A DNA stretch of 64,000 bases from assembly GCF_000384115.1 (NCBI RefSeq), contig NZ_KB913029.1, forward strand, positions 2,390,907 to 2,454,906, written 5' to 3'. Position numbers and translations under genes: made by a program. Positions 1 through 64,000 of the stretch are shown in pieces. Position 1 is the first letter of the stretch. Each line of letters starts with the position of its first letter. This DNA comes from Sporichthya polymorpha DSM 43042 (lineage in GTDB: Bacteria > Actinomycetota > Actinomycetes > Sporichthyales > Sporichthyaceae). Below the pieces are notes generated by a model. It worked only from the letters and a program-made list of their open reading frames with translations. It had not been told where the DNA came from and did not search any database.

Positions 1-2
1 CG

Positions 3-1046
3 CTCAGCCTCCTGGGCCGCGGGGTGCAGCGGGTGTGGCTGGCCCGCCAGCGGGCCTCGGGAAGCTGTGTGCAGCGCACCTTGCTCGTCGGGTCGCCCGG
101 CGCCGTGCGGTGGACCCTGACCCGGCTCCGCGCGGACAAGACCCACGGCATGGACGTCGTCGGTGCGTGCCTGACCGAGGGCGACCCGACCGAGCTGTTC
201 GACACCGGCCTGCAGGCCTACGGGAATCTGGACGACATCGTCGACGCCGTCGCGAAGAGCGAAGCCGAGGTCGTGACTGTCCTGTCCAGCGCGCTCCTGA
301 ACGGCGATGACATGCGCCGGCTGAGCTGGCGCCTGGAGCACCTCGGCACGGACCTGGTTGTCTGCTCGGGTCTGAGCGACATCAGCGGCGCGCGGGTGAC
401 GATCCGCTCGGCGGGCAACTCCCCGATGCTGCAGGTGGCTCGACCTCGGCTGAGCGGCCCCGCCCGGGTCGTGAAGGGAATTTTCGACCGGACGGCCGCC
501 CTGGTCGGTCTGGTCCTGATTTCGCCGATCCTCATCCCGGTGGCCCTCATCATCTGGGCCGGCGACCGCAAGAACCCATTGTTCAAGCAGCAGCGCCTCG
601 GCTTGAACGGCAAGGCGTTCCACGTCTACAAGTTCCGGACGATGGTCCCGAACGCTGACCAGCTCCGCTTCACCGAGGACGGCGACCTCGCCCTCGCGAA
701 GGGCGGCCACGACCCGCGCATCACGCCGATCGGCCGGTTCCTGCGCAAGTACTCGGTCGACGAGCTCCCGCAGTTGCTGAATGTCCTCAACGGCACGATG
801 TCGCTCGTTGGCCCCCGGCCGCAGCCGGCGCATGAGTTCGACGCGTTCAGCAGCGACTACCGCCGCAAGTTGCTGGTGAAGCCGGGTATGACGGGGCTGT
901 GGCAAGTTAGTGGCCGCTCGGACGTAACTCCAGGCGAGCGCGAAGCCCTCGACATTCGCTACGTCGAGAACTGGTCGCTCACCCACGATGTCGCAATTCT
1001 CTGCAAGACTGCGCGCGCCGTGATCGCCGGATCGGGCGCGTACTAG
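3..1046 (+). CDS. Polyprenyl-phosphate sugar-1-phosphate transferase (EPS priming enzyme), 5' partial
   Basis: This enzyme transfers a sugar-1-phosphate from a nucleotide sugar to undecaprenyl phosphate, the first membrane step of exopolysaccharide assembly. The frame is open to the left edge, so the N-terminal membrane helices expected in the family (usually about 450-500 residues in all) lie outside; an internal GTG at 24 is probably not the true start. What remains is a Rossmann/CoA-binding-like part, one hydrophobic segment (AALVGLVLISPILIPVALII), then the bacterial sugar transferase domain with the KFRTM, DELPQLLNVL, GPRPQP and KPGMTGLWQVSGRSD signatures. It ends in GSGAY, as is usual for the family. 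It is codirectional with the glycosyltransferase at 1118 and convergent with the rest of the cluster. Confidence 0.93.
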   Translation, partial: LSLLGRGVQRVWLARQRASGSCVQRTLLVGSPGAVRWTLTRLRADKTHGMDVVGACLTEGDPTELFDTGLQAYGNLDDIVDAVAKSEAEVVTVLSSALLNGDDMRRLSWRLEHLGTDLVVCSGLSDISGARVTIRSAGNSPMLQVARPRLSGPARVVKGIFDRTAALVGLVLISPILIPVALIIWAGDRKNPLFKQQRLGLNGKAFHVYKFRTMVPNADQLRFTEDGDLALAKGGHDPRITPIGRFLRKYSVDELPQLLNVLNGTMSLVGPRPQPAHEFDAFSSDYRRKLLVKPGMTGLWQVSGRSDVTPGEREALDIRYVENWSLTHDVAILCKTARAVIAGSGAY

Positions 1047-1117
1047 CCCCGGTCGACTCGGCCCGTATGCGGGCACGAACCATTGGTTGAATTTTCCTCG
1101 GTACGTTAGGGCTTTGG

Positions 1118-2197
1118 ATGAGGGTCGCGATCGCCCAGGATTTCCTCACCGCGAGAGCGGGCGCGGAAAGAGTCGTATTGCGTCTTCTGCAAGCGCTTCC
1201 CGACGCCTACGTGATTACGAGCCTTTATGATCCCTCCAGGACATTCCCGGAGTTCGCGGCCTACGATGTGAGGCCGCTCCCTCTGAACCGGGTGACGGTG
1301 CTGCGCCGAGACCAACGGTTCGCGTTTCCATTCTTGGCGAGCAGCTTCGCCCGGACCAACGTCCAAGACGCGGATGTCGTCCTGTGCAGCAGTGCTGGAT
1401 GGGCTCACGGCGTGCGTACGCTGGCGCCGAAGCTGGTCTATTGCCACAACCCACCACGCTGGTTGTACCAGCCAGACGACTACTTCACCGACCAGGGGAT
1501 ACATGTCCGAATGGTCTATGTGGCCATGCGTCGGTATCTCCTGAAGGCTGATCAGGAAGCGGCCCGGTCGTCGGACCGCTACCTCGCAAACTCGACGAGC
1601 GTGAAAAACCGGATCCACTCTGCATACGGCATCGAAGCCACGGTTGTTCATCCCCCCTATGGTGTCGAACCTCAGGGTGCGCAACTCCCGGTGGCTGGCC
1701 TGGCTCCTGGCTTCTTCCTGACCGTTGCGCGCCGGCGTGGCTACAAGAATGTCTCTCAAGTCTGCCAGGCCGCTGCGACCACTAGGGCGCCCCTGGTCGT
1801 AGTCGGAGGACTGCCAAATGCCGCCCACCACTGGCCACCGAATGTTGTCGGCCTTACGGACATAACCGACGCCCAACTGCGCTGGCTCTATGCGAACTGT
1901 TCCGCGGTGGTCGCGTCGTCCTTCGAAGACTTTGGCCTTTCACCTGTCGAAGGCTTCGCCTTCGGAAAGCCTACTTTGGCGCTACGGGCCGGCGGATATC
2001 TCGATTCCGTTGAGGAAGGTGTGACCGGCCAGTTTTTTGATCGGCCTACGGCGGATCAAATTTGCCGCGCTCTGACGAATTTCCGTTCGAGCGACTACGA
2101 TTCGAGTAAGATCCGCGAGTATAGTGATCGGTTTAGTCCGGACACCTTTGCCGAGAACATCCTGATGCACTTGCAAGCAGTTGTCGGCGGGAACTGA
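1118..2197 (+). CDS. GT4-type glycosyltransferase
   Basis: A 359-residue GT-B fold transferase that probably adds a sugar to the EPS repeat unit on the cytoplasmic face. The N-terminus (RVAIAQDFLTARAGAERVVL) is the first Rossmann half with the usual glycine-rich loop. The C-terminal half carries the nucleotide-sugar motif FEDFGLSPVEGFAFGKPTLA (an EX7E variant, about residues 267-286). It lies 71 bases after the priming transferase and is likely cotranscribed with it. Donor and acceptor cannot be told from sequence. Its composition is less GC-rich than the housekeeping genes of this window. Confidence 0.88.
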   Translation: MRVAIAQDFLTARAGAERVVLRLLQALPDAYVITSLYDPSRTFPEFAAYDVRPLPLNRVTVLRRDQRFAFPFLASSFARTNVQDADVVLCSSAGWAHGVRTLAPKLVYCHNPPRWLYQPDDYFTDQGIHVRMVYVAMRRYLLKADQEAARSSDRYLANSTSVKNRIHSAYGIEATVVHPPYGVEPQGAQLPVAGLAPGFFLTVARRRGYKNVSQVCQAAATTRAPLVVVGGLPNAAHHWPPNVVGLTDITDAQLRWLYANCSAVVASSFEDFGLSPVEGFAFGKPTLALRAGGYLDSVEEGVTGQFFDRPTADQICRALTNFRSSDYDSSKIREYSDRFSPDTFAENILMHLQAVVGGN

Positions 2198-2245
2198 CCC
2201 GCGGGCGTTGCGCACCTTCGTCTCTCTGGTCCAGAGCGACCCATC

Positions 2246-3025
2246 TCATCTCGCAAAAGGCGAGGCGAGATCTGCACGTACGGCTAGCATGTCGTCCGGC
2301 GATGAAACCGAGACGAAGTATCCGAGTTTCTCCAAGCGGGCGATGAGGGCCTTCAGTGCTACCGCACTTAGGTGGCGAAACTCAAACTGAATAACGGCGG
2401 GCACCAGGCCTTCGTCCAGCGCGGCACCAACAATCTCTGCGTCGTATCCTTCAGTATCGACCTGGAGCAACATCACGTTTGTGATCGCGTGCTCCAAGAG
2501 AACAGAGGCGAGCGTGCGCATCGGCACGGTGAGTTTACGCACGTGCTGGCCCACACCCGGGTGGTGTTTCTCGGCTTTGGCCAGGACGCTACGCTGAGCC
2601 GAGGCCATTCCCCGCATCTCAGCCGGCAGGCCATGGGCTGCTAGAGCTTCGTCGTCGATATAGAACAGGTCCAGTTCGCCTTCCTTGCGACCGATCGCAG
2701 TCTGAGCTAGTCGTATACGGGGGGCTGACTCGGCGTGGAGTCGGCGAAGCTCATCGAATCGGGCTGGGAGCGGCTCGATCAGCAGCGCTTGAATACGAGC
2801 GTCCCGAAGAATCTGCGTTAGGGGATCAGCGAGGCGACCATCGTTGGCTCCGACCTGTACGACTGTAGGGCTCTCCTCGTATCGCCTCATGATGCTATCG
2901 AGAACGAGGTCGAGATAGGTAAGCCGCCGATGCGGATTCGGCACAACCCGCGTTACTTGAAAACCACGCTTATCGAGCAGCCGATTAACGGCGAGATAAG
3001 CTCTTCCCGACAGGGCCTGTAGCAC
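2246..3025 (-). CDS. FkbM family methyltransferase
   Basis: A 259-residue SAM-dependent methyltransferase of the FkbM family, likely O-methylating a sugar of the polysaccharide. The SAM-binding motif I is VVQVGANDGR (about residues 55-64), followed by LLIEPLP and a later MLLQVDTEGYDAEIV stretch typical of FkbM. The start is a GTG at 3025. It is the last gene of the minus-strand EPS run and lies 115 bases from the polymerase gene. The exact substrate is not predictable. Confidence 0.85.
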   Translation of the reverse strand: MLQALSGRAYLAVNRLLDKRGFQVTRVVPNPHRRLTYLDLVLDSIMRRYEESPTVVQVGANDGRLADPLTQILRDARIQALLIEPLPARFDELRRLHAESAPRIRLAQTAIGRKEGELDLFYIDDEALAAHGLPAEMRGMASAQRSVLAKAEKHHPGVGQHVRKLTVPMRTLASVLLEHAITNVMLLQVDTEGYDAEIVGAALDEGLVPAVIQFEFRHLSAVALKALIARLEKLGYFVSVSSPDDMLAVRADLASPFAR

Positions 3026-3140
3026 CTACGCACCCACCTTCCGAGCCACTCGGGCTCGCCGAGTCCGCAGCCCTGCACCTGTGTCGCCTTGGCGGGATCC
3101 ACCCTAGCCCTGCCGGCGTGATTTGGATGGCGCAGTTGAC

Positions 3141-4400
3141 CTAAACGGCGGGGCTCGAACGCTCGTTGCGGCCGTCGTCTGTCGCGAGCCTGGCGAGGGC
3201 GAACATGAGACCTACACAGGCGAACATAAATGTGCCAGCTCCTCGAACCCATGACACGTCCATCTGAATGTGGGCTAAGTGGGACGCGAAGGCGCCAGCG
3301 AGTCCGGCCGAGAGCGCGCGCTTTGCCGGATCCGCTCGGAACAGCTCTCGATTCCGGAGGGCGCGCGAAGCTATGGCGCCGAGAATTCCTACAAAGAAGA
3401 AGGTTCCGATGACACCGACCTCGACCATGGTCAAGAGAAAGAGGTTGCTCGGATCGTCCTGGCTAAATCCAATGTGTGGCAGCTCGATATGGTACGAACC
3501 GATACCGGAACCGAGGAAGAAGTTATCGCGGATCTGTTCGATTGCATCCTTGAAGATGACGATGCGACTGTACGCTGACGACTCTCTGGAGAAATCCGTT
3601 AATCCTTGTGTGTAGCCAGGCGCGAGGTAGGTGATGTACAGGAAGAATACGACCGCGCCGGTGGCCAGGATTTGGACTGAGCGGCGCAACTGGTTACAGA
3701 GCGCGAGAGTGATGACCGTACCAACAACTGCGCCAATCATTGACCCACGCGATGTACTCATGAAAAGCACACAGATATTCAGCACCAAAGCGGCCCGAAG
3801 CAGCCAGGGACGATTCCGTGGAAGTGTCATCAGTGCGACGATCAGGGGAATCGAGTTTCCGACGATCGCGCCGAGCAGATTCTTTTGGTAGTCCAGAAAA
3901 TAGACATAGGAAAAAGATCCGCTCTTCGCTGCGTAGATGACCACCGCTGTTGCGAGGAGGCATGAAGCAGCTATGTACCCTCTAAGGCATCTCGCCACTG
4001 ACTGTTCGCTCGATGCGGTCGAGAATACTAGTGTTGCAATAAGAATAAACTGTATGTATTGAATCATAGGGCCGAGACTCGCGCGGTTGTCTTCGGTCCA
4101 GAACTGCGATGTGACACACCACGTGAAGTACAGGTATGCGAACGCTAGGTACCCTGCTGGCAGCGGATTCTTGATCAGCACGGGAACGAGCACAACGGCG
4201 GCTAGCGCTAAGAAGATCTCCGCAACCCCGAGGTGAAAGCCACCGAATTTCCAGGAGAAACTGATTGTCGTCAGAACGAGAACGGACACCAGGAGTCCAT
4301 CCCCGAGACGGCGGGGCGTCGAGTTCGTCACGGCTGGTGGGTGGGAGTTGAAGGGCGTGGGCGCGCCGCGACTTCCCGCGGCTCTATGTGTCCCCATCAT
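3141..4400 (-). CDS. O-antigen ligase / Wzy-type polysaccharide polymerase
   Basis: A polytopic membrane protein of about 419 residues with roughly ten hydrophobic helices and a large extracytoplasmic loop containing GSGIGSYHIELPHIGFSQDD, the usual ligase/polymerase loop type (Wzy_C/O-antigen ligase family). It is expected to join EPS repeat units on the outer face of the membrane. An ATG at 4400 has a clear GGAGG upstream (minus strand) and is preferred over a GTG two codons earlier. It lies only 15 bases after the flippase stop, consistent with an operon. Confidence 0.82.
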   Translation of the reverse strand: MMGTHRAAGSRGAPTPFNSHPPAVTNSTPRRLGDGLLVSVLVLTTISFSWKFGGFHLGVAEIFLALAAVVLVPVLIKNPLPAGYLAFAYLYFTWCVTSQFWTEDNRASLGPMIQYIQFILIATLVFSTASSEQSVARCLRGYIAASCLLATAVVIYAAKSGSFSYVYFLDYQKNLLGAIVGNSIPLIVALMTLPRNRPWLLRAALVLNICVLFMSTSRGSMIGAVVGTVITLALCNQLRRSVQILATGAVVFFLYITYLAPGYTQGLTDFSRESSAYSRIVIFKDAIEQIRDNFFLGSGIGSYHIELPHIGFSQDDPSNLFLLTMVEVGVIGTFFFVGILGAIASRALRNRELFRADPAKRALSAGLAGAFASHLAHIQMDVSWVRGAGTFMFACVGLMFALARLATDDGRNERSSPAV

Positions 4401-4415
4401 GACCACTTCCCCCTC

Positions 4416-5879
4416 CTAGCCTCGCACCAGGGCGACCGCGTGGCGAAGACGAAGTACGCCATTCTTATCTCCGATCACGGCAACCACACAGGCTGCGCAG
4501 GCCGCGACGCCCACGGCGGATGCTGGCAGATCAGTACCGAGTGTCAATACAAGGTGGACACCGGCGGCGCAGAGAGCCGCGCGTCCAGCCGGTGCCGAAA
4601 GCATGGCAGTCTCGATGAGGATGCCGTTCGTCAGTAGGCCGCCCCCGAACAGCAGAAGCGCGCCAACAGTCACTGCTAAGCCGAGGCTGGTCGGCCCGAG
4701 AGCGTTGTGCAACGCGAGGTTTGTGGCCGCGCTGCCAAGGCACGAAACCCCGATGACGAGACCAGCGGTACCGGTCCGTTCCTGAGCGCTCAGAGATTTC
4801 ACGATCACGTAACCAGCGACCTGTGCCCAGAGCGAAGCACCCGACGCGGCCAGAATTGCGGCAGTAGTATCGGTCGAGCGAGCGTCGTACTCGCCGCGTT
4901 CAAAAAGGAGCTTTGTCAGTGGCTCAGCCAGCGTGAGAAGCAGGACTGCCGCGGGCAGTAGAACGACAGTACAGGTGGCGGCAAGGGCCGCCAATTCCGA
5001 GCGGAGCTCGTCGTTCCGTTTTTTCGAATGTGCGACGAGCACCGCCATGCCCAGTGGGCCCGCCGCAAGTACAACGGCAGTGTCAGTAACCAGCCGTGCA
5101 TAATCCACCGACGCAACAGCAGTGTCGCTGATCCAACTGGAACAGACCCGCTCGACGACGTAGGCCCCTTGGAACGCGACCGGCACTACCAACATCGGTC
5201 GCATTGTTCGCCAGAACCGTGCCAATGCACGCATCGTTTGGCGATCAGAACGAGCAAACTCCGCCGGCCGTAGCGGTCGGACCCTTATATAACTTGCCAG
5301 CGCCAGTGCGATGTAGGCCCCAGTAAACCCCCAGGCCAGGAATGCGGGTCTGTTGAACCAAACCGCGGCAGTCGTGCCTGCGATCAAGCCGAGGCTTTGC
5401 ACCGACGCGCGTACGGACGACAGGTGAAACTGTTCATGCGCCATCAGCAGATACGAGGCGAGCGCGGTGGAGACGTAGAACGGCACACCCACCGCCATGA
5501 CAACCAGCATCGAAGCGGCCAGTCGCGCGGTGTCCTCGCGAACTCCAGGAGCGAGCAGACTAACCAGGAGAGTTGGCACGAGAGCCAACCCTGCAGCGAT
5601 CGCAACAGAGAGCATAAGCGTCAGGCGATTGATCGCACGATAAAACGCATAGGCCCTAAGAAGATTCTCGGCGTGCAAGCGCGAATAGTTGGGCAAGAAT
5701 CCTGATGACAGTGCGTCGGCAGTGAAGAAATTTACTGGAACGAGGGTTGCTGCTTGGGCAATTCGGTACGCCGCAGCCTCGCTCGAGGTGCCGAAGAAGT
5801 AGGCAAGTTGCACCTCTCGCACCACGCCGAGGGCCTTGCCGGCAATTCCGCCCAGCAAGAGTGACCGAAAGCCCTTCAT
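4416..5879 (-). CDS. MurJ/MviN-family lipid-linked oligosaccharide flippase
   Basis: A 487-residue integral membrane protein of the MOP/MviN superfamily. The opening glycine-rich helix followed by REVQLAYFFGTSSEAAAYRI and then DALSSGFLPNYSRL is characteristic of MurJ-like flippases; about 13-14 hydrophobic helices follow. Because it lies in an EPS operon, with a 4-base overlap with the upstream glycosyltransferase, I infer that it flips the lipid-linked EPS unit (a Wzx role) rather than lipid II. Housekeeping MurJ would be expected elsewhere in the genome. Confidence 0.85.
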   Translation of the reverse strand: MKGFRSLLLGGIAGKALGVVREVQLAYFFGTSSEAAAYRIAQAATLVPVNFFTADALSSGFLPNYSRLHAENLLRAYAFYRAINRLTLMLSVAIAAGLALVPTLLVSLLAPGVREDTARLAASMLVVMAVGVPFYVSTALASYLLMAHEQFHLSSVRASVQSLGLIAGTTAAVWFNRPAFLAWGFTGAYIALALASYIRVRPLRPAEFARSDRQTMRALARFWRTMRPMLVVPVAFQGAYVVERVCSSWISDTAVASVDYARLVTDTAVVLAAGPLGMAVLVAHSKKRNDELRSELAALAATCTVVLLPAAVLLLTLAEPLTKLLFERGEYDARSTDTTAAILAASGASLWAQVAGYVIVKSLSAQERTGTAGLVIGVSCLGSAATNLALHNALGPTSLGLAVTVGALLLFGGGLLTNGILIETAMLSAPAGRAALCAAGVHLVLTLGTDLPASAVGVAACAACVVAVIGDKNGVLRLRHAVALVRG

Positions 5880-7030
5880 ACACGACCGGATTTCGTGCGG
5901 TGGACGCTGTCGATCAGATCCGCGTAGCGCTTACCGATACTGAGCCAGGAGTACTCCATGACTCGGTCGCGGCATTGCTCGGCGACCACTTCGCGTGATG
6001 AGGTCTCAAAGGTCTCTTGCAGATCCTGCAAGCGCCGTGCGATCTCTGACGGGTTCGGGGCGACTACATAACCAGTAAGGTCGTCCCCAATTAGATCCCG
6101 AGCGAGACCTGTTTCGGTCATCAAACAAGGGATGCCGCAGGCCAGCGCCTCCAAGAGCACCAGCGGGGCAGTTTCGTACTGAGTCGGGAGAACGAGGGCG
6201 TCCGCTGCTATGTAGAAGGGGCGGGCATCCGACTGGCTTCCAACGTACACAACGCGATCAGCCACATGTCGAAAAGCGGGGCTCGCCTGTGCGGCCCTTA
6301 TCTGTTCCGCGTCGCCACCGACGACCACCAGCCGCCAGCTGGGTGCATCGCGGAGCGCCTGCAGGACCACGTGGAGCCCCTTGCGTTCGAACTCGTGACC
6401 GACGAAAAGAGCGGTAAGCTCATTGTTGAAACCGAGCGCGGAACGAGCAGCGATGCGTTCCGACGGAGTCGGTGGCGAGAACCTGGTCAACTCTACGCCG
6501 TTCGGAATAACACTTATCGGCGCCCCACACCGCGGGTAGTGTGAAGTAAGGAGTTCGGCATCGAGGGAATTTAGGCACACCACCGCGTGCCGGCCGCTCA
6601 AGCGCGAATACTTGATCCAATCCCGGGGGAGAAGGTACCAGTGAATCGGATTGCGACCCGAAAAACCCGTCGGATACCGTCGGCGCAGCGCCTCCGCGAG
6701 GAGACCGTGATTCACGAAGATGTCGCCGACTAAGCAGTCGTTGTGACTGATGACGACGGTGTTTGTATCTCGGCCGAACCGCCACCAAACGCGCGCGCTT
6801 TCGACGGAGCCGAATCGCAGCAGGTCCACCAAAAGGGCAAGTTTTGTGGTGAGGCGCCCCCTTCGAACACGAGTGCGGAGAGGTCTATCGAGCGCGTGAA
6901 CTGAGGACTCATAGCCCAGTATCTTGAGGGCGGAGTCAACGGAGGCCACAACGCTGCCCACTCCAGTTCCGTGGCCGTACTCACGGACAATGTGCACTAC
7001 CTTCGGTGCGCTCGAGCGATCCCCGATCAT
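5876..7030 (-). CDS. GT4-type glycosyltransferase
   Basis: A 384-residue GT-B glycosyltransferase. The N-terminal half starts KVVHIVREYGHGTGVGSVVA, the C-terminal Rossmann half begins near ALFVGHEFERKGLHVVLQAL, and the donor-site motif is YETAPLVLLEALACGIPCLM. It overlaps both neighbours by 4 bases, so translation is probably coupled. It likely adds one sugar of the EPS repeat; the specificity is unknown. Confidence 0.87.
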   Translation of the reverse strand: MIGDRSSAPKVVHIVREYGHGTGVGSVVASVDSALKILGYESSVHALDRPLRTRVRRGRLTTKLALLVDLLRFGSVESARVWWRFGRDTNTVVISHNDCLVGDIFVNHGLLAEALRRRYPTGFSGRNPIHWYLLPRDWIKYSRLSGRHAVVCLNSLDAELLTSHYPRCGAPISVIPNGVELTRFSPPTPSERIAARSALGFNNELTALFVGHEFERKGLHVVLQALRDAPSWRLVVVGGDAEQIRAAQASPAFRHVADRVVYVGSQSDARPFYIAADALVLPTQYETAPLVLLEALACGIPCLMTETGLARDLIGDDLTGYVVAPNPSEIARRLQDLQETFETSSREVVAEQCRDRVMEYSWLSIGKRYADLIDSVHRTKSGRV

Positions 7031-8184
7031 TGCGGGTTTCCGTTGACGCGCATTTTGTCATAAAGCGCAAGATGGGCACCGACCGACGCCGCCTGGCTGA
7101 AACGTTCGTAAACCAGCGCGCATGCCGCGCTGGAAATCGCTTCACGGTCTGCCCGCAGAGCTCGCTCGATCGCCTCGCTGATGCCCGGAGCCGTTGCCGC
7201 GGAAGCCAGGATTCCGGTTCTGCCATCAACAATTTTGTCGGGGATGCCGCCAACTGGGGTCCCGACGACTAGTCGACCGTGCGCCATCGCTTCCAAAGTG
7301 GTCAAGCTGCTGCCCTCGTATCGCGAGGGCTGGATGAACAGGTCGCAGGAGGCCAGTGCTTGCTGGACCACTAGATCGGGCTGTGCGGTGTGCATCTTCA
7401 GCGGGACGACGGGCTCCTCCGCGGCGCGTTGTTGTAGATCTGGGAAGAGCGGCCCGCTCCCGTAGTGGTCCCAGCGCCACCCGTGGGGCAGAACGCGACG
7501 AACGGTGGCGTCTTTCAACGCTTCTAGCAGAAGGTCATAGCCCTTGTTGAGGACCAGCCGGCCGACGGTCACGATACGGAAGTGATCGGGAAGCGGCGCG
7601 CCTAGCGAGAGTGCGGCGAGCCGCTCGACATCTACAGCATTCGGGATTACGACGACCTTCTCGGGTTGGACTCCGAGGTTCCGGACAACCGCAGGCGTCA
7701 ACGAGTCGTCGGTCGAGATCACGGCGTCGGCGCGCTGCGCCCCGCGCGACAGATGCCTCAGCGGCGCTCGGCCCAGCCGGCGGAACGGGCTGCACTTCGC
7801 AAATTCCTCCATCCCGTGTGGGTTCACGACCACAGCGGTCGCCGGAGGCGGCTGCCACCAACGGAGAGCCCCAGCCGAGGCACCGTGGAAGTGGACGAGA
7901 GGAGACTCCGTCCGATGGAGTTCGCGGGCGAGCCGCCGACACCAAGCCCAGTACGCGATTGAGAAAAGCGGTCCGCGCGACGGCGATCGTCGCGGCCAAG
8001 GAAGGGAGACATAGGACACTGCGCGAGGCAGGCCGTCGGGAAGGCCTATGGGAGTGATTAGCCGTACTTCCAATCCGGCCTCGATGAGTCCCGCTACATG
8101 CTGCGCTGCCGCGCGCTCGAGGCCTCCAGTCCCCTCGCCGAAGGAGATAGCTCTCACGCAAACGGTGACGTCACAGCTCGGCAT
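7027..8184 (-). CDS. GT4-type glycosyltransferase
   Basis: A glycosyltransferase of about 385 residues. I place the start at the ATG at 8184 (MPSCDVTVCVRA), where the conserved N-terminal strand begins; a longer form from 8229 would add an unlikely Arg-rich leader inside the upstream gene. Family signs are the GGLERAAAQHVAGL loop, TVGRLVLNKGYDLLLEAL at the start of the second half, and RYEGSSLTTLEAMAHGRLVV as the donor motif. It overlaps the upstream gene by 14 bases and the downstream one by 4. Confidence 0.86.
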   Translation of the reverse strand: MPSCDVTVCVRAISFGEGTGGLERAAAQHVAGLIEAGLEVRLITPIGLPDGLPRAVSYVSLPWPRRSPSRGPLFSIAYWAWCRRLARELHRTESPLVHFHGASAGALRWWQPPPATAVVVNPHGMEEFAKCSPFRRLGRAPLRHLSRGAQRADAVISTDDSLTPAVVRNLGVQPEKVVVIPNAVDVERLAALSLGAPLPDHFRIVTVGRLVLNKGYDLLLEALKDATVRRVLPHGWRWDHYGSGPLFPDLQQRAAEEPVVPLKMHTAQPDLVVQQALASCDLFIQPSRYEGSSLTTLEAMAHGRLVVGTPVGGIPDKIVDGRTGILASAATAPGISEAIERALRADREAISSAACALVYERFSQAASVGAHLALYDKMRVNGNPQ

Positions 8185-9346
8185 GGTGCAGTCCGCGGAG
8201 CAGACGGTCCGCCGTCGCCCGGATCTCATCGCCGCGCTGAGTCCAGCTATGCGCCTGGGCGATTTTGAGCCGGGGCTCGGGGTCCGCTGGGTGAGCGAGT
8301 TCTTCCACCGCTCGTATGAACGCGTCTCTGCCGGCAGCCATAACGACGTGATTGGAAATCGGTGTGACGGAGGGCAACGGGGTGGACACCACAGCGAGTC
8401 CGGCGGCGAGGTATTCGAAAGTTTTTAGTGGGTTCACGCCGCGGGTATACGGATTATCGAGGTACGGGATCAGCCCGACCTCGGCCGTCCAGTACAGCTT
8501 GGCAAGTTGCAGGGGTTCGAGAAGCCCGTGGTAAGTCGCGCCAGCGTCTCTGAGCTCGGAGAGCGCGGATCGGGCCGAGCCTCCGCCTTCCGCCACAGGT
8601 CCAGCGAGGTGTACATCGAAGCCCGCGCCCACAAGGCCCAGAAGGAGGTCAAAATCAATCTTCTGGGGCGACAAGTTCCCGGCGAAGACTGCTCGCCGAG
8701 GCACGCGGTTCGACTGGCTCGGCCTAGCCGCTGCGATCACCTCGGTGTCGGCCACGTTCGGCCAATAACCAACTCGGATAAAGCCTCGATCACGAAGATG
8801 CGCCACAACGTGCTCGCTGGTGCCAAAGGCATGGACGCCTAGCGCCGCCATGCGCTCTTCTTCTCGCCAGATCAGATCGCGGGGAATGCCCTCGACCTCT
8901 CCTAGGAGGTCGACGCAGTGGTAGACCGTTGCGGTCGCGTGCTCTTCCAATCCGTAGGTGACGGGGGTGTAGGTCCACAGCAGGCGCGGTTCCGCTGACT
9001 CAAACCACGACTGCGCCAAAGCGTGAACGCGCGGCCGGTTGATTCGCCGTGCAAGACCGGTGTGCCGCGGGAGGACTAATGGGGTGACCACGCGGACATT
9101 GGGCGGACACGGCCGGCGGACAGACACGGCTGACTGGCGTGGTGATAGCCGCTTGGCTACGCGGCGAAGATCGCGCAGACTTAACTCGGGCTGACGCAGT
9201 CCCATCGATTCGATGTACGTGACAGGACGGCTTCGGGACAACTCGCGCACGGCGTAATGCTGATTTGTCGCGATCGGCTGGTGCCAGTCAGCGGTTCCGA
9301 GGACGAGAATCTCAGCCACAGCGCACTCCACTGACCGCCAGCGCAT
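8171..9346 (-). CDS. Glycosyltransferase (GT-B fold)
   Basis: A glycosyltransferase of up to 391 residues. ILVLGTADWHQPIATNQHYA opens the first Rossmann unit, AVFAGNLSPQKIDFDLLLGL opens the second, and the donor-binding stretch is TRGVNPLKTFEYLAAGLAVV. Two starts are credible: the ATG at 9346 with GAGG about nine bases upstream, and a GTG at 9319 with GGAG six bases upstream, which fits the conserved domain edge more closely. It is the first glycosyltransferase after the kinase gene (24-base gap). Confidence 0.83.
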   Translation of the reverse strand: MRWRSVECAVAEILVLGTADWHQPIATNQHYAVRELSRSRPVTYIESMGLRQPELSLRDLRRVAKRLSPRQSAVSVRRPCPPNVRVVTPLVLPRHTGLARRINRPRVHALAQSWFESAEPRLLWTYTPVTYGLEEHATATVYHCVDLLGEVEGIPRDLIWREEERMAALGVHAFGTSEHVVAHLRDRGFIRVGYWPNVADTEVIAAARPSQSNRVPRRAVFAGNLSPQKIDFDLLLGLVGAGFDVHLAGPVAEGGGSARSALSELRDAGATYHGLLEPLQLAKLYWTAEVGLIPYLDNPYTRGVNPLKTFEYLAAGLAVVSTPLPSVTPISNHVVMAAGRDAFIRAVEELAHPADPEPRLKIAQAHSWTQRGDEIRATADRLLRGLHHAEL

Positions 9347-9370
9347 GATGCGCTGCCTCGAAACCCATAA

Positions 9371-11038
9371 CTACGGCTGCGTTCGCTGCGAAGCCGCATC
9401 GGGCTTCCTGCCTGTCGTGATAACGACAATGTCGTCCGCGCTGCCTTGCGTAACGGTCCCGCCGTTCCGAGAGGCCGGGACGAAAGGGGTCTCGGCTGCG
9501 GGGACCGGCGTTTCGACCCAGTCGACGACGCCGTTGGACGTCATCGCGCCGCCGGCGGCGCGGAGGAGGGTCTCGGCCTCGGAGATGTTGCCGGCCTGCT
9601 GGGCCTCGATGGCCTTGCGGGTCCGGGGCGAGCGGAGCTTGCCGGACTGGACCTTCATCGACGACTGCAGCCCACTCGACACCACGGTGCCGGGAGCGGC
9701 GGAGTAGCCGTACTCGTAGTAGTAGCCGCCCTTGCCCTTCGAGCGCGGGGCCATCGTGAGGATGACGCCGAAGACGTTCGCCGAGACCCGGTGCAGCGTG
9801 TCTGCAGCGGCCCGGACCTGATCGAGGGTCACCTTGCCGTGGCGGGCGATGAACAGCGCACCGTGGCACTGCGCGGTGAGCACGGCCGCGTCGGCGACCG
9901 GCAGGGTCGGCGGGGCGTCGAAGAGCACGATGTCGTAGTTGCGGCCGAGCTCGTCGAGCACATCGCCCATCTGGCGTGAGGCCAACAGCTCGCTCGGGTT
10001 CGGCGGCAGCGGACCGCTGCCGAGGAAGTCGAAGAGCCCGTCGCCCCACGGCTGGATCGCGGACGCCAGCGGGAGCTGACCGGTCAGCACGTTCGTCAGG
10101 CCGACGGCGTTGTCCAGACCGAGCACATGCGCGGCCTTCGGCCGGCGCAGGTCCGCCTCGACCAGCGCGACCCGGGCGCCGCCCTGCGCGAGCGCGATCG
10201 CGAGGTTGCAACTCGTCGTGGTCTTGCCCTCCGATGGCAGCGAGCTCGTGACCACGATCAGCTTCGCGGTGTTGTCGAGGTCGACGTACTGTAGGTTCGT
10301 CCGCAGCTGGCGGAACGACTCGGCGAGACCGGACTGCGGGGCGTCGAAGACGACGAGCGGGCTGGTCTTGACGTCCGGGTCGAACGAGGTCGCGCCCATG
10401 ACCGGGGCCTCGACGAGCGCGGAGAGAGCGTCGGTGGTCTTCACCGAGCGGTCGAGGGTGTGGCGCAGGACGGCCAGGCCGACGCCGAGCATCGCGCCGA
10501 GGACGATGCCGAGCGCGAAGTCGCGCGCGGGCTTCGGCGAGACGGGGGCATCCGGCAGCGTCGGGGTCTGCACGATCTTCGCGGTGACGGCGGGCGTGCC
10601 GCCGGCGACCGGCTTCTCGACCTCGTTCACCAACGCGACGAACTCGGTCGAGGCGATCTGCGCGATGCGCTGCGCGCGCTGCGGCGACGGGTCGGTGACG
10701 GAGATCGTGAGCAGAACGGTGTCCGGGCGTGCGCTCGCCCCGAGCGAGGCGCTGCCCAGCGGAGCGCCGAGGACCTGCTCGACCTGCTCCTTCATCCGGC
10801 GACCGGTCGCGAGCTCGGTGTAGGACTTGATCTTCTGCTCCGAGAGCAGGCTGCCCTGATAGGCCTTGGTGACGTCGTCGCCCAGGTCCGTGGTCGCGAT
10901 GAAGAAGGTCGCGCTCGTCGAGTACTGCTCGGTCGCGAGGAAGGCGTGGGCGCCGGCGCCGGTGACGCCGAGGATGAGGCCGAACACCACCAGCAGCCAG
11001 CGCTCGCGGAGCACCCGCACGTAGTCCTGGAAAGTCAC
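9371..11038 (-). CDS. Polysaccharide co-polymerase / BY-family tyrosine autokinase (Wzz-Wzc type)
   Basis: A 555-residue fused chain-length regulator and tyrosine kinase that controls EPS polymerisation and export. The Wzz-type N-terminus has a first transmembrane helix (WLLVVFGLILGVTGAGAHAF, about residues 14-33), an extracytoplasmic loop, and a second helix near FALGIVLGAMLGVGLAVL. The cytoplasmic kinase has Walker A SSLPSEGKTTTS (about 263), Walker A' VEADLRRP and Walker B IVLFDAPP. A tyrosine cluster (GGYYYEYGY) that would be autophosphorylated is followed by a disordered tail of about 95 residues. It is the first gene of the minus-strand EPS operon; 11039-11423 is shared upstream DNA with the divergent Hsp70 gene. 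Confidence 0.92.
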   Translation of the reverse strand: MTFQDYVRVLRERWLLVVFGLILGVTGAGAHAFLATEQYSTSATFFIATTDLGDDVTKAYQGSLLSEQKIKSYTELATGRRMKEQVEQVLGAPLGSASLGASARPDTVLLTISVTDPSPQRAQRIAQIASTEFVALVNEVEKPVAGGTPAVTAKIVQTPTLPDAPVSPKPARDFALGIVLGAMLGVGLAVLRHTLDRSVKTTDALSALVEAPVMGATSFDPDVKTSPLVVFDAPQSGLAESFRQLRTNLQYVDLDNTAKLIVVTSSLPSEGKTTTSCNLAIALAQGGARVALVEADLRRPKAAHVLGLDNAVGLTNVLTGQLPLASAIQPWGDGLFDFLGSGPLPPNPSELLASRQMGDVLDELGRNYDIVLFDAPPTLPVADAAVLTAQCHGALFIARHGKVTLDQVRAAADTLHRVSANVFGVILTMAPRSKGKGGYYYEYGYSAAPGTVVSSGLQSSMKVQSGKLRSPRTRKAIEAQQAGNISEAETLLRAAGGAMTSNGVVDWVETPVPAAETPFVPASRNGGTVTQGSADDIVVITTGRKPDAASQRTQP

Positions 11039-11250
11039 GAGATCCCCCGTCGTCCGCGGCGGCCGGCTGGGAGACCGGCCAAGCTGTTGCAGGCTAGCGC
11101 TGCTGGTGTTGATGTGACAGATGTGACGACAGTGTGTGGTATGACCGCCACGGTCGCTCCCCTACGACGGTGTGCCCCGCGCGCCGGTTCCGCCCGAATT
11201 GCGCGCCGGACCAACCCTCGCCGATCCGATCTGAACGGACCATTTCGGTC

Positions 11251-11268
11251 TCACCCGAACGGCCCAAC
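11251..11268 (+). promoter_or_regulatory. Shared upstream motif, copy 1 (Hsp70-1)
   Basis: TCACCCGAACGGCCCAAC lies 155 bases upstream of the first Hsp70 gene in the 385-base divergent region 11039-11423, which holds no credible gene. Related 18-mers occur at 16363, 17221 and 20812 and a 12-base core at 33206, all upstream of Hsp70, IniB or surface-protein genes. I infer a common operator or promoter element; with only five sites this is tentative. Confidence 0.35.
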
Positions 11269-11423
11269 ATCAAACGGGCACAGAGGGGAGGGGAACGGAC
11301 GGACGCATCGCCTCGTCTGACCGCACACGCAGACCTATCGTCTGCCGCGGGGACCGGTTTACCCCTCGGGGCGAAAACCGGACGGAAGATGCGGCGGGGG
11401 CCGCGTCTTCATGGGGGGAACGA

Positions 11424-13061
11424 ATGACGTACCGGCTCGGCATTGACCTGGGCACGACCTTCACGGCCGCGGCCGTGCTCCGTGCGGGCGGACGCCCGGA
11501 GCCGTTGGTGCTGGGGTCGCGATCCGCCGCGGTGCCGTCGGTCGTGTTCCTCGCCCCCGACGGCAAGGTCCTGTTCGGCGAGGCCGCGGAGGACCGCGCC
11601 CCGGAGGCGCCCGAGCGCGTCGCCCGGCACTTCAAGCGCCGCATCGGCGACGAGGTCCCGCTGGTCCTCGGCGCCACCGCCGCGGACCGCGTCGAGTGCT
11701 ACGCCCACGACCTCGCCGCCGCGATTCTCGCCTGGGTCGTCGCCGTCGCCACCGCCCGCGAGGGCGAGCGCCCGGCCGAGATCGCCGTGACCCACCCCGC
11801 CTCCTGGACCCGCCGCAAGCTCGACCTCCTGCTCGGCGCCCTCGCCGCGCAGCAGCTCCCGCCGGTCACGCTGATCACCGAGCCCGAGGCGGTCGCCGTC
11901 GGCTACGCCGGTACCGGCCTGATCAGCCACCCCGCGACGCTCGCGGTCTACGACCTCGGCGGCGGCACGCTCGACGTCGCGATCCTGACGACCTCCGCCG
12001 ACGGTCGGTTCACCCGCGTCGGCGCGGCCGCCGGGCTCGACGGGCTCGGGGGCATCGACTTCGACGACGCCGTCCTCAAGCGCGTCCTCGACGCCGTCGA
12101 CGCGGCGTCCTGGGCCGGCCTCGACGGCTCCGACGTGACGCCCGAGGTCCTGCGCGCGCTCGCGAAACTGCGCGCGGCCAGCGTCGCCGCCAAGGAAACG
12201 CTGAGCAGCGAGCCGACCGCTTCCGTCTCGGTCCTGCTCGACGGCGAGACCGTGACCGTCCCGCTCGAGCGCGAGACCTTCGACGGCCTCATCGCCGACA
12301 AGATCGGTCAGTCGGTCGCCTTCTTCGTCGACGCCATCGCGTCCGCCGGCTACGGCGTCGAGGACCTGAGCGCCGTCCTCCTCACCGGCGGCTCGGTGCA
12401 GATCCCGCTCGTGACCGAGATGCTCGCCGAGGACCTGCCCGAGGGCATCACGATCCTGCGCGCGCTCGACCCCAAGGCGATGGTCGCCGCCGGGGCCGTG
12501 CTCTCGCTCGCCGCCCCGATGGCCGTCACCGCCCCCGCTCCGCGGCGCGGCGCCGACCTCGCGGTCGCCCACGCGCGAGCGTTCTTCGACTCCCAGGCCG
12601 CGTCGGCCACGATCCCGGCCGCCCGCACCGGCGGCTCGGCTCCGGTCGCCACGGCCGCCGCCGCGGTCCCCGCGGCCGCAGCGGTCGCTGCCGGCGGCCC
12701 GCCCGCGACGCCGCCGCTGATCCCGGCCGCCCCGCCGTCGCTGGACGACGCCCCGGCGCCGCAGAAGGTCCCGACCCCGCGCACGCCCGAGACGCTCCCG
12801 GACGAGACCGTCCCGATCGTCCCGGCCCCGCGTCGGCGCCTGCTCACCTGGCCCCGTGCTGCGGCCGTGGTCGTCGCCGCCGGCGTCCTCGCCGGGGGTG
12901 CGTACTACCTGACCGACGACGCGACCACGCCGCCGCCCGCGGTCACGACGCCGACGAGCGTCACCACCGACACCCCGGCGGCTGCCGACGACAAGCCCGC
13001 CAAGGCCGCGAAGCCGAAGAAGAAGCCGAAGGCCACGACCGTGTCCAACACCACGCCCTGA
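11424..13061 (+). CDS. Membrane-anchored Hsp70-like ATPase (copy 1)
   Basis: A 545-residue protein with a full Hsp70 nucleotide-binding domain: phosphate-1 DLGTTFTA at residue 8, phosphate-2 YDLGGGTLD at about 176, and adenosine motif LLTGGSVQIP at about 319. After about residue 360 there is no canonical beta-sandwich substrate domain. Instead there is a Pro/Ala-rich linker, one transmembrane helix (AAAVVVAAGVLAGGAYYL, about 478-495) and a short Thr/Pro/Lys-rich extracytoplasmic tail. So this is an Hsp70 ATPase tethered to the inner face of the membrane, not DnaK. Paralogues are at 18925 and 31120. A start ATG at 11424 follows GGGGGGAA. The partner or substrate is unknown. Confidence 0.9.
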   Translation: MTYRLGIDLGTTFTAAAVLRAGGRPEPLVLGSRSAAVPSVVFLAPDGKVLFGEAAEDRAPEAPERVARHFKRRIGDEVPLVLGATAADRVECYAHDLAAAILAWVVAVATAREGERPAEIAVTHPASWTRRKLDLLLGALAAQQLPPVTLITEPEAVAVGYAGTGLISHPATLAVYDLGGGTLDVAILTTSADGRFTRVGAAAGLDGLGGIDFDDAVLKRVLDAVDAASWAGLDGSDVTPEVLRALAKLRAASVAAKETLSSEPTASVSVLLDGETVTVPLERETFDGLIADKIGQSVAFFVDAIASAGYGVEDLSAVLLTGGSVQIPLVTEMLAEDLPEGITILRALDPKAMVAAGAVLSLAAPMAVTAPAPRRGADLAVAHARAFFDSQAASATIPAARTGGSAPVATAAAAVPAAAAVAAGGPPATPPLIPAAPPSLDDAPAPQKVPTPRTPETLPDETVPIVPAPRRRLLTWPRAAAVVVAAGVLAGGAYYLTDDATTPPPAVTTPTSVTTDTPAAADDKPAKAAKPKKKPKATTVSNTTP

Positions 13062-13104
13062 CCGGGGCTCAACTTCACCCGATCGGCGTAACGAGCGAAC
13101 ACAG

Positions 13105-13134
13105 AAGTCCGGGCCCCCGAAGGGACCCGGACTT
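13105..13134. terminator. Bidirectional terminator hairpin
   Basis: Perfect arms AAGTCCGGG and CCCGGACTT are separated by 12 bases. The hairpin lies between the convergent Hsp70-1 and Ig-like genes and can serve both strands. No strong U tract follows, as is common at high GC. Confidence 0.6.
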
Positions 13135-13166
13135 CGTGCTGTGTCAGTGAATTCGCGGCCGGGGGA

Positions 13167-13550
13167 TCAGCGGCACGCCCGCCGCTTGCCGATGAAGAGC
13201 TGGGTCAGCACGACCAGCTTCGAGGACTTCCCCCGCACGACGAGCGTGTGCTCGCACTTGTACTTGCGCGGGATCGTGATCTTGCTCGTGAACCCGCCCT
13301 TGCGGTTGGCCTTGAAGGTCTTGAGGGTCTCGGCCTTCGAGCGGATCTTGACGACGATCTGCTCACGCGGCTTGAACTTCGCCCCCTTGATCGTGATCGT
13401 GGCGCCCCGCCCCGGGTTCGTCTTGGAGACCGTCACCGTGGGCTGTGGCGTGTAGGGGGCGGGCGCGGCCTCAGCGGGCGCGGCGCCCACCGTCCCCAGG
13501 CCGATGGCGGTCGCGGTCGCGATTGCGCAGACGCTCTTGGTCCAGTTCAT
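13167..13550 (-). CDS. Secreted Ig-like domain protein (paralogue 1, no anchor)
   Basis: A 127-residue secreted protein starting at the ATG at 13550 (MNWTKSV), which follows a G-rich ribosome site. The signal peptide ends near AEAAPAPYTP. The mature part is one beta-rich Ig-like (IPT/PKD-type) domain with NPGRGATITIKG and two cysteines, YKCEHT and RRAC, likely a disulfide. It ends in a basic tail and has no membrane anchor. It belongs to the same paralogous family as the proteins at 15639, 16416 and 17413, which share APY after cleavage, an NP..GG turn, and the Cys pair. Function is unknown; a cell-surface role is inferred. Confidence 0.75.
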   Translation of the reverse strand: MNWTKSVCAIATATAIGLGTVGAAPAEAAPAPYTPQPTVTVSKTNPGRGATITIKGAKFKPREQIVVKIRSKAETLKTFKANRKGGFTSKITIPRKYKCEHTLVVRGKSSKLVVLTQLFIGKRRACR

Positions 13551-13567
13551 GTTGTGCCCCCTCGTGG

Positions 13568-13593
13568 GGCGCACCACGGGCGCGTGGTGCGCC
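13568..13593. promoter_or_regulatory. 26-bp palindrome upstream of the Ig-like gene
   Basis: Arms GGCGCACCACG and CGTGGTGCGCC match perfectly around a 4-base centre, 17 bases upstream of the minus-strand start at 13550, in the 102-base divergent gap. It could be an operator or a 5' leader hairpin. Confidence 0.4.
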
Positions 13594-13652
13594 GGATCTG
13601 ATTAGTGCTGGACGGTAAGGCAAGATCGAAGAGCTGAGCAACGGACGTACGG

Positions 13653-15449
13653 GTGAGGCACGGGGGTCGGAAGGTGCGGAGATCGCTACGCCGGTTACGG
13701 CGGCGGCACCCGCGTCGCTGGCGTGCGTTGCAGCTGGGTGTGGTCGGCGCCGTCGTGCTCGGCGTGCTCGGTCTCGTGTGGGTCGGCGTCACCGCGATGA
13801 TGGCGCGCAGTGAGCTGAACAAGGTCCGCGCCGGCGCCCCGCAGCTGCGCGCGCAACTGCTCGCGGCCGACATCCCGTCCGCCACCGCGTCCGCAGATCT
13901 GATTGCGCGTCAGGCTACTCGGTCCCACAAACTCACGAGCGGCCCCGCGTGGGCGGTGATCAGCCGCATCCCGGTGCTCGGCGACCCGTTCGAGACGGCG
14001 CGGGGCATCACCGGGGTCGCGAACGAGCTCGGTCGCAACGCGCTGCCGGAGCTGGTCGAGGCGGGCACGACGATCGACCCGTCCGCCGTCCGCGGGGACG
14101 ACGGCCGCATCGACATCGCCGCCCTGCAGCGCGTGACTCCGGCCCTCGACTCGGCCGCCGCGTCGATCGACCGCGCCATCGCGCGCACCGAGCAGCTGCC
14201 CGCCTCGACGTACCTCCCGGTCGTCGACGACGCCCGCGTCGACCTCCTCGACGAGCTGCGTCCGTTGGCCCATATGGCTGAAGCTTCCCAGCAGGCGGCG
14301 CAGCTGCTGCCGCCGATGCTCGGCTCGGCCAAACCGCAGACCTACTTCCTCGGGTTTCAGAACAACGCCGAGGCCCGGGGGACCGGCGGCCTCCCCGGCG
14401 CGTTCGCGATCGTGAAGGCGTCGAAGGGGAAGATCGACTTCGTCGGGTTCCACAACGACGACGAGCTGAAGGGCGTCACCGCGAAGATCCGGTTCGACAC
14501 CGAGTACGAGGAGCTCTACCGCAACGCCGCCACCAAGACGCTGTTCCTCAACAGCAACCTCTCGCCCCACTTCCCCTACGCGGCCGCGATCTGGGCCGAC
14601 ATGTGGCAGCGGCACTCCGGCCAGCGCGTCGACGGCGCGGTCGCCGTCGACCCGGAGGTGCTCAGCTACCTGCTCGCGGTGACCGGCCCGGCGAAACTGC
14701 GCGACGGCACCCAGCTCACCGCCGCGAACGTCGTCGAGCTGACGCAGAGCACGGCCTACAACCGCTTCGCCGATGACAACGCGGCCCGCAAGCAGTTCCT
14801 CATCGAGATCGCCGCCGCGGCGGCCGACAAGGTCACCGGGTCGGTCGGTGACCCCGTCGCGCTCGCCCGCGCCCTGGCCCGCGCCGCCGACGAACGCCGG
14901 CTGCTCGTCTGGAGTGCGAACAAGGACCTGCAGGCGTTGATCGAGCAGACCGAGCTCTCAGGCGCCGTGCCGGTCACGGACGCGCCGTACGTCGGGCTGA
15001 CGATCATCAACGAGGGCGGGAACAAGCTCGACTACTACCTCGACCGCTCGCTGACCTGGGAGCGCGGGGCGTGCGGGGAGGACCGGCCGGTCACCGCGAC
15101 CGTCCGCCTCGCCAACACGGCCCCGGCCGGCCTCTCGCCGTACGTGACCTCGCGGTCGGACGGCCCGGACTACCCGATTCAGCCTGGCGACCACCGGGTG
15201 ACGATCTACTACGCCGCGACCTCCGGCGCCGTGCTGGAGTCGGCGACGATCGACGGCAAGGAGGTCGGCGTCTCCGCCGGCCGGGAGCGGGGGCACCCGG
15301 TGTTCATCGTCGACGTCGAGCTGCCCCGCGGGAAGCCGCGCACGGTCGTCCTTAACCTCGACGAACCCCACCGGGCCGGGGACCCGATCGTCTTCCGCCA
15401 GCCGCTGGTCCGCGACCTCGCCGTCGAGGTCCGCGACACCCCCTGCTGA
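13653..15449 (+). CDS. DUF4012 membrane-anchored extracytoplasmic protein
   Basis: A 598-residue protein with an Arg-rich N-terminus, one transmembrane helix (LGVVGAVVLGVLGLVWVGVT, about residues 28-47) and a large outside part. QNNAEARGTGGLPGAFAIV and the following core identify DUF4012, a family often found near actinobacterial polysaccharide genes and suspected to act at the cell surface. No catalytic site is recognised. The start is the GTG at 13653; a second in-frame GTG seven codons later is also possible. Confidence 0.85.
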   Translation: MRHGGRKVRRSLRRLRRRHPRRWRALQLGVVGAVVLGVLGLVWVGVTAMMARSELNKVRAGAPQLRAQLLAADIPSATASADLIARQATRSHKLTSGPAWAVISRIPVLGDPFETARGITGVANELGRNALPELVEAGTTIDPSAVRGDDGRIDIAALQRVTPALDSAAASIDRAIARTEQLPASTYLPVVDDARVDLLDELRPLAHMAEASQQAAQLLPPMLGSAKPQTYFLGFQNNAEARGTGGLPGAFAIVKASKGKIDFVGFHNDDELKGVTAKIRFDTEYEELYRNAATKTLFLNSNLSPHFPYAAAIWADMWQRHSGQRVDGAVAVDPEVLSYLLAVTGPAKLRDGTQLTAANVVELTQSTAYNRFADDNAARKQFLIEIAAAAADKVTGSVGDPVALARALARAADERRLLVWSANKDLQALIEQTELSGAVPVTDAPYVGLTIINEGGNKLDYYLDRSLTWERGACGEDRPVTATVRLANTAPAGLSPYVTSRSDGPDYPIQPGDHRVTIYYAATSGAVLESATIDGKEVGVSAGRERGHPVFIVDVELPRGKPRTVVLNLDEPHRAGDPIVFRQPLVRDLAVEVRDTPC

Positions 15450-15457
15450 CCCCCCAC

Positions 15458-15512
15458 TGGAGATGACATCTCCACCGGGATCGGCCCCTTTCCACTGGAG
15501 ATGTCATCTCCA
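15458..15512. repeat. Pair of 17-bp perfect palindromes
   Basis: TGGAGATGACATCTCCA (15458-15474) and TGGAGATGTCATCTCCA (15496-15512) differ only at the central base and lie 38 bases apart, between the convergent DUF4012 and Ig-like genes. They may act as termination or protein-binding elements. Confidence 0.6.
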
Positions 15513-15551
15513 AAGAAACGGGTTCACGTTTCCGGCTCCGGACGCGCCGAG

Positions 15552-15588
15552 ACCCCCTCCGCCGGGAGATCGTCCCGACGGAGGGGGT
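15552..15588. terminator. Bidirectional terminator hairpin
   Basis: Arms ACCCCCTCCG and CGGAGGGGGT are perfect complements around a 17-base loop between convergent genes. It sits just before the stop of the Ig-like gene at 15639. Confidence 0.6.
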
Positions 15589-15638
15589 GGCTGTAGCGGC
15601 AGCCGGCGCAGGCCTGACGGCGGGTCAGGCCCGCGGGC

Positions 15639-16178
15639 TCAGTAGTGGTACGACTTGCGACGCCGGGCGAGGAAGCCCGCACCGGCGACGACGGCCAGGC
15701 CGGCGGCCGCCGCGGTCGCGACGGCGGGGGAGGAGTTGCCCGACCCCGTCGTCGGGGTGGCGAGCATCGTCGGCTGGAGGGTCCGCTCGGTCGCGGTCCG
15801 CTCACCGCAGAGGTTGAGGCCACCGATGAGGAGGCTCGACGTCGCCACCGAGCCGGAGTTGCGCCCCGTCGCGGTGAGCGTCTGCTCGCACAGCGCGCTC
15901 TTCGGAAGCTTGATGACGCCGGTGGCCGTGCCGTCCGAGTTCGCCGTCAGGGTTCCGAGCGGGAGATCCACGCCGGAGAGGGTGATGTCGATGAGCTCGC
16001 CGGTCTCGAAGTTGAGAACCGTGATGGTGATCGTCCCGCCGAGAATCGGGTTGAACAGACTGATCTGAAGCAGTGCATCCGGCGTGTACGGCGCAGCCGT
16101 CGCCGGGGCCGCCGCCGGGATCGCGAGCGCGGTGGCGCTGCACACCCCGGCGAGAACGGCGCGTGTGGTCGTGCGCAT
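15639..16178 (-). CDS. Secreted Ig-like domain protein (paralogue 2, C-terminal membrane helix)
   Basis: A 179-residue protein. The signal peptide ends at ATAAPYTP, followed by an Ig-like domain with an NPILGGTITITV turn and cysteines at LCEQT and NLCGE, then a Thr/Ser-rich linker, a hydrophobic helix (ATAAAAGLAVVAGAGFLA) and a basic end RRRKSYHY. The layout resembles a sortase substrate, but the pre-helix sequence TPTTGSG is not a canonical LPXTG, so retention by the helix and basic tail is the safer reading. The ATG at 16178 is the start. Confidence 0.72.
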   Translation of the reverse strand: MRTTTRAVLAGVCSATALAIPAAAPATAAPYTPDALLQISLFNPILGGTITITVLNFETGELIDITLSGVDLPLGTLTANSDGTATGVIKLPKSALCEQTLTATGRNSGSVATSSLLIGGLNLCGERTATERTLQPTMLATPTTGSGNSSPAVATAAAAGLAVVAGAGFLARRRKSYHY

Positions 16179-16362
16179 GGCGGAATGCCCCTTCGCAATG
16201 GGCCCGCGTTGTCCGGCTTGGCCCCCGTGCGGCGGACGTTAGTGAGGTCCGCAGTACGCGCGCGTTTCGTGATGCTCTGCCGGACGCGACGACTTGGCCC
16301 CCTTCGTGCGGAAATGTCCGAGTTGTCCAGCCACTTCCGGGCCACAACCCGTGATCGAAAGA

Positions 16363-16380
16363 TCACCGAATCGGACCAAC
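16363..16380 (+). promoter_or_regulatory. Shared upstream motif, copy 2
   Basis: TCACCGAATCGGACCAAC matches copy 1 at 14 of 18 positions. It lies in the 237-base gap 16179-16415 upstream of the minus-strand gene at 16178, but in the opposite orientation, which weakens it. Nothing else is seen in this gap. Confidence 0.25.
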
Positions 16381-16415
16381 CCGCTTTTGTCGCCCGCGCC
16401 GAATCTGTCGGGGCG

Positions 16416-17048
16416 TCAGGCTCTGCGGCGTCCCCGCGTGCAGAGGAACCCGACGCCGCCGGTGACGGTCAGGCCGAGCAGCAGGGCCGCCGCGACCTGG
16501 CCGGGGGCGTCGCCGGTCAGCGTCGCGCTGTGGGCCACGTTGCCCCACCCGGTGCTGTCGTCCCCTACGTTGCCGTCGCCCGTGTTGTTGCTGCCGACGT
16601 TCCCGTTGCCGGTGTTGTTCTCGCCGATGTTCCCGGAGCCCGTGTTGCCGGAGCCGAGGTTGCCGCCCGAGCCCGAGTCGCACGCGTCCCGGCCGCCGAT
16701 GACGATCTGCGTGGTCGCGACGAACCCCGACGTCGTGCCGGTCGCGACGACCTCGTGCAGGCAGCGCGCCGACGGCGGCAGCTGGACGCGCTTGGTGGCC
16801 TCGCCGTCGTCGTCGGTCGTGACCGAGCCGAGCGCGACCGGGTCGGAGTGCAGCTCCAGTTCGACGAGCTCGAGCGGCGCGAACCCGAACAGGTCGAGCC
16901 GCAGGATCCCGCCGACGGACGGGTTGTACGGGCCGGCCGCGACCTCGGGCTCGTCGGTGTAGGGGGCGGCCGCTGCGGTCGCGGCGCCGGTCAGGGTCAG
17001 GGTCGCCGCGGCCACGAGGGCGGCGAACGCGGAGCGCGTCGGTGACAC
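16416..17048 (-). CDS. Secreted Ig-like domain protein with MPTR-like NxGxGN repeat stalk (paralogue 3)
   Basis: A 210-residue protein with a signal peptide ending at AAAAPYTDEP and an Ig-like domain with an NPSVGGILRLDL turn and cysteines at ARCLHE and DACDS. About 45 residues of GSGNTGSGNIGENNTGNG-type repeats follow, then a terminal hydrophobic helix and RGRRRA. The repeats resemble the NxGxGNxG motif of mycobacterial PPE-MPTR proteins, although there is no PPE domain. A GTG start at 17048 follows a strong GAGGGAGG. The repeat probably forms a stalk holding the Ig domain away from the membrane (inference). Confidence 0.75.
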   Translation of the reverse strand: MSPTRSAFAALVAAATLTLTGAATAAAAPYTDEPEVAAGPYNPSVGGILRLDLFGFAPLELVELELHSDPVALGSVTTDDDGEATKRVQLPPSARCLHEVVATGTTSGFVATTQIVIGGRDACDSGSGGNLGSGNTGSGNIGENNTGNGNVGSNNTGDGNVGDDSTGWGNVAHSATLTGDAPGQVAAALLLGLTVTGGVGFLCTRGRRRA

Positions 17049-17220
17049 GGGGCCTCCCTCGGGGGCTCAGGGCTGCGAGGTCCGCTTTGCCCGGGTGCCG
17101 CGGGACGCTAGTTGATCAGGGGGACGCCTGTGACTGCGGCGCTGTCCGGGTGTGTCCCGGTATGACCGGTTTCGACGCGTGTGGTGAGCGATGGGGCATC
17201 CGGCGGTCTGCGTCCGGAAA

Positions 17221-17238
17221 TCACCGGAATGGCCGAAT
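17221..17238 (+). promoter_or_regulatory. Shared upstream motif, copy 3
   Basis: TCACCGGAATGGCCGAAT lies 174 bases upstream of the LPXTG gene, same orientation, inside the 364-base divergent gap 17049-17412. A TAGGTT hexamer at 17374 could be a -10 element; an identical hexamer occurs in front of the IniB gene at 33501. No gene is seen in the gap. Confidence 0.32.
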
Positions 17239-17412
17239 CATCGCGCCTGCTGCTGACGGGTCGTCAGGAGTTTTGGGAGGCGACGGGCGATTCGTCCGGA
17301 GCGCCTCGTCAAGATCACGTAATCGGGGCCCGCAAGATCTCAGATTCCCCGGACGCGCGCCGATCTCGGCCCTTAGGTTGCTTCGCAGGGGAGAAACCGG
17401 GGAGGACTTGTC

Positions 17413-17925
17413 ATGTCTGTTTCACTGCGCGGAGCCGCTGTGCTGGCGCCCGCCGTCGCGGCCGGCGCGCTGCTGTTCGGAGCGACCGCCGCCACCGCGG
17501 CGCCGTACCTCGACGAGCCCGTCGCCTCCGCCAGTGACACCAACCCCGAGGTCGGCGGTTCGGTCACGCTGAACCTCGACGGCTACGAGCCGCTCGAGCA
17601 GATCGGCGTCGACGTGCACTCCAAGGTCGTCCGCGTCGCGACCGTCCGCGCCGACGCGCAGGGCGCCGCGACCGTCACGGTCCGGATGCCCGCCGGCTTC
17701 ACCTGCGAGCACTACATCGAGTCCACCGGGCTCACCAGTGGCCTGGTGACCCGGGTGAACATCGTCATCGGCGACCCGGCCGATTGCCGCGACGCCGACG
17801 CTCCCGGCGAGGACGACGGCACCGACCTCCCGAAGACCGGTGCCGCGGTCGGTGGCCTCGCCGCCGCCGGCGCTTTCCTGACCCTCGGCGGTGTCGCCCT
17901 GGTCCGTCGCCGCCGCTCCTCCTGA
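17413..17925 (+). CDS. LPXTG-anchored surface protein with Ig-like domain (paralogue 4)
   Basis: A 170-residue sortase substrate. The signal peptide ends at ATAAPYLDEP, the Ig-like domain has an NPEVGGSVTLNLDG turn and cysteines FTCEHY and ADCRD, and a short acidic linker leads to LPKTG, a hydrophobic helix and RRRRSS. Sortase would cleave at T-G and attach it to the peptidoglycan. No sortase gene is in this window. It is the only member of the local four-paralogue family with a canonical sorting signal. The ATG at 17413 follows GGGGAGGA. Confidence 0.88.
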   Translation: MSVSLRGAAVLAPAVAAGALLFGATAATAAPYLDEPVASASDTNPEVGGSVTLNLDGYEPLEQIGVDVHSKVVRVATVRADAQGAATVTVRMPAGFTCEHYIESTGLTSGLVTRVNIVIGDPADCRDADAPGEDDGTDLPKTGAAVGGLAAAGAFLTLGGVALVRRRRSS

Positions 17926-17951
17926 GCAGCCAGCGCCACCTTTAGCCCCTT

Positions 17952-17995
17952 ACGTCAGCGGGACCGAGCGCTATAGCGCCCGGTCCCGCTGACGT
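17952..17995. repeat. 44-bp palindromic repeat, copy A
   Basis: ACGTCAGCGGGACCGAGCGC opens a 44-bp near-perfect palindrome centred on CTATAG, 26 bases after the LPXTG gene stop. Copies of the same length are at 25845 and 26885. The outer ACGTCAGCG/CGCTGACGT and the inner GCGCTATAGCG are invariant. It may act as a terminator or be a dispersed REP-like element. Confidence 0.8.
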
Positions 17996-18009
17996 TGCGC
18001 CGCCGAGAG

Positions 18010-18076
18010 GGGGTGACACCCTTTCTGGCGCCAGAAAGGGTGTCACCCCAGTGGCGCCAACAAGGGGTGTCACCCC
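18010..18076. repeat. 40-bp perfect palindrome plus GGGGTGTCACCCC
   Basis: 18010-18049 is a perfect 40-bp palindrome with outer GGGGTGACACCCTTTCTGG and centre GGCGCC. A second small palindrome, GGGGTGTCACCCC, follows at 18064-18076. The GTGTCACCC core recurs at 38719 and 59995. The whole 267-base gap 17926-18192 is made of such structures, with no gene. Confidence 0.7.
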
Positions 18077-18192
18077 CAGTGGGGCGGGGGTGACTTTTGC
18101 GATCTGTGCGCCCTGATTTGGGCGATCACGTCCGATTCGCGTGCTTACCTCGAACGGCCGGGGACCCGCCCGGCCTCGGGAGGGAGCGCGCG

Positions 18193-18921
18193 GTGCCGTT
18201 CACGGTCAGCCACGTGGCCGTCGTGCTGCCGCTGATGCGGACGCCGCTGCCGGCGTCGGCGCTGGTGATCGGGTCGACGGTGCCGGACCTGCCGGTCCAC
18301 CTCGCGCACCGGCCGACGGAGACCACCCACTCCTGGAGCGGAGTGTTCGGCCAGGACCTCGCGATGGGCCTCGCCGGCTGGGCGCTCTGGCACGGGCTGC
18401 TCGCGGCCCCCGTCCTCGCCGGGGCGCCGGCGGCGGTGCGGGCCCGCGCGGCCGGCGTCCGGCTGGGGCTCGGTTGCCGGCTCCGGGACGTCCGTGAACT
18501 CGGGCTCGTCGTCGTCGCCCTGCTGCTCGGCTCCGCGCTGCACGTCCTGCTCGACTCGTTCACCCACGTCGACCGGTGGGGGACCTCGCTCGTCCCGGCG
18601 CTGAACGAGACCTACGCCGGGCACGCCGGGTACTCCTGGCTCCAGTACGGCGGGAGCGTGCTCGGGCTCGCCGTCGTCGGCGCGGTGCTGCTGCGCGCGT
18701 GGCGCGGCCCCGGCCAGTCCTGGACGCTCGTGATCGCCAGCGCCGCCGCCGTCGGCGGACTGATCGGCCTCCACGGCGCGGTCAGCTCCGGCGACCTGCG
18801 GACGATCGCGTACTACGCGGTCACCCGCGCGTCCGCCGCCCTGCTCGCGGCCGTCCTGCTCCTGGCCGCGGCCTGGCACCTGCGCCGCGCGTTCGCGCCG
18901 CCGGACCGCCTCTCGGCCTAG
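18193..18921 (+). CDS. DUF4184 family membrane protein
   Basis: A 242-residue protein starting at the GTG at 18193 (reads (M)PFTVSHVAVVLPL, the typical DUF4184 opening) behind GGGAGGGAG. Several hydrophobic helices and conserved His residues (SHVA, HLAHRPTETTHS, HVLLDSFTHVDRWG) suggest a membrane metal-dependent hydrolase-like fold, but no activity is established for the family. It converges on Hsp70-2 with only 3 bases between the stops. Confidence 0.85.
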   Translation: MPFTVSHVAVVLPLMRTPLPASALVIGSTVPDLPVHLAHRPTETTHSWSGVFGQDLAMGLAGWALWHGLLAAPVLAGAPAAVRARAAGVRLGLGCRLRDVRELGLVVVALLLGSALHVLLDSFTHVDRWGTSLVPALNETYAGHAGYSWLQYGGSVLGLAVVGAVLLRAWRGPGQSWTLVIASAAAVGGLIGLHGAVSSGDLRTIAYYAVTRASAALLAAVLLLAAAWHLRRAFAPPDRLSA

Positions 18922-18924
18922 GAG

Positions 18925-20583
18925 TTACTTCGCCGCGCGCGGGGCGGAGGCGACCTTCAGATCCTTCACCGGCTTGTCGGTGATGGCCGGGGTCGCGGGG
19001 TTCCACGCCGTCGCGCCGACGAAGATCGCGGCGGTCAGGACCGTCAGCGCCATCGAGCGGCGGACGCTCACCAGCGAGCGCCACGTCCAGCTCGCCTGCA
19101 GGGCCTCGAGCTCGACGTCGTCGACGGCGGAGAACAGCTGGTCCTCCAGCGCCGGTCGCGGCGGGGGCAGCGTCTCCGCGGCGCGGATCGGGGCGGGGGC
19201 GTCCTCGACGAGGAGCGCCTCGACCGACCGGACCGCCCGGGCCGGGATCACCGCCGGACGCGGAGCGATGGGGGTCGCGACCGCGATCCCCTCCAGCCCG
19301 ACCACCTCGGGGCGACGGGCACCCCGGCGGGGACGGATCGGCTTGCTGCTCGGGCCACTCGGGGCCGGGAGCGGGAGCGCCGGAGCCACGGGCGCCTCGG
19401 CCACGGGCGCCTCGGCGACCGGGGCGGCCTTGATCTTCCGGGCGGTCTTCACGACCTGCTTCGCGGCGGCGAGCACTGGGGCCGGCGCGGCGGCCGGGGT
19501 CTCGCCGAGCGCGAGGACCGCACCCGCGGCGATCGCGGTGGCGGGGGTGGCCCCACCGGCGCGGACGACCGGGCGCTGGAACTGACGCGAGACCAGCTGG
19601 GTCACGAACGGGATCCGGGCCGAGCCGCCGATTGTCAGCACCGCGGCGAGGTCCGCGGCCGCGACGCCGGCGTTCTCCAGCACCGAGTCGAGCACGTCGA
19701 CGGTCGTCTCGAGCGGCCCGGCGATCAGGCCCTCGAGCTCGGACCGGGTCAGGCGCACCGAGCCGGCGATGCCGGGCAGGGCGACCTTCACGGTCACGGC
19801 GGTCTCGGTCGACAACTTCTCCTTGGCCGCGACGCACGAGGCGCGCAGCGCGGACAGGGCGGCGCCGGTCGCGGCGTCCTCGGCGTCGAGGGCGGCGAAG
19901 GCAGCCTGCTGATCCGGCGTCAGACCGGAGACGACGTGCGCGAGGACGAGGTCGTCGAAGTCCGCGCCGCCGAAGTCGGCGAGCTCGGCCGGCCGGCCGA
20001 GGACGGACCAGGTCTGCCCCGCCGCGTCGAGCTGGACGACCGCCGCGTCGAACGTGCGGCCGCCGAGGTCGTAGATCGCGAGCTTCGTGCCGGGCTCGTA
20101 GGCCGCGTCCTGCGCACCGAGCGCAGCGGCGGCGACGGGCTCGGCGACGAGCGTCGCGTTGGCGACGCCGGCCTCGGCGAGGGCGGCGGCGAAGAGCTCA
20201 CGCTTGTGCGGGCCCCAGGTCGCGGGGTGCGTGACGGCGACGGCGTCGGGCGCACGGCCCTCCTGCACGCTCGCCTGGTCGACGACCCACGCGACGAGCT
20301 CCGCGGCCACGCGGTGCGCGGCCGAGGCCGCCCCGACGGCCGGGATCATCGGCGTCTCGTCGCCGATCCGGCGCACGAAGCCGCGCAGGACGCGATCGGC
20401 CTCCGCCGTCGCGACATCCGCCACGGCGTGGCCGTAAAGCCGGGCCCCGTCCGTGCCGATGTAGACCACGGACGGCACCACCGCGGAGTCGGCGCCGAGC
20501 GAGGAGCCGCCGGCTCCACCGTCGCGCGCGATCGTCGCGGCTGTGTATGACGTGCCCAGGTCCACGCCCAGTCGGTAACCCAC
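18925..20583 (-). CDS. Membrane-anchored Hsp70-like ATPase (copy 2, variant phosphate-2 loop)
   Basis: A 552-residue Hsp70-type ATPase domain with phosphate-1 DLGTSYTA at residue 8 and adenosine motif TIGGSARIP at about 318. In the phosphate-2 loop the usual DLGGGTFD reads DLGGRTFD (about 172), placing Arg where a glycine normally contacts the phosphate, so ATPase activity may be reduced or altered. After about residue 360 comes a Pro/Ala-rich linker with a basic patch (RPRRGARR), a transmembrane helix (MALTVLTAAIFVGATAW, about 511-527) and a 25-residue tail. No substrate-binding sandwich is present. It is divergent from the giant IniB gene across a 537-base gap. Confidence 0.88.
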   Translation of the reverse strand: MGYRLGVDLGTSYTAATIARDGGAGGSSLGADSAVVPSVVYIGTDGARLYGHAVADVATAEADRVLRGFVRRIGDETPMIPAVGAASAAHRVAAELVAWVVDQASVQEGRAPDAVAVTHPATWGPHKRELFAAALAEAGVANATLVAEPVAAAALGAQDAAYEPGTKLAIYDLGGRTFDAAVVQLDAAGQTWSVLGRPAELADFGGADFDDLVLAHVVSGLTPDQQAAFAALDAEDAATGAALSALRASCVAAKEKLSTETAVTVKVALPGIAGSVRLTRSELEGLIAGPLETTVDVLDSVLENAGVAAADLAAVLTIGGSARIPFVTQLVSRQFQRPVVRAGGATPATAIAAGAVLALGETPAAAPAPVLAAAKQVVKTARKIKAAPVAEAPVAEAPVAPALPLPAPSGPSSKPIRPRRGARRPEVVGLEGIAVATPIAPRPAVIPARAVRSVEALLVEDAPAPIRAAETLPPPRPALEDQLFSAVDDVELEALQASWTWRSLVSVRRSMALTVLTAAIFVGATAWNPATPAITDKPVKDLKVASAPRAAK

Positions 20584-20811
20584 TCGTCAGCCCCCCAGCT
20601 GTCCCCCTGCTACCCCTTAGAGGGGACCACGGCCCGTTTGGTTGCCTGCCGGGGTTTGCTGAATGGAGACCGTGCGTATTCGCACACCGCCGGAATCGCT
20701 GCCAAAAGCACCGGCGCGGGGCCTAACGGCCCGTTGTGGCGGAATGTCCGTTTGTTTCCCGGAGGGCGCCGAATTGGCACCCTGACCGGACGGAAAGGCC
20801 GTTACCGAGAG

Positions 20812-20829
20812 TCACCCGAACGGGCGAAC
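20812..20829 (+). promoter_or_regulatory. Shared upstream motif, copy 4 (giant IniB)
   Basis: TCACCCGAACGGGCGAAC matches the copy before Hsp70-1 at 16 of 18 positions. It lies in the 537-base gap 20584-21120 between Hsp70-2 and the giant IniB gene, 291 bases from the IniB start. The gap has no convincing gene; a 107-codon frame inside it looks random. Confidence 0.38.
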
Positions 20830-20957
20830 TTGCCTTTGGGCGGTTAGTTCCCGGCTTCGTCCGATTTGGTGACCGCATCGTGCCTTCAGGCCTGCGACCA
20901 GCGGCTTTGCGCGTTCTTGACAAGGGATATCGCCGATGGTGGCCTGTGACCCGCGGA

Positions 20958-20980
20958 CCCCCTAATCGCCGATTGGGGGG
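20958..20980. promoter_or_regulatory. CCCCC-AATC / GATT-GGGGG inverted repeat before the giant IniB gene
   Basis: CCCCCTAATC and GATTGGGGGG flank GCC, 140 bases upstream of the giant IniB start. A looser version (CCCCCAATC ... GATTTGGGGG, 33362-33390) lies 110 bases upstream of the IniB gene at 33501. I infer a candidate operator for IniB-type genes. Confidence 0.4.
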
Positions 20981-21120
20981 TGTCGTGAGAGCCCCTAAGG
21001 CCCCGGCCGAGCATTGGGGATGGTGCCCGATGGACGGCTCCAGTGAATTTCTAACGTGATCAGAAGAACCGGTCCGATGTGGATCGGTCACACTGACCAA
21101 TTTTGGTGGGGGAGCCCGGC

Positions 21121-24100
21121 ATGGCAGCACCTTCGATGCTCGAGTGGATCATGGATCTGCTGCGCGACAGCGACGCGCGCACCGCCTTCAGTCGGAACCC
21201 GGAAGCCGCCCTGGCGGCCGCCGGCTTCTCGGCCCGCTGCGGCGAGGAGGTCCAGCAGGCGCGCCTCGCGCTGGCGGACAACCCGTGCATCCGGGAGGTC
21301 GCGGGGGTCTCGATTCCTGACATCGACGTCCCCGGCGGCCAGGTGGGCGGCGTCACGCTTCCGCCCGCGGAGGACGGCGTCAGCCAGATCATCTACATCA
21401 TCAACAACTACGAGCTGACCGAGGACAACGACACCACGAACACCAACACCGGCAACGGTGCGGTGCAGACCGGTGACGACAACGTCAACGCCCCGAACAA
21501 CAGCGGCGTCGTGAACACCGGTGACGGCAACGTCATCAACAACGGCGACCAGAACGGCAACACCGGGACCATCGTCAACGGCGACGGCAACACCGTGAAC
21601 AACGGTGGCCTCATCGGCGGGGACGTCATCGGTGGCGACCTGATCGGCGGCGACCTCCTCTCCGGCATCCTCAGCCCGAACGGGGACCAGAGCATCCTGA
21701 ACAACATCGGCCTGCTCAACGGCGGCCTCGTCAACGGCGGCCTGCTGAACGGCGTTCTCAACGGCGCGCTCAACGGCAACGACGTGCTCAGCGGCCTGCT
21801 CAACGGCACCGACGTCGCCAACGGCGCCGACGTGCTCAGCGGCCTGCTCAACGGCACCGACGTAGCCAACGGCACCCTGAACGGTGCCCTCAACGGTCTG
21901 CTGGCCGGAGGTCTGCTCAACGGCCTCGACGTCACCGACGTCATCGACGGAGGCGTCGCGAACGGCCTCGGCGGCATCCTCAACGGCGCCGGCCTGCTCA
22001 ACGGCAACGACGTCCTCGGCGGCCTGCTCGCGGGCAGCCTGAACGGCGCGGACGTCGTCGCTCCGCTGCTGAACGGCCTCGACGTCGGTCTGATCAACGA
22101 GCTCAACCCGTTCGTCTTCGCCCCGGTGCTGAACGGCGCCCTCGGCGGGCTCCTCGGCGGCGCGGACGTCGACGCGGACGTCGTCGGCGGTGTGCTGAAC
22201 GGCCTCGACGCGGGTGTGCTGAACGGTCTGCTCGGCGGCGGCATCGACGAGATCGGTGACGTCACCGTCCTCAACGGCATCCTCAACGGCATCGGCAACG
22301 GCGCCGTCCTCGGCGTGGCACCGGCGGTCCTCAACGGCCTCGCCGGCGGCATTCTCAACGGGACGCTGAACCCCGACACGGCCCTCAACCTGCTCGGCGG
22401 CGCGGGCGTCGGCGGCATCCTCACCGGCGACAACGCGCTCGCGAACGTCCTCGGTCAGGCGGACATCCTCAACCTCGCCAACGAGGGCGGCCTGCTCAAC
22501 AACCTCGCTGGCCAGGCCCTGCTCGGCGGGCTCCTGAACGGCGACGAGGGTGTGCTCAACGGCCTCGCCGCGCTGACCGGCGAGGAGGGCGTCCTCAACG
22601 GCCTCGCCATCGACGCGCTCACCGGCGAGGAGGGCCTGCTCAACGGCCTCGACGTCGACGCGCTCACCGGCGAGGAGGGCATCCTCAACGGTCTCGCCCT
22701 GCTGACCGGCGACGAGGGCCTGCTCAACGGCCTGCTCGGTGGCGGTCTCGCCCTCGACGCGCTGACCGGCGAGGAGGGCGTTCTCAACGGCGACATCCTC
22801 GGTGGCGGCCTGAACGCGCTGAACATCGGCGCGATCACTGCGGTGCTCGACGACGTCTCGCCCGTCACCACGGTCGGCGAGCTTCTCGAGGGCGGGATCC
22901 TCTCCGGCGACGTGCTCGCCAACGTGGCCCCGCTCCTGAGCGTGCTGAACCCGGACGCCGCGATCGGTGACCTGCTCAACGGCACCGACGTCACGGCGAT
23001 CCTGACCGACGTCCTGAACCCGACCGCCCTGGTCGGCGACGTGCTCGACGCGGGCATCCTCAACGACGCGTTCGGGCCGATCTTCGCGAGCGTGGCCGAC
23101 ATCGACCCGACCGCGGCGGTCGCTGACGTCCTCAACGGCAACGTCATCCCGGTCAACGTCATCGCGCCGCTGCTCAACGGGATCGCGGCCGGCGCCCTGT
23201 CGCCCGCGCTCGCGGCCAACCTGCTGAACGGGATCACCGCCGGCGCCATCGACGCCGACATCCTGAACGGCCTGGTCGACGTCGCGACCGGGGCCATCGC
23301 TCCGGACGTGCTGACCGACCTGATCACCACCGGGGCCATCACCCCGGCGGTCGTGGCCGACCTCCTCGGTGGCGTCACGAACATCTCGCCGGCCGTCGCG
23401 GCCGACCTGGTCGACGCCATCGCCACCGGCGACGTCCTCTCGCCGGCCATCCTGGCGGACCTGCTCACCGGCAACGTCATTCCGGTCGACGTCATCCCGG
23501 CGCTGCTCAGCGGCAACGTGATCCCGGTCGACGTCATCGCACCGCTGCTCAACGGCAACATCATTCCGGTGGACGTCGTTCCGACCCTGCTCAGCGGGAT
23601 CGGCACCGGCGCCATCACCCCGGAGCTGCTGACCGACCTGATCGACGCCGGGGCCATCGGCGTCGCCCCGACGGTGGTCGCGGACCTGATCGACGGCATC
23701 ACCACGGGCGCCATCTCGCCCGCGGTGGTCACGACCCTGCTCAACGGCGTCGTGGGCAACACCATCTCGCCCGAGATCCTCAGCGACATCGTCGCCGGGG
23801 TGACAGGCAACGCCATCGGGGCCGAGCTGCTCACCGACCTGGTCGATGCCGCCACCGGCGACGTCCTCTCGCCGGCGATCATCGGCGGCCTGGTCGACGC
23901 GGTCACCGGTGACGTCCTGTCCCCGGCGATCGTCGCCGACCTGCTCGACACCGTCGCGGCGGGTGCCATCACGGCCCCGGTCACCGTCATCCCGGCTCTG
24001 CTCAACGGGCTGACGACCGGTGCGCTGGACGCGGACGTCCTGTCCGACGTCATCGGTGGCATCACCACCGGGGCCATCGGCGCCGAGGTGCTCGACGACC

Positions 24101-25767
24101 TCACCGCCGCGATCCTCTCCGGCAACCCGGTGACCGCGGTGCTCGGCGACATCCTGAACGGTGCGGACGTCTTCGCGCCGATCGACGCCCTGACCGGCGA
24201 CATCCTCGAGGGCGCGGACGTGTTCGCCCCGATCGACGCCCTGACCGGCGACATCCTCGAGGGCGCGGACGTGTTCGCCCCGATCGACGCCCTGACCGGC
24301 GACATCCTCGAGAGCGCGGACGTGTTCGCCCCGATCGACGCCCTGACCGGCGACATCCTCGAGGACGGGGTGTTCGCTCCGGTGGACGCGCTGACCGGGG
24401 ACATCCTCGACGAGGGCATCGCGGCCGGCGTGGACGCCCTGACCGGGGACATCCTGGAGGACGGGGTGTTCGCTCCGGTGGACGCGCTGACCGGGGACAT
24501 CCTCGACGAGGGCATCGCTGCGGCGGCGGGCGACCTGCTGTCCGACAACGACGTTCTCGCGGTCGTCGGCGACGTCCTGGAGGGTGCGGCGGTCGGCGAC
24601 GTGCTCGGCGGCAACGACGTCGGGAACGTGCTGAACGGGCTTACGCTCGGTGCGATCACGTCGATCCTCGCGGACTTCGACCCGGCCACGACCGTGGGTG
24701 ACCTGCTCACGGACAACGCGCTGGGCGCCGTGCTGGCCGACAACACCATCGGCGACGTGCTCGGGACCGCGCTCGGCGATGTCGCGTCGGGCAACACGCT
24801 CCCCGCGATCACGACCGTGCTCGCGGCGCTGAACCCGGCGACCACCGTGGGCGACCTGCTGACCGGCAACGAGCTCGACGACCTGCTGACCGGGGACATC
24901 CTCGGCGGCGCCCTCGCCGGCGGCCTGTCGGACAACGCGCTGGACGTCGTGGCTCCGATCGTCGGCAACGAGCTGCTGAACCCGGAGACCGGTGTCCTGG
25001 CTCCGATCGTCGGCAACGAGCTGCTGAACCCGGAGACGGGTGTCCTCGCTCCGATCGTCGGCAACCAGCTCGTGGACGACGTCCTCGCCGGTAACGGGGG
25101 CCTGCTCAACGGTCTCCTCGGCCAGGGCGGGATCCTGAACGGCGGTCTCGGCGGCGTCGGCAACGGCGGCGGTCTGCTGAACGACATCCTGGGCGGCAAC
25201 AACAACGTCGTGGCCGACCTGCTCGGCGGCGACGGTGGCCTCCTCGGCACCGGCGGTGTCGGCGGGATCCTCACCGGCGAGGACGGCGTCCTCAACGGCG
25301 TCCTCGACGACGGCATCCTCAACAGCGAGGACGGCCTGCTGAACAACGTCGTGGGCGACACCGGCATCGTGGGCAACGTCCTCGGTGGCGGCGTGGGTGG
25401 CGTCCTCAACGGCGAGGACGGCGTGCTCAACGGCGTCCTGGGCGACGGCGTCGGCGGCATCCTCAACAGCGACGACGGCCTGCTGAACAACGTCGTCGGC
25501 GACACGAGCGTCGTCGGCAACGTGACCGACACCGTCGACGCCCTCACCGGCCCGAACGCGCTGCGCGACGCGATCAGCCCGACGGTGGACGACACCGTCG
25601 ACGCGCTGACCGGCCCGAACGCTCTGCGCGACGCGGTCAGCCCCGTGGTCGACGCGACGGTGGACCCGGTGATCGAGGATGTTCTCGGCACCGACGTCGA
25701 TGTTCTCGACTCGCTGGACACCATCACCAGCACGGTCGCGGCTGACGTCACCGACGTCATCCTGTAA
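21121..25767 (+). CDS. Giant IniB-type acidic repeat protein
   Basis: A 1,548-residue protein. The ATG at 21121 follows GGGGGAG; an upstream GTG at 21103 would precede that site and is rejected. Residues 1-100 are an IniB N-terminal domain (MLEWIMDLLRDSDARTAFSR; ending YIINNYELTED), as in mycobacterial IniB (about 480 residues). Then come an Asn/Gly/Asp-rich segment (TGDGNVINNGDQNG), LLNG repeats, ALTGEEGVLNGL repeats, DVLSPAI/TGAITP repeats, four copies of GADVFAPIDALTGDILE, APIVGNELLNPETGVL repeats and an LLNNVVGDT tail. There is no Lys or His, and no basic residue between R58 and R1482. No signal peptide is seen. In mycobacteria IniB belongs to a cell-wall stress operon, but its molecular role is unknown; an ordered beta or assembly-forming fibre is only an inference. 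Confidence 0.85.
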   Translation: MAAPSMLEWIMDLLRDSDARTAFSRNPEAALAAAGFSARCGEEVQQARLALADNPCIREVAGVSIPDIDVPGGQVGGVTLPPAEDGVSQIIYIINNYELTEDNDTTNTNTGNGAVQTGDDNVNAPNNSGVVNTGDGNVINNGDQNGNTGTIVNGDGNTVNNGGLIGGDVIGGDLIGGDLLSGILSPNGDQSILNNIGLLNGGLVNGGLLNGVLNGALNGNDVLSGLLNGTDVANGADVLSGLLNGTDVANGTLNGALNGLLAGGLLNGLDVTDVIDGGVANGLGGILNGAGLLNGNDVLGGLLAGSLNGADVVAPLLNGLDVGLINELNPFVFAPVLNGALGGLLGGADVDADVVGGVLNGLDAGVLNGLLGGGIDEIGDVTVLNGILNGIGNGAVLGVAPAVLNGLAGGILNGTLNPDTALNLLGGAGVGGILTGDNALANVLGQADILNLANEGGLLNNLAGQALLGGLLNGDEGVLNGLAALTGEEGVLNGLAIDALTGEEGLLNGLDVDALTGEEGILNGLALLTGDEGLLNGLLGGGLALDALTGEEGVLNGDILGGGLNALNIGAITAVLDDVSPVTTVGELLEGGILSGDVLANVAPLLSVLNPDAAIGDLLNGTDVTAILTDVLNPTALVGDVLDAGILNDAFGPIFASVADIDPTAAVADVLNGNVIPVNVIAPLLNGIAAGALSPALAANLLNGITAGAIDADILNGLVDVATGAIAPDVLTDLITTGAITPAVVADLLGGVTNISPAVAADLVDAIATGDVLSPAILADLLTGNVIPVDVIPALLSGNVIPVDVIAPLLNGNIIPVDVVPTLLSGIGTGAITPELLTDLIDAGAIGVAPTVVADLIDGITTGAISPAVVTTLLNGVVGNTISPEILSDIVAGVTGNAIGAELLTDLVDAATGDVLSPAIIGGLVDAVTGDVLSPAIVADLLDTVAAGAITAPVTVIPALLNGLTTGALDADVLSDVIGGITTGAIGAEVLDDLTAAILSGNPVTAVLGDILNGADVFAPIDALTGDILEGADVFAPIDALTGDILEGADVFAPIDALTGDILESADVFAPIDALTGDILEDGVFAPVDALTGDILDEGIAAGVDALTGDILEDGVFAPVDALTGDILDEGIAAAAGDLLSDNDVLAVVGDVLEGAAVGDVLGGNDVGNVLNGLTLGAITSILADFDPATTVGDLLTDNALGAVLADNTIGDVLGTALGDVASGNTLPAITTVLAALNPATTVGDLLTGNELDDLLTGDILGGALAGGLSDNALDVVAPIVGNELLNPETGVLAPIVGNELLNPETGVLAPIVGNQLVDDVLAGNGGLLNGLLGQGGILNGGLGGVGNGGGLLNDILGGNNNVVADLLGGDGGLLGTGGVGGILTGEDGVLNGVLDDGILNSEDGLLNNVVGDTGIVGNVLGGGVGGVLNGEDGVLNGVLGDGVGGILNSDDGLLNNVVGDTSVVGNVTDTVDALTGPNALRDAISPTVDDTVDALTGPNALRDAVSPVVDATVDPVIEDVLGTDVDVLDSLDTITSTVAADVTDVIL
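24160..24518 (+). repeat. Nearly exact tandem repeats inside the giant IniB gene
   Basis: Four 51-bp units begin at 24160, 24211, 24262 and 24313 and encode GADVFAPIDALTGDILE with few base changes. They are followed by a 62-bp identical pair (24361-24422 and 24457-24518, 96 bases apart). Such near-identity suggests recent unit gain and a copy number that could vary between strains. Confidence 0.85.
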
Positions 25768-25783
25768 CTCCGCAACACCCGGC

Positions 25784-25812
25784 GGCCCCACCCTCCTCGC
25801 GAGGGTGGGGCC
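25784..25812 (+). terminator. Terminator hairpin of the giant IniB gene
   Basis: GGCCCCACCCTC and GAGGGTGGGGCC form a 12-base perfect stem around a 5-base loop, 16 bases after the stop codon. Confidence 0.75.
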
Positions 25813-25844
25813 GTCGGCATTCCTGGGGCCCCAACACCCCTCTA

Positions 25845-25888
25845 ACGTCAGCGAGATCGAGCGCTATAGCGCTCGATCCCGCTGACGT
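25845..25888. repeat. 44-bp palindromic repeat, copy B
   Basis: Same 44-bp length and same ends as copies A and C. The inner half is ATCGAGCGCTATAGCGCTCG. It lies downstream of the IniB terminator and 71 bases before the AbiEi-like gene. Confidence 0.85.
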
Positions 25889-25959
25889 CCCGGGGGTTTT
25901 GGGGCCTTATCCACAGGGCGGGGCGGGGCCCACAGCAAGATCCCCGACGATGCGGCCTC

Positions 25960-26909
25960 ATGAGCCACACCCGAAGGGACCGGATCTCGCGGCGCGCCGC
26001 CATCGAAGCCGCCGCGAGGCGGCAGGGCAATCTCATCGGTCGACGGCAGCTCTACGCCCTGGGCGTGACGCGCAGCCAGGTGCGCGCGGAGGTGCAGGCG
26101 CGGCGCTGGAAGAAGCGCGGCTACCAGTGCGTCCAGATCGGCGACGCCGATGAGACGACTCCCTACTGGCGCGCAGTGTTGGAGGTCGGGCCGACGGCGG
26201 TGATCGACGGCGCCAGCGCTCTGATCCTCGCCGGCCTGCGGACGATCACGTCGGCCGAGATCCACGTCGCCGTCCCGCAGGGGGCCTGGTACCGCCGGTG
26301 CAAGCGGGTCCGCGTGCACGAGACGCGGCGCTTCCGCGAGGTGGATGTCCTCCGGAACGGGCTCCCGCGCATGAAGCCCGCGACGGCTGCCGTGCACGCG
26401 GCACTGTGGGCACGCACCAACCGCGAGGCCGCCCTCTTCGTCATCGCCTCCGTCCAGCAGCGTCTGGTCGCGGTTTCCGAGCTCGCGGATGCTGTCGCTC
26501 TCGTGAAGCGCGACAAGCGCCGAGCACTCTTGAAGGGCCTGCTGATCGACGTCAGCGATGGCATCGAGTCCATTGATGAGCGCGCCTTCGCCGCGGCCTG
26601 CCGCAGACGAGGGACCCCAAGCCCGACCGGCAGGTCGTGGTCCAACTCCCCACGGGCCGAGTCCGCTACGACAACTACTGGGGCGACGTCCTGGTCGTGG
26701 AGATCCACGGAGTCCAACACCTCGACGCCGCGATGGCGACGCGCGACATGCTCAAGATGAACGCGGCCTCGATGGCCGGACGCGCCGTCATCCAGATCAC
26801 CAACTTCGCGGTCCGGACGAACCCGGACCCGTTCCTCGACCAGATCCAGTCCGTTTTGGCGGCAAGGGCCTACAAACCCTCACAACGTCAGCGAAAGCGC
26901 GCGCTATAG
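25960..26909 (+). pseudogene. AbiEi/DUF559-like protein, frameshifted
   Basis: The first part encodes an AbiEi-type winged-helix N-terminus (SRRAAIEAAARRQGNLIGRR, LYALGVTRSQVR) and a middle domain. Near 26615-26618 the frame breaks in a run of four C: the original frame turns to Ser/Thr/Arg nonsense, while the next frame continues as PKPDRQVVVQLPTGRVRYDN, then the DUF559-type nuclease-like core GDVLVVEIHGVQHLD and QITNFAVRTNPDPFL. One missing C explains this. The stop at 26907-26909 lies inside palindrome copy C, which supplies the last residues. The family is linked to toxin-antitoxin antitoxins and to PD-(D/E)XK-like folds. It is either a true pseudogene or a homopolymer sequencing error. 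Confidence 0.75.
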
Positions 26910-26928
26910 CGCTCGATCTCGCTGACGT
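26885..26928. repeat. 44-bp palindromic repeat, copy C
   Basis: Third copy, with the same outer ACGTCAGCG/CGCTGACGT and centre GCGCTATAGCGCTCG. The left inner arm is degenerate. It overlaps the 3' end of the AbiEi-like frame and contributes its stop codon, so with copy B it brackets that gene in a segment of about 1.08 kb. Confidence 0.85.
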
Positions 26929-26946
26929 TATGGAGAGAACTGCGGG

Positions 26947-26977
26947 CCCTAGTGCGATCTTCACGTCCCCCTAGTGA
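26947..26977 (+). promoter_or_regulatory. Phased direct-repeat element 1 (CCCTAGTG x2, 22-bp spacing)
   Basis: CCCTAGTG at 26947 and CCCTAGTGA at 26969 are 22 bases apart, with TCACGTC between them. The same arrangement occurs at 29015, before the next repeat-protein gene. It lies 113 bases upstream of the start at 27091. Two-helical-turn spacing suggests a dimer-binding operator or activator site. Confidence 0.5.
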
Positions 26978-27090
26978 TCACGAGGCGCACCCGCCAAATC
27001 CCCGATGGAACAGGGGCTTCGCGCGGAGATCGTGAACAGCAGACGCGGTGACCGACACCTGACCGCGCACGACGGGGAGGTTCTACCGGC

Positions 27091-28803
27091 ATGTCCATTT
27101 TCGACGGGGTTCCCGGCTTCCGCATCGGCCTCGGGGCCGGTGACGCGGACGAGGAGTACGAGTTCGGGTTCGGCCTCGGTGACGAGCCCGGCGCCGACGC
27201 TCTTCGGCTCGGCACGCCCCAGCTGGGCGACGCCACCGGCTTCCTCCGGGCCGGCATCGCGGTCGCGAACCCGCTCAGCGGTGGCCTCGGTGACCTGCCG
27301 AACCTCGGCGAGGTCCTGCCCGCCATCCCCGCGCTGCCGGACGTCTCGCCCGAGATCGTGAACCAGCTCGCGGTGACGGTGACCGACCTCGTCGGGGACG
27401 TCAACGTCCTCCCGAACCTGACCGAACTTCCCGCGCTGCCGGACGTCACTGCGGTGCTGGGTGTGGTCGCGAACATCCTGCCGGGGCTGGTGCTCCCGTC
27501 GCTGCCGTCACTGCCGGTGCTGCCGGGGGAGCCGAACCCGGGGACCCCGGGCCTGCCCGAGCTCGGCGACCTGCTCGCGGTGCTGCCGGCGTTGGGGGAG
27601 ATCGTCCCGGTTCTGACGGAGCTCCTGCCGGCGCTGCCGGAGATTCTCCCGGCCCTGCCCGAGCTGCTGCCCGCACTCGGCGAGATCGTGCCGGAGCTCC
27701 CGGCGCTGCCGGACATCACCGCCGCCCTGGACGTCGTCGCGAACATCCTGCCGGGGCTGGTGCTCCCGTCGCTGCCGTCGCTCCCGGTGCTGCCGGGCGA
27801 GCCGAATCCGGGGACCCCGGGCCTGCCCGAGCTCGGTGACCTGCTCGCCGTGATTCCGACGCTCACTCAGATCGTCCCCGCGCTGGGCGAGATCCTGCCC
27901 GGCCTGCCCGGCCTGCCCGGGATCCCGGCGCTGCCGGACACCACGCCGGTCCAGCAGGTGATCGGGACGACGTTCAACGCCGCCGGCGGATTCGTGGCGA
28001 CGACGGTCGCGGCGGCGGAGTCGCTGGTCGAGACGACCTTCGCCTCGGCGGGGGAGTTCCTCGACCACGTGCCGGCGGTGACCGAGATCGTGGGCGACCC
28101 GACCGCGGCGCTCGGTCTGGTCGAGGGTGTCCTCGGACTGATCCAGCTGCCGAACCCCAACCCCGGCCCGCTGCCTCCGGACCCGAGCCCCATTCCCGGC
28201 CTGCCGAACCTGCCGCTGCTGCCGGAACTGACGGACATTCTGGAGTCGGTCCCGGAGCTCGTGCTCCCGTGGCCGCCGCCCGGCGTCCCTGGGCTCCCGG
28301 GCCTCGGTGACGTCATCGGCCAGCTGCCGCTCCCCCTCCCCGGCGGTCCGGTGCCGCTGCCGACGCCGGTGCCCGAGCTGCCGCTGCCCCCGGGCATCGC
28401 GGGGATCGTCGACGGCACCCTGACCGCGACGGGGACCCTGGTCGCCGGTGTCGTGGAGACCGTCGAGATCGCCGGCGCCGAGGCCACCACGGCCGGGGCC
28501 GGGACCGGCGCCGCGGCGACCGCGGCGGTCGGCGAGCTCGGTGACGACGTCACGAACAAGGTGCTCGGCACGGAGACGATGGTCAGCGACGTTCTGACCC
28601 AGACTCAGGCGACGGTCAGCACCGTCGTCCCGCTCCACGACCTCGACGACCCGCAGGCATTCGTCCAGAACACGCTGGCGAACCTCGGACTGGCCGAGCC
28701 GGTGTTCACCACGCAGTCCACCGGTCTGACTGAGCCCGTCGAGGAACTGCTGCCGGTGACCTCCGACGTACTCGACACCGTGAGCGGCCTCGGGCTGCTC
28801 TGA
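27091..28803 (+). CDS. Acidic Leu/Pro-rich low-complexity protein
   Basis: A 570-residue protein of unrecognised family. After an N-terminal SIFDGVPGFRIGLGAGDADE segment it consists mainly of LP and LPxLP runs, with two copies of a 60-residue block (VVANILPGLVLPSLPSLPVL then PGEPNPGTPGLPELGDLLAV). A more ordinary Ala/Val/Thr-rich region (about 290-360 and 440-570) follows. It has only three Arg and one Lys. No signal peptide, membrane helix or catalytic motif is seen. It shares composition, orientation and an upstream element with the gene at 29272, and its paucity of basic residues echoes the giant IniB protein. A structural or scaffold role is possible but unproven. A nearby start with a GGGGAGG site supports the ATG. 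Confidence 0.75.
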   Translation: MSIFDGVPGFRIGLGAGDADEEYEFGFGLGDEPGADALRLGTPQLGDATGFLRAGIAVANPLSGGLGDLPNLGEVLPAIPALPDVSPEIVNQLAVTVTDLVGDVNVLPNLTELPALPDVTAVLGVVANILPGLVLPSLPSLPVLPGEPNPGTPGLPELGDLLAVLPALGEIVPVLTELLPALPEILPALPELLPALGEIVPELPALPDITAALDVVANILPGLVLPSLPSLPVLPGEPNPGTPGLPELGDLLAVIPTLTQIVPALGEILPGLPGLPGIPALPDTTPVQQVIGTTFNAAGGFVATTVAAAESLVETTFASAGEFLDHVPAVTEIVGDPTAALGLVEGVLGLIQLPNPNPGPLPPDPSPIPGLPNLPLLPELTDILESVPELVLPWPPPGVPGLPGLGDVIGQLPLPLPGGPVPLPTPVPELPLPPGIAGIVDGTLTATGTLVAGVVETVEIAGAEATTAGAGTGAAATAAVGELGDDVTNKVLGTETMVSDVLTQTQATVSTVVPLHDLDDPQAFVQNTLANLGLAEPVFTTQSTGLTEPVEELLPVTSDVLDTVSGLGLL

Positions 28804-28862
28804 GTCAGACCCCTCGGGGACCGGTCCGCCGGCCCCCGAGGTCCCGGCCGCCCGTGCGGCCG

Positions 28863-28903
28863 AAAGGGCCCCGTCCACTCCCCCCACCTGGACGGGGCCC
28901 TTT
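28863..28903 (+). terminator. Strong terminator hairpin
   Basis: AAAGGGCCCCGTCCA pairs perfectly with TGGACGGGGCCCTTT around an 11-base loop, 60 bases after the stop at 28803, and is followed by TCCT. Confidence 0.85.
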
Positions 28904-29014
28904 CCTGTGCCCGCAACGGCACGTGGGAACTTCATAGCGGAAAGGTCCACCTTTCCTTTCGGTCAGGGTGAATGAAGACCATCACGACCGCGGATGGGGA
29001 ATGTCACTGCGCGG

Positions 29015-29044
29015 CCCTAGTGAGACCGTCACATCTCCCTAATG
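29015..29044 (+). promoter_or_regulatory. Phased direct-repeat element 2 (CCCTAGTG / CCCTAATG, 22-bp spacing)
   Basis: CCCTAGTG at 29015 and CCCTAATG at 29037 repeat the 22-base spacing of the element at 26947, and flanking bases also match (GGCCCTAGTG.GA.C.TCAC). It lies about 230 bases upstream of the start at 29272. The 468-base gap 28804-29271 otherwise holds the terminator and no gene. Confidence 0.5.
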
Positions 29045-29271
29045 ACAGCAAGATCCGTTAGGTGCCGACCCCGATTGGATCTTGCGCCGACGTCCCTACT
29101 TTCGATGCAGGGACGCAACGGGCCCACCAACCACCGCTGCGTCGCCGGTGAGAACGACTTCGTCTGCTCTGCATTTACGGGGCGATTCGGTTCGCACGCT
29201 CGACCTGATCGACACAGAGATCTGACACCTGCGCGGGACCCCTTCCCCGCCATATCTGGAGGCACCCACCC

Positions 29272-30990
29272 ATGGCTTTTCCTGAGGACATCCTCGCGCC
29301 GGTCGAGGACGTGATCGGCACCGTTGAAGGCGTTGCCGGCATCGTCTCTGCCGTCCCGGCCCTGGCCCTGCTGGCCGAGGCTTCGGCCGTCCCGCAGGTT
29401 GCCGACGTGTTCGACACCGTCAAGGGCACCCTGCAGTCCGTCGGCTCCGTGGCCGGCGGCATCACCAACGTCACCAGCCCGACCGGCCCGCTGGGCGCGG
29501 TCAACACGGCGGTCACCGGCGTGTACAACGCCGCCACCACCTCGCTCGCGATGGCCCCGCTGACCGCGGCGGTCACGTCGGTGGTCACCGCCGGTAACCA
29601 GCTCCCGATCAGCGACGTGGTCGACACCGTCCAGGGCGCGCTCGGCACCGCCGGCCTCGTCACCGGCATCGCGCTCCCGCTGGCGACCGGCCTGGCGCCG
29701 GTCCCCGGCGTCGGCGACATCGTGGGCTCGGTGACCGGCGCGCTCGACGCGACCGGCGCCCTGGGCGACGTGTTCGACGCTGTCGAGAACCTGCAGGACG
29801 TCGTCTTCAACACCAACACGACGACCCTCGCCGGTGGGCTCCTGAGCAACTCGGGCCCGCTCACCACGGTCAACCAGATCGCGAACGCGGTCCGCACCGC
29901 GGTCAACCCGGCCCTGCCGCTGGGTGAGGTCGCGGCGCTGGCCGGCGCGATCCACGCGGTCACGAACACGACGGCCGAGCTCGGCGTCGTCAACACCCTG
30001 GTGAACTCGATCGGCACCGCCGTCCTGCCCGGCTCCGGGCTCGCGCCGCTGCTGCTCGGCCCGTCCGGCGCGCTGCACTACCTCGCGCCCGGTAGCTCGC
30101 TCGGGTTCGTCAACCAGGTCCTCGGCGCCACCACCGGCGTTGTCGACCCGGTCCTCGGCGTGGTCACCGGCGCGACCGGTGCGACCGACGGTGTCCTCGG
30201 CGGCCTCGGTGGCCTGCCCGGCACCGAGCTGCTCGACACCCTGCCCCTGGGCGACCTGCTCGGTGGCGTCACCGGTGGCGAGGGTGACCTGCTCGGCGGG
30301 ATCCTCGGACCCGAGGGCCTGGTCGGTGGCCTGCTCGGCGGCGTGACCGGTGGCGAGGGCGACCTCCTCGGTGGCCTGCTCGGTGGCGTGACCGGTGGAG
30401 AGGGCGACCTCCTCGGCGGCCTCCTCGGCCCCGAGGGCATCGTGGGTGGCCTGCTCGGCGGCGCGACCGGTGGCGAGGGCGACCTGCTCGGCGGGCTCCT
30501 CGGGCCGGAGGGTGTTGTCGGTGGCCTCCTCGGTGGGGTCACGGGCGGCACGGAGAGCCCGCTCGACGGGATTCTCGGCGAGGAGGGCCTGGTCGGTGGT
30601 CTGCTCGGTGGGGTCACGGGCGGCGAGGAGAGCCCGGTCGACGGGATCCTCGGCGAGGAGGGCCTGGTCGGTGGTCTCCTCGGCGGTGTCACCGGCGGCG
30701 AGGAGAGCCCGGTCGACGGGATCCTCGGCGAGGACGGCATCGTGGGTGGCCTGCTCGGCGGCGTCACCGGCGGCTCGGAGGACGGTGGCCTGCTGGCCCC
30801 GGTCACCAGCATCGTCGGCGGCCTGACCGGCGGCACCGAGGGCAGCGACCCGCTGGCTCCGGTCAACGACATCCTGGGCGGCCTCACGGGCGGCACCGAG
30901 GGCACCGACCCGGTCGGCGGCCTCCTCGGTGGCGTGCTCGGCGGCGAGGAGGGTGGCCTGCTCGGCGGCCTCCTCGGCGGCGCTGCCTGA
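29272..30990 (+). CDS. Acidic Gly/Leu-rich repeat protein
   Basis: A 572-residue protein of unrecognised family. Residues 1-310 are Ala/Val/Thr/Gly-rich helix-like sequence (AFPEDILAPVEDVIGTVEGV). From about 315 it becomes a tandem array of units of about 27 residues built from GDLLGGLLGPEG and VGGLLGGVTGGE, ending GGLLGGLLGGAA. There is one Lys and one Arg in the whole chain. It has no signal peptide. The ATG at 29272 follows TGGAGG. It lies 468 bases after the LP-rich gene and has a matching upstream element, so the two are probably a regulatory pair. The GGLLGG repeats suggest a self-associating glycine-rich structure (inference). Confidence 0.75.
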   Translation: MAFPEDILAPVEDVIGTVEGVAGIVSAVPALALLAEASAVPQVADVFDTVKGTLQSVGSVAGGITNVTSPTGPLGAVNTAVTGVYNAATTSLAMAPLTAAVTSVVTAGNQLPISDVVDTVQGALGTAGLVTGIALPLATGLAPVPGVGDIVGSVTGALDATGALGDVFDAVENLQDVVFNTNTTTLAGGLLSNSGPLTTVNQIANAVRTAVNPALPLGEVAALAGAIHAVTNTTAELGVVNTLVNSIGTAVLPGSGLAPLLLGPSGALHYLAPGSSLGFVNQVLGATTGVVDPVLGVVTGATGATDGVLGGLGGLPGTELLDTLPLGDLLGGVTGGEGDLLGGILGPEGLVGGLLGGVTGGEGDLLGGLLGGVTGGEGDLLGGLLGPEGIVGGLLGGATGGEGDLLGGLLGPEGVVGGLLGGVTGGTESPLDGILGEEGLVGGLLGGVTGGEESPVDGILGEEGLVGGLLGGVTGGEESPVDGILGEDGIVGGLLGGVTGGSEDGGLLAPVTSIVGGLTGGTEGSDPLAPVNDILGGLTGGTEGTDPVGGLLGGVLGGEEGGLLGGLLGGAA

Positions 30991-31019
30991 CGGATAGTCA
31001 GCTAAACAGTAAGAAGACG

Positions 31020-31051
31020 AAGGGCCCCACCGCGCCGGCGGTGGGGCCCTT
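31020..31051. terminator. Bidirectional terminator hairpin
   Basis: AAGGGCCCCACCG and CGGTGGGGCCCTT form a perfect stem between the convergent repeat-protein gene and Hsp70-3. Confidence 0.85.
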
Positions 31052-31119
31052 CCTTGCGTCCGGCGAGGGGTGGCCTATTGGCCACAGTTGGCCGGACGCA
31101 GGGGAGGTTCCGCGAGGAA

Positions 31120-33075
31120 TTACGGCGCGGGGGGAGACTCCTCACCAGCGTCGCCGAACTCGACGGAACCGGACTCGGTCGAGGTGTCCTCCTCGACCTC
31201 GGCGGCCGGGGCGGGTGCCGCCTCCTCGGCGGGAGCCGCCTCGACGGCCGACGGAGCAGCGACGGCGTCGACCGGCGCCGCCTCGGGGGTCGTGGCCTTC
31301 GTCGGCGTGACGGCCTCCGTGCTGCGACGCGCCGTCGCCTTGCGCTCGGTCTTCGCGGGCCGCTCGACGACGACGTCGTCGTCCTCGGCCTCGCGCGCAG
31401 AATCTGCCACCCCGTCAGATGACTCCGACGACGACGACCCGGCCGAGGCGGACCGCGAGTCGGCACTCCCCTCCACGTGCCCACTCGCGGACCCGCCCGC
31501 CGAGCCCGTGGTCGCGTCGGAGGACGACGTGGACGTCTCCTCCTCGGCGGCCTTCTCCTTGGCCCGCTCCCCGCGGGCCTTGTCCTTGGCCTTGCCGGTC
31601 TCCTCGACCTGGAGCTGCGCGCCGTCGTCGCCGACCCCGGCCCGCGCCTCCTGCACCGAGCCGGCGGGGACGGCGTCGCCGAGGTCGAGCACACCGAGCG
31701 ACGCGAGTCCGAACCCGCCGAGCAGGATCACGCCCGCCGCAGCGGTCACGACCTTGTGCGCCTTCCGCTGCGGCTTGGGCTCGTCCTTCAGCCGCCGCCC
31801 CTCGCGCACCTCCGCCTCCCGGCCGTCGAACTTCTCGGTCGTGAGTGCCGGGCGCGCGGGCCGGTCGACGACAGCCGCGGCCGGAGCACCCGCAGCCGGA
31901 GCGGGGGAGGCCGCCACCGCCGCGGCCGAAGGAGCGACGGCCGCGGCGGCGGTCAGGCCGGCGATGAGGGCGAGCGCGGGGCGGGCGTGGCGGCCGGACT
32001 TCTCCAGGGCCAGGACGCCGCCGATCGCGACCGCGAGCTTGGGGTCGATGTCCCGCTCGAGCGGGACGCCCGGGTACCGGGCGGAGAGCAGCTGCGTCAC
32101 GAGCGGGATCCGCGAGGACCCGCCGGTGAGCAGGATGCGGTCGAGGTTCTTGCGCGTCAGATTGGCCGAGACCAGCGCCGCCTCGACGAAGGTGCACGTC
32201 TCCTCGAGCGCGCCGGCGATCATCGCCTCGAAGTCGGCGCGGGTGACGCGGACGGAGGTCTGCGCGCCGCCGAGCAGGACCGGCACCGTCGCCGCGGTGT
32301 CGGCGGACAGCGCCTCCTTCGCCTCGACGCACTCGCGCCGGAGGCGGCCCATCGCCGTCAGGTGCATCGGGTCGTCGGCCTCGACGCCCGGGGTCTGCGG
32401 CCCGGCGACGCCGAGCACGTAGGCGAGCACCGCGTCGTCGAAGTCGACGCCACCGAGGTTCGGGATCCCCGTCGGGGTGCCGAGCGCGGTGAAGCGGTTG
32501 CCGGACTCCGCGCGCAGGACCGCCGCGTCGAACGTCCCGCCCCCGAGGTCGTAGACCGCGACGGTCGCACCGGCCACGAGCTTCCCGGCCTGCGCGTAGG
32601 CCAGGGCCGCGGCGGCGGGCTCGCTGATCATCGTCACGTCGAGCAGGCCCTCGCCGGCGAGCGCGCCGGCGAGCAGATCCTTCTTGTGGGAACCCCACGC
32701 CGCCGGCACGGTGACGGCGACGGCGTCGGGTGCCCCGCCCTCCTGCTCGGCGACGCGGTCGGCGACGAGGCCGATCATCTTCGCCGCGAGCGCGTGGGCG
32801 GTGAGTCCGTCGCCGGAGGTGCCGACGAGCAGCGGGGTTTCGTCCCCGATGCGGCGCTTGAACCGACGGACCACGCGGTCCGGGTCGGTCAGCGCGCGGC
32901 GCTCAGCCGCCTCGCCCATCAGGACGGTGCCGTCGGCGCCCAGGAACAGGACCGAGGGCACGGTCGCGGACCGGTCGCCCAGCCGGACGACGGTCGGCGC
33001 GGACCCGGTGCCCGGACGGTGCACCACCGCCGCGGTGTTGGTGGTGCCGAGATCGACACTCAGTCGGTAACCCAT
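31120..33075 (-). CDS. Membrane-anchored Hsp70-like ATPase (copy 3, long extracytoplasmic tail)
   Basis: A 651-residue protein with start ATG at 33075 (MGYRLSVDLGTTNTA) behind AAGGGGG; a longer frame to 33114 has no support. ATPase motifs are phosphate-1 DLGTTNTA (8), phosphate-2 YDLGGGTFD (about 175) and adenosine LLTGGSSRIP (about 316). Then come an Ala-rich linker, a basic patch (KPQRKAHK), a transmembrane helix (VVTAAAGVILLGGFGLASLG, about 442-461) and a Ser/Glu/Ala/Pro-rich tail of about 185 residues outside. It lacks the Hsp70 substrate sandwich. It is divergent from the iniB pair, so control of both may be joint. Confidence 0.9.
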   Translation of the reverse strand: MGYRLSVDLGTTNTAAVVHRPGTGSAPTVVRLGDRSATVPSVLFLGADGTVLMGEAAERRALTDPDRVVRRFKRRIGDETPLLVGTSGDGLTAHALAAKMIGLVADRVAEQEGGAPDAVAVTVPAAWGSHKKDLLAGALAGEGLLDVTMISEPAAAALAYAQAGKLVAGATVAVYDLGGGTFDAAVLRAESGNRFTALGTPTGIPNLGGVDFDDAVLAYVLGVAGPQTPGVEADDPMHLTAMGRLRRECVEAKEALSADTAATVPVLLGGAQTSVRVTRADFEAMIAGALEETCTFVEAALVSANLTRKNLDRILLTGGSSRIPLVTQLLSARYPGVPLERDIDPKLAVAIGGVLALEKSGRHARPALALIAGLTAAAAVAPSAAAVAASPAPAAGAPAAAVVDRPARPALTTEKFDGREAEVREGRRLKDEPKPQRKAHKVVTAAAGVILLGGFGLASLGVLDLGDAVPAGSVQEARAGVGDDGAQLQVEETGKAKDKARGERAKEKAAEEETSTSSSDATTGSAGGSASGHVEGSADSRSASAGSSSSESSDGVADSAREAEDDDVVVERPAKTERKATARRSTEAVTPTKATTPEAAPVDAVAAPSAVEAAPAEEAAPAPAAEVEEDTSTESGSVEFGDAGEESPPAP

Positions 33076-33205
33076 GGCGCGCCAGCCCCCTTGGTCGTGG
33101 TTCAACGGGGGCAATACGACCGGAGCGACACCCGTCGGGTCGCCCTAAACGAGGACAAGATCGTTTGACCGCGAGCGCAGCAAAGGACCCGAGGGAACGT
33201 CCGAT

Positions 33206-33217
33206 TTCGCCCGTTCG
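33206..33217 (-). promoter_or_regulatory. Shared upstream motif core, copy 5
   Basis: On the minus strand this reads CGAACGGGCGAA, identical to 12 bases of the copy before the giant IniB gene. It lies 130 bases upstream of Hsp70-3 in the gene's orientation, within the 425-base divergent gap 33076-33500. Confidence 0.3.
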
Positions 33218-33234
33218 TGCAGGTCGGAGGCGGT

Positions 33235-33309
33235 TTACCACTGCTTGAACCACTGTGACTGGTGATGTCTGGTGTGACGGTTGTTACCACTTCTTGAACA
33301 CCAGTCACA
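33235..33309. promoter_or_regulatory. Direct and inverted repeat cluster between Hsp70-3 and iniB
   Basis: TTACCACTGCTTGAAC (33235) and TTACCACTTCTTGAAC (33284) form a 49-base-spaced direct repeat. TGTGACTGGTG (33254) and CACCAGTCACA (33299) form a perfect 11-base inverted repeat. A related CCACTGAGACTGGTG occurs at 45280, before the collagen-like gene. The divergent position makes this the best candidate operator for the IniR-like regulator (inference). Confidence 0.45.
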
Positions 33310-33327
33310 CGCGACACGCCGGGGAAT

Positions 33328-33390
33328 CCCCCAACGCGGGGGTGCGGACCAAGATCGCAATCCCCCAATCCGGTGATCGTGATTTGGGGG
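33328..33390. promoter_or_regulatory. CCCCC/GGGGG inverted repeats before iniB
   Basis: CCCCCAACGCGGGGG (33328-33342) and CCCCCAATC ... GATTTGGGGG (33362-33390) lie upstream of the IniB gene at 33501. The second resembles the element at 20958 before the giant IniB gene. A TAGGTT hexamer at 33424 may be the -10 box. Confidence 0.4.
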
Positions 33391-33500
33391 TTTTCCCCGA
33401 TCCGTCCGATTCGCCCGACTGCCTAGGTTCGGCACCACAGCGGCTCCGGTGCGGGGCCCCGAGCCCACCACTCGGACGAATCTGACGAAGGGTCACCCCA

Positions 33501-34202
33501 ATGGCTACCTCCCTGCTCGACTGGATCATGGACCTGATGCGGGACGGCGGCGCCCGCGAGGCGTTCAACACGAACCCGCAGCTCTCGATGGCGTCCGCCG
33601 GCTTCACCAACGTGTGCGGCGCGGACGTGGCGGACTCCCGCGCGTTCCTCTTCGACAACCCCTCGATCCGCGAGGTCGGCGGCGTCGACCGCCCGGCGAC
33701 CGACGACGCGGACGCGGCGGAGCAGATCCGCTACATCATCAACAACTACACGATCGAGCAGCCCGCCGCGGCCGGCAGCAACGTCACCGGCCCCACCACG
33801 ATCGTCGACACCCCGGGCCCGAACGACGTCGACGACCAGGACACCGTCGTCGACGGCGACGGGAACACCGTCAGCAGCAACCAGGCGAACACCACCGACC
33901 AGACCTCGTCGGACGACGACACGGTCGAGGACTCCAGCACCAACACCGACAGCGACGCCGACAACGTCGTCAACGGTGACAACTCGGCCGGTGAGAACCA
34001 GATCGCCGGTGGCATCGACGACCTCGGCGAGGGCCTGTCGGGCGACGACAACACGAACATCATCACCCTGGCCGACGTGGTCGACATCGAGGAGTCGCCG
34101 ATCCTCAACGAGAGCCTGAACCGGCTCGTCGACGACAGCCTGAACGAGGTCGCCTACAACGCCCTTCAGGACGCGGACAACCTGATCAGCATTCTCGGCT
34201 GA
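33501..34202 (+). CDS. iniB: IniB-like protein, first of a tandem pair
   Basis: A 233-residue protein. Residues 1-85 form the IniB N-terminal domain (LLDWIMDLMRDGGAREAFNT, MASAGFTNVCG, ending YIINNYTIEQ). The rest is an Asp/Asn/Ser/Thr-rich low-complexity region (DTVVDGDGNTVSSNQ) and a conserved acidic C-terminal part (LADVVDIEESPILNESLNRL). It has no signal peptide. It is shorter than mycobacterial IniB and lacks the Gly/Ala repeats. It is the first gene of the iniB-iniB-iniA-iniC run. The ATG at 33501 follows GAAGGG. Confidence 0.85.
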   Translation: MATSLLDWIMDLMRDGGAREAFNTNPQLSMASAGFTNVCGADVADSRAFLFDNPSIREVGGVDRPATDDADAAEQIRYIINNYTIEQPAAAGSNVTGPTTIVDTPGPNDVDDQDTVVDGDGNTVSSNQANTTDQTSSDDDTVEDSSTNTDSDADNVVNGDNSAGENQIAGGIDDLGEGLSGDDNTNIITLADVVDIEESPILNESLNRLVDDSLNEVAYNALQDADNLISILG

Positions 34203-34251
34203 CCCTCGTCAACCACCAGCCAGCACCATCACCTGAGGAAGGGTCACGGAA

Positions 34252-34947
34252 ATGGCCATCACCCTGCTCGACTGGATCGCCAACCTGATGCGTGACGCCG
34301 GCGCCCGCGAGGCGTTCGCCGCGCAGCCGCAGCTCGCCATGGCGTCCGCCGGCTTCACGCAGTCCTGCGGCTCCGGGGAGGTCTCGCCGGCGTTCGTCCC
34401 GGCCGACACCAGCTTCCGCGAGGTCCAGGGCGTCTCGCTCCCGGACAGCGACGTCGAGAGCGCGGACCGCGTGGAGTACGTCATCAACAACTACACGATC
34501 GAGGCGGCGGACGTCGCCGGCTCGAACGTCACCGGCCCGACGTCGATCGTCGACAGCCCCGGCCCGAACGACGTCGAGGACCAGGACACCGTCGTCGACG
34601 GCGACGGGAACACCGTCAGCAGCAACCAGGAGAACACGACCGACCAGAGCTCCTCGGACGACGACACCACGACCGACTCGAGCACCAACACCGACAGCGA
34701 CGCGGACAACGTCGTGACCGGGGACAACTCGGCCGGCGGCAACCAGATCGCGGGCGGCATCGAGGACGTCGGCGAGGGCATGTCGGGCAGCGACAACCTC
34801 AACGTCATCACGCTGGCGGACGTGGTCGACATCGAGGAGTCGCCGATCCTCAACGAGAGCCTGAACCGGCTCGTCGACGACAGCCTCAACCAGGTCGGCT
34901 ACAACCTGCTCGATGACGCCGACGACCTGATCAGCATCCTGGGCTGA
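34252..34947 (+). CDS. iniB: IniB-like protein, second of a tandem pair
   Basis: A 231-residue close paralogue of the preceding gene, 49 bases downstream with the same GGAAGGGTCAC leader. The N-terminal domain (LLDWIANLMRDAGAREAFAA, VINNYTIEAA) has diverged, whereas the acidic central and C-terminal parts are almost identical, with exact DNA identity over stretches of about 50-70 bases. This indicates recent duplication or gene conversion. A hairpin at 35041 follows it, so iniA may be expressed at a lower level. Confidence 0.85.
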   Translation: MAITLLDWIANLMRDAGAREAFAAQPQLAMASAGFTQSCGSGEVSPAFVPADTSFREVQGVSLPDSDVESADRVEYVINNYTIEAADVAGSNVTGPTSIVDSPGPNDVEDQDTVVDGDGNTVSSNQENTTDQSSSDDDTTTDSSTNTDSDADNVVTGDNSAGGNQIAGGIEDVGEGMSGSDNLNVITLADVVDIEESPILNESLNRLVDDSLNQVGYNLLDDADDLISILG

Positions 34948-35040
34948 CGGCAACGCCTCAGGAGGGGACATCTCGACGGATTCCGTGCCGGTCGTGTCGC
35001 GCCAGATCCCCCGACACGCACCCGTCGAGGTGAGAGGATC

Positions 35041-35071
35041 GGCCCCGTCCCGGGTACACCGGGGCGGGGCC
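35041..35071 (+). terminator. Terminator or attenuator between iniB and iniA
   Basis: GGCCCCGTCCCGG and CCGGGGCGGGGCC form a long stem (one G-U pair) around GTACA in the 210-base gap 34948-35157. It could separate strong iniB expression from the dynamin genes. Confidence 0.6.
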
Positions 35072-35157
35072 GCTGCCTGTGCGGACCGGGTTGCGGACTT
35101 ACCGTGGCTCAGGGCGCCTGTGGGGGCGGTCGCGAACACCAGGGTCAGGAGAGGTAC

Positions 35158-37002
35158 GTGCCGGCACCCGAAGCGGTGATCCAGACGGTCGACGAGGCGC
35201 TGCGCATGGTCACTGCGCGCGGCCGCACCGACCTCGCGGCACGTCTGCGCAAGACCAAGGACCGCCTCCACGACGACCGCGTGCGGGTCCTGGTGATCGG
35301 GGAGTTCAAGCAGGGGAAGTCCCAGCTGGTGAACGCCCTGGTCCGGGCACGCGTCTGCCCCGTCGACGACGACATCGCCACCTCCGTCCCGACCGCCGTG
35401 TACTACTCCGAGAACCCGGTCGTGACGCTGGTGAAGGAGGAGCCGGGCGCGGATCCCGACGACGAGTCACGTCCGGTTCGCACGGAACGCACCGAGGCGA
35501 GCCTGGAGGACATCCAGCGCTTCGTGACCGAGATGGGCAACCCCGCGAACCGTGAGGGGCTCAGCCACGTCGAGGTCGGCCTGCCCACGCCGTTGCTCCA
35601 ATCGGGTCTTGAGCTCGTGGACACTCCGGGCGTCGGTGGCCTCGGGTCCGTCCGTGCCACCGCGACCCTCGCCGCGCTGCCCGGCGCCGACGCCGTCCTC
35701 CTCGTTTCTGACGCCGCGCAGGAGTACACCGCCGCCGAGCTCGAGTTCCTCAAGCACGCGGTGAAGCTGTGTCCGAACATCGCCTGCATCCTGACGAAGA
35801 TCGACCTCTACCCCGAGTGGCGGCGCATCTACGAGCTGAACCAGGCGCACCTGACCCAGGCGGGCATCACGGCCCAGCTGATCCCCGTCTCGTCCGTGCT
35901 GCGCTGGCACGCGCTCGACCGCAACGACAACGACCTCAACATCGAGTCCGGCTTCCCGGTGCTCGCGACGATGCTGACGAACACCGTCGGCCAGGCCGAG
36001 CTGCTGGTGCGGCGCGCGGTCGCGAACACCGTCGCTGGTGTGGCCGAGCAGCTGGCGCGGGGGCTGCAGTCCGAGCTCGGGGTGCAGGAGCACCCGGAGA
36101 CGGTGCAGTCGACGGTCACCGACCTGCGCGCGGCCAAGGAACGCATGGCCGCCCTGCGCGACCGCTCCGCGCGGTGGCAGCAGACGCTGTCGGACGGCGT
36201 CGCGGACCTCGCCGCCGACATCGACTACGACCTCCGCGACCGCATGCGCGACATCCAGCGCAACGCCGAGGAGGAGATCGACGTCCTCGGCGACCCCGCC
36301 GTCGTGTGGGTCGAGTTCGCCCCGTGGGTCGAGGAGCAGGTCGCGGGCGCGACGTCGGCGAACTTCGTCTGGGCGAACGAGCGCGCGCGGTACCTGGCCG
36401 CGCTGGTCGCCGAGCACTTCGCGGAGGACGGTCAGCTCTCGCTGCCTGACCTCGACGTCGACGCCGGCGGGTCGATGCAGGCCGTCCGTCCGATGTACCT
36501 GAACGACGAGGGCGACCCGGGCCTCGGCGAGCAGGCGCTGATCGCCGTCCGCGGCGGTTACATCGGGACGCTCATGTTCGGCATGTTCTCCACCTTCGCG
36601 GGGATGGCTCTGCTGAACCCGTTCTCGGTCGGCGCCGGTCTCCTCCTCGGTGGACGTACCCTGCGGGAGGAGAAGAAGCGCTTGCTGCAGCGCCGTCAGG
36701 CGGAGGCGAAGAACGCTGTGCGTCGTTACACCGACGATGTGACCTTCCACGTCGGGAAGGACTCGCGCGACATGCTGCGCCGGGTCCAGCGTCAGCTGCG
36801 CGACCACTTCACGCAGGTAGCTACGGAGCTGGAGACGTCGCTGCAGGACTCGCTGAAAGTCGCCGAGGCCGGCGCCCGCACCAACGCCAAGGACCGCGAG
36901 GCCCGGATCGGGGAGCTCAAGCGCGAGCTCGCCGGAGTCGCCGCGCTGCAGAAGCAGGCTCGCGACCTCGTCGCCGTCGCCGCGAAGGCGGGTGCGGTGT
37001 GA
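35158..37002 (+). CDS. iniA: IniA-like dynamin-family GTPase
   Basis: A 614-residue dynamin-like GTPase. I chose the GTG at 35158 because AGGAG lies about seven bases upstream; the length then fits mycobacterial IniA (640 residues). GTPase motifs are G1 GEFKQGKS (48-55), G3 DTPG (about 155) and G4 TKID (about 213). A long helical stalk follows, and a hydrophobic hairpin (YIGTLMFGMFSTFAGMALL with VGAGLLLGG, about 467-500) could insert in the membrane. IniA in mycobacteria remodels membranes and is induced by cell-wall inhibitors. It overlaps iniC by 4 bases, so equal synthesis of both partners is likely. Confidence 0.92.
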   Translation: MPAPEAVIQTVDEALRMVTARGRTDLAARLRKTKDRLHDDRVRVLVIGEFKQGKSQLVNALVRARVCPVDDDIATSVPTAVYYSENPVVTLVKEEPGADPDDESRPVRTERTEASLEDIQRFVTEMGNPANREGLSHVEVGLPTPLLQSGLELVDTPGVGGLGSVRATATLAALPGADAVLLVSDAAQEYTAAELEFLKHAVKLCPNIACILTKIDLYPEWRRIYELNQAHLTQAGITAQLIPVSSVLRWHALDRNDNDLNIESGFPVLATMLTNTVGQAELLVRRAVANTVAGVAEQLARGLQSELGVQEHPETVQSTVTDLRAAKERMAALRDRSARWQQTLSDGVADLAADIDYDLRDRMRDIQRNAEEEIDVLGDPAVVWVEFAPWVEEQVAGATSANFVWANERARYLAALVAEHFAEDGQLSLPDLDVDAGGSMQAVRPMYLNDEGDPGLGEQALIAVRGGYIGTLMFGMFSTFAGMALLNPFSVGAGLLLGGRTLREEKKRLLQRRQAEAKNAVRRYTDDVTFHVGKDSRDMLRRVQRQLRDHFTQVATELETSLQDSLKVAEAGARTNAKDREARIGELKRELAGVAALQKQARDLVAVAAKAGAV

Positions 37003-38705
37003 TCCTTCGCCGCAAGAACAAGAAGGGCGCGGCGGAAACGGACGAGACGGCGACCTCCGCCGTCCCCGCCCAGTCCGCCCCGGGCTCCGGCCCGATGCCC
37101 GGCACCGCTCCGCTGGAGCCGCCGGCTCCGGCCCCGGCTCCGGTTGAAGCGCCGGCGGCGCCGGTCGCTCCGTCCGCCCCGGTCGCCCGAGAGACGCCGG
37201 TCCCCGCGGCCCGGTCACGGATCACGCCGGCGTCGACGGACATCTGCGACCAGGTCCGGGCGGTGCTGCAGCAGGCCGCGGAGGTCTACGCCGACCACCC
37301 CGAGGAGGCGGAGCGGATCGAGGCCCACCTCGACCGGCTCGACTCCCCGGTCCGGATCGCGATCGCCGGCAAGGTGAAGGCGGGCAAGTCGACACTGCTG
37401 AACGCGCTCGTCGGCGAGATCATCGCGCCGACCGACGCGGGGGAGTGCACCCGCATCGTCACCTGGTACCGCAACGCTCAGGCGCCGCGGATCGTGATGC
37501 GGCGCAAGGACGGCGACGCGGCGGACCTCCCGATCGTCCGGCAGAACGGGAAGCTCGAGCTCGACCTGCTCGGCGCGGCGCCCGAGGACGTCGACCGCCT
37601 CACCGTCGACTGGCCCTCCGGCGACCTCGCGACGATGACGCTGATCGACACCCCGGGTATCGCGTCGGCGTCGGCGGAGGTGTCCGCGCGGACCGAGGCG
37701 CTGCTGACCCCGGACGAGGAGCAGGGCGCCGCCGACGCGATCGTCTACCTGATGCGCCACGTGCACGCCGACGACGTCGGGTTCCTCGAGGCCTTCCACG
37801 CCCACGCGGCGATCGGGTCGTCACCGGTGAACACCGTCGCGGTGCTCTCCCGGGCGGACGAGATCGGCGCCGGCCGCGTCGACGCGCTGCAGTCCGCGCG
37901 CGCGATCGCGTCCCGGCTGCGTGGCGAGGAGAAGATCCGGTCGCTGTGTCAGACCGTCGTCCCCGTCGCGGGTCTGCTGGCCGAGACCGGTCGGACGCTC
38001 CGTCAGTCGGAGTTCAACGCGCTCGCGAAGATCGCCGCCGCGGACCGTGAGTTCGTCGACGGGATGCTGCTCTCCGCCGACCGCTTCGCGCGCGAGCTGC
38101 CCGAGGGGTCGCCGGACCTACCCTCGGCCGAGGTGCGCCGCCGGCTGCTCGAGCGGTTCGGGCTCTTCGGCGTCCGGCTCGCACTGCCGCTGATCCGACA
38201 GGGCATCACGGACTCGACCGCGCTGTCGGCCGAGCTCGTCCGCCGCTCCGGGCTGGAGGAGCTGCGCGAGGCCCTGACCGCACTGTTCACCGAGCGCGGC
38301 GACCTGCTGAAGGCGCGGTCGGCGCTGATGGCGCTGGACTCGATCCTGCGTTCCACGCCGCTGCCTGAGTCGGAGATGCTCTTCGCGCAGGTCGAGAAGA
38401 TCTCCTCCGGTGCGCACGAGTTCGTCGAGCTCGGGCTGCTGGGGTCGCTGCGCACCGGCGCCGTCGTCCTCCCCGCCGACCAGCGCGCCGAGGCCGAGCG
38501 CCTCCTCGGCGGGACCGGTCAGGCCCAGTTCGTCCGCCTCGGCCTCCCGCCCGAGGCGACCCCCGACGAGATCCGCGACGCCGCCACCGACGCGATGGGC
38601 CGCTGGCGCCGCCGCGCCGAGAACCCCGCCTCGACCCGCCCCGTCGCCGACGCCGCCCGCGTCATCGTCCGCACCTGCGAAGGCATCATCGCCTCGCTCC
38701 CCTGA
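36999..38705 (+). CDS. iniC: IniC-like dynamin-family GTPase
   Basis: A 568-residue second dynamin-like GTPase that starts at GTG within the iniA stop (GTGA overlap). The first 75 residues are a Pro/Ala-rich extension not expected in the shorter mycobacterial IniC (about 490 residues). G1 is GKVKAGKS (about 124), G3 is DTPGIAS (about 217) and G4 is probably SRADEIG. No hydrophobic hairpin like that of IniA is evident, so IniC may work as a soluble partner of IniA (inference). A perfect hairpin at 38719 ends the operon. Confidence 0.9.
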   Translation: MILRRKNKKGAAETDETATSAVPAQSAPGSGPMPGTAPLEPPAPAPAPVEAPAAPVAPSAPVARETPVPAARSRITPASTDICDQVRAVLQQAAEVYADHPEEAERIEAHLDRLDSPVRIAIAGKVKAGKSTLLNALVGEIIAPTDAGECTRIVTWYRNAQAPRIVMRRKDGDAADLPIVRQNGKLELDLLGAAPEDVDRLTVDWPSGDLATMTLIDTPGIASASAEVSARTEALLTPDEEQGAADAIVYLMRHVHADDVGFLEAFHAHAAIGSSPVNTVAVLSRADEIGAGRVDALQSARAIASRLRGEEKIRSLCQTVVPVAGLLAETGRTLRQSEFNALAKIAAADREFVDGMLLSADRFARELPEGSPDLPSAEVRRRLLERFGLFGVRLALPLIRQGITDSTALSAELVRRSGLEELREALTALFTERGDLLKARSALMALDSILRSTPLPESEMLFAQVEKISSGAHEFVELGLLGSLRTGAVVLPADQRAEAERLLGGTGQAQFVRLGLPPEATPDEIRDAATDAMGRWRRRAENPASTRPVADAARVIVRTCEGIIASLP

Positions 38706-38718
38706 CCTGCGACCCCCG

Positions 38719-38749
38719 CGTTGATAAGGGGTGTCACCCCTTATCAACG
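38719..38749. terminator. Bidirectional terminator, 31-bp perfect palindrome
   Basis: CGTTGATAAGGGGTG and CACCCCTTATCAACG flank one base between the convergent iniC and iniR-like genes. It belongs to the GTGTCACCC hairpin family (see 18010 and 59995). Confidence 0.8.
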
Positions 38750-38753
38750 ACGG

Positions 38754-41414
38754 TTAGGCGTCGTTGTCGAGGGCGGCGCGGAGCTGGGAGAACAGCTCGC
38801 CGCGGCTGCCGGCGCCGAGGCGCTGACGCATGCGGGCGACGTGGTGCTCGACGGTCTTCGCGGAGATGAACAGCCGCTCGCCGATCTCCTTGTACGTCAG
38901 GCCGGTGACGAGAAGAGCGGCGACCTCGCGCTCGCGCTCGGAGAGGCTGACCCCGCTCGACGACGAGGACGACGGGGCCGGCGCCGAGTCCGCGGGACGC
39001 GTCGGGGACGGGAAGGCCGGAGTCTCGGCGGGGAGGTCCAGGCCCGCGGTCTCGGCGGAGACCGAACCCCCGGCGGCCGGACGCAGCGAACGGGCGACGC
39101 TCATCAGCGCCGACATCATCTGGCGGTCACCGGTGCGGACGGCGGCCTGGCCGGCGAGGCGGGAGGCGTCCCACGCGTGGCCGATCGAGTGCAGACGCCG
39201 CGCCGCGGCCTCGACCTCGGTGGCGTCGACCTGACCCGCCATCACGCGCAGCCAGGACCGCGCCGCCGCGGCGAGGACCGCCGCCTGCGGGTAGGTGGGT
39301 GCCGCGGCTTCGAGTACAGCAATATGTGACTCAGCGTCAGCCGGACGGTCCGCCAGAGAAGCGGCCTGGACGGCGTACCAGTGCATCGGGGTCGCCCACA
39401 GCGCGGGCTGGCCGAGGCGGTCGAGCAGCGCCCACGCCTCGGACAGGTGCGGACGGATCCAGCTCTCCTCCTGCAGCCGCGCGGCGGCGACGGCGAGCTC
39501 GCCGACCGCGTGCAGCGCGAACAGGTCGACGGGGTGCCGGACGATCGCCTGGCGGGCCCGCTGCCACGCGGTGTTCAGCGCGCCGAGGTCGCCCTCGCGT
39601 CGGGCGAGCCCGACCTCGATGGCGGCGGCGGTCAGTTCCTCGCGGGGCTCGAGTGCGCCACCACCCGGGCCGGCGGAGCCGACGAGGGCGCGGGCGGTCT
39701 CGAGGTCGCCGCGCTGCATCGCGGTCCAGGCCTGCAGCAGCCGGTAGCGCGACATCGCAGGCTCGCCACCGAGGCGGGACGCCACCGCGCGGGTCAGCAC
39801 CGACTCGGCGACGTCGAACTCCCCGCAGTTCAGCGCGACGATCGCGGCGAGCGCGGCGGGGGTGTCGGGCATCAGGGTCCGCTCGGCGGCGGGTTCGAGC
39901 AGCATCGCGGCGCGGGCGAGGAGCGAGAGCGCGAGGCTCGGCGTCCCCGTCACGCTCTCCAGCACGCCCTCGGCGAGCAGCGTCTCGACGCCGTCGGACA
40001 GCGTCGGCGCCGGCAGCAGGCCGTGCTCCAGCGCGGCGCGCGCGCCGGGCAGGTCGCCGACGCCGAGCAGCGCCGGCACCGCGAGCACGGGCGGCTCGCC
40101 GGTCGTGTTGGCCCACCAGCGGTAGAGCTGCGCGGTTCGGCTGAGCATGCCGCGCGTCGCGAGGACGGTCGCAGCGACCGCGACGGCAACGTCCCGGTCG
40201 GGCGCGTTCGCGTCGGAGATCGCGATGTCGGCCAGGCGCAGCGCGGTGTTCAGGTCGCCGACGAGCGCGCTCGCGCGGCCCAGCTTCGCGGCGACGGAGG
40301 CGATCGGGGTTCCCGCCTGCACGGCGGCGGCGTAGAGCTTGACGGCCTCGGTCGGCGTCGGAGCCTCCGCGGCGCCGGCGGCGAGCACGGCCCCGACCTC
40401 GGGCCCGGTCATCCCTGCCCCCGCGAGCGCGCGGGCGTGCTCGAGCATCGAGCCGCCGCGCCGGTGGACGGCGGCGACCCAACCGGTCCGCATCGCCTGG
40501 ATGCGCATCGGCGGCGCGAGGGTGAGCAGCGCGTGCCGGGCCAGCGGCAGCAGCGCGCCGGTCTCGGTGAGCAGGCCGCTCGCGCGCGCCACCTCGGCGG
40601 CGTGCTCGACGGACGCGGGCTCGGAGTTCAGGACGTCGGCCAGCAGTTGCGGGTTCAGCTCCGCCCCGACGGCGAGCGCGAGCAGCAGGCTCAGCGGCTC
40701 CGGCCCGAGGGCGCTCAGGTCCAGGCGCAGCAGTTCGAGGACGCTCGTCGGGATCTTCGCCGGCGCCCAGCCCGCGTGCCCCGGCCCGTCGGGCACGAGC
40801 CCGGCGGCGCACAGCGCAGAGGCGAGGGCGTCGACCAGCTTCGGCGTCCCGGCGGTCTGCTCGTGGACGAACGCGGCGAGCGCGGCGCTGCCCGAGCCGG
40901 AGCACAGGCCCTCGACGCGCGCCGTCACCTCGGCCCGCGAGAGCCGGCCGAGCACGATCGGCGCCCGCTGGCGGCCGAGGGCCGCGGCGAGGGCGTCCAC
41001 GTTCGGGAGGTCCGGACCCGGCCGCGTCGCGACGACGATCCGCTGCCGGCCCGCCTCGACCATCCGGCGCAGGTCGAGAAGGACCTCGTCGGGCAGGTTG
41101 CGGGCGTCGTCGATGAGGAGGACGGCGTCCTCCGGCGGCGGCCAGGCCGACGCGTCGCGGTGGACCGTCACGCCGGCGGCGGAGTAGATCGAGGCCAGCG
41201 CGTCGAGCATCGCCGTCTTGCCGGTGCCCCCGCGCCCGACGATGACGCCGACCAGCGGCCCGGACGGGTCGGCCGCGGCGTCCGCGCAGAGCGCGACGGC
41301 GGCGTGCGAGCCCGAGAACGTCGAGTTCGGGTTCCGCGGGGCCGTGAGGCCGGACGCGGAGCCGCGCGAACCGGGACCGGGAACCCGGGCCGATTGAGCG
41401 CTGGCCTGCACCAC
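38754..41414 (-). CDS. iniR: IniR-like large LuxR-family ATPase regulator
   Basis: An 886-residue regulator. The frame is open much further upstream, but it would overlap the divergent PH-domain gene; the GTG at 41414 has GGGGGC upstream and precedes the ATPase directly. Walker A is VGRGGTGKTAM (about 57-67) and Walker B is AVLLIDDARNL. A long helical TPR-like sensor region follows, and a LuxR helix-turn-helix is at the C-terminus (LSEREREVAALLVTGLTYKE, then ISAKTVEHHVARMRQRLGA). Mycobacterial IniR (about 830 residues, next to iniBAC) has the same design and controls iniBAC. Synteny with iniA/iniC supports orthology; the signal sensed here is unknown. Confidence 0.87.
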   Translation of the reverse strand: MVQASAQSARVPGPGSRGSASGLTAPRNPNSTFSGSHAAVALCADAAADPSGPLVGVIVGRGGTGKTAMLDALASIYSAAGVTVHRDASAWPPPEDAVLLIDDARNLPDEVLLDLRRMVEAGRQRIVVATRPGPDLPNVDALAAALGRQRAPIVLGRLSRAEVTARVEGLCSGSGSAALAAFVHEQTAGTPKLVDALASALCAAGLVPDGPGHAGWAPAKIPTSVLELLRLDLSALGPEPLSLLLALAVGAELNPQLLADVLNSEPASVEHAAEVARASGLLTETGALLPLARHALLTLAPPMRIQAMRTGWVAAVHRRGGSMLEHARALAGAGMTGPEVGAVLAAGAAEAPTPTEAVKLYAAAVQAGTPIASVAAKLGRASALVGDLNTALRLADIAISDANAPDRDVAVAVAATVLATRGMLSRTAQLYRWWANTTGEPPVLAVPALLGVGDLPGARAALEHGLLPAPTLSDGVETLLAEGVLESVTGTPSLALSLLARAAMLLEPAAERTLMPDTPAALAAIVALNCGEFDVAESVLTRAVASRLGGEPAMSRYRLLQAWTAMQRGDLETARALVGSAGPGGGALEPREELTAAAIEVGLARREGDLGALNTAWQRARQAIVRHPVDLFALHAVGELAVAAARLQEESWIRPHLSEAWALLDRLGQPALWATPMHWYAVQAASLADRPADAESHIAVLEAAAPTYPQAAVLAAAARSWLRVMAGQVDATEVEAAARRLHSIGHAWDASRLAGQAAVRTGDRQMMSALMSVARSLRPAAGGSVSAETAGLDLPAETPAFPSPTRPADSAPAPSSSSSSGVSLSEREREVAALLVTGLTYKEIGERLFISAKTVEHHVARMRQRLGAGSRGELFSQLRAALDNDA

Positions 41415-41578
41415 GCGTTTGCCCCCGTTGTCGCTGCCTGGTTGGCGGTCGCCGACCCCGCCCGCGGTCACCCCACGACCACCGTAGGGACAACCGTCCA
41501 GGGGTTCGGACGCTGGATCAAGAAGACTGGTTCCGACGTGAACCTGCCTCACGACGATTCTGTCTCTCGAGTAACACC

Positions 41579-41598
41579 AAACCCACACGACACGCGTT
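41579..41598. promoter_or_regulatory. Possible IniR-linked motif in the regulator's upstream region
   Basis: CCAAACCCACACGACACGCG resembles CCAGTCACACGCGACACGCC at 33301-33320 in the iniB divergent region. The 258-base gap 41415-41672 holds no gene. Autoregulation would fit, but the similarity is short. Confidence 0.2.
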
Positions 41599-41672
41599 CG
41601 CTTTGCGTTGCGTCGCTGACATCCCCACCCGCCTCCGTTGGGGTGACACTCGGGGCCGCCTAGCGTGGGGGC

Positions 41673-42176
41673 ATGGACCCGTTCGCGCTCGAGGACCGGT
41701 GGACCCCGGTCTCGCCCCGGCTGCGGTCGCTGCGGCTGACGGTGCTGACGGGGGTCCTCGGGACGTTCGCCCTGCTCGCGGTGGGGGTCGGGGCGCTGAC
41801 GGCCGTCCTGGACGACCCGACGCCGGGGCTGATCGGCGCCGGGGTGGCGCTGGTCGTCCTCGGCGGGCTCTACGCGCTCGGCCGGCGGCTGATCCGCCGC
41901 AACTACGAGGCCTGGGGGTACTCGGAGCGGGACGAGGACCTCCTCGTCGTCCGCGGCTGGCTGTTCCGCCGGCTCGTCGTCGTCCCCTACGGGCGGATGC
42001 AGTTCGTCGACGTGACGGCCGGGCCGCTGGAGCGCCGGTTCAACCTCGCGACGGTCCAGCTCCACACCGCCGCCGCGGCGTCCGACGCCCGGATCCCGGG
42101 GCTGCCCCCGGACGAGGCCCAGCGCCTCCGCGACACCCTGGCCCGCCTCGGCGAGGCCCGGTCGGCGGGCCTGTGA
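41673..42176 (+). CDS. PH domain (DUF304, YdbS-like) membrane protein
   Basis: A 167-residue protein with two N-terminal transmembrane helices (LTVLTGVLGTFALLAVGVGA and LIGAGVALVVLGGLYALG) and one bacterial PH domain (DLLVVRGWLFRRLVVVPYGR, then QFVDVTAGPLERRFNLATVQ). It is a partner type of YdbS/YdbT pairs, whose role is poorly known but membrane-related. It overlaps the next gene by 4 bases (GTGA). Confidence 0.88.
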   Translation: MDPFALEDRWTPVSPRLRSLRLTVLTGVLGTFALLAVGVGALTAVLDDPTPGLIGAGVALVVLGGLYALGRRLIRRNYEAWGYSERDEDLLVVRGWLFRRLVVVPYGRMQFVDVTAGPLERRFNLATVQLHTAAAASDARIPGLPPDEAQRLRDTLARLGEARSAGL

Positions 42177-43573
42177 CCGAGTTCCATCCGCCCGACCCCG
42201 CCTACGCCCCCGCGGGGTTCCCGCCGCCGCCGGAGCCTCCGCCCGACCCGACGTCCCTCCCGGTCGATCCGCCCGAGGAGCCCCGGCTCGCGGCCCGGCT
42301 GCACCCGCTGACCCCGTTCGCCCGGGGCTGGGCGGCGATGATCGGGGCGACGGTGGTCGCGGGCCAGGACGCGGTCCGCGAGGCGGACGTGGTCCAGATC
42401 CTGCTGATCCTCGCCGCGGTCACGGTCGCGGCGCTGGCGTTCGGGTTCTGGACGTGGTGGTTCACCCGCTACGTCATCGAGGGCGACGACCTGCGCGTCG
42501 ACTCCGGCCTGCTGTTCCGCAAGAGCCGGCACATCCGACTCTCCCGGCTGCAGGCGATCGACGTCGTCCAGCCGTTGGTGGCGCGGATCCTCGGCCTCGC
42601 CGAGCTCCGTCTCGAGGTCGCCGGCGGGGGAGCGGCCGAGGGACGCCTGGCCTACCTCTCCGAGGACAAGGCCCGGACGCTGCGGGCCGAGCTGCTCGCC
42701 CGGGCCGCGGGCGTGCGCCCGGACGCCCCCGAGGCGCCCGAGCAGGTCCTGGTCCGCGTCCCGGTCGCCGCGCTGATGACGTCGCTGCTGCTGACGGTCT
42801 GGGTGCCGCTGCTCGTGGTCGGCGGCTCGGTGCTGATCGGCGTCGCGATCTGGCAGCGCGAGCCGGCGCTGATCTTCCCCGCGATCCCGGTCCTGCTCGC
42901 CTTCGGCACCCTCGCCTGGCGCGAGCTGGAGAGCGGCTTCGACTTCACCGTCGCCGAGTCACCCGACGGTCTGAGGCTCCGTCACGGCCTCCTCGCCCGG
43001 CACAGCCAGACCGTCCCGCCCGGCCGGGTCCAGGCGCTGCGGATCATCCAGCCCCTGTTCTGGCGCAACCGCGACTGGGTCCGCGTCCTCATCAACGTCG
43101 CCGGCTACGCGGGCGGCAACGACGCCGCGCAGAAGTCGACGTCGGTCCTGCTCCCGGTCGCCCCGCGTGCCACGGCGCTCGCGGTGATCGGCCGCATCCT
43201 GCCCGGCGTCGATCCGGGGACGATCCCGCTCAACCCCGCCCCGCGTCGCGCCGGCCGCGCCCGCCCGTTCTGGTGGCGCGGCCTGGCCTGGGGCGCCGAC
43301 GACCGCGTCTTCGTCGCGACGAGCGGCCTTTTCCGCCGCAACCTCGACGTCGTCCCGCACGGCAAGACCCAGTCCGTCCGCCTGACTCAGGGCCCGTGGC
43401 AGCGACGCCTCGGTCTCGCGACCGTCCGGCTCGACAGCGTCCCCGGCCCGGTCGTGGTCGAGGTCGCGCACCGCGACGCCGCCGAGGCCCGCGAGCTCGC
43501 CGAGACTCAGGCCGCCCGCGCCCGCGAGGGCCGCCGCTCCGCCGGCCCCGAGCGCTGGATGGCGGGAACCTGA
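42173..43573 (+). CDS. PH domain (DUF304, YdbT-like) membrane protein
   Basis: A 466-residue protein from the GTG at 42173. A Pro-rich start is followed by paired transmembrane helices and repeated bPH2 domains: GDDLRVDSGLLFRKSRHIRL, LRLRHGLLARHSQTVPPGRV and VFVATSGLFRRNLDVVPHGK mark three copies. The pair with the gene at 41673 is the usual YdbS-YdbT operon. It is divergent from the IniR-like gene; a link to the stress system is possible but not shown. Confidence 0.88.
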   Translation: MTEFHPPDPAYAPAGFPPPPEPPPDPTSLPVDPPEEPRLAARLHPLTPFARGWAAMIGATVVAGQDAVREADVVQILLILAAVTVAALAFGFWTWWFTRYVIEGDDLRVDSGLLFRKSRHIRLSRLQAIDVVQPLVARILGLAELRLEVAGGGAAEGRLAYLSEDKARTLRAELLARAAGVRPDAPEAPEQVLVRVPVAALMTSLLLTVWVPLLVVGGSVLIGVAIWQREPALIFPAIPVLLAFGTLAWRELESGFDFTVAESPDGLRLRHGLLARHSQTVPPGRVQALRIIQPLFWRNRDWVRVLINVAGYAGGNDAAQKSTSVLLPVAPRATALAVIGRILPGVDPGTIPLNPAPRRAGRARPFWWRGLAWGADDRVFVATSGLFRRNLDVVPHGKTQSVRLTQGPWQRRLGLATVRLDSVPGPVVVEVAHRDAAEARELAETQAARAREGRRSAGPERWMAGT

Positions 43574-43580
43574 CGACGCG

Positions 43581-45104
43581 TCAGCGGACGCCGTAGGCGT
43601 TGGTCACCGTCTGGACGACGCTCGCTCCGGACTTCGACTTCGCCGTCGCCCGCAGGCTCAACCAACCGCTCGCCGGCGCGGGCACGTTCGCGCGCCACGA
43701 CGAGCCCGACTTGGTCACCGGAACGGTCCGCCAGGTCGCCCCACCGTCGGTGGAGTACTCCAGCTTCACCGACTTGACCGAGGCCAGCTCCTCCACGCCC
43801 ATCGTGATCTTCGTGAGCGCGCCGGGCTTGACCAGGCCACGCAGGTCCATGCCCGCGGGGACGAGCCGGATGCGCCCGGCCTCGGCCGGCCGCACGCCGT
43901 TGAACGTGCCGTCGGCCTTGAACGACCAGCGCGCGGTCACGACCGCCGAACGCCCGGCACCCTCCGGTCGCCGCGCGACCATCTCGACGACGTAGGTCTT
44001 GCGCGCCGTCGGGATCCGGTACTTGATGTTCGTCCCGCTCTTGAGCAGCTTGCCGCCGCTGAACAGCGAGTAGGTGACGCTGACCGGCGTGAGCTCGCAG
44101 GAGTCGACGCGGACGGCGCCCGTGGACGGCGCGCAGATCGGCGAGCGCCCGCCCACCTCGAGGGTGCGCCGGTCGACCGCGATGTTCACGCTCTCCGGGG
44201 TGACCGCCCAGACCCCGCCGCCCCAGTCCTCGCGGTAGCTCTTGCCGGCGGCGTAGCGGACGAGCCGGTTGTTCTTCACCGGCGCCTGCATCGACAGCGA
44301 CGCCGTGCCGTGCGCGCCCGCGACGAACAGGTCCGTCCGCCACACCAGGTCTGGCGTCCGGTAGGAGGTCAGCGCCGCGGCGGGCGGGTGCTCGACCCAC
44401 GGCCCGTCGTGCGTGACGACGAGGGTGCTGTCGGCCTTGCGCGGGCTGAGCCGGAGCGCGACCTGCTGATCCGGGTCGAGCACCCCGAGGCTCATCGTCA
44501 CCTTCGCGAGCTTCTTGCGCGTGGTGGAGAACGGGAGCTTGCTCGGGATGCCGGTCGTGGTCTTGACGAGGTCGTAGCGGTAGGAGGTCTCCGCGGCCGC
44601 GGTGTTGGCGAGCACCGAGTGCACCGCGAACTTCAGATCCTTGCTCGCGGTCGGGATCGCGTAGGTCGCGTCGGCCGGCAGGAACTCCGGGCTCAGCACG
44701 GCCTTCTTCCCGGCGCTGATCTTCACCGCCAGCGCGGTCTGACGGGCCGTCGGATCGTCGACGCGGAAGCTCACCGACTTGCCCTGCCGCGCGTCGAACG
44801 TGACCGCGCTGTTGGCCTTCACGTCCAGGACCCGCGCCGCCAGCGTCTTCGCCGGCGACTCGGTGATGGCCGCGACCAGCGCGTACTTCCCGGCCGGCAC
44901 CGTGGCCGGTCGGCCGGTTGTGACCGTGTACCGCTTCGTCGAGGAGAGGCTGACCAGCGACCCGGTCACCCCGATCGGCGCCCCCGTCCGCGCGATCGCG
45001 CCGAGGGAGATCGTGTGCGAGGCCGCCTGCGCGGGCATCGCCACCAGCCCCGTGGTCGCGAGGGCGGCGAGAAGCGGGACCGTCAGGAGTCGTCGTGTCG
45101 TCAC
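43581..45104 (-). CDS. Secreted protein of unknown function with C-terminal Ig-like module
   Basis: A 507-residue exported protein. The signal peptide ends near MPAQAASHTI. The body is beta-rich with no recognised enzyme motif, and the last 60 residues (VKLEYSTDGGATWRTVPVTK to AYGVR) resemble the C-terminal module that closes many actinobacterial secreted S8 proteases. Here no protease domain precedes it. It converges on the YdbT-like gene with 7 bases between. GTG start; the ribosome site is weak. Confidence 0.7.
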   Translation of the reverse strand: MTTRRLLTVPLLAALATTGLVAMPAQAASHTISLGAIARTGAPIGVTGSLVSLSSTKRYTVTTGRPATVPAGKYALVAAITESPAKTLAARVLDVKANSAVTFDARQGKSVSFRVDDPTARQTALAVKISAGKKAVLSPEFLPADATYAIPTASKDLKFAVHSVLANTAAAETSYRYDLVKTTTGIPSKLPFSTTRKKLAKVTMSLGVLDPDQQVALRLSPRKADSTLVVTHDGPWVEHPPAAALTSYRTPDLVWRTDLFVAGAHGTASLSMQAPVKNNRLVRYAAGKSYREDWGGGVWAVTPESVNIAVDRRTLEVGGRSPICAPSTGAVRVDSCELTPVSVTYSLFSGGKLLKSGTNIKYRIPTARKTYVVEMVARRPEGAGRSAVVTARWSFKADGTFNGVRPAEAGRIRLVPAGMDLRGLVKPGALTKITMGVEELASVKSVKLEYSTDGGATWRTVPVTKSGSSWRANVPAPASGWLSLRATAKSKSGASVVQTVTNAYGVR

Positions 45105-45518
45105 GAAGGGCAGTTTGGTGCGGTTTGCCCGGTCTGCGCATCAACCAATGGGGGAGATCGGCCTCAACCGAAAGGGCGGGGCTACCGCAAGCGAGCAGGG
45201 CTCAACAAGATGTGAGCCGTGTGACGTGATCCACTCGGGTGAATTGAGCGACTTATGTTTCGAGGCTGCTGACAGCGACCACTGAGACTGGTGTTAACAG
45301 AGTGCCATTCACTTTGTCCCTTTTGTGGCACCGACAGGGCTCTGACCTGCGGAAATAACTCCTGTGACAGGTGGGACTTTCGACACCAAAGCGACCCAAG
45401 ACCACCTATGTCCCATTGATTAGTCAAGTCAGAGCAAAGACGGTTTCCCCACGGCATATCCGAGATCTCTCCAGCAGCAGCGCTGGATAGGTGCGCCGGG
45501 AGGAAGTGGGGAACCCAT
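45105..45518. other. Intergenic region upstream of the collagen-like gene
   Basis: This 414-base divergent gap has no convincing gene. It holds CCACTGAGACTGGTG (45280), related to the 33250 element, the small palindrome CCTGTGACAGG (45361) and relatively AT-rich DNA near 45410-45425 that could be a promoter. Confidence 0.4.
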
Positions 45519-46199
45519 ATGAGCAAGCAAATCCTGCGCGGCGCCGCGTTCTTCGGTGCCGCTGCCGTTCTCGGGGTCGCGGGCATGCAGGTCGCCACCG
45601 CGGCACCTTCCGTCAACGCCGGCGCGGCGAACCAGACCGGCTCCAGTTTCAGTCAGGCGGACACCGGCGAGAATGTCGCCGCCCACGGCAAGCGTGGTCC
45701 TCGTGGTCCGCGTGGTTTCACCGGTCCTCGCGGCCCGGCGGGTCCGCGTGGTGCGACAGGTCCGATGGGTCCGCAGGGCATTCAAGGCCCGCCCGGCCAG
45801 GGCGTCACCCTGGTTGTGGGCACGGCGACGGCTTCGATCCCCGGTTTCCCGCTCAACGCGACCGACGGTGTCATTCCGTTCGGTCCGGTCGCGGGAGGGG
45901 GAGGCGATTACGCCTTCGCGACGTCTTCCATGACGATCAGCGCTTTCAGGGTTCAGGCGGCCGACAACGTCACCCTCAGTGGCGACACCTACGCGTTGGC
46001 CTGGCAGAACGTGGACCCGAACACCGGGAACCTCATCGGTCCGGTCACGTCCATCGAATGTCAGGTCCCCGTGAACGGTCGCAGTTGTCTTTCGACCGGA
46101 ACGCTCAACGTTCCGGCCGGGGCCGCCTACTGGTTCCAGGGAATCAATGGGGGCAGCGCCCTGCCCGAGAACGGCACGTTCAGCTACTACGTCTCGTAA
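45519..46199 (+). CDS. Secreted collagen-like (Gly-X-Y) protein
   Basis: A 226-residue exported protein. The signal peptide (AAFFGAAAVLGVAGMQVATA) ends near residue 29. Residues of about 57-95 are 13 Gly-X-Y triplets (GKRGPRGPRGFTGPRGPAG...), rich in GPR and GPA, so a collagen-like triple helix is likely. A beta-rich C-terminal domain follows with two cysteines (IECQVPV, RSCLS) and YWFQGINGG. A trimeric surface stalk with a globular head is inferred. ATG at 45519 behind GGGAGGAAG. A paralogue without the collagen part follows at 46381. Confidence 0.85.
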   Translation: MSKQILRGAAFFGAAAVLGVAGMQVATAAPSVNAGAANQTGSSFSQADTGENVAAHGKRGPRGPRGFTGPRGPAGPRGATGPMGPQGIQGPPGQGVTLVVGTATASIPGFPLNATDGVIPFGPVAGGGGDYAFATSSMTISAFRVQAADNVTLSGDTYALAWQNVDPNTGNLIGPVTSIECQVPVNGRSCLSTGTLNVPAGAAYWFQGINGGSALPENGTFSYYVS

Positions 46200-46222
46200 G
46201 GCACCGCTGCGAGACCCTTCGG

Positions 46223-46250
46223 ACGGCCCGGCCCTGCGGGGCCGGGCCGT
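46223..46250 (+). terminator. Terminator hairpin
   Basis: ACGGCCCGGCCC and GGGCCGGGCCGT form a perfect stem around TGCG, 24 bases after the collagen-like gene. Confidence 0.8.
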
Positions 46251-46380
46251 TCCTGGCGCGCTCGAGCCGCACGGGCCGGTCCGTTGGCTCGGCAGCCAAA
46301 GGAGTGGATCACCGTCAATCGACATGACTGATACCGCGTGCCCGGCCGAGTCGGTTGGCACGCGAAAGAGGTGACAGCGA

Positions 46381-46881
46381 ATGCGTGACAACGCGTTGCG
46401 GAGTTTCATGTTCTTCGGTGCCGCTGCCGTTCTCGGGGTCGCCGGCATGCAGATCGCAGTCGCCTCTCCCGTCGTCGAGACAGCCGGTCCGTCGAGCATC
46501 GACACCACCTTGTTCGTCGGCGCCTCGGCGAGGGAGATGCTCGGAGACGACTTGGGCGGCGTCGCCTACAGCCCGTTCGGATTAACCGGTTCGCCGATTG
46601 CGGTGCGCTCACTCAAGGACATGACGCTGTCGGACTTCCGGGTCGCCGGCGACACCCGTATCTCCGGGTTCTCATTCACCCTGGCGACCGTGGCGACCGA
46701 CCCGAACACCGGGAAGGCACAAGGGCCGGTCTCTTCGATCACCTGCAAGGTGCCGGTCGCCGGGACGAGGTGCGTGGCTCCCGAGAGCCTGGCCGTCCCC
46801 GCCGGAAACTTCTATTGGTTCCAGCCGCTGGGGACAAGCTTCGCCCCCTCAGGTACGACGTGGCACTACATCGCCTCGTAG
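46381..46881 (+). CDS. Secreted paralogue of the collagen-like protein's head domain
   Basis: A 166-residue exported protein. Its signal peptide (FFGAAAVLGVAGMQIAVA) is nearly identical at the DNA level to that of the gene at 45519, and its C-terminal domain shares ATDPNTGKAQGPVSSITCKV and PAGNFYWFQ with it. The collagen triplets are absent. It looks like a duplication in which the stalk was lost or never gained. Function is unknown. Confidence 0.75.
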   Translation: MRDNALRSFMFFGAAAVLGVAGMQIAVASPVVETAGPSSIDTTLFVGASAREMLGDDLGGVAYSPFGLTGSPIAVRSLKDMTLSDFRVAGDTRISGFSFTLATVATDPNTGKAQGPVSSITCKVPVAGTRCVAPESLAVPAGNFYWFQPLGTSFAPSGTTWHYIAS

Positions 46882-46976
46882 GCGGCTGACACCGGAAACA
46901 GCTCGATGCGATCGGTATGACCTCGCGGGCCGGGCCGGTCGGCCGTCTCGGGGGCGAGCCCTGAGACGATCACCGC

Positions 46977-47900
46977 GTGAGCGCGCTCGAACCTGGTCGC
47001 CCGGGGAAGTCCGGCCGCCCCGCCCGGCTGAAGGTCGGGGTGATCGGGGCGGGGAAGGTGGGGGCGGTCCTCGGGGCCGCGCTGATGCAGGCCGGGCACC
47101 GGGTGGTCGCGGCCTCCGGGGTCAGCCGTAAGAGTCAGGACCGCGCGCACGACCTTCTCGACGGCGTCGCGCTCACCGACCCCTTCGACGTCGCCGGCAA
47201 GGCGGACCTGCTGCTGGTCGCGGTCCCCGACGACGCGCTCCCGCCGCTGACCACCGGCCTCGCGGACGGGCACGCCGTCCCCGCCGGGACCCTCGTCGCG
47301 CACACCTCGGGCCGGTACGGCACCGACGTCCTGGAGCCGCTGACCCGGATCGGGTGCCTGCCGCTCGCGCTGCACCCCGTCATGACCTTCACCGGGACCC
47401 GCGTCGACCTTGCCCGGCTCGCCGGCGCCTGCTTCGGTGTCACCGCCCCGGAGCCGCTGCGCCCCGTCGCGGAGGCCCTCGTCGTCGAGATGGGGTCGGA
47501 CCCTCAGTGGGTCGAGGAGGACAAGCGCGGGCTCTACCACGCGGCCCTCGCCAACGGCGCGAATCACCTGGTCACGCTGGTCGCGCAGTCGGGCGCGCTG
47601 CTCGCGAAGGCCGGGGTCGAGAACCCGTCCCGCCTGCTCGGGCCCCTGCTCGGCGCCGCCCTCGACAACGCCCTGCGCTCCGGCGACCACGCGCTCACCG
47701 GCCCCGTCGCCCGCGGGGACGCCGGGACCGTGGCCGTCCACATCGAGGAGATCGCCAAGGTCTCCCCGGAGGCCGCCGCTGCGTACGTCGCGATGGCCCG
47801 CCTTACCGCCGACCGCGCGCTCGTCGCGGGCCTGCTCACCCCCGACGCCGCGTCCTCCCTGCTCGCGGTCCTGGGCAAGCGCCACCCGTTCGAGCCCTGA
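46977..47900 (+). CDS. Rossmann-fold / DUF2520 oxidoreductase-like protein
   Basis: A 307-residue protein with an NAD(P)-binding motif GVIGAGKVGAVLGAALMQAG (about 21-40) and a C-terminal DUF2520 helical domain (GLYHAALANGANHLVTLVAQ). It resembles ketopantoate-reductase-like enzymes and very commonly precedes panC in actinobacteria, so a role in pantothenate supply is suspected but not proven. GTG start at 46977. Confidence 0.85.
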   Translation: MSALEPGRPGKSGRPARLKVGVIGAGKVGAVLGAALMQAGHRVVAASGVSRKSQDRAHDLLDGVALTDPFDVAGKADLLLVAVPDDALPPLTTGLADGHAVPAGTLVAHTSGRYGTDVLEPLTRIGCLPLALHPVMTFTGTRVDLARLAGACFGVTAPEPLRPVAEALVVEMGSDPQWVEEDKRGLYHAALANGANHLVTLVAQSGALLAKAGVENPSRLLGPLLGAALDNALRSGDHALTGPVARGDAGTVAVHIEEIAKVSPEAAAAYVAMARLTADRALVAGLLTPDAASSLLAVLGKRHPFEP

Positions 47901-47913
47901 GCCGGCCGTCGCG

Positions 47914-48002
47914 GCCCCAGTGAGCGACAGAGTTGCAACCAGTGGGGTGCCCTGACGTCCGCCAGTCGCCCCACCCGTTTCAACCCTGTCGCTGACTGGG
48001 GC
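47914..48002. ncRNA. Structured hairpin upstream of panC, element A
   Basis: 36-base arms (47914-47949 and 47967-48002) pair as a long imperfect hairpin. Fixed parts are AGTTGCAAC then TGGGG on the left and CCCCA then TTTCAAC on the right, with an inner CTGA...CAG loop. The outer stem differs from element B but still pairs. It could be a regulatory RNA or a repeat element. Confidence 0.45.
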
Positions 48003-48070
48003 GCCCGTCCGGAGCCCCGCCCCGGCGGCCTCCCGGCACGGCGGTCGGGCCGAACCGGCGGTCATGGACT

Positions 48071-48144
48071 GGTTGGACGAGTTGCAACACCTGGGGCAAC
48101 TGAGCCGCCTCAGGCGCCCCACCTCTTTCAACTCGTCCAGCCAA
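48071..48144. ncRNA. Structured hairpin upstream of panC, element B
   Basis: Arms 48071-48098 and 48117-48144 keep the same AGTTGCAAC, TGGGG, CCCCA and TTTCAAC core as element A, while the outer stem (TGGTTGGACG with CGTCCAGCCA) has a different sequence. It ends 118 bases before the panC start. Confidence 0.45.
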
Positions 48145-48262
48145 CGCACAGGTTCGTGAGTCCTGCGTCACCGCGGATCGGGATTACACGGAGATGACGG
48201 GGGCGTTTACACTCGTGGCGCCACTGCACGTCCGGTACCCGACGAGGACTGGAACGAAGGCA

Positions 48263-49174
48263 ATGACCTCAACCGCCCTGCTCGATCCCGCACGCCCGAC
48301 GACGACCACCCCCGTGGTGGCGCGCACCCGTGCGGAACTGAACGCCGCCCTGGCCGAACTCGAACTCACGAGGCCCGGGCCCCGCGGCGTCGTGATGACG
48401 ATGGGTGCCCTGCACGACGGGCACGCCGAGCTGATGCGCACCGCCCGTCGGGAGTGCGCCAGCGTCGTCGCGACGATCTTCGTCAACCCCCTGCAGTTCG
48501 GGGCGAACGAGGATCTCGACAAGTACCCGCGCACCTTCGAGGCCGACCTCGCGCTGTGCGCGGAGGCCGGGGTGGACGTGCTCTTCCATCCGGGCGAGGC
48601 CGAGATGTACCCGCACGGCCGCCCGGCCACCGTGGTCACCGCCGGCCCGCTCGGCGATGACCTGGAGGGTGCATCCCGGCCCGGCCACTTCGACGGTGTC
48701 CTCACCGTCGTGCTGAAGCTGCTGCACCTGACTGGCCCTCAGATCGCTTATTTCGGCGAGAAGGACTACCAGCAGCTGACCCTGATCCGGCAGATGGTCA
48801 CCGACCTCGACCTCGACGTCCGGATCGCGCCCGTCCCGACGGTGCGGGAGGCGGACGGGCTCGCCCGCTCCAGCCGGAACCGCTACCTCTCCGACGCCGA
48901 GCGCGCCGGGGCCCTCGCGATCTCCCGCGCGCTGCGCGCCGGAGCCGCGGCCGGTCCCGACGGCCCGGACGCCGTCCTCGCGGCCGCGAAGGCGACCCTG
49001 GCTGCCGAACCCGGCCTGGTCGTGGATTACGTTGCGCTGCGCGACCCCGAACTAGCCCCTGCACCAGACACCGGCGAGACCCGCCTGCTGGTAGCTGCGA
49101 AAGCCGGAACAACGCGGCTGATCGACAACCTGCCCGTGCTGCTCGGTCCGACCGTGCAGACCGCCCGGAACTGA
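48263..49174 (+). CDS. panC: Pantothenate synthetase (pantoate--beta-alanine ligase)
   Basis: A 303-residue ligase joining pantoate and beta-alanine with ATP to give pantothenate. The ATG at 48263 follows GAAGG; an upstream ATG at 48194 would add an unusual leader. The nucleotide-binding [11 protein letters not shown] (HxGH-type) and SSRNRYLS (KMSKS-like) are in place, as are NPLQFG and GEKDYQQL. It stands in the panC-panD-nad-coaX run, so vitamin B5 and coenzyme A synthesis are grouped. Confidence 0.96.
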
Positions 49175-49189
49175 AGGGACGCCGCCACC

Positions 49190-49651
49190 GTGTTCCGCAC
49201 CATGCTGAAGTCCAAGATCCACCGCGCCACCGTGACGCAGGCCGACCTGCACTACGTCGGCTCGATCACCATCGACGAGGACCTCCTCGACGCCGCCGAT
49301 CTCCTCGCCGGCGAGCAGGTCGCGATCGTCGACATCGACAACGGCGCCCGCCTCGAGACCTACGTGATCCCGGGCCCGCGTGGGACCGGCATCATCGGCA
49401 TCAACGGTGCCGCTGCGCGCCTGGTCCAGCCCGGCGACCTCGTCATCATCATCAGCTACATGGGCGTCACCGACGCCGAGGCCCGCGAGCTGAAGCCGAA
49501 GGTCGTGCACGTCGACGGCCGCAACAACATCGTGCACATCGACGGCGACCCGGCCGCTCCCGTCCCCGGCGACGGCGAGGACCGCGGCGACCTGCGTGGC
49601 GACGTTCTGATGAACCGTCACGCCGCTGCGCCCGTGCACGTCGGCCGCTGA
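49190..49651 (+). CDS. panD: Aspartate 1-decarboxylase precursor
   Basis: A 153-residue pyruvoyl enzyme making beta-alanine for PanC. The self-cleavage site is YVGS with Gly24-Ser25, and Ser25 would become the pyruvoyl group. [10 protein letters not shown] and [11 protein letters not shown] are family signatures. A C-terminal tail of about 30 residues is longer than in E. coli, as is usual in actinobacteria. GTG start, 15 bases after panC. Confidence 0.96.
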
Positions 49652-49670
49652 GCGGAGCGACGACCAGGCC

Positions 49671-52217
49671 ATGAGCGGGTTGCCGCGGCGGCTCGCTGCA
49701 CCGGAGCCCGGATGGGTTGCGGAGGCCGACGTCGTCGTCGTCGGGTCCGGCATCGCCGGGCTGACGATCGCGCTCCGCGCGGCGAACTCCCTCGCGGAGT
49801 TCGGTGGCCGCGTCCTGCTCGTCACCAAGGACGTCCTCGCGGCGGGCTCGACCCAGTGGGCGCAGGGTGGCATCGCCGCCGCCCTCGGCCCGGAGGACAG
49901 CCCCGCCGAGCACGAGCGCGACACCCTCCTCGCGGGGGACGGCTTGTGCGACCCCGATGCGGTTCGGCTCCTCGTCCACGAGGGCCCGGCTGCTGTTCGC
50001 CGCCTGATCGCGGGCGGCGCCGTGTTCGACCTCGCGGCCGACGGGGAACTCGCCCTCGGCCGCGAGGGCGGTCATCGTCGTGACCGCATCGCCCACGCCG
50101 GCGGGGACGCCACCGGCGCGGAGATCCAGCGCGCACTCGTCGACGCCGTCCGCGCCGACTCGCGCATCGAGGTCATCGAGCACGCTCTCGGTCTCGACCT
50201 GCTGCTCGGGGCCGACGGCGGCGTCGCCGGCCTGACGCTGCACGTGATGGGGGAGGGCCAGCGCGACGGTGTCGGCGCGGTGCACGCCCCGATCGTCGTC
50301 CTCGCCACCGGCGGCCTCGGCCAGGTCTACGAGGCGACGACGAACCCGCTCGTCTCCACCGGCGACGGCACCGCGATGGCGCTGCGCGCCGGCGCGGTCG
50401 TGCGCGACCTGGAGTTCGTCCAGTTCCACCCGACCGTCCTCTGGCTCGGCCCCGGCGCCGCCGGCCAGCAGCCGCTGATCTCTGAGGCGGTCCGCGGCGA
50501 GGGCGCGGTGCTCGTCGACGCGAAGGGCCAGCCGTTCATGGCCGGCGAGCACGAGCTCGGCGACCTCGCGCCGCGCAGCGTCGTCGCCAAGGCGATCCTG
50601 CGCCGGATGAACGCGACCGGCGTCCCGCACGTGTGGCTCGACGCCCGCGGCCTCGGCGCGCAGACGTGGGAGGCGCGCTTCCCGACGATCCTCGCCAAGT
50701 GCCGCGAGCACGGCATCGACCCGGTGACCGACCTGATCCCGGTCGTGCCCGCGTGCCACTACGCCTCCGGCGGGGTCCGCACGGACCTCGCGGGCCGCTC
50801 GACGGTCCCCGGCCTGTACGCCTGCGGCGAGGCCGCGTGCTCCGGCGTGCACGGGGCGAACCGCCTCGCGTCGAACTCCCTCCTCGAGGGCCTGGTCTTC
50901 GCCGAGCGGATCGCCGAGGACCTCGAGCGCACGTTCCGCACCGGCCGCCCCGCCCGTCGCGAGCCGATCAAGGACCGCCGGGAGCCCGGCGTCATCGCGG
51001 GCAGCGTCCGGCGGGAGATCCAGCAGCTGATGAGCGCCGGCGCCGGCGTGCTCCGCAACGACCGCGGCCTGCGCGAGACCGAGAGCGCGCTGATCTTCCT
51101 CGGCCGCTCGCACCCCGGCGAGCCGTGCGTCGAGTCCTGGGAGACGACGAACCTGCTGACGGTCGCGCGGTTCCTCGTCGCGGCCGCCGCCGAGCGCGCC
51201 GAGACCCGCGGCTCCCACTGGCGCGAGGACTACCCCGACCGCGACGATGCCGAGTGGCTCGGTCATCTGGACTGCCGCCTCACCGACGAGGGGGTCTCGA
51301 TGGTGCACACCGCGGGGCACCTCGGCGTCCCCTCCGCGCTGCTCTCAGCCGAGCTCGGCGAGGCCGGGCTCCCGGTCGCGGAGGTGCTCGACATCGTCTC
51401 CCGCGCCTTGGCCGAGGATCTCGCCCCCGGCCGCGCGGACGTCACCAGCACCGCGACCGTCCCCGCCGAGCAGCGCAGCACCGCCGACGTCGTCGCCCGC
51501 GCGGACGGGGTCGTCGCCGGCCTCTCCGTCGCCCGCGCGGTGTTCGAGACCGTGACGCGGGGCGCGGCGCTGGTCGACCTGCTGGCGAAGGACGGCGAGC
51601 GCGTCCGTCGCGGCGACGTGCTGATGTCGGTCTCGGGTCGGACGGTGGACCTGCTCGTCGCCGAGCGGACCGCGCTGAACTTCCTGTGCCACCTCTCCGG
51701 CATCGCGACCGCGACCCGCGCCTGGGCCGACGCCCTCGCCGGCACCCGCGCCCGCGTCCGCGACACCCGCAAGACCACGCCCGGCCTGCGCGCGCTGGAG
51801 AAGTACGCCGTCCGCGCCGGGGGCGGCGTGAACCACCGCCTGTCGCTGTGGGACGAGGCGCTGATCAAGGACAACCACGTCATCGCCGCGGGCGGGATCG
51901 TCGAGGCGTTCGAGGCCGTGCGCTCCCGGTACCCGGACCTCCCGGTCGAGGTCGAGGTCGACTCCCTGACGCAGCTTCAGGCCGTGCTCGAAGCCGGTGC
52001 GGAGCTCGTCCTGCTCGACAACTTCACGCCCGATCAGATGCGGAAGGCGGTTGCCCTGAACAACGGCCGGGCGCGGCTCGAGGCCAGCGGCGGGCTGACG
52101 TTCGCCGACGCTGCCGCCGTCGCGGCCACCGGTGTTGACTACATCTCCGTCGGCGCGCTCACCCACTCGGCGCCGATCCTCGACATTGCTCTGGACCTGC
52201 GCGAGGAGTCCAGCTGA
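49671..52217 (+). CDS. nadB-nadC: Fused L-aspartate oxidase / quinolinate phosphoribosyltransferase (NadB-NadC)
   Basis: An 848-residue single chain with two complete NAD-synthesis enzymes. Residues 1-550 are NadB: FAD site VVVGSGIAGLTIAL, HRRDRIAHAGGDATG, and ACHYASGGVRTDLAGRST. From about 560 to the end is NadC: TALNFLCHLSGIATATRAW, DTRKTTPGLRALEKYAVRAG, EVEVDSLTQL, and ASGGLTFADAAAVAATGVDY. Neither half lacks a key motif. The two genes are usually separate neighbours; here they are joined without a stop, skipping NadA between them. The chain starts 19 bases after panD and its stop overlaps the coaX start by one base. Confidence 0.93.
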   Translation: MSGLPRRLAAPEPGWVAEADVVVVGSGIAGLTIALRAANSLAEFGGRVLLVTKDVLAAGSTQWAQGGIAAALGPEDSPAEHERDTLLAGDGLCDPDAVRLLVHEGPAAVRRLIAGGAVFDLAADGELALGREGGHRRDRIAHAGGDATGAEIQRALVDAVRADSRIEVIEHALGLDLLLGADGGVAGLTLHVMGEGQRDGVGAVHAPIVVLATGGLGQVYEATTNPLVSTGDGTAMALRAGAVVRDLEFVQFHPTVLWLGPGAAGQQPLISEAVRGEGAVLVDAKGQPFMAGEHELGDLAPRSVVAKAILRRMNATGVPHVWLDARGLGAQTWEARFPTILAKCREHGIDPVTDLIPVVPACHYASGGVRTDLAGRSTVPGLYACGEAACSGVHGANRLASNSLLEGLVFAERIAEDLERTFRTGRPARREPIKDRREPGVIAGSVRREIQQLMSAGAGVLRNDRGLRETESALIFLGRSHPGEPCVESWETTNLLTVARFLVAAAAERAETRGSHWREDYPDRDDAEWLGHLDCRLTDEGVSMVHTAGHLGVPSALLSAELGEAGLPVAEVLDIVSRALAEDLAPGRADVTSTATVPAEQRSTADVVARADGVVAGLSVARAVFETVTRGAALVDLLAKDGERVRRGDVLMSVSGRTVDLLVAERTALNFLCHLSGIATATRAWADALAGTRARVRDTRKTTPGLRALEKYAVRAGGGVNHRLSLWDEALIKDNHVIAAGGIVEAFEAVRSRYPDLPVEVEVDSLTQLQAVLEAGAELVLLDNFTPDQMRKAVALNNGRARLEASGGLTFADAAAVAATGVDYISVGALTHSAPILDIALDLREESS

Positions 52218-53014
52218 TGCTGCTCACCATCGACGTCGGCAACACCCACACCGTCCTGGGGCTGTTCGACGACAAGGAGATCGTCGAGCACTGGCGGATC
52301 GCCACCGACGCCCGCCGGACCGCCGACGAGCTCGCCGTGACGTTCCGGTCGCTGCTCGAGCGGTACGTCCCGCCCGGCGGTGCGCCCGAGGGCGACCTCG
52401 TCACCGGCATCTCGATGTGCTCGACCGTCCCCTCGGTCCTGCACGAGATGCGCGAGATGTTCCGCCGGTACTACCCCGACGTGCCGTCCGTCGTCGTCGA
52501 GCCCGGCGTGCGCACCGGCGTCCCCGTCCTCATGGACAACCCGAAGGAGGTCGGCGCCGACCGCGTCGTGAACTCCCTGGCCGCCGCGCACCTCTACGGC
52601 GGCCCGTGCATCGTCGTCGACCTCGGCACCGCGACCACCTTCGACGCCGTCAGCGCCCGCGGCGAGTACATCGGCGGCGCGATCGCCCCCGGCATCGAGA
52701 TCTCCGTCGAGGCCCTCGGCTCCCGCGGCGCCCAGCTCCGCAAGGTCGAGCTCGCCCGCCCCCGCTCGGTCATCGGCAAGTCGACCGTCGAGGCCATGCA
52801 AGCCGGCATCCTCTACGGCTTCGCCGGCCAGATCGACGGGATCGTCGAGCGCATGGCCGCCGAGCTCTCCGACGACCCCGACACCGTCACCGTCGTCGCC
52901 ACCGGCGGCCTCGCGACGATCATCCTCGCCGAGGCCTCCACCATCGACGTCCACGAGCCCTGGCTCACCCTCGTCGGCCTGCGCCTCATCTTCGAGCGGA
53001 ATACGCCTGCGTAG
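52217..53014 (+). CDS. coaX: Type III pantothenate kinase
   Basis: A 265-residue ASKHA-fold kinase for the first step of CoA synthesis from pantothenate. Motifs are DVGNTHTVLGLF (phosphate-binding), GADRVVNSLAA and DLGTATTFDAV. Its position directly after panC-panD fits its substrate. The start ATG overlaps the previous stop by one base. Confidence 0.95.
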   Translation: MLLTIDVGNTHTVLGLFDDKEIVEHWRIATDARRTADELAVTFRSLLERYVPPGGAPEGDLVTGISMCSTVPSVLHEMREMFRRYYPDVPSVVVEPGVRTGVPVLMDNPKEVGADRVVNSLAAAHLYGGPCIVVDLGTATTFDAVSARGEYIGGAIAPGIEISVEALGSRGAQLRKVELARPRSVIGKSTVEAMQAGILYGFAGQIDGIVERMAAELSDDPDTVTVVATGGLATIILAEASTIDVHEPWLTLVGLRLIFERNTPA

Positions 53015-53044
53015 GCGTCCTCCCGCGGGAAGTAATCTCTGCGG

Positions 53045-54526
53045 GTGATCGAGGAGAACGAACTGCCGGAGCAGATGCGGGTCCGGCGGGAGAAGTTGGA
53101 GCGGCTGCGGGCGACGGGAGTCGACCCGTACCCGGTGACCTTCGAGCGGACCGCGACGGCGGCCGAGCTCGCGGCGAAGCACACGGGCCTCGAGCCCGAC
53201 ACCCACACGGGGGAAACCGCCGGGGTGACCGGCCGGGTCCTGCTCTCGCGGGTCGGCGGCAAGCTCTGCTTCGCGACGCTGCGGGACGGCAGCGGCGACA
53301 TCCAGGTGATGCTCTCCCTCGACAAGCTCGGGCCGGACGCGCTCGCGGCCTGGAAGTCCGACGTCGACCTCGGGGATCACGTCGGCATCACCGGCGAGGT
53401 CATCACCTCCAAGCGGGGTGAGCTCTCGGTCCTCGCCGACTCCTGGACGCTGACCGCCAAGTGCCTGCGCCCGCTGCCGGACAAGCACAAGGGTCTGTCC
53501 GACCCGGAGGCGTTGGTCCGACAGCGTTACGTCGACCTGATCGTGAACCCCGAGGCCCGGCGGATGCTCACGATGCGCTCGGAGATGGTTCGCTCTCTGC
53601 GAAACACGTTGGCCGAGGCGGGCTTTCTCGAGGTCGAGACGCCGATGCTCCAGGCCATTCACGGCGGCGCGAATGCGCGTCCGTTCGTCACGCACATCAA
53701 TGCCTACGACGCGGACCTGTATCTGCGTATCGCGCCCGAGTTGTATCTGAAGCGACTTGCGGTCGGCGGTGTCGAGAAGGTTTTCGAGATCAACCGCAAC
53801 TTCCGGAACGAAGGCGTCGACGCGACGCACAATCCGGAGTTCACGATGCTCGAGGCGTATGAGGCCTACGGCGACTACAACACGATGGCCGACCTGACGC
53901 GACGTCTCATCCTGAACGCGACGCGCGACGCCGTCGGAAGCACCGTCATCAACCGCGGTGGCGAGGAATTCGACATCGGCGGCGAATGGCGCACGGTCAC
54001 GGTGAACGAGGGATTGTCCGAGGCCCTCGGAACCGAGATCACCGCCGACACTCCGGTCGCGGACCTGATCGCGTTGTGCCAGAAGGCGGACATCCCGTAC
54101 AACCCCGACTGGAACCGCGGCCAGATTGTTCTGGAGATGTACGAGCACCTGCTGGAGGAACGCACGGTTCTGCCGACGTTCTACCGCGATTTCCCCACCG
54201 AGGTCTCGCCGCTGACGCGGGCTCACCGGGAGGATCCGCGATTGGCGGAACGGTGGGATCTCGTCGCATTCGGCACCGAGATCGGCACTGCTTATTCCGA
54301 ACTCATCGACCCGGTGGAACAGCGCGCCCGGCTCACCGCGCAGTCGTTGCAGGCCGCCGGCGGCGACGCGGAGGCGATGCAGCTCGACGAGGACTTCCTC
54401 CGCGCCCTCGAGTACGCGATGCCCCCGACCGGCGGCATGGGCATGGGCGTCGACCGGCTGCTCATGATGATGACCGGCGCCAGCATCCGGCAGACCGTGC
54501 TGTTCCCGTTCGTCCGTCCGGAGTGA
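53045..54526 (+). CDS. lysS: Lysyl-tRNA synthetase, class II
   Basis: A 493-residue synthetase with an N-terminal OB-fold anticodon domain (VTGRVLLSRVGGKLCFATLR) and a class II core: motif 2 NFRNEGVDATHNPEFTMLEA and motif 3 GMGMGVDRLLMMMTG. GTG start at 53045. It overlaps argA by 4 bases. A full-length housekeeping enzyme. Confidence 0.96.
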   Translation: MIEENELPEQMRVRREKLERLRATGVDPYPVTFERTATAAELAAKHTGLEPDTHTGETAGVTGRVLLSRVGGKLCFATLRDGSGDIQVMLSLDKLGPDALAAWKSDVDLGDHVGITGEVITSKRGELSVLADSWTLTAKCLRPLPDKHKGLSDPEALVRQRYVDLIVNPEARRMLTMRSEMVRSLRNTLAEAGFLEVETPMLQAIHGGANARPFVTHINAYDADLYLRIAPELYLKRLAVGGVEKVFEINRNFRNEGVDATHNPEFTMLEAYEAYGDYNTMADLTRRLILNATRDAVGSTVINRGGEEFDIGGEWRTVTVNEGLSEALGTEITADTPVADLIALCQKADIPYNPDWNRGQIVLEMYEHLLEERTVLPTFYRDFPTEVSPLTRAHREDPRLAERWDLVAFGTEIGTAYSELIDPVEQRARLTAQSLQAAGGDAEAMQLDEDFLRALEYAMPPTGGMGMGVDRLLMMMTGASIRQTVLFPFVRPE

Positions 54527-55032
54527 GCGTGCAGATCCGGCGCGCTCGCACCGCGGACGTGCGGGAGATCCAGCGCTTCATCGACGTCTACGCCGACGAC
54601 AAGATCCTGCTCTCGAAGCCGACCGTCCAGCTGTACGAGGACGTGCAGGAGTTCTGGATCGCCGAGCGGACGACCGAGACCGGCCCCCGGGTCGTCGGCT
54701 GCGGGGCGCTGCACGTGATGTGGGAGGACCTCGCCGAGGTCCGCACCCTGGCCGTCACCCCGGACGAGCGCGGCACCGGCGTCGGGCACCTGCTGCTGGC
54801 GAAGCTGATCGAAGTCGCGCGGGAACTCGGCGTCGCGCGGGTGTTCTGCCTGACCTTCGAGGTCGAGTTCTTCACCAAGCACGGATTCCAGCAGATCGAC
54901 GGCGTCCCGGTCGATCAAGAGGTGTACGCGCAGATTCTGCAGTCGTACGACGAAGGTGTCGCCGAGTTCCTGGATCTCGAACGGGTGAAGCCGAACACCT
55001 TGGGTAACTCCCGGATGCTGCTGACCTTATAG
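54523..55032 (+). CDS. argA: Amino-acid N-acetyltransferase (ArgA type, GNAT)
   Basis: A 169-residue single-domain GNAT acetyltransferase that makes N-acetylglutamate for arginine synthesis. The acetyl-CoA loop is VTPDERGTGVGHLLL; GCGALHVMWEDLAEVRTLAV and VKPNTLGNSRMLLTL closely follow the stand-alone actinobacterial ArgA (as in M. tuberculosis). The start is the GTG at 54523, overlapping the lysS stop, or the GTG two codons later. Confidence 0.9.
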   Translation: MSVQIRRARTADVREIQRFIDVYADDKILLSKPTVQLYEDVQEFWIAERTTETGPRVVGCGALHVMWEDLAEVRTLAVTPDERGTGVGHLLLAKLIEVARELGVARVFCLTFEVEFFTKHGFQQIDGVPVDQEVYAQILQSYDEGVAEFLDLERVKPNTLGNSRMLLTL

Positions 55033-55132
55033 ATTCCTCTAAGCTGGAACGACTGAGCCGGATTGCGAGGCCGGGGAATTCCTGCTTTGCTTTTCCGCGT
55101 ATCGAACCGTTGCAGACAGGGGAATGCCCACC

Positions 55133-55459
55133 ATGGCGCAAAAGACGCTGGTCATTCTTGAGGACGACCTGGACGGCGGTGAGGCCGCTGAGACGGTTTC
55201 CTTCTCGCTCGACGGCGTCGCCTACGAGATCGATCTTTCCGCCAAGAACGCCGCGAAGTTGCGCGACGCGATGGCCCTCTATGTGGGCTCCGCCCGCCGT
55301 GTGGGTGGCCGCGCCGCCCGCGGTAAGGCGAAGGCCCGCACCGGAAACGCGCGCACTGCCGACATCCGGGAATGGGCGCGGACGAACGGTCTCGACGTGA
55401 GCGAACGCGGTCGTATTCCCGCGTCGATCGTCGAGCAGTACGAGAAGGTTCACAAATAG
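55133..55459 (+). CDS. lsr2: Lsr2 nucleoid-associated silencer
   Basis: A 108-residue H-NS-like bridging protein that silences AT-rich and acquired DNA in actinobacteria. The N-terminal dimerisation part (AQKTLVILEDDLDGGEAAET) and C-terminal DNA-binding part (ADIREWARTNGLDVSERGRI, with the RGR minor-groove hook) are complete. The ATG at 55133 is preferred over the one at 55124, as AGGGG lies at a proper distance. It may well act on the less GC-rich EPS block of this window (inference). Confidence 0.95.
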   Translation: MAQKTLVILEDDLDGGEAAETVSFSLDGVAYEIDLSAKNAAKLRDAMALYVGSARRVGGRAARGKAKARTGNARTADIREWARTNGLDVSERGRIPASIVEQYEKVHK

Positions 55460-55499
55460 GACATCCGGTCCCCGAACCGAACAACGCTTCAGCTGCAGC

Positions 55500-55528
55500 G
55501 GCCCCGCACCGATGAGAGGTGCGGGGCC
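55500..55528 (+). terminator. Terminator of lsr2
   Basis: GGCCCCGCACC and GGTGCGGGGCC form a perfect stem around a 7-base loop, 40 bases after the lsr2 stop and before the clpC promoter region. Confidence 0.85.
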
Positions 55529-55672
55529 CTCGTTGTTGCGGGAGCGTTCTGGGCGTTGTTCAGGGCAGGTAACGGCTGTGGTCCTCGCCCGTCATGACCA
55601 GGTCCCCGGGACTAGAGTGGCGAAGGACGGCGTTAGGCCCTCGCACGTAAAGGCCGTAGGGGAGCGCAGAAC

Positions 55673-58174
55673 ATGTTCGAGAGATTCACCGACAGAGCCC
55701 GTCGGGTGGTCGTCCTGGCCCAGGAAGAGGCCCGGATGCTCAACCACAACTACATCGGGACCGAGCACATCCTGCTCGGCCTCATCCACGAGGGCGAGGG
55801 TGTCGCTGCGAAGGCCCTGGAGAGCCTGGGCATTTCGCTGGAGGCCGTCCGCCAGCAGGTCGAGGAGATCATCGGCCAGGGCCAGCAGGCCCCGTCCGGG
55901 CACATCCCCTTCACTCCGCGCGCCAAGAAGGTCCTGGAGCTGTCGCTGCGCGAGGCGCTGCAGCTCGGCCACAACTACATCGGCACCGAGCACATCCTGC
56001 TCGGTCTCATCCGCGAGGGTGAGGGCGTCGCCGCCCAGGTGCTGGTCAAGCTCGGCGCGGACCTCAACCGTGTCCGCCAGCAGGTCATCCAGCTCCTGTC
56101 CGGCTACCAGGGCAAGGAGCCGGCGGCCGCCGGCGGTCCCCAGGAAGGCACGCCGTCCACCTCGCTCGTGCTCGACCAGTTCGGCCGCAACCTCACGCAG
56201 GCCGCCCGGGAGGGCAAGCTCGACCCGGTCATCGGGCGCGAGAAGGAGATCGAGCGGGTCATGCAGGTCCTCTCGCGGCGCACCAAGAACAACCCGGTGC
56301 TGATCGGCGAGCCCGGCGTCGGCAAGACCGCCGTCGTCGAGGGCCTGTCCCAGAAGATCGTCCGCGGCGAGGTCCCCGAGACCCTCAAGGACAAGCAGCT
56401 GTACACCCTCGACCTCGGCGCCCTGGTCGCCGGTTCCCGCTACCGCGGTGACTTCGAGGAGCGGCTGAAGAAGGTCCTCAAGGAGATCCGCACCCGCGGC
56501 GACATCATCCTGTTCATCGACGAGCTGCACACGCTGGTCGGTGCCGGCGCTGCTGAAGGAGCCATCGACGCCGCGTCGATCCTGAAGCCGATGCTCGCCC
56601 GCGGTGAGCTGCAGACCATCGGCGCGACGACGCTGGACGAGTACCGCAAGCACCTGGAGAAGGACGCCGCGCTCGAGCGCCGCTTCCAGCCGATCCAGGT
56701 CGCGGAGCCGTCGCTGGCGCACACCATCGAGATCCTCAAGGGCCTGCGCGACCGGTACGAGGCGCACCACCGCGTCTCGATCACCGACTCCGCGCTGGTC
56801 GCGGCCGCCACCCTGGCCGACCGCTACATCTCCGACCGGTTCCTGCCGGACAAGGCGATCGACCTCATCGACGAGGCCGGCTCGCGCATGCGCATCCGTC
56901 GCATGACCGCGCCGCCGGACCTGCGCGAGTTCGACGAGCGCATCGCCTCGGTCCGCCGGGACAAGGAGTCGGCGATCGACGCGCAGGACTTCGAGAAGGC
57001 TGCCTCGCTCCGCGACAAGGAGAAGCAGCTCCTCGCCGAGAAGTCGACGCGCGAGAAGGAGTGGAAGGCCGGCGACATGGACGTCGTCGCCGAGGTGGAC
57101 GAGGAGCTCATCGCCGAGGTCCTCGCGACCGCGACGGGCATCCCGGTCTTCAAGCTGACCGAGGAGGAGTCGACCCGACTGCTCCGCATGGAGGACGAGC
57201 TGCACAAGCGCGTCATCGGTCAGAAGGAAGCCATCAAGGCCCTCTCGCAGGCGATCCGCCGTACCCGCGCCGGTCTGAAGGACCCGAAGCGTCCGGGTGG
57301 TTCGTTCATCTTCGCCGGCCCGTCCGGTGTCGGTAAGACCGAGCTGTCCAAGACCCTCGCGGAGTTCCTGTTCGGCGACGAGGACGCCCTCATCGCCCTG
57401 GACATGTCCGAGTTCTCCGAGAAGCACACGGTCTCGCGCCTGTTCGGTTCGCCCCCCGGCTACGTGGGCTACGAAGAGGGCGGCCAGCTGACTGAGAAGG
57501 TGCGGCGCAAGCCGTTCTCGGTGGTCCTGTTCGACGAGGTCGAGAAGGCCCACCCGGACATCTTCAACTCGCTGCTGCAGATCCTGGAGGACGGTCGCCT
57601 GACCGACGCCCAGGGTCGGGTCGTCGACTTCAAGAACACCGTCATCATCATGACGACGAACCTGGGTACCCGGGACATCTCCAAGGGCATCAACCTGGGC
57701 TTCGCGGCCGACGGCAACCAGCAGACCGGCTACGAGCGGATGAAGCTCAAGGTCCAGGACGAGCTCAAGCAGCACTTCCGGCCCGAGTTCCTCAACCGCG
57801 TCGACGACATCGTCGTGTTCCACCAGCTGTTCGAGGAGGAGATCATCCAGATCGTGGATCTGATGGTCGCCAAGCTCGACGAGCGGCTGAAGGACAAGGA
57901 CATGGCCGTCGAGGTCACGCCGGCGGCGAAGCAGCTGCTCGCGAAGCGGGGCTTCGACCCGGTCCTCGGCGCCCGGCCCCTGCGTCGTGCGATTCAGCGC
58001 GAGGTCGAGGACGCCCTCTCGGAGAAGATCCTCTACTCCGAGCTGCGTCCGGGCCAGATCGTCGTCGTGGACGTCGAGGGCGAGGGCGACTCGGCCAAGT
58101 TCACCTTCCGCGGTGAGCCGAAGCCGATCACCGTCCCCGACTCCCCGCCGGTGGAGCTCGGCTCTACGGAGTAG
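55673..58174 (+). CDS. clpC: ClpC AAA+ unfoldase
   Basis: An 833-residue Hsp100 unfoldase that feeds proteins to ClpP. Two N-terminal Clp_N repeats ([20 protein letters not shown] and [19 protein letters not shown]), NBD1 Walker A GEPGVGKT (about 212), a UVR-like middle ([20 protein letters not shown]) and NBD2 Walker [10 protein letters not shown] (about 549) are present in order. Length matches ClpC1. The stop lies 11 bases inside the convergent mutY gene. Confidence 0.97.
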
Positions 58175-59102
58175 CCACACCCGGTAGACGGAACATCTCG
58201 TCGCCGGCGGCCTCGATGAGGCCGTCGGCGACGAGCCCGTTAAAGGCCCGTTCGCGCTGCTCGGCCCTGTCCCAGCAGGCGGCGAGGACGTCGGCGGGGA
58301 CGGCGTCCGGGAACGCGTCGCGCAGGACGGCCAGCAGCCGGCCGCGGACCTGGCGGTCGGTGCCGGCGTAGGTCTGGACCCTGCGGGGCGGGCCGTCGTC
58401 GGCGGGCCGGCCCGCGGCGTGCCAGGCGCAGTTGGCGACGACGGGGCAGAGCTCGCAGCGGGGGGAGCGAGCGGTGCAGACCAGCGCCCCGAGCTCCATG
58501 GACGCGACGGCCCAGCGGGCGGCGGTGGCGGGGTCCTCGGGCAGCAGTGCCGTCGCCCGGGCGCGCTCGGCGGCGGTGATCGAGGTGCCCGGGAGCTCGC
58601 GCCCGTCGACGGTGCGCGCGAGAACGCGACGCACGTTCGTGTCGAGGACGACGTGGCGCCGTCCGTAGGCGAAGGACGCGACCGCGGCTGCCGTGTAGTC
58701 GCCGATGCCGGGGAGGGCTCGCAGCGCCTCGTAGTCGGCGGGGACGACGCCGTCGTGGCGTTCGGTGATGGCGACCGCCGCCTCGTGCAGGCGCAGCGCC
58801 CGGCGCGGGTACCCGAGCCGGCCCCAGGCGGCCACCGCCTCGCCGGGGGAGTCGGCGGCGAGCGCGTCCGGCGTCGGCCAGCGCGTCATCCACGCCTCGT
58901 ACACGGGCCGGACCCGCGCGACCGGGGTCTGTTGGAGCATCACTTCGCTGACGAGGACCGACCAGCCGTCGATGCCGGGCGCGCGCCAGGGCAGGTCCCG
59001 CGCGTTGGCGGCATACCACTGCAGGACCTGTGAGACCAGTCGCGTTCCCGGCGTGGCTTCCAGGTCCGGCGACGGGTCCGGCCTACCGTGGCGAGCAGTC
59101 AT
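58164..59102 (-). CDS. mutY: A/G-specific adenine glycosylase
   Basis: A 312-residue DNA repair glycosylase that removes adenine opposite 8-oxoguanine. The catalytic EVMLQQTPV and [19 protein letters not shown] helix-hairpin-helix with the later Asp in VLDTNVRRV are present. The 4Fe-4S ligands are C-x6-C-x2-C-x5-C ([17 protein letters not shown]). The ATG at 59102 overlaps the divergent ATG at 59101. A later in-frame GTG near the conserved domain is possible. Confidence 0.93.
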
Positions 59103-59988
59103 GAACTCCATTCTCGATCCAGCCGGTGAACGGCCCTCGGCGGTGTACTGGCGTCGACGGGCGATGGTGTTTGCTGCGTTCGCGGTCGTGGTGCTCCTGA
59201 TGGCGAAGGCCTGCGGCGGGGATGGGCCCGACCTGTCGAAGACCGTGGTGCAGCGGGAGGTCCCGCTCGTCTCGACCTTCACGCCGACCCCGAAAGCGAC
59301 GCCAGTCCCGACCGAGGCGCCGTCCAGCGACCCCGGAGTCGCTGACGACCCGAACAACCCCTACGAGCCCGGCGGTACGCCCGCGGCCCCGTGCTCCGAC
59401 CCGAACGTCGCGGACATGGTCGGCGAGGACGGTCAGCCGCTCTGCGACGAGACCGTGACCCCGGCGACCGCGACTCCGACCGCCACCGCCGCGACCGTGG
59501 GTCCGACGGTCGGTCCGACAGCCAAGCCGACGAAGACCGCGAAGCCGACCCCGTCGGTGACCGCGACCCCGACCTCCGACAGCGAGGCCGCGGGCCCGAA
59601 CTCGTGCGCCAAGTCCGCGCTCGCCGTCAAGCTCAAGACCGACCAGCGCGTGTACTCCGGCAAGCAGAAGCCGAAGCTCTACCTCGGCGTCCAGAACACC
59701 GGCGACGTCGCGTGCCTGGTCGACATGGGCTCGAAGGCGCTGTCGATCACGATCATCTCCGGCAAGGACCGCATCTGGTCCTCCGACGACTGCCAGGGCA
59801 AGGGCACCAGCGACGTCCGTCTCCTGAAGCCGGGTCAGACCCTCTGGGCCCGCTCCATCTGGGGCAAGGTCCGCTCCCAGCCCGGCTGCCCGAAGGGCAT
59901 GGCCGCCGCGAAGCCCGGCACCTACGTCGTGGAGGGCTCCGCCGGCGGCGTTCAGGCCCGCAAGCGCGCCGTCATCGACCTCCGCTGA
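59101..59988 (+). CDS. Membrane-anchored extracytoplasmic protein with Thr/Pro stalk
   Basis: A 295-residue protein with one N-terminal transmembrane helix (AMVFAAFAVVVLLMAKACGG, about residues 21-40), a long Thr/Pro/Ala-rich stalk with TPTATAATVGPTVGPTAKPT, and a C-terminal beta domain with three or four cysteines (NSCAKSALAVKLKTDQRVYS, VACLVD, DDCQG, PGCPKG). I do not recognise the family with certainty; it resembles extracytoplasmic Ig/DUF4232-like domains. The start codon overlaps that of the divergent mutY, leaving no separate promoter space. Confidence 0.75.
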   Translation: MNSILDPAGERPSAVYWRRRAMVFAAFAVVVLLMAKACGGDGPDLSKTVVQREVPLVSTFTPTPKATPVPTEAPSSDPGVADDPNNPYEPGGTPAAPCSDPNVADMVGEDGQPLCDETVTPATATPTATAATVGPTVGPTAKPTKTAKPTPSVTATPTSDSEAAGPNSCAKSALAVKLKTDQRVYSGKQKPKLYLGVQNTGDVACLVDMGSKALSITIISGKDRIWSSDDCQGKGTSDVRLLKPGQTLWARSIWGKVRSQPGCPKGMAAAKPGTYVVEGSAGGVQARKRAVIDLR

Positions 59989-59994
59989 CCCCCC

Positions 59995-60067
59995 CGTTGA
60001 TAAGGGGTGTCACCCTTTGTCGACCGGGGGCTGGCCGTTGATATGGGGTGTCACCCTTTGTCAACCG
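59995..60067. repeat. Tandem pair of GTGTCACCC hairpin elements
   Basis: CGTTGATAAGGGGTGTCACC (59995) and CGTTGATATGGGGTGTCACC (60036) begin two 32-base units 41 bases apart, each ending TTTGTC[A/G]ACCGG. They lie between the convergent genes ending at 59988 and 60077 and match the iniC/iniR terminator at 38719. Confidence 0.75.
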
Positions 60068-60076
60068 GGGCCGGGG

Positions 60077-61186
60077 TCAGACGTAGCGCTCGAGGATCGA
60101 GGACTCGGCGAGGCGGGAGAGGCCTTCGCGGACGGAGCGGGCGCGGGACTCGCCCACGCCTTCCACGCGCTGGAGGTCGTCGATGCTCGCCGCGAGGAGC
60201 TTCTGCAGGCCGCCGAAGTGCTCGACGAGGCGGTCGATGACGGCCGAGGGCAGACGCGGGACCTTCGCGAGCAGCCGGAAGCCGCGGGGGCTGACGGCGG
60301 CGTCGAGGGCCTCCGGGCTGCCGGAGTGGCCGAGGGCGCGGGCGACGGTCGGGAGGTCGAGCAGGTCGGTCGCGGTGAGGGAGTTCAGCGCCTCGAGCGA
60401 GTCCTCGACCGTGTACGGGTTCCGGCCGGTGATCGGCGGGAGGTAGTCGCGGGCGACCTGCTGACGGTCCGGCTCGACGCCGGAGATGAGCTCGTCCAGC
60501 TGCAGCGCGAGCAGGCGGCCGTCGGTGCCGAGTTCGACGACGTAGCCCTCGATCTCGCGGGCGATGCGGCGCACCATCTCCAGGCGCTGGGCGACGGCGG
60601 CGACGTCGCGGATCGTCACGAGGTCCTCGATCTCCAGCGCCGACAGGGTGCCGGAGACCTCGTCGAGGCGGAGCTTGTACCGCTCGAGCGTGGCGAGGGC
60701 CTGGTTCGCGCGGTCGAGGATCGAGCGCGACTCCTCGAGGACGTGCCGCTGCCCCTGGATGTAAAGGGCAATCAGATTCATCGACTGGCTGACCGAGATG
60801 ACCGGCAGCCCGACCTGGCGTGAGACGCGGTCCGCGGTGCGGTGCCGGGTACCCGACTCCTCGGTGGGGATCGACGAGTCCGGCATCAGGTGCACGGCCG
60901 CGCGCAGAATCTTCGTGGCGTCGCGGTCGAGGACGATCGCGCCGTCCATCTTCGCCAGCTCACGCAGGCGCGTCGCGGAGAACTCGACGTCCAGCACGAA
61001 CCCGCCGGTGCACATCGACTCGACGGTCTTGTCGTGGCCGAACACGATCAGCGCGCCGGTGTGGCCGCGAAGGATGCGTTCGAGGCCCTCGCGCAGTTGC
61101 GTCCCCGGGGCGACGGCGGCCAGCGTGGCGCGCAGAAGCGCCTCGTGTTCGGCTCCCGATCGATCGGGACGCTCGATCGTGGTCAC
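60077..61186 (-). CDS. disA: DNA integrity scanning diadenylate cyclase
   Basis: A 369-residue enzyme that makes cyclic di-AMP and scans DNA. The cyclase domain has MDGAIVLD (DGA) and GTRHRTADR (RHR); a coiled middle and a C-terminal helix-hairpin-helix ([20 protein letters not shown]) follow. The GTG at 61186 has GGGGGAG upstream and is preferred over the longer frame to 61267. It sits beside radA, the usual actinobacterial pairing. Confidence 0.95.
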
Positions 61187-61361
61187 ACTCCCCCACCTGG
61201 CCTGCGCAGCTGCAGTCGTCCCAGCGAGTGTAAACGCCGCAACCTGCGGATTCGCACGACCTGGCAACAGAACGCGACCGGTTCGTCACCGACCCTTTGC
61301 GTGAACCACAACGGTTTCTGGTGCTTCTGAGCCGTTTTCACGCTCCGTCGCACACGGGGCG

Positions 61362-62768
61362 TCAGGCGCGGTGCAGGGTTCGCAACGGCACGGGCGGTTC
61401 CGGAGCGACCGCGGCGGCCCAGGCCAGGGCGAGTGTCGAGCACTCGATGACGGCCATGCCCTTCGGTGCCGCGTCCGAATTCCCGGGCGGGACGATCGCG
61501 CGCTTGAACCCGAGCCGCTGCGCCTCGGCCAGGCGCCGCGCCACGCCGGTGACGGGGCGGATCTCGCCGGTCAGGCCGACCTCCCCGAGTGCGACGAGGT
61601 CACCTGGGAGCGCCTCGTCGGTCGCGCCGCTCGCGACCGCCAGACACACCGCCAGATCCGCCGTGGGGTCGGTGATCCGGACCCCACCGACGGTCGCGGT
61701 GAACACGTCGCTCTGGCTCAGCCGCACCCCGCCGCGACGTTCGAGCACCGCCAGCGCGAGAGCGACGCGGGAGGAGTCGAGCCCCGAGCTCGTCCGGCGC
61801 GGGTGGTTGCCGATCGCCGGCCCGACGAGCGCCTGGATCTCCGCGACCAGCGGACGTCGGCCCTCGACGGTGACGGTGACGCACTGGCCAGGGATTCCCG
61901 CCGCGGTGCGGGAGAGGAACAGCCCGCTGGGGTCGGGGAGTTCCTCGATCCCGTCGTCGCGCAGGCCGAAGCAGCCGACCTCGTCGGAGGGGCCGTAGCG
62001 GTTCTTCACGCCGCGCACCATGCGCAGCCGGCCGGTGCGCTCGCCCTCGAAGTGCAGGACGACGTCGACGAGGTGCTCCAGCACCCGCGGCCCGGCGATG
62101 CTGCCGTCCTTGGTGACGTGGCCGACGAGCACCGTCGTCATCCCACGGTCCTTCGCCAGGCGCGTCAGGCCGGCGGCGACCTCGCGCACCTGCGTGACGC
62201 CGCCCGCGCTGCCCTCGGCGTCGGCGGTCGCGATCGTCTGGACGGAGTCGACGATCAGCAGCGCCGGATCGACCTCCGCGACGTGCTCCGCGACCGCGCC
62301 GAGGTCGGTCTCGGCGGCGAGGTAGAGGGTCTGCTCCAGCGCGTTCACGCGGCCGGCGCGCAGGCGCACCTGGGCCGCGGACTCCTCGCCGGTGACGTAG
62401 AGGACCTTCGCGCCCGTCCGGGCGAACCGGGCCGCGACCTCGAGCAGCAGCGTCGACTTGCCGACGCCGGGCTCGCCGGCGAGCAGCACGACCGCTCCGG
62501 CGACGAGCCCGCCGCCGAGCACCCGGTCGAGCTCACCGACGCCGCTGGGAGTCGACCTCGCGTCCTCGGCGCTGATCTCGGCGATCGGCTGCGGCGTCGA
62601 CCGCGGCACGATCCGCCCGGCCGTCCGCCGCGTCGTCCCCGGCGCGGCCACGACCTCGCTCATCGAGCTCCACGCGTGGCACTCCCCGCACCGGCCGACC
62701 CACTTCGCCGTCTGCCAGCCGCACTCGCCGCACCGGTACGCCACCCGGGACCCTGTCGCCTTCGCCAT
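61362..62768 (-). CDS. radA: RadA/Sms DNA repair ATPase
   Basis: A 468-residue recombination and repair protein. A four-Cys zinc finger (RCGECGWQTAKWVGRCGECH), Walker A GEPGVGKSTLL, the RadA-specific VKNRYGPSDEVG motif and a C-terminal Lon-like domain are all present. ATG at 62768. The 175-base gap to disA holds no gene. Confidence 0.95.
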   Translation of the reverse strand: MAKATGSRVAYRCGECGWQTAKWVGRCGECHAWSSMSEVVAAPGTTRRTAGRIVPRSTPQPIAEISAEDARSTPSGVGELDRVLGGGLVAGAVVLLAGEPGVGKSTLLLEVAARFARTGAKVLYVTGEESAAQVRLRAGRVNALEQTLYLAAETDLGAVAEHVAEVDPALLIVDSVQTIATADAEGSAGGVTQVREVAAGLTRLAKDRGMTTVLVGHVTKDGSIAGPRVLEHLVDVVLHFEGERTGRLRMVRGVKNRYGPSDEVGCFGLRDDGIEELPDPSGLFLSRTAAGIPGQCVTVTVEGRRPLVAEIQALVGPAIGNHPRRTSSGLDSSRVALALAVLERRGGVRLSQSDVFTATVGGVRITDPTADLAVCLAVASGATDEALPGDLVALGEVGLTGEIRPVTGVARRLAEAQRLGFKRAIVPPGNSDAAPKGMAVIECSTLALAWAAAVAPEPPVPLRTLHRA

Positions 62769-62862
62769 GCTTCGAACACTAGTTCGTACCCCCGACAATC
62801 CCCGGCAGGCGCGCCCTCGCCCCCCTCGCCCCCCGCCGCCGTCCGCCGACCCCGTCGCTCCG

Positions 62863-63044
62863 CTCATGCATGAGCAGAGAGTCGAAATTCGGACATGGCG
62901 CGCCCGATTTTCGACCACCCGGTCATGCATGAGCGGGGTGCGCGTCCCGTCGGCCGTGTCCGACTGCTCATGCATGAGCAGGGGGTCGATATTCGGACAT
63001 GGCGCGCCCGATTTTCGACCACCCGGTCATGCATGAGCGGGGTG
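62863..63044. repeat. Two 78-bp direct repeats bounded by TCATGCATGA palindromes
   Basis: Copies at 62863-62940 and 62967-63044 match at 75 of 78 positions. Each starts CTCATGCATGAGC, contains an inner hairpin (TCGAAATTCGG with CCGATTTTCGA) and ends GGTCATGCATGAGCGGGGTG. It looks like a small non-coding element duplicated between radA and purC. Confidence 0.85.
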
Positions 63045-63120
63045 CCTGGTGAAGCAGCGGGAGTGCCTGGTGGAGCAGAGCGGGGTGCCTGGTGAAGCAG
63101 CGCGGGGTGCCTGGTGAAGC
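63041..63120 (+). repeat. Four tandem GGTGCCTGGTGAAGC repeats before purC
   Basis: Units begin at 63041, 63062 (one variant, AGTGCCTGGTGGAGC), 63084 and 63106, with spacing of 21, 22 and 22 bases. They end 30 bases before the purC start, so they fill its promoter or leader region. Confidence 0.8.
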
Positions 63121-63150
63121 GGGGCGGCGGGGGCGGGGGAGGATGGACGG

Positions 63151-63990
63151 GTGGAGCTTCTGCATTCGGGCAAGGTGCGTGACGTCTACGTCGACCCGGG
63201 GACGGACGAGCTGATCCTGGTGGCGTCGGACCGGATCTCGGTCTACGACGTGGTGTTGCCGACGCCGATCCCCGACAAGGGGGCGATCCTGACGCAGCTG
63301 TCGCTGTGGTGGTTCGAGCAGCTGGCGGGGATCGTGCCCGACCACGTGGTCTCGGCGACGGACGTGCCGGCGGAGTGGGCGGGGCGGGCGATCCGGTGCA
63401 AGCGGTTGCGGATGGTCCCCGTCGAGTGCGTGGCGCGCGGGTACCTCGCCGGCTCCGGGACGACGCAGTACCAACAGACCGGGGCCGTCAGCGGGGTGCC
63501 GCTGCCGCCGGGGCTGGTCGAGGGCTCGAAGCTGCCCGAGCCGATCTTCACGCCGACGACGAAGGCCGCGGTCGGCGACCACGACGAGCCGATGACGCTG
63601 GAGCAGGTCCGCGAGCAGGTCGGGCCGCACCTCGCCGACGAACTCGTCGACGTGACGATGCAGATCTACCGCCGCGGGGGGGACCTCGCCGCGGAGCGGG
63701 GTGTGATCATCGCCGACACCAAGATCGAGCTCGGCCTCGACGAGCACGGCAAACTGACGCTCGGCGACGAGCTCCTGACGCCGGACTCGTCGCGGTTCTG
63801 GCCCGCCGACACCTGGGAGCCGGGGCGCGCGCAACCCAGCCTCGACAAGCAGTTCGTCCGCGACTGGGCGGCCGGCACGGGCTGGGACAAGAAGCCGCCG
63901 GCACCGCCGGTCCCCGACGACGTCGTCGCCGCGACGCGGGCCCGCTACGTCGAGGTCTACGAGCGGCTGACGGGGAAGCCCTGGGCGTGA
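63151..63990 (+). CDS. purC: SAICAR synthase (phosphoribosylaminoimidazole-succinocarboxamide synthase)
   Basis: A 279-residue purine-synthesis ligase. GKVRDVYV at the N-terminus, VECVARGYLAGSGTTQYQQT, and IIADTKIELGLDEHGKLTLG and DSSRFWPADTWEPG are family signatures. GTG start at 63151. It is complete; ten bases follow it to the window end. Confidence 0.96.
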   Translation: MELLHSGKVRDVYVDPGTDELILVASDRISVYDVVLPTPIPDKGAILTQLSLWWFEQLAGIVPDHVVSATDVPAEWAGRAIRCKRLRMVPVECVARGYLAGSGTTQYQQTGAVSGVPLPPGLVEGSKLPEPIFTPTTKAAVGDHDEPMTLEQVREQVGPHLADELVDVTMQIYRRGGDLAAERGVIIADTKIELGLDEHGKLTLGDELLTPDSSRFWPADTWEPGRAQPSLDKQFVRDWAAGTGWDKKPPAPPVPDDVVAATRARYVEVYERLTGKPWA

Positions 63991-64000
63991 GCGGGGCCTA

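Follow-up and report, generated by a model that had tools for sequence, protein, structure and literature searches.

An Hsp70-domain protein is a constant partner of the actinobacterial iniBAC locus, and the 64,000-nucleotide stretch of Sporichthya DNA analysed here (the window; positions 2390907-2454906 of a 5.5-Mb genome, family Sporichthyaceae, f1 in our numbering) probably carries an expanded form of this envelope-stress locus, with a conserved actinobacterial core, duplicated Hsp70 genes and a second box-bearing Hsp70/IniB unit. The iniBAC genes are the signature cell-wall-drug response of mycobacteria. The core module would consist of the regulator IniR, an Hsp70 ATPase that is anchored in the membrane and lacks a substrate-binding domain, acidic IniB proteins poor in Lys and Arg, and the dynamin pair IniA/IniC. 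In Sporichthyaceae the Hsp70 gene was probably duplicated, and the second divergent unit, Hsp70B plus a giant IniB, carries the operator-like box of the first. The named genes were checked by open reading frame, codon-position and profile evidence and are listed below.

11424-13061, + strand: Hsp70A, Hsp70 ATPase domain plus membrane helix, motifs intact, paralogue (Pfam HSP70, 122 bits)
13167-13577, - strand: surface-protein paralogue 1
15639-16178, - strand: surface-protein paralogue 2
16416-17048, - strand: surface-protein paralogue 3
17413-17925, + strand: surface-protein paralogue 4
18925-20583, - strand: Hsp70B, Hsp70 ATPase domain plus membrane helix, K70->V and GGGT->GGRT (Pfam HSP70, 113 bits)
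21121-25767, + strand: giant IniB-domain protein, ATG at 21121, 1,548 aa, pI 4 (NF038175 IniB_NTERM, 41.6 bits, cut-off 40)
27091-28803, + strand: rep27, Lys/Arg-poor acidic repeat protein with no IniB domain and no box, membership unsure
29272-30990, + strand: rep29, Lys/Arg-poor acidic repeat protein, by composition and repeats
31120-33075, - strand: Hsp70C, Hsp70 ATPase domain with intact catalytic motifs, membrane helix and acidic outer tail (Pfam HSP70, 153 bits)
33501-34202, + strand: IniB1 (NF038175, 50.9 bits, cut-off 40)
34252-34947, + strand: IniB2 (NF038175, 35.1 bits, below cut-off 40)
35104-37002, + strand: IniA, dynamin-like GTPase matching M. smegmatis IniA 6j72; true start probably ~60 bases downstream
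36999-38705, + strand: IniC, dynamin-like GTPase (Dynamin_N, 43.9 bits), with a 4-base overlap with iniA
38754-41414, - strand: IniR-like ATPase/LuxR regulator, convergent with iniC (NF038181); the frame is open to 42065, with homology from ~41303

The gene content read in the original prediction was confirmed throughout. Besides IniA, IniC, a pair of short IniBs and an IniR-like regulator, the region encodes three membrane-tethered Hsp70-like ATPases, each with a hydrophobic helix, a 1,548-residue IniB-type protein, two further basic-poor repeat proteins and four paralogous surface proteins; IniB2 and the IniR-like protein score below their cut-offs. A profile search found three IniB domains in the whole genome, all inside the window. 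The genome also has four non-DnaK Hsp70 places, of which three lie there.

The linkage of Hsp70 to IniB was analysed in two samples of genomes. Among 297 genomes of the class, 28 had an IniB domain above the cut-off, and a second sample of 395 genomes, searched with an IniA query, added 12 IniB-bearing loci, giving 40 loci from 8 families and 12 genera, Mycobacterium-type genomes included. The f4/g5 genomes are read as Mycobacterium-type because two IniAs from this group give full-length alignments to M. smegmatis IniA 6j72 (~1,000 bits). The locus DNA (1.43 Mb) was fetched and annotated with profiles built for the analysis. An Hsp70-domain gene was found no more than 4,360 bases from IniB in all 40 loci, divergent from IniB in 26, on the same strand in 9 and convergent in 5. 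IniR was also present in 39 of these loci, the remaining one lying at a contig end. In 37 of the 40 linked Hsp70s, the ATPase domain is followed by a helix that is hydrophobic (mean hydropathy of 1.4 or more). The Hsp70s had been predicted to be additions to iniBAC, a view that the general linkage does not support; the outcome named beforehand as refuting the proposal, with these genes far from iniAC in relatives, did not turn up for Hsp70.

About half of the 40 loci are of Mycobacterium type, and the counts are therefore not independent events. That the genes are linked in all families, and in more than one order, would not be expected by chance, since only ~3 such Hsp70s occur per 5 Mb; a rough estimate puts chance proximity near 1% per genome. 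In genome G274 the genes follow one another on a single strand in the order Hsp70-IniR-IniB-IniA-IniC, with gaps of 2, 3, 89 and -4 bases, and G258 and G374 have a similar operon. The position of Hsp70 is not invariant, because three Mycobacterium-type genomes (G070, G283, G319) have no divergent Hsp70 and carry one behind iniC instead. The constancy of the Hsp70 partner suggests that work in strains without the divergent gene may miss a component. The open-licence literature yielded no description of Hsp70 as a constant iniBAC partner or of the box described below, and a single remark on the Hsp70 link was found in print, on M. smegmatis.

In Hsp70A, Hsp70B and Hsp70C, the Pfam PF00012 match is confined to positions 2-370 of 599, the ATPase half, and none of these proteins matches the substrate-binding domain (profile positions 370-599). 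The ATPase domain is followed by a low-complexity linker, a hydrophobic helix and a tail rich in Pro/Ser/Thr or in acidic residues. Hsp70A and Hsp70C share with DnaK/Hsp70 chaperones an ATPase domain bearing the phosphate and adenosine motifs of DnaK, whereas the membrane helix, the outer tail and the missing substrate-binding domain set the window proteins apart from them. The DnaK catalytic residues (K70, E171, DLGGGT) are present in Hsp70A and Hsp70C and absent from Hsp70B, the ATPase of which is probably impaired. The IniB-adjacent Hsp70s of Mycobacterium-type genomes (G045, G166, G235, G251, G007 and other f4/g5 genomes) show SIG.T, K70->V, E171->D and GGSG, so that the phosphate-binding Asp, K70 and GGGT are gone; these proteins are probable pseudo-ATPases, degenerate where the window Hsp70s are mostly intact. 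In the tree, Hsp70A, Hsp70B, Hsp70C and one paralogue from G001 form a single family clade with support 98/99, the bootstrap not being fully settled and the inner forks unsettled, and Hsp70B clusters with other iniBAC Hsp70s of the family. Hsp70A and Hsp70B are therefore probably duplications within the family, that is, family-level paralogues of Hsp70C, which itself is the counterpart of the conserved iniBAC Hsp70.

The best solved structure for the window IniA is M. smegmatis IniA 6j72 (E 2.6e-128, residues 25-610), a protein that causes membrane fission (PMC6715688). IniA of a Sporichthya MAG is 90% identical to that of the window. The IniR-like protein matches NF038181 over its whole length at 446.7 bits (E 1.8e-133), below the curated equivalog cut-off of 750. 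In M. tuberculosis, IniR binds directly upstream of iniBAC (PMC5760070). The arrangement of the locus had been called mycobacterial in style, which is correct only in part: in the window and in four family relatives, IniR is convergent behind iniC and not beside the Hsp70 gene and the IniB promoter as in mycobacteria. Compared with the Mycobacterium iniBAC/IniR locus (Rv0339c-Rv0343; PMC5760070, PMC6715688), the window has the same IniB-domain proteins, tandem IniB genes, IniA/IniC dynamin pair and IniR-type ATPase/LuxR protein, and differs in its three anchored Hsp70s, its 1,548-aa IniB, the place of IniR behind iniC and a second Hsp70/IniB unit that is likewise divergent and carries the box of the first.

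The giant IniB contains 8 Arg and no Lys, and its longest run without either is 1,424 residues, suggesting that proteins of this kind are nearly invisible to trypsin-based proteomics. The two other repeat proteins, of 570 and 572 aa, contain 4 and 2 K/R, respectively, and the median K/R fraction of the IniB set beyond residue 110 is 0.0046. The Lys/Arg-poor sequence of the window repeats at DNA periods of 45, 48, 51 and 75 bases. The head of IniB, a small helical domain (pLDDT 73 in AlphaFold), weakly matches by profile the leader of SonA, a borosin precursor (7lts; E 0.0011); this leader is LigA-like, and 8 of 51 IniB members match Pfam LigA at E<0.1. A fold search with the AlphaFold model of the head gave nothing significant, SonA ranking first and taking the top three matches at E 2.5. 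The SonA leader and the IniB head are alike as helical domains of ~35 residues, but the core repeats are unrelated. Because the head is unlike a signal peptide, yet Rv0341/IniB is reported in the mycobacterial cell wall (PMC7350357), the cellular side of IniB is ambiguous. Nor is a giant IniB peculiar to this genome: the M. marinum iniB gene measures 3,000 bp (Boot et al. 2017, PMC5760070) and IniB proteins of ~830-995 aa occur in several sampled genomes.

A DNA element that emerged from reading two divergent regions, and then from word counts over 65 IniB upstream regions, has the consensus CCCC(T/C)AA(T/C) and is here called the ini-box. Its sites in the window are as follows.

20955-21002, no strand: cluster between Hsp70B and the giant IniB, CCCCCTAATC...GATTGGGGGG...CCCCTAAG
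29032-29046, + strand: degenerate box CATCTCCCTAATGAC upstream of rep29, found with the matrix; intact in the related genome G004
33324-33393, no strand: cluster between Hsp70C and IniB1, CCCCCAA(C/T) twice as direct repeats and GATTTGGGGG inverted

The palindrome CCCCC(N)AATC...GATT(N)GGGGG is common to both divergent regions and has only two sites in the 5.5 Mb, at window positions 20.96 kb and 33.3 kb (reversed control, 0), with the pattern partly defined from these two sites and the matrix trained outside the family. The paired box is likewise found in the Sporichthya genome at two places only, Hsp70B/giant-IniB and Hsp70C/IniB1 (reversed control, 1 match), and these two units therefore probably form one regulon, likely that of IniR. 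CCCCTAA was present in 53 of the 65 IniB upstream regions. With both strands counted, CCCC(T/C)AA was present in 59, its density there being 3.45 per kb compared to 0.127 per kb over all fetched loci; the copies are typically tandem, with a spacing of 15 or 8 bases. Of the 100 sites that match the strict word CCCCTAA(T/C) in the 1.43 Mb, 84 precede IniB. At a matrix score of at least 14, the fetched loci contained 93 sites: 80 before IniB, 2 before an IniB of G007 whose start had been set too early, 9 before linked Hsp70s, 2 before Lys/Arg-poor genes and none elsewhere. The IniB sites overlap the training set of the matrix; the Hsp70, Lys/Arg-poor and absent sites do not. In a held-out test the box preceded all 5 unlinked IniB genes and none of the 15 unlinked Hsp70s. 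Unlinked IniB genes of Mycobacterium-type genomes (L095-L099) have the box, three of them encoding proteins of 907-977 aa, and the iniBAC regulons of these genomes appear to exceed one locus.

The matrix scan of the window found no ini-box before Hsp70A, rep27, DUF4012, the phospholipase-like gene, the four surface proteins or the exopolysaccharide genes, and the membership of Hsp70A, DUF4012 and the surface proteins is therefore unsupported. The Lys/Arg-poor rep29 probably joins the Hsp70B/giant-IniB unit. Part of the proposal that the region forms one single machine thus stands, namely an Hsp70-iniBAC system in which the giant-IniB/Hsp70B unit shares the operator-like element; that the machine takes in everything in the 22 kb is unsupported. 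A box at 2814-2828 (- strand; score 19.2) lies inside an FkbM-like methyltransferase gene and was taken as chance. The published HpoR site, CAGACN7TGTCTG, differs from the ini-box. A one-mismatch word comparison of all intergenic regions did not pick up the ini-box and brought up mostly a recurring palindrome with no relation to the genes, and exact inverted repeats upstream of IniB were mainly intergenic hairpins with no common operator. The text of PMC5760070 gives a ChIP peak for IniR, and no motif was found in it. The CCCCTAAT repeats are a candidate IniR-bound element, the tie between IniR and the box being one of co-occurrence.

We favour one regulon, probably IniR's, whose members would be the IniB proteins, the IniA/IniC pair and the linked Hsp70. 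In Sporichthya, where a second Hsp70/IniB unit would have joined it, IniR would bind the ini-box and induce all units on envelope stress. More tentatively, IniA/IniC would remodel the stressed membrane, and the strongly negative IniB repeats could assemble into a matrix or coat there or at the wall. The anchored Hsp70 may switch in a nucleotide-dependent way, docking IniB, perhaps by its helical head, and loading or releasing it, and the outer tail might tie this putative physical complex to the wall. In Mycobacterium-type genomes, the catalytically degenerate Hsp70 would serve as a scaffold. By analogy only, the eukaryotic clathrin-Hsc70-dynamin cycle likewise joins a dynamin GTPase, an Hsp70 ATPase and a repetitive, possibly assembling protein, but no homology of IniB to coat proteins was found and the Hsp70 here lacks a substrate-binding domain. 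It seems unlikely that IniB loci encode a membrane-remodelling machine general to actinobacteria, in which the anchored Hsp70 loads and unloads an acidic IniB coat almost free of Lys and Arg for the dynamin pair within an IniR/ini-box regulon, and which would parallel in principle the trio of coat, Hsc70 and dynamin. The constant Hsp70 partner and the nearly off-target-free box make the role of IniB, the DNA site of IniR and the parts list directly testable.

Alternatively, Hsp70, IniB and the dynamin pair could have separate envelope functions and share a stress promoter region without forming one complex, a reading that we find rather doubtful. The shared intergenic region of a divergent pair can alone preserve linkage, and IniA/IniC pairs without IniB and without a nearby Hsp70 exist (G212, G159, G277, G050, G067); other pairs without IniB do have an adjacent Hsp70 (G016, G048, G081, G084, G285, G062, G141 and Actinomycetospora L012). 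However, the linkage to IniB is kept in more than one gene order and orientation, single operons and Hsp70 genes preceded by their own boxes among them, and the box is absent from unlinked Hsp70s of the same genomes.

The four secreted or surface paralogues (13167-17925) flank DUF4012 and have APY...NP...G motifs in common; at their C-termini, one has a clear LPKTG anchor, one a weak sorting-type match, one a merely hydrophobic end and one none of these. DUF4012 keeps near an exopolysaccharide-type cluster; in the window both lie near iniBAC, and in G001 and G002 DUF4012 does so too. This proximity, together with the repetitive, acidic nature of IniB-type proteins and the reported wall location of IniB (PMC7350357), would fit a machine in which all 30 kb, surface proteins, DUF4012 and exopolysaccharide genes included, build one extracellular layer with the giant IniB as structural polymer. 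We consider this quite improbable: the surface, DUF4012 and exopolysaccharide genes have no ini-box, and outside the genus most added genes (Hsp70A, rep27, the phospholipase-like gene and the surface proteins), DUF4012 excepted, are not kept beside iniBAC. The association of DUF4012 and the four surface proteins with iniBAC is thus, beyond their being neighbours, unsupported. A phage- or stress-triggered membrane defence, in which the dynamin pair and ATPase guard the membrane as does B. subtilis DynA, which protects against phage (PMC8844932), is very unlikely even though distant IniA/IniC-like pairs of other families adjoin several Hsp70-domain genes, since IniR and the specific box connect the IniB loci with the known mycobacterial regulon for cell-wall stress and no typical defence neighbours were noticed around them in the loci annotated here.

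Several further observations were made in the window and in the sampled genomes. A predicted secreted protein at 45519-46199 has a stretch like collagen-like adhesins (weak NCBIfam matches). Near-perfect palindromes around GAGCGCTATAGCGC occur at 17952-17995, 25827-25906 and 26881-26932, all intergenic, with arms of 22-40 nt and ends ACGTCAGCG...CGCTGACGT; the genome has ~8 such places, 3 of them in the window, and the element is possibly a small mobile palindrome or a terminator. In Actinomycetospora (L012, 4684-17655), a LuxR-type ATPase, a low-complexity protein, IniA, IniC, a Lys/Arg-poor protein and Hsp70 are encoded on one strand, with no recognisable IniB head in this interval. In genus g28 (L061, L068, L069, L070), a second IniA homologue with no IniC or adjacent Hsp70 adjoins a conserved gene for a protein of 670-708 aa. 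In families f15 and f32 (L077, L078, L079, L080, L081, L082), distant IniA/IniC-like pairs without IniB lie beside Hsp70-domain genes and may represent a different system.
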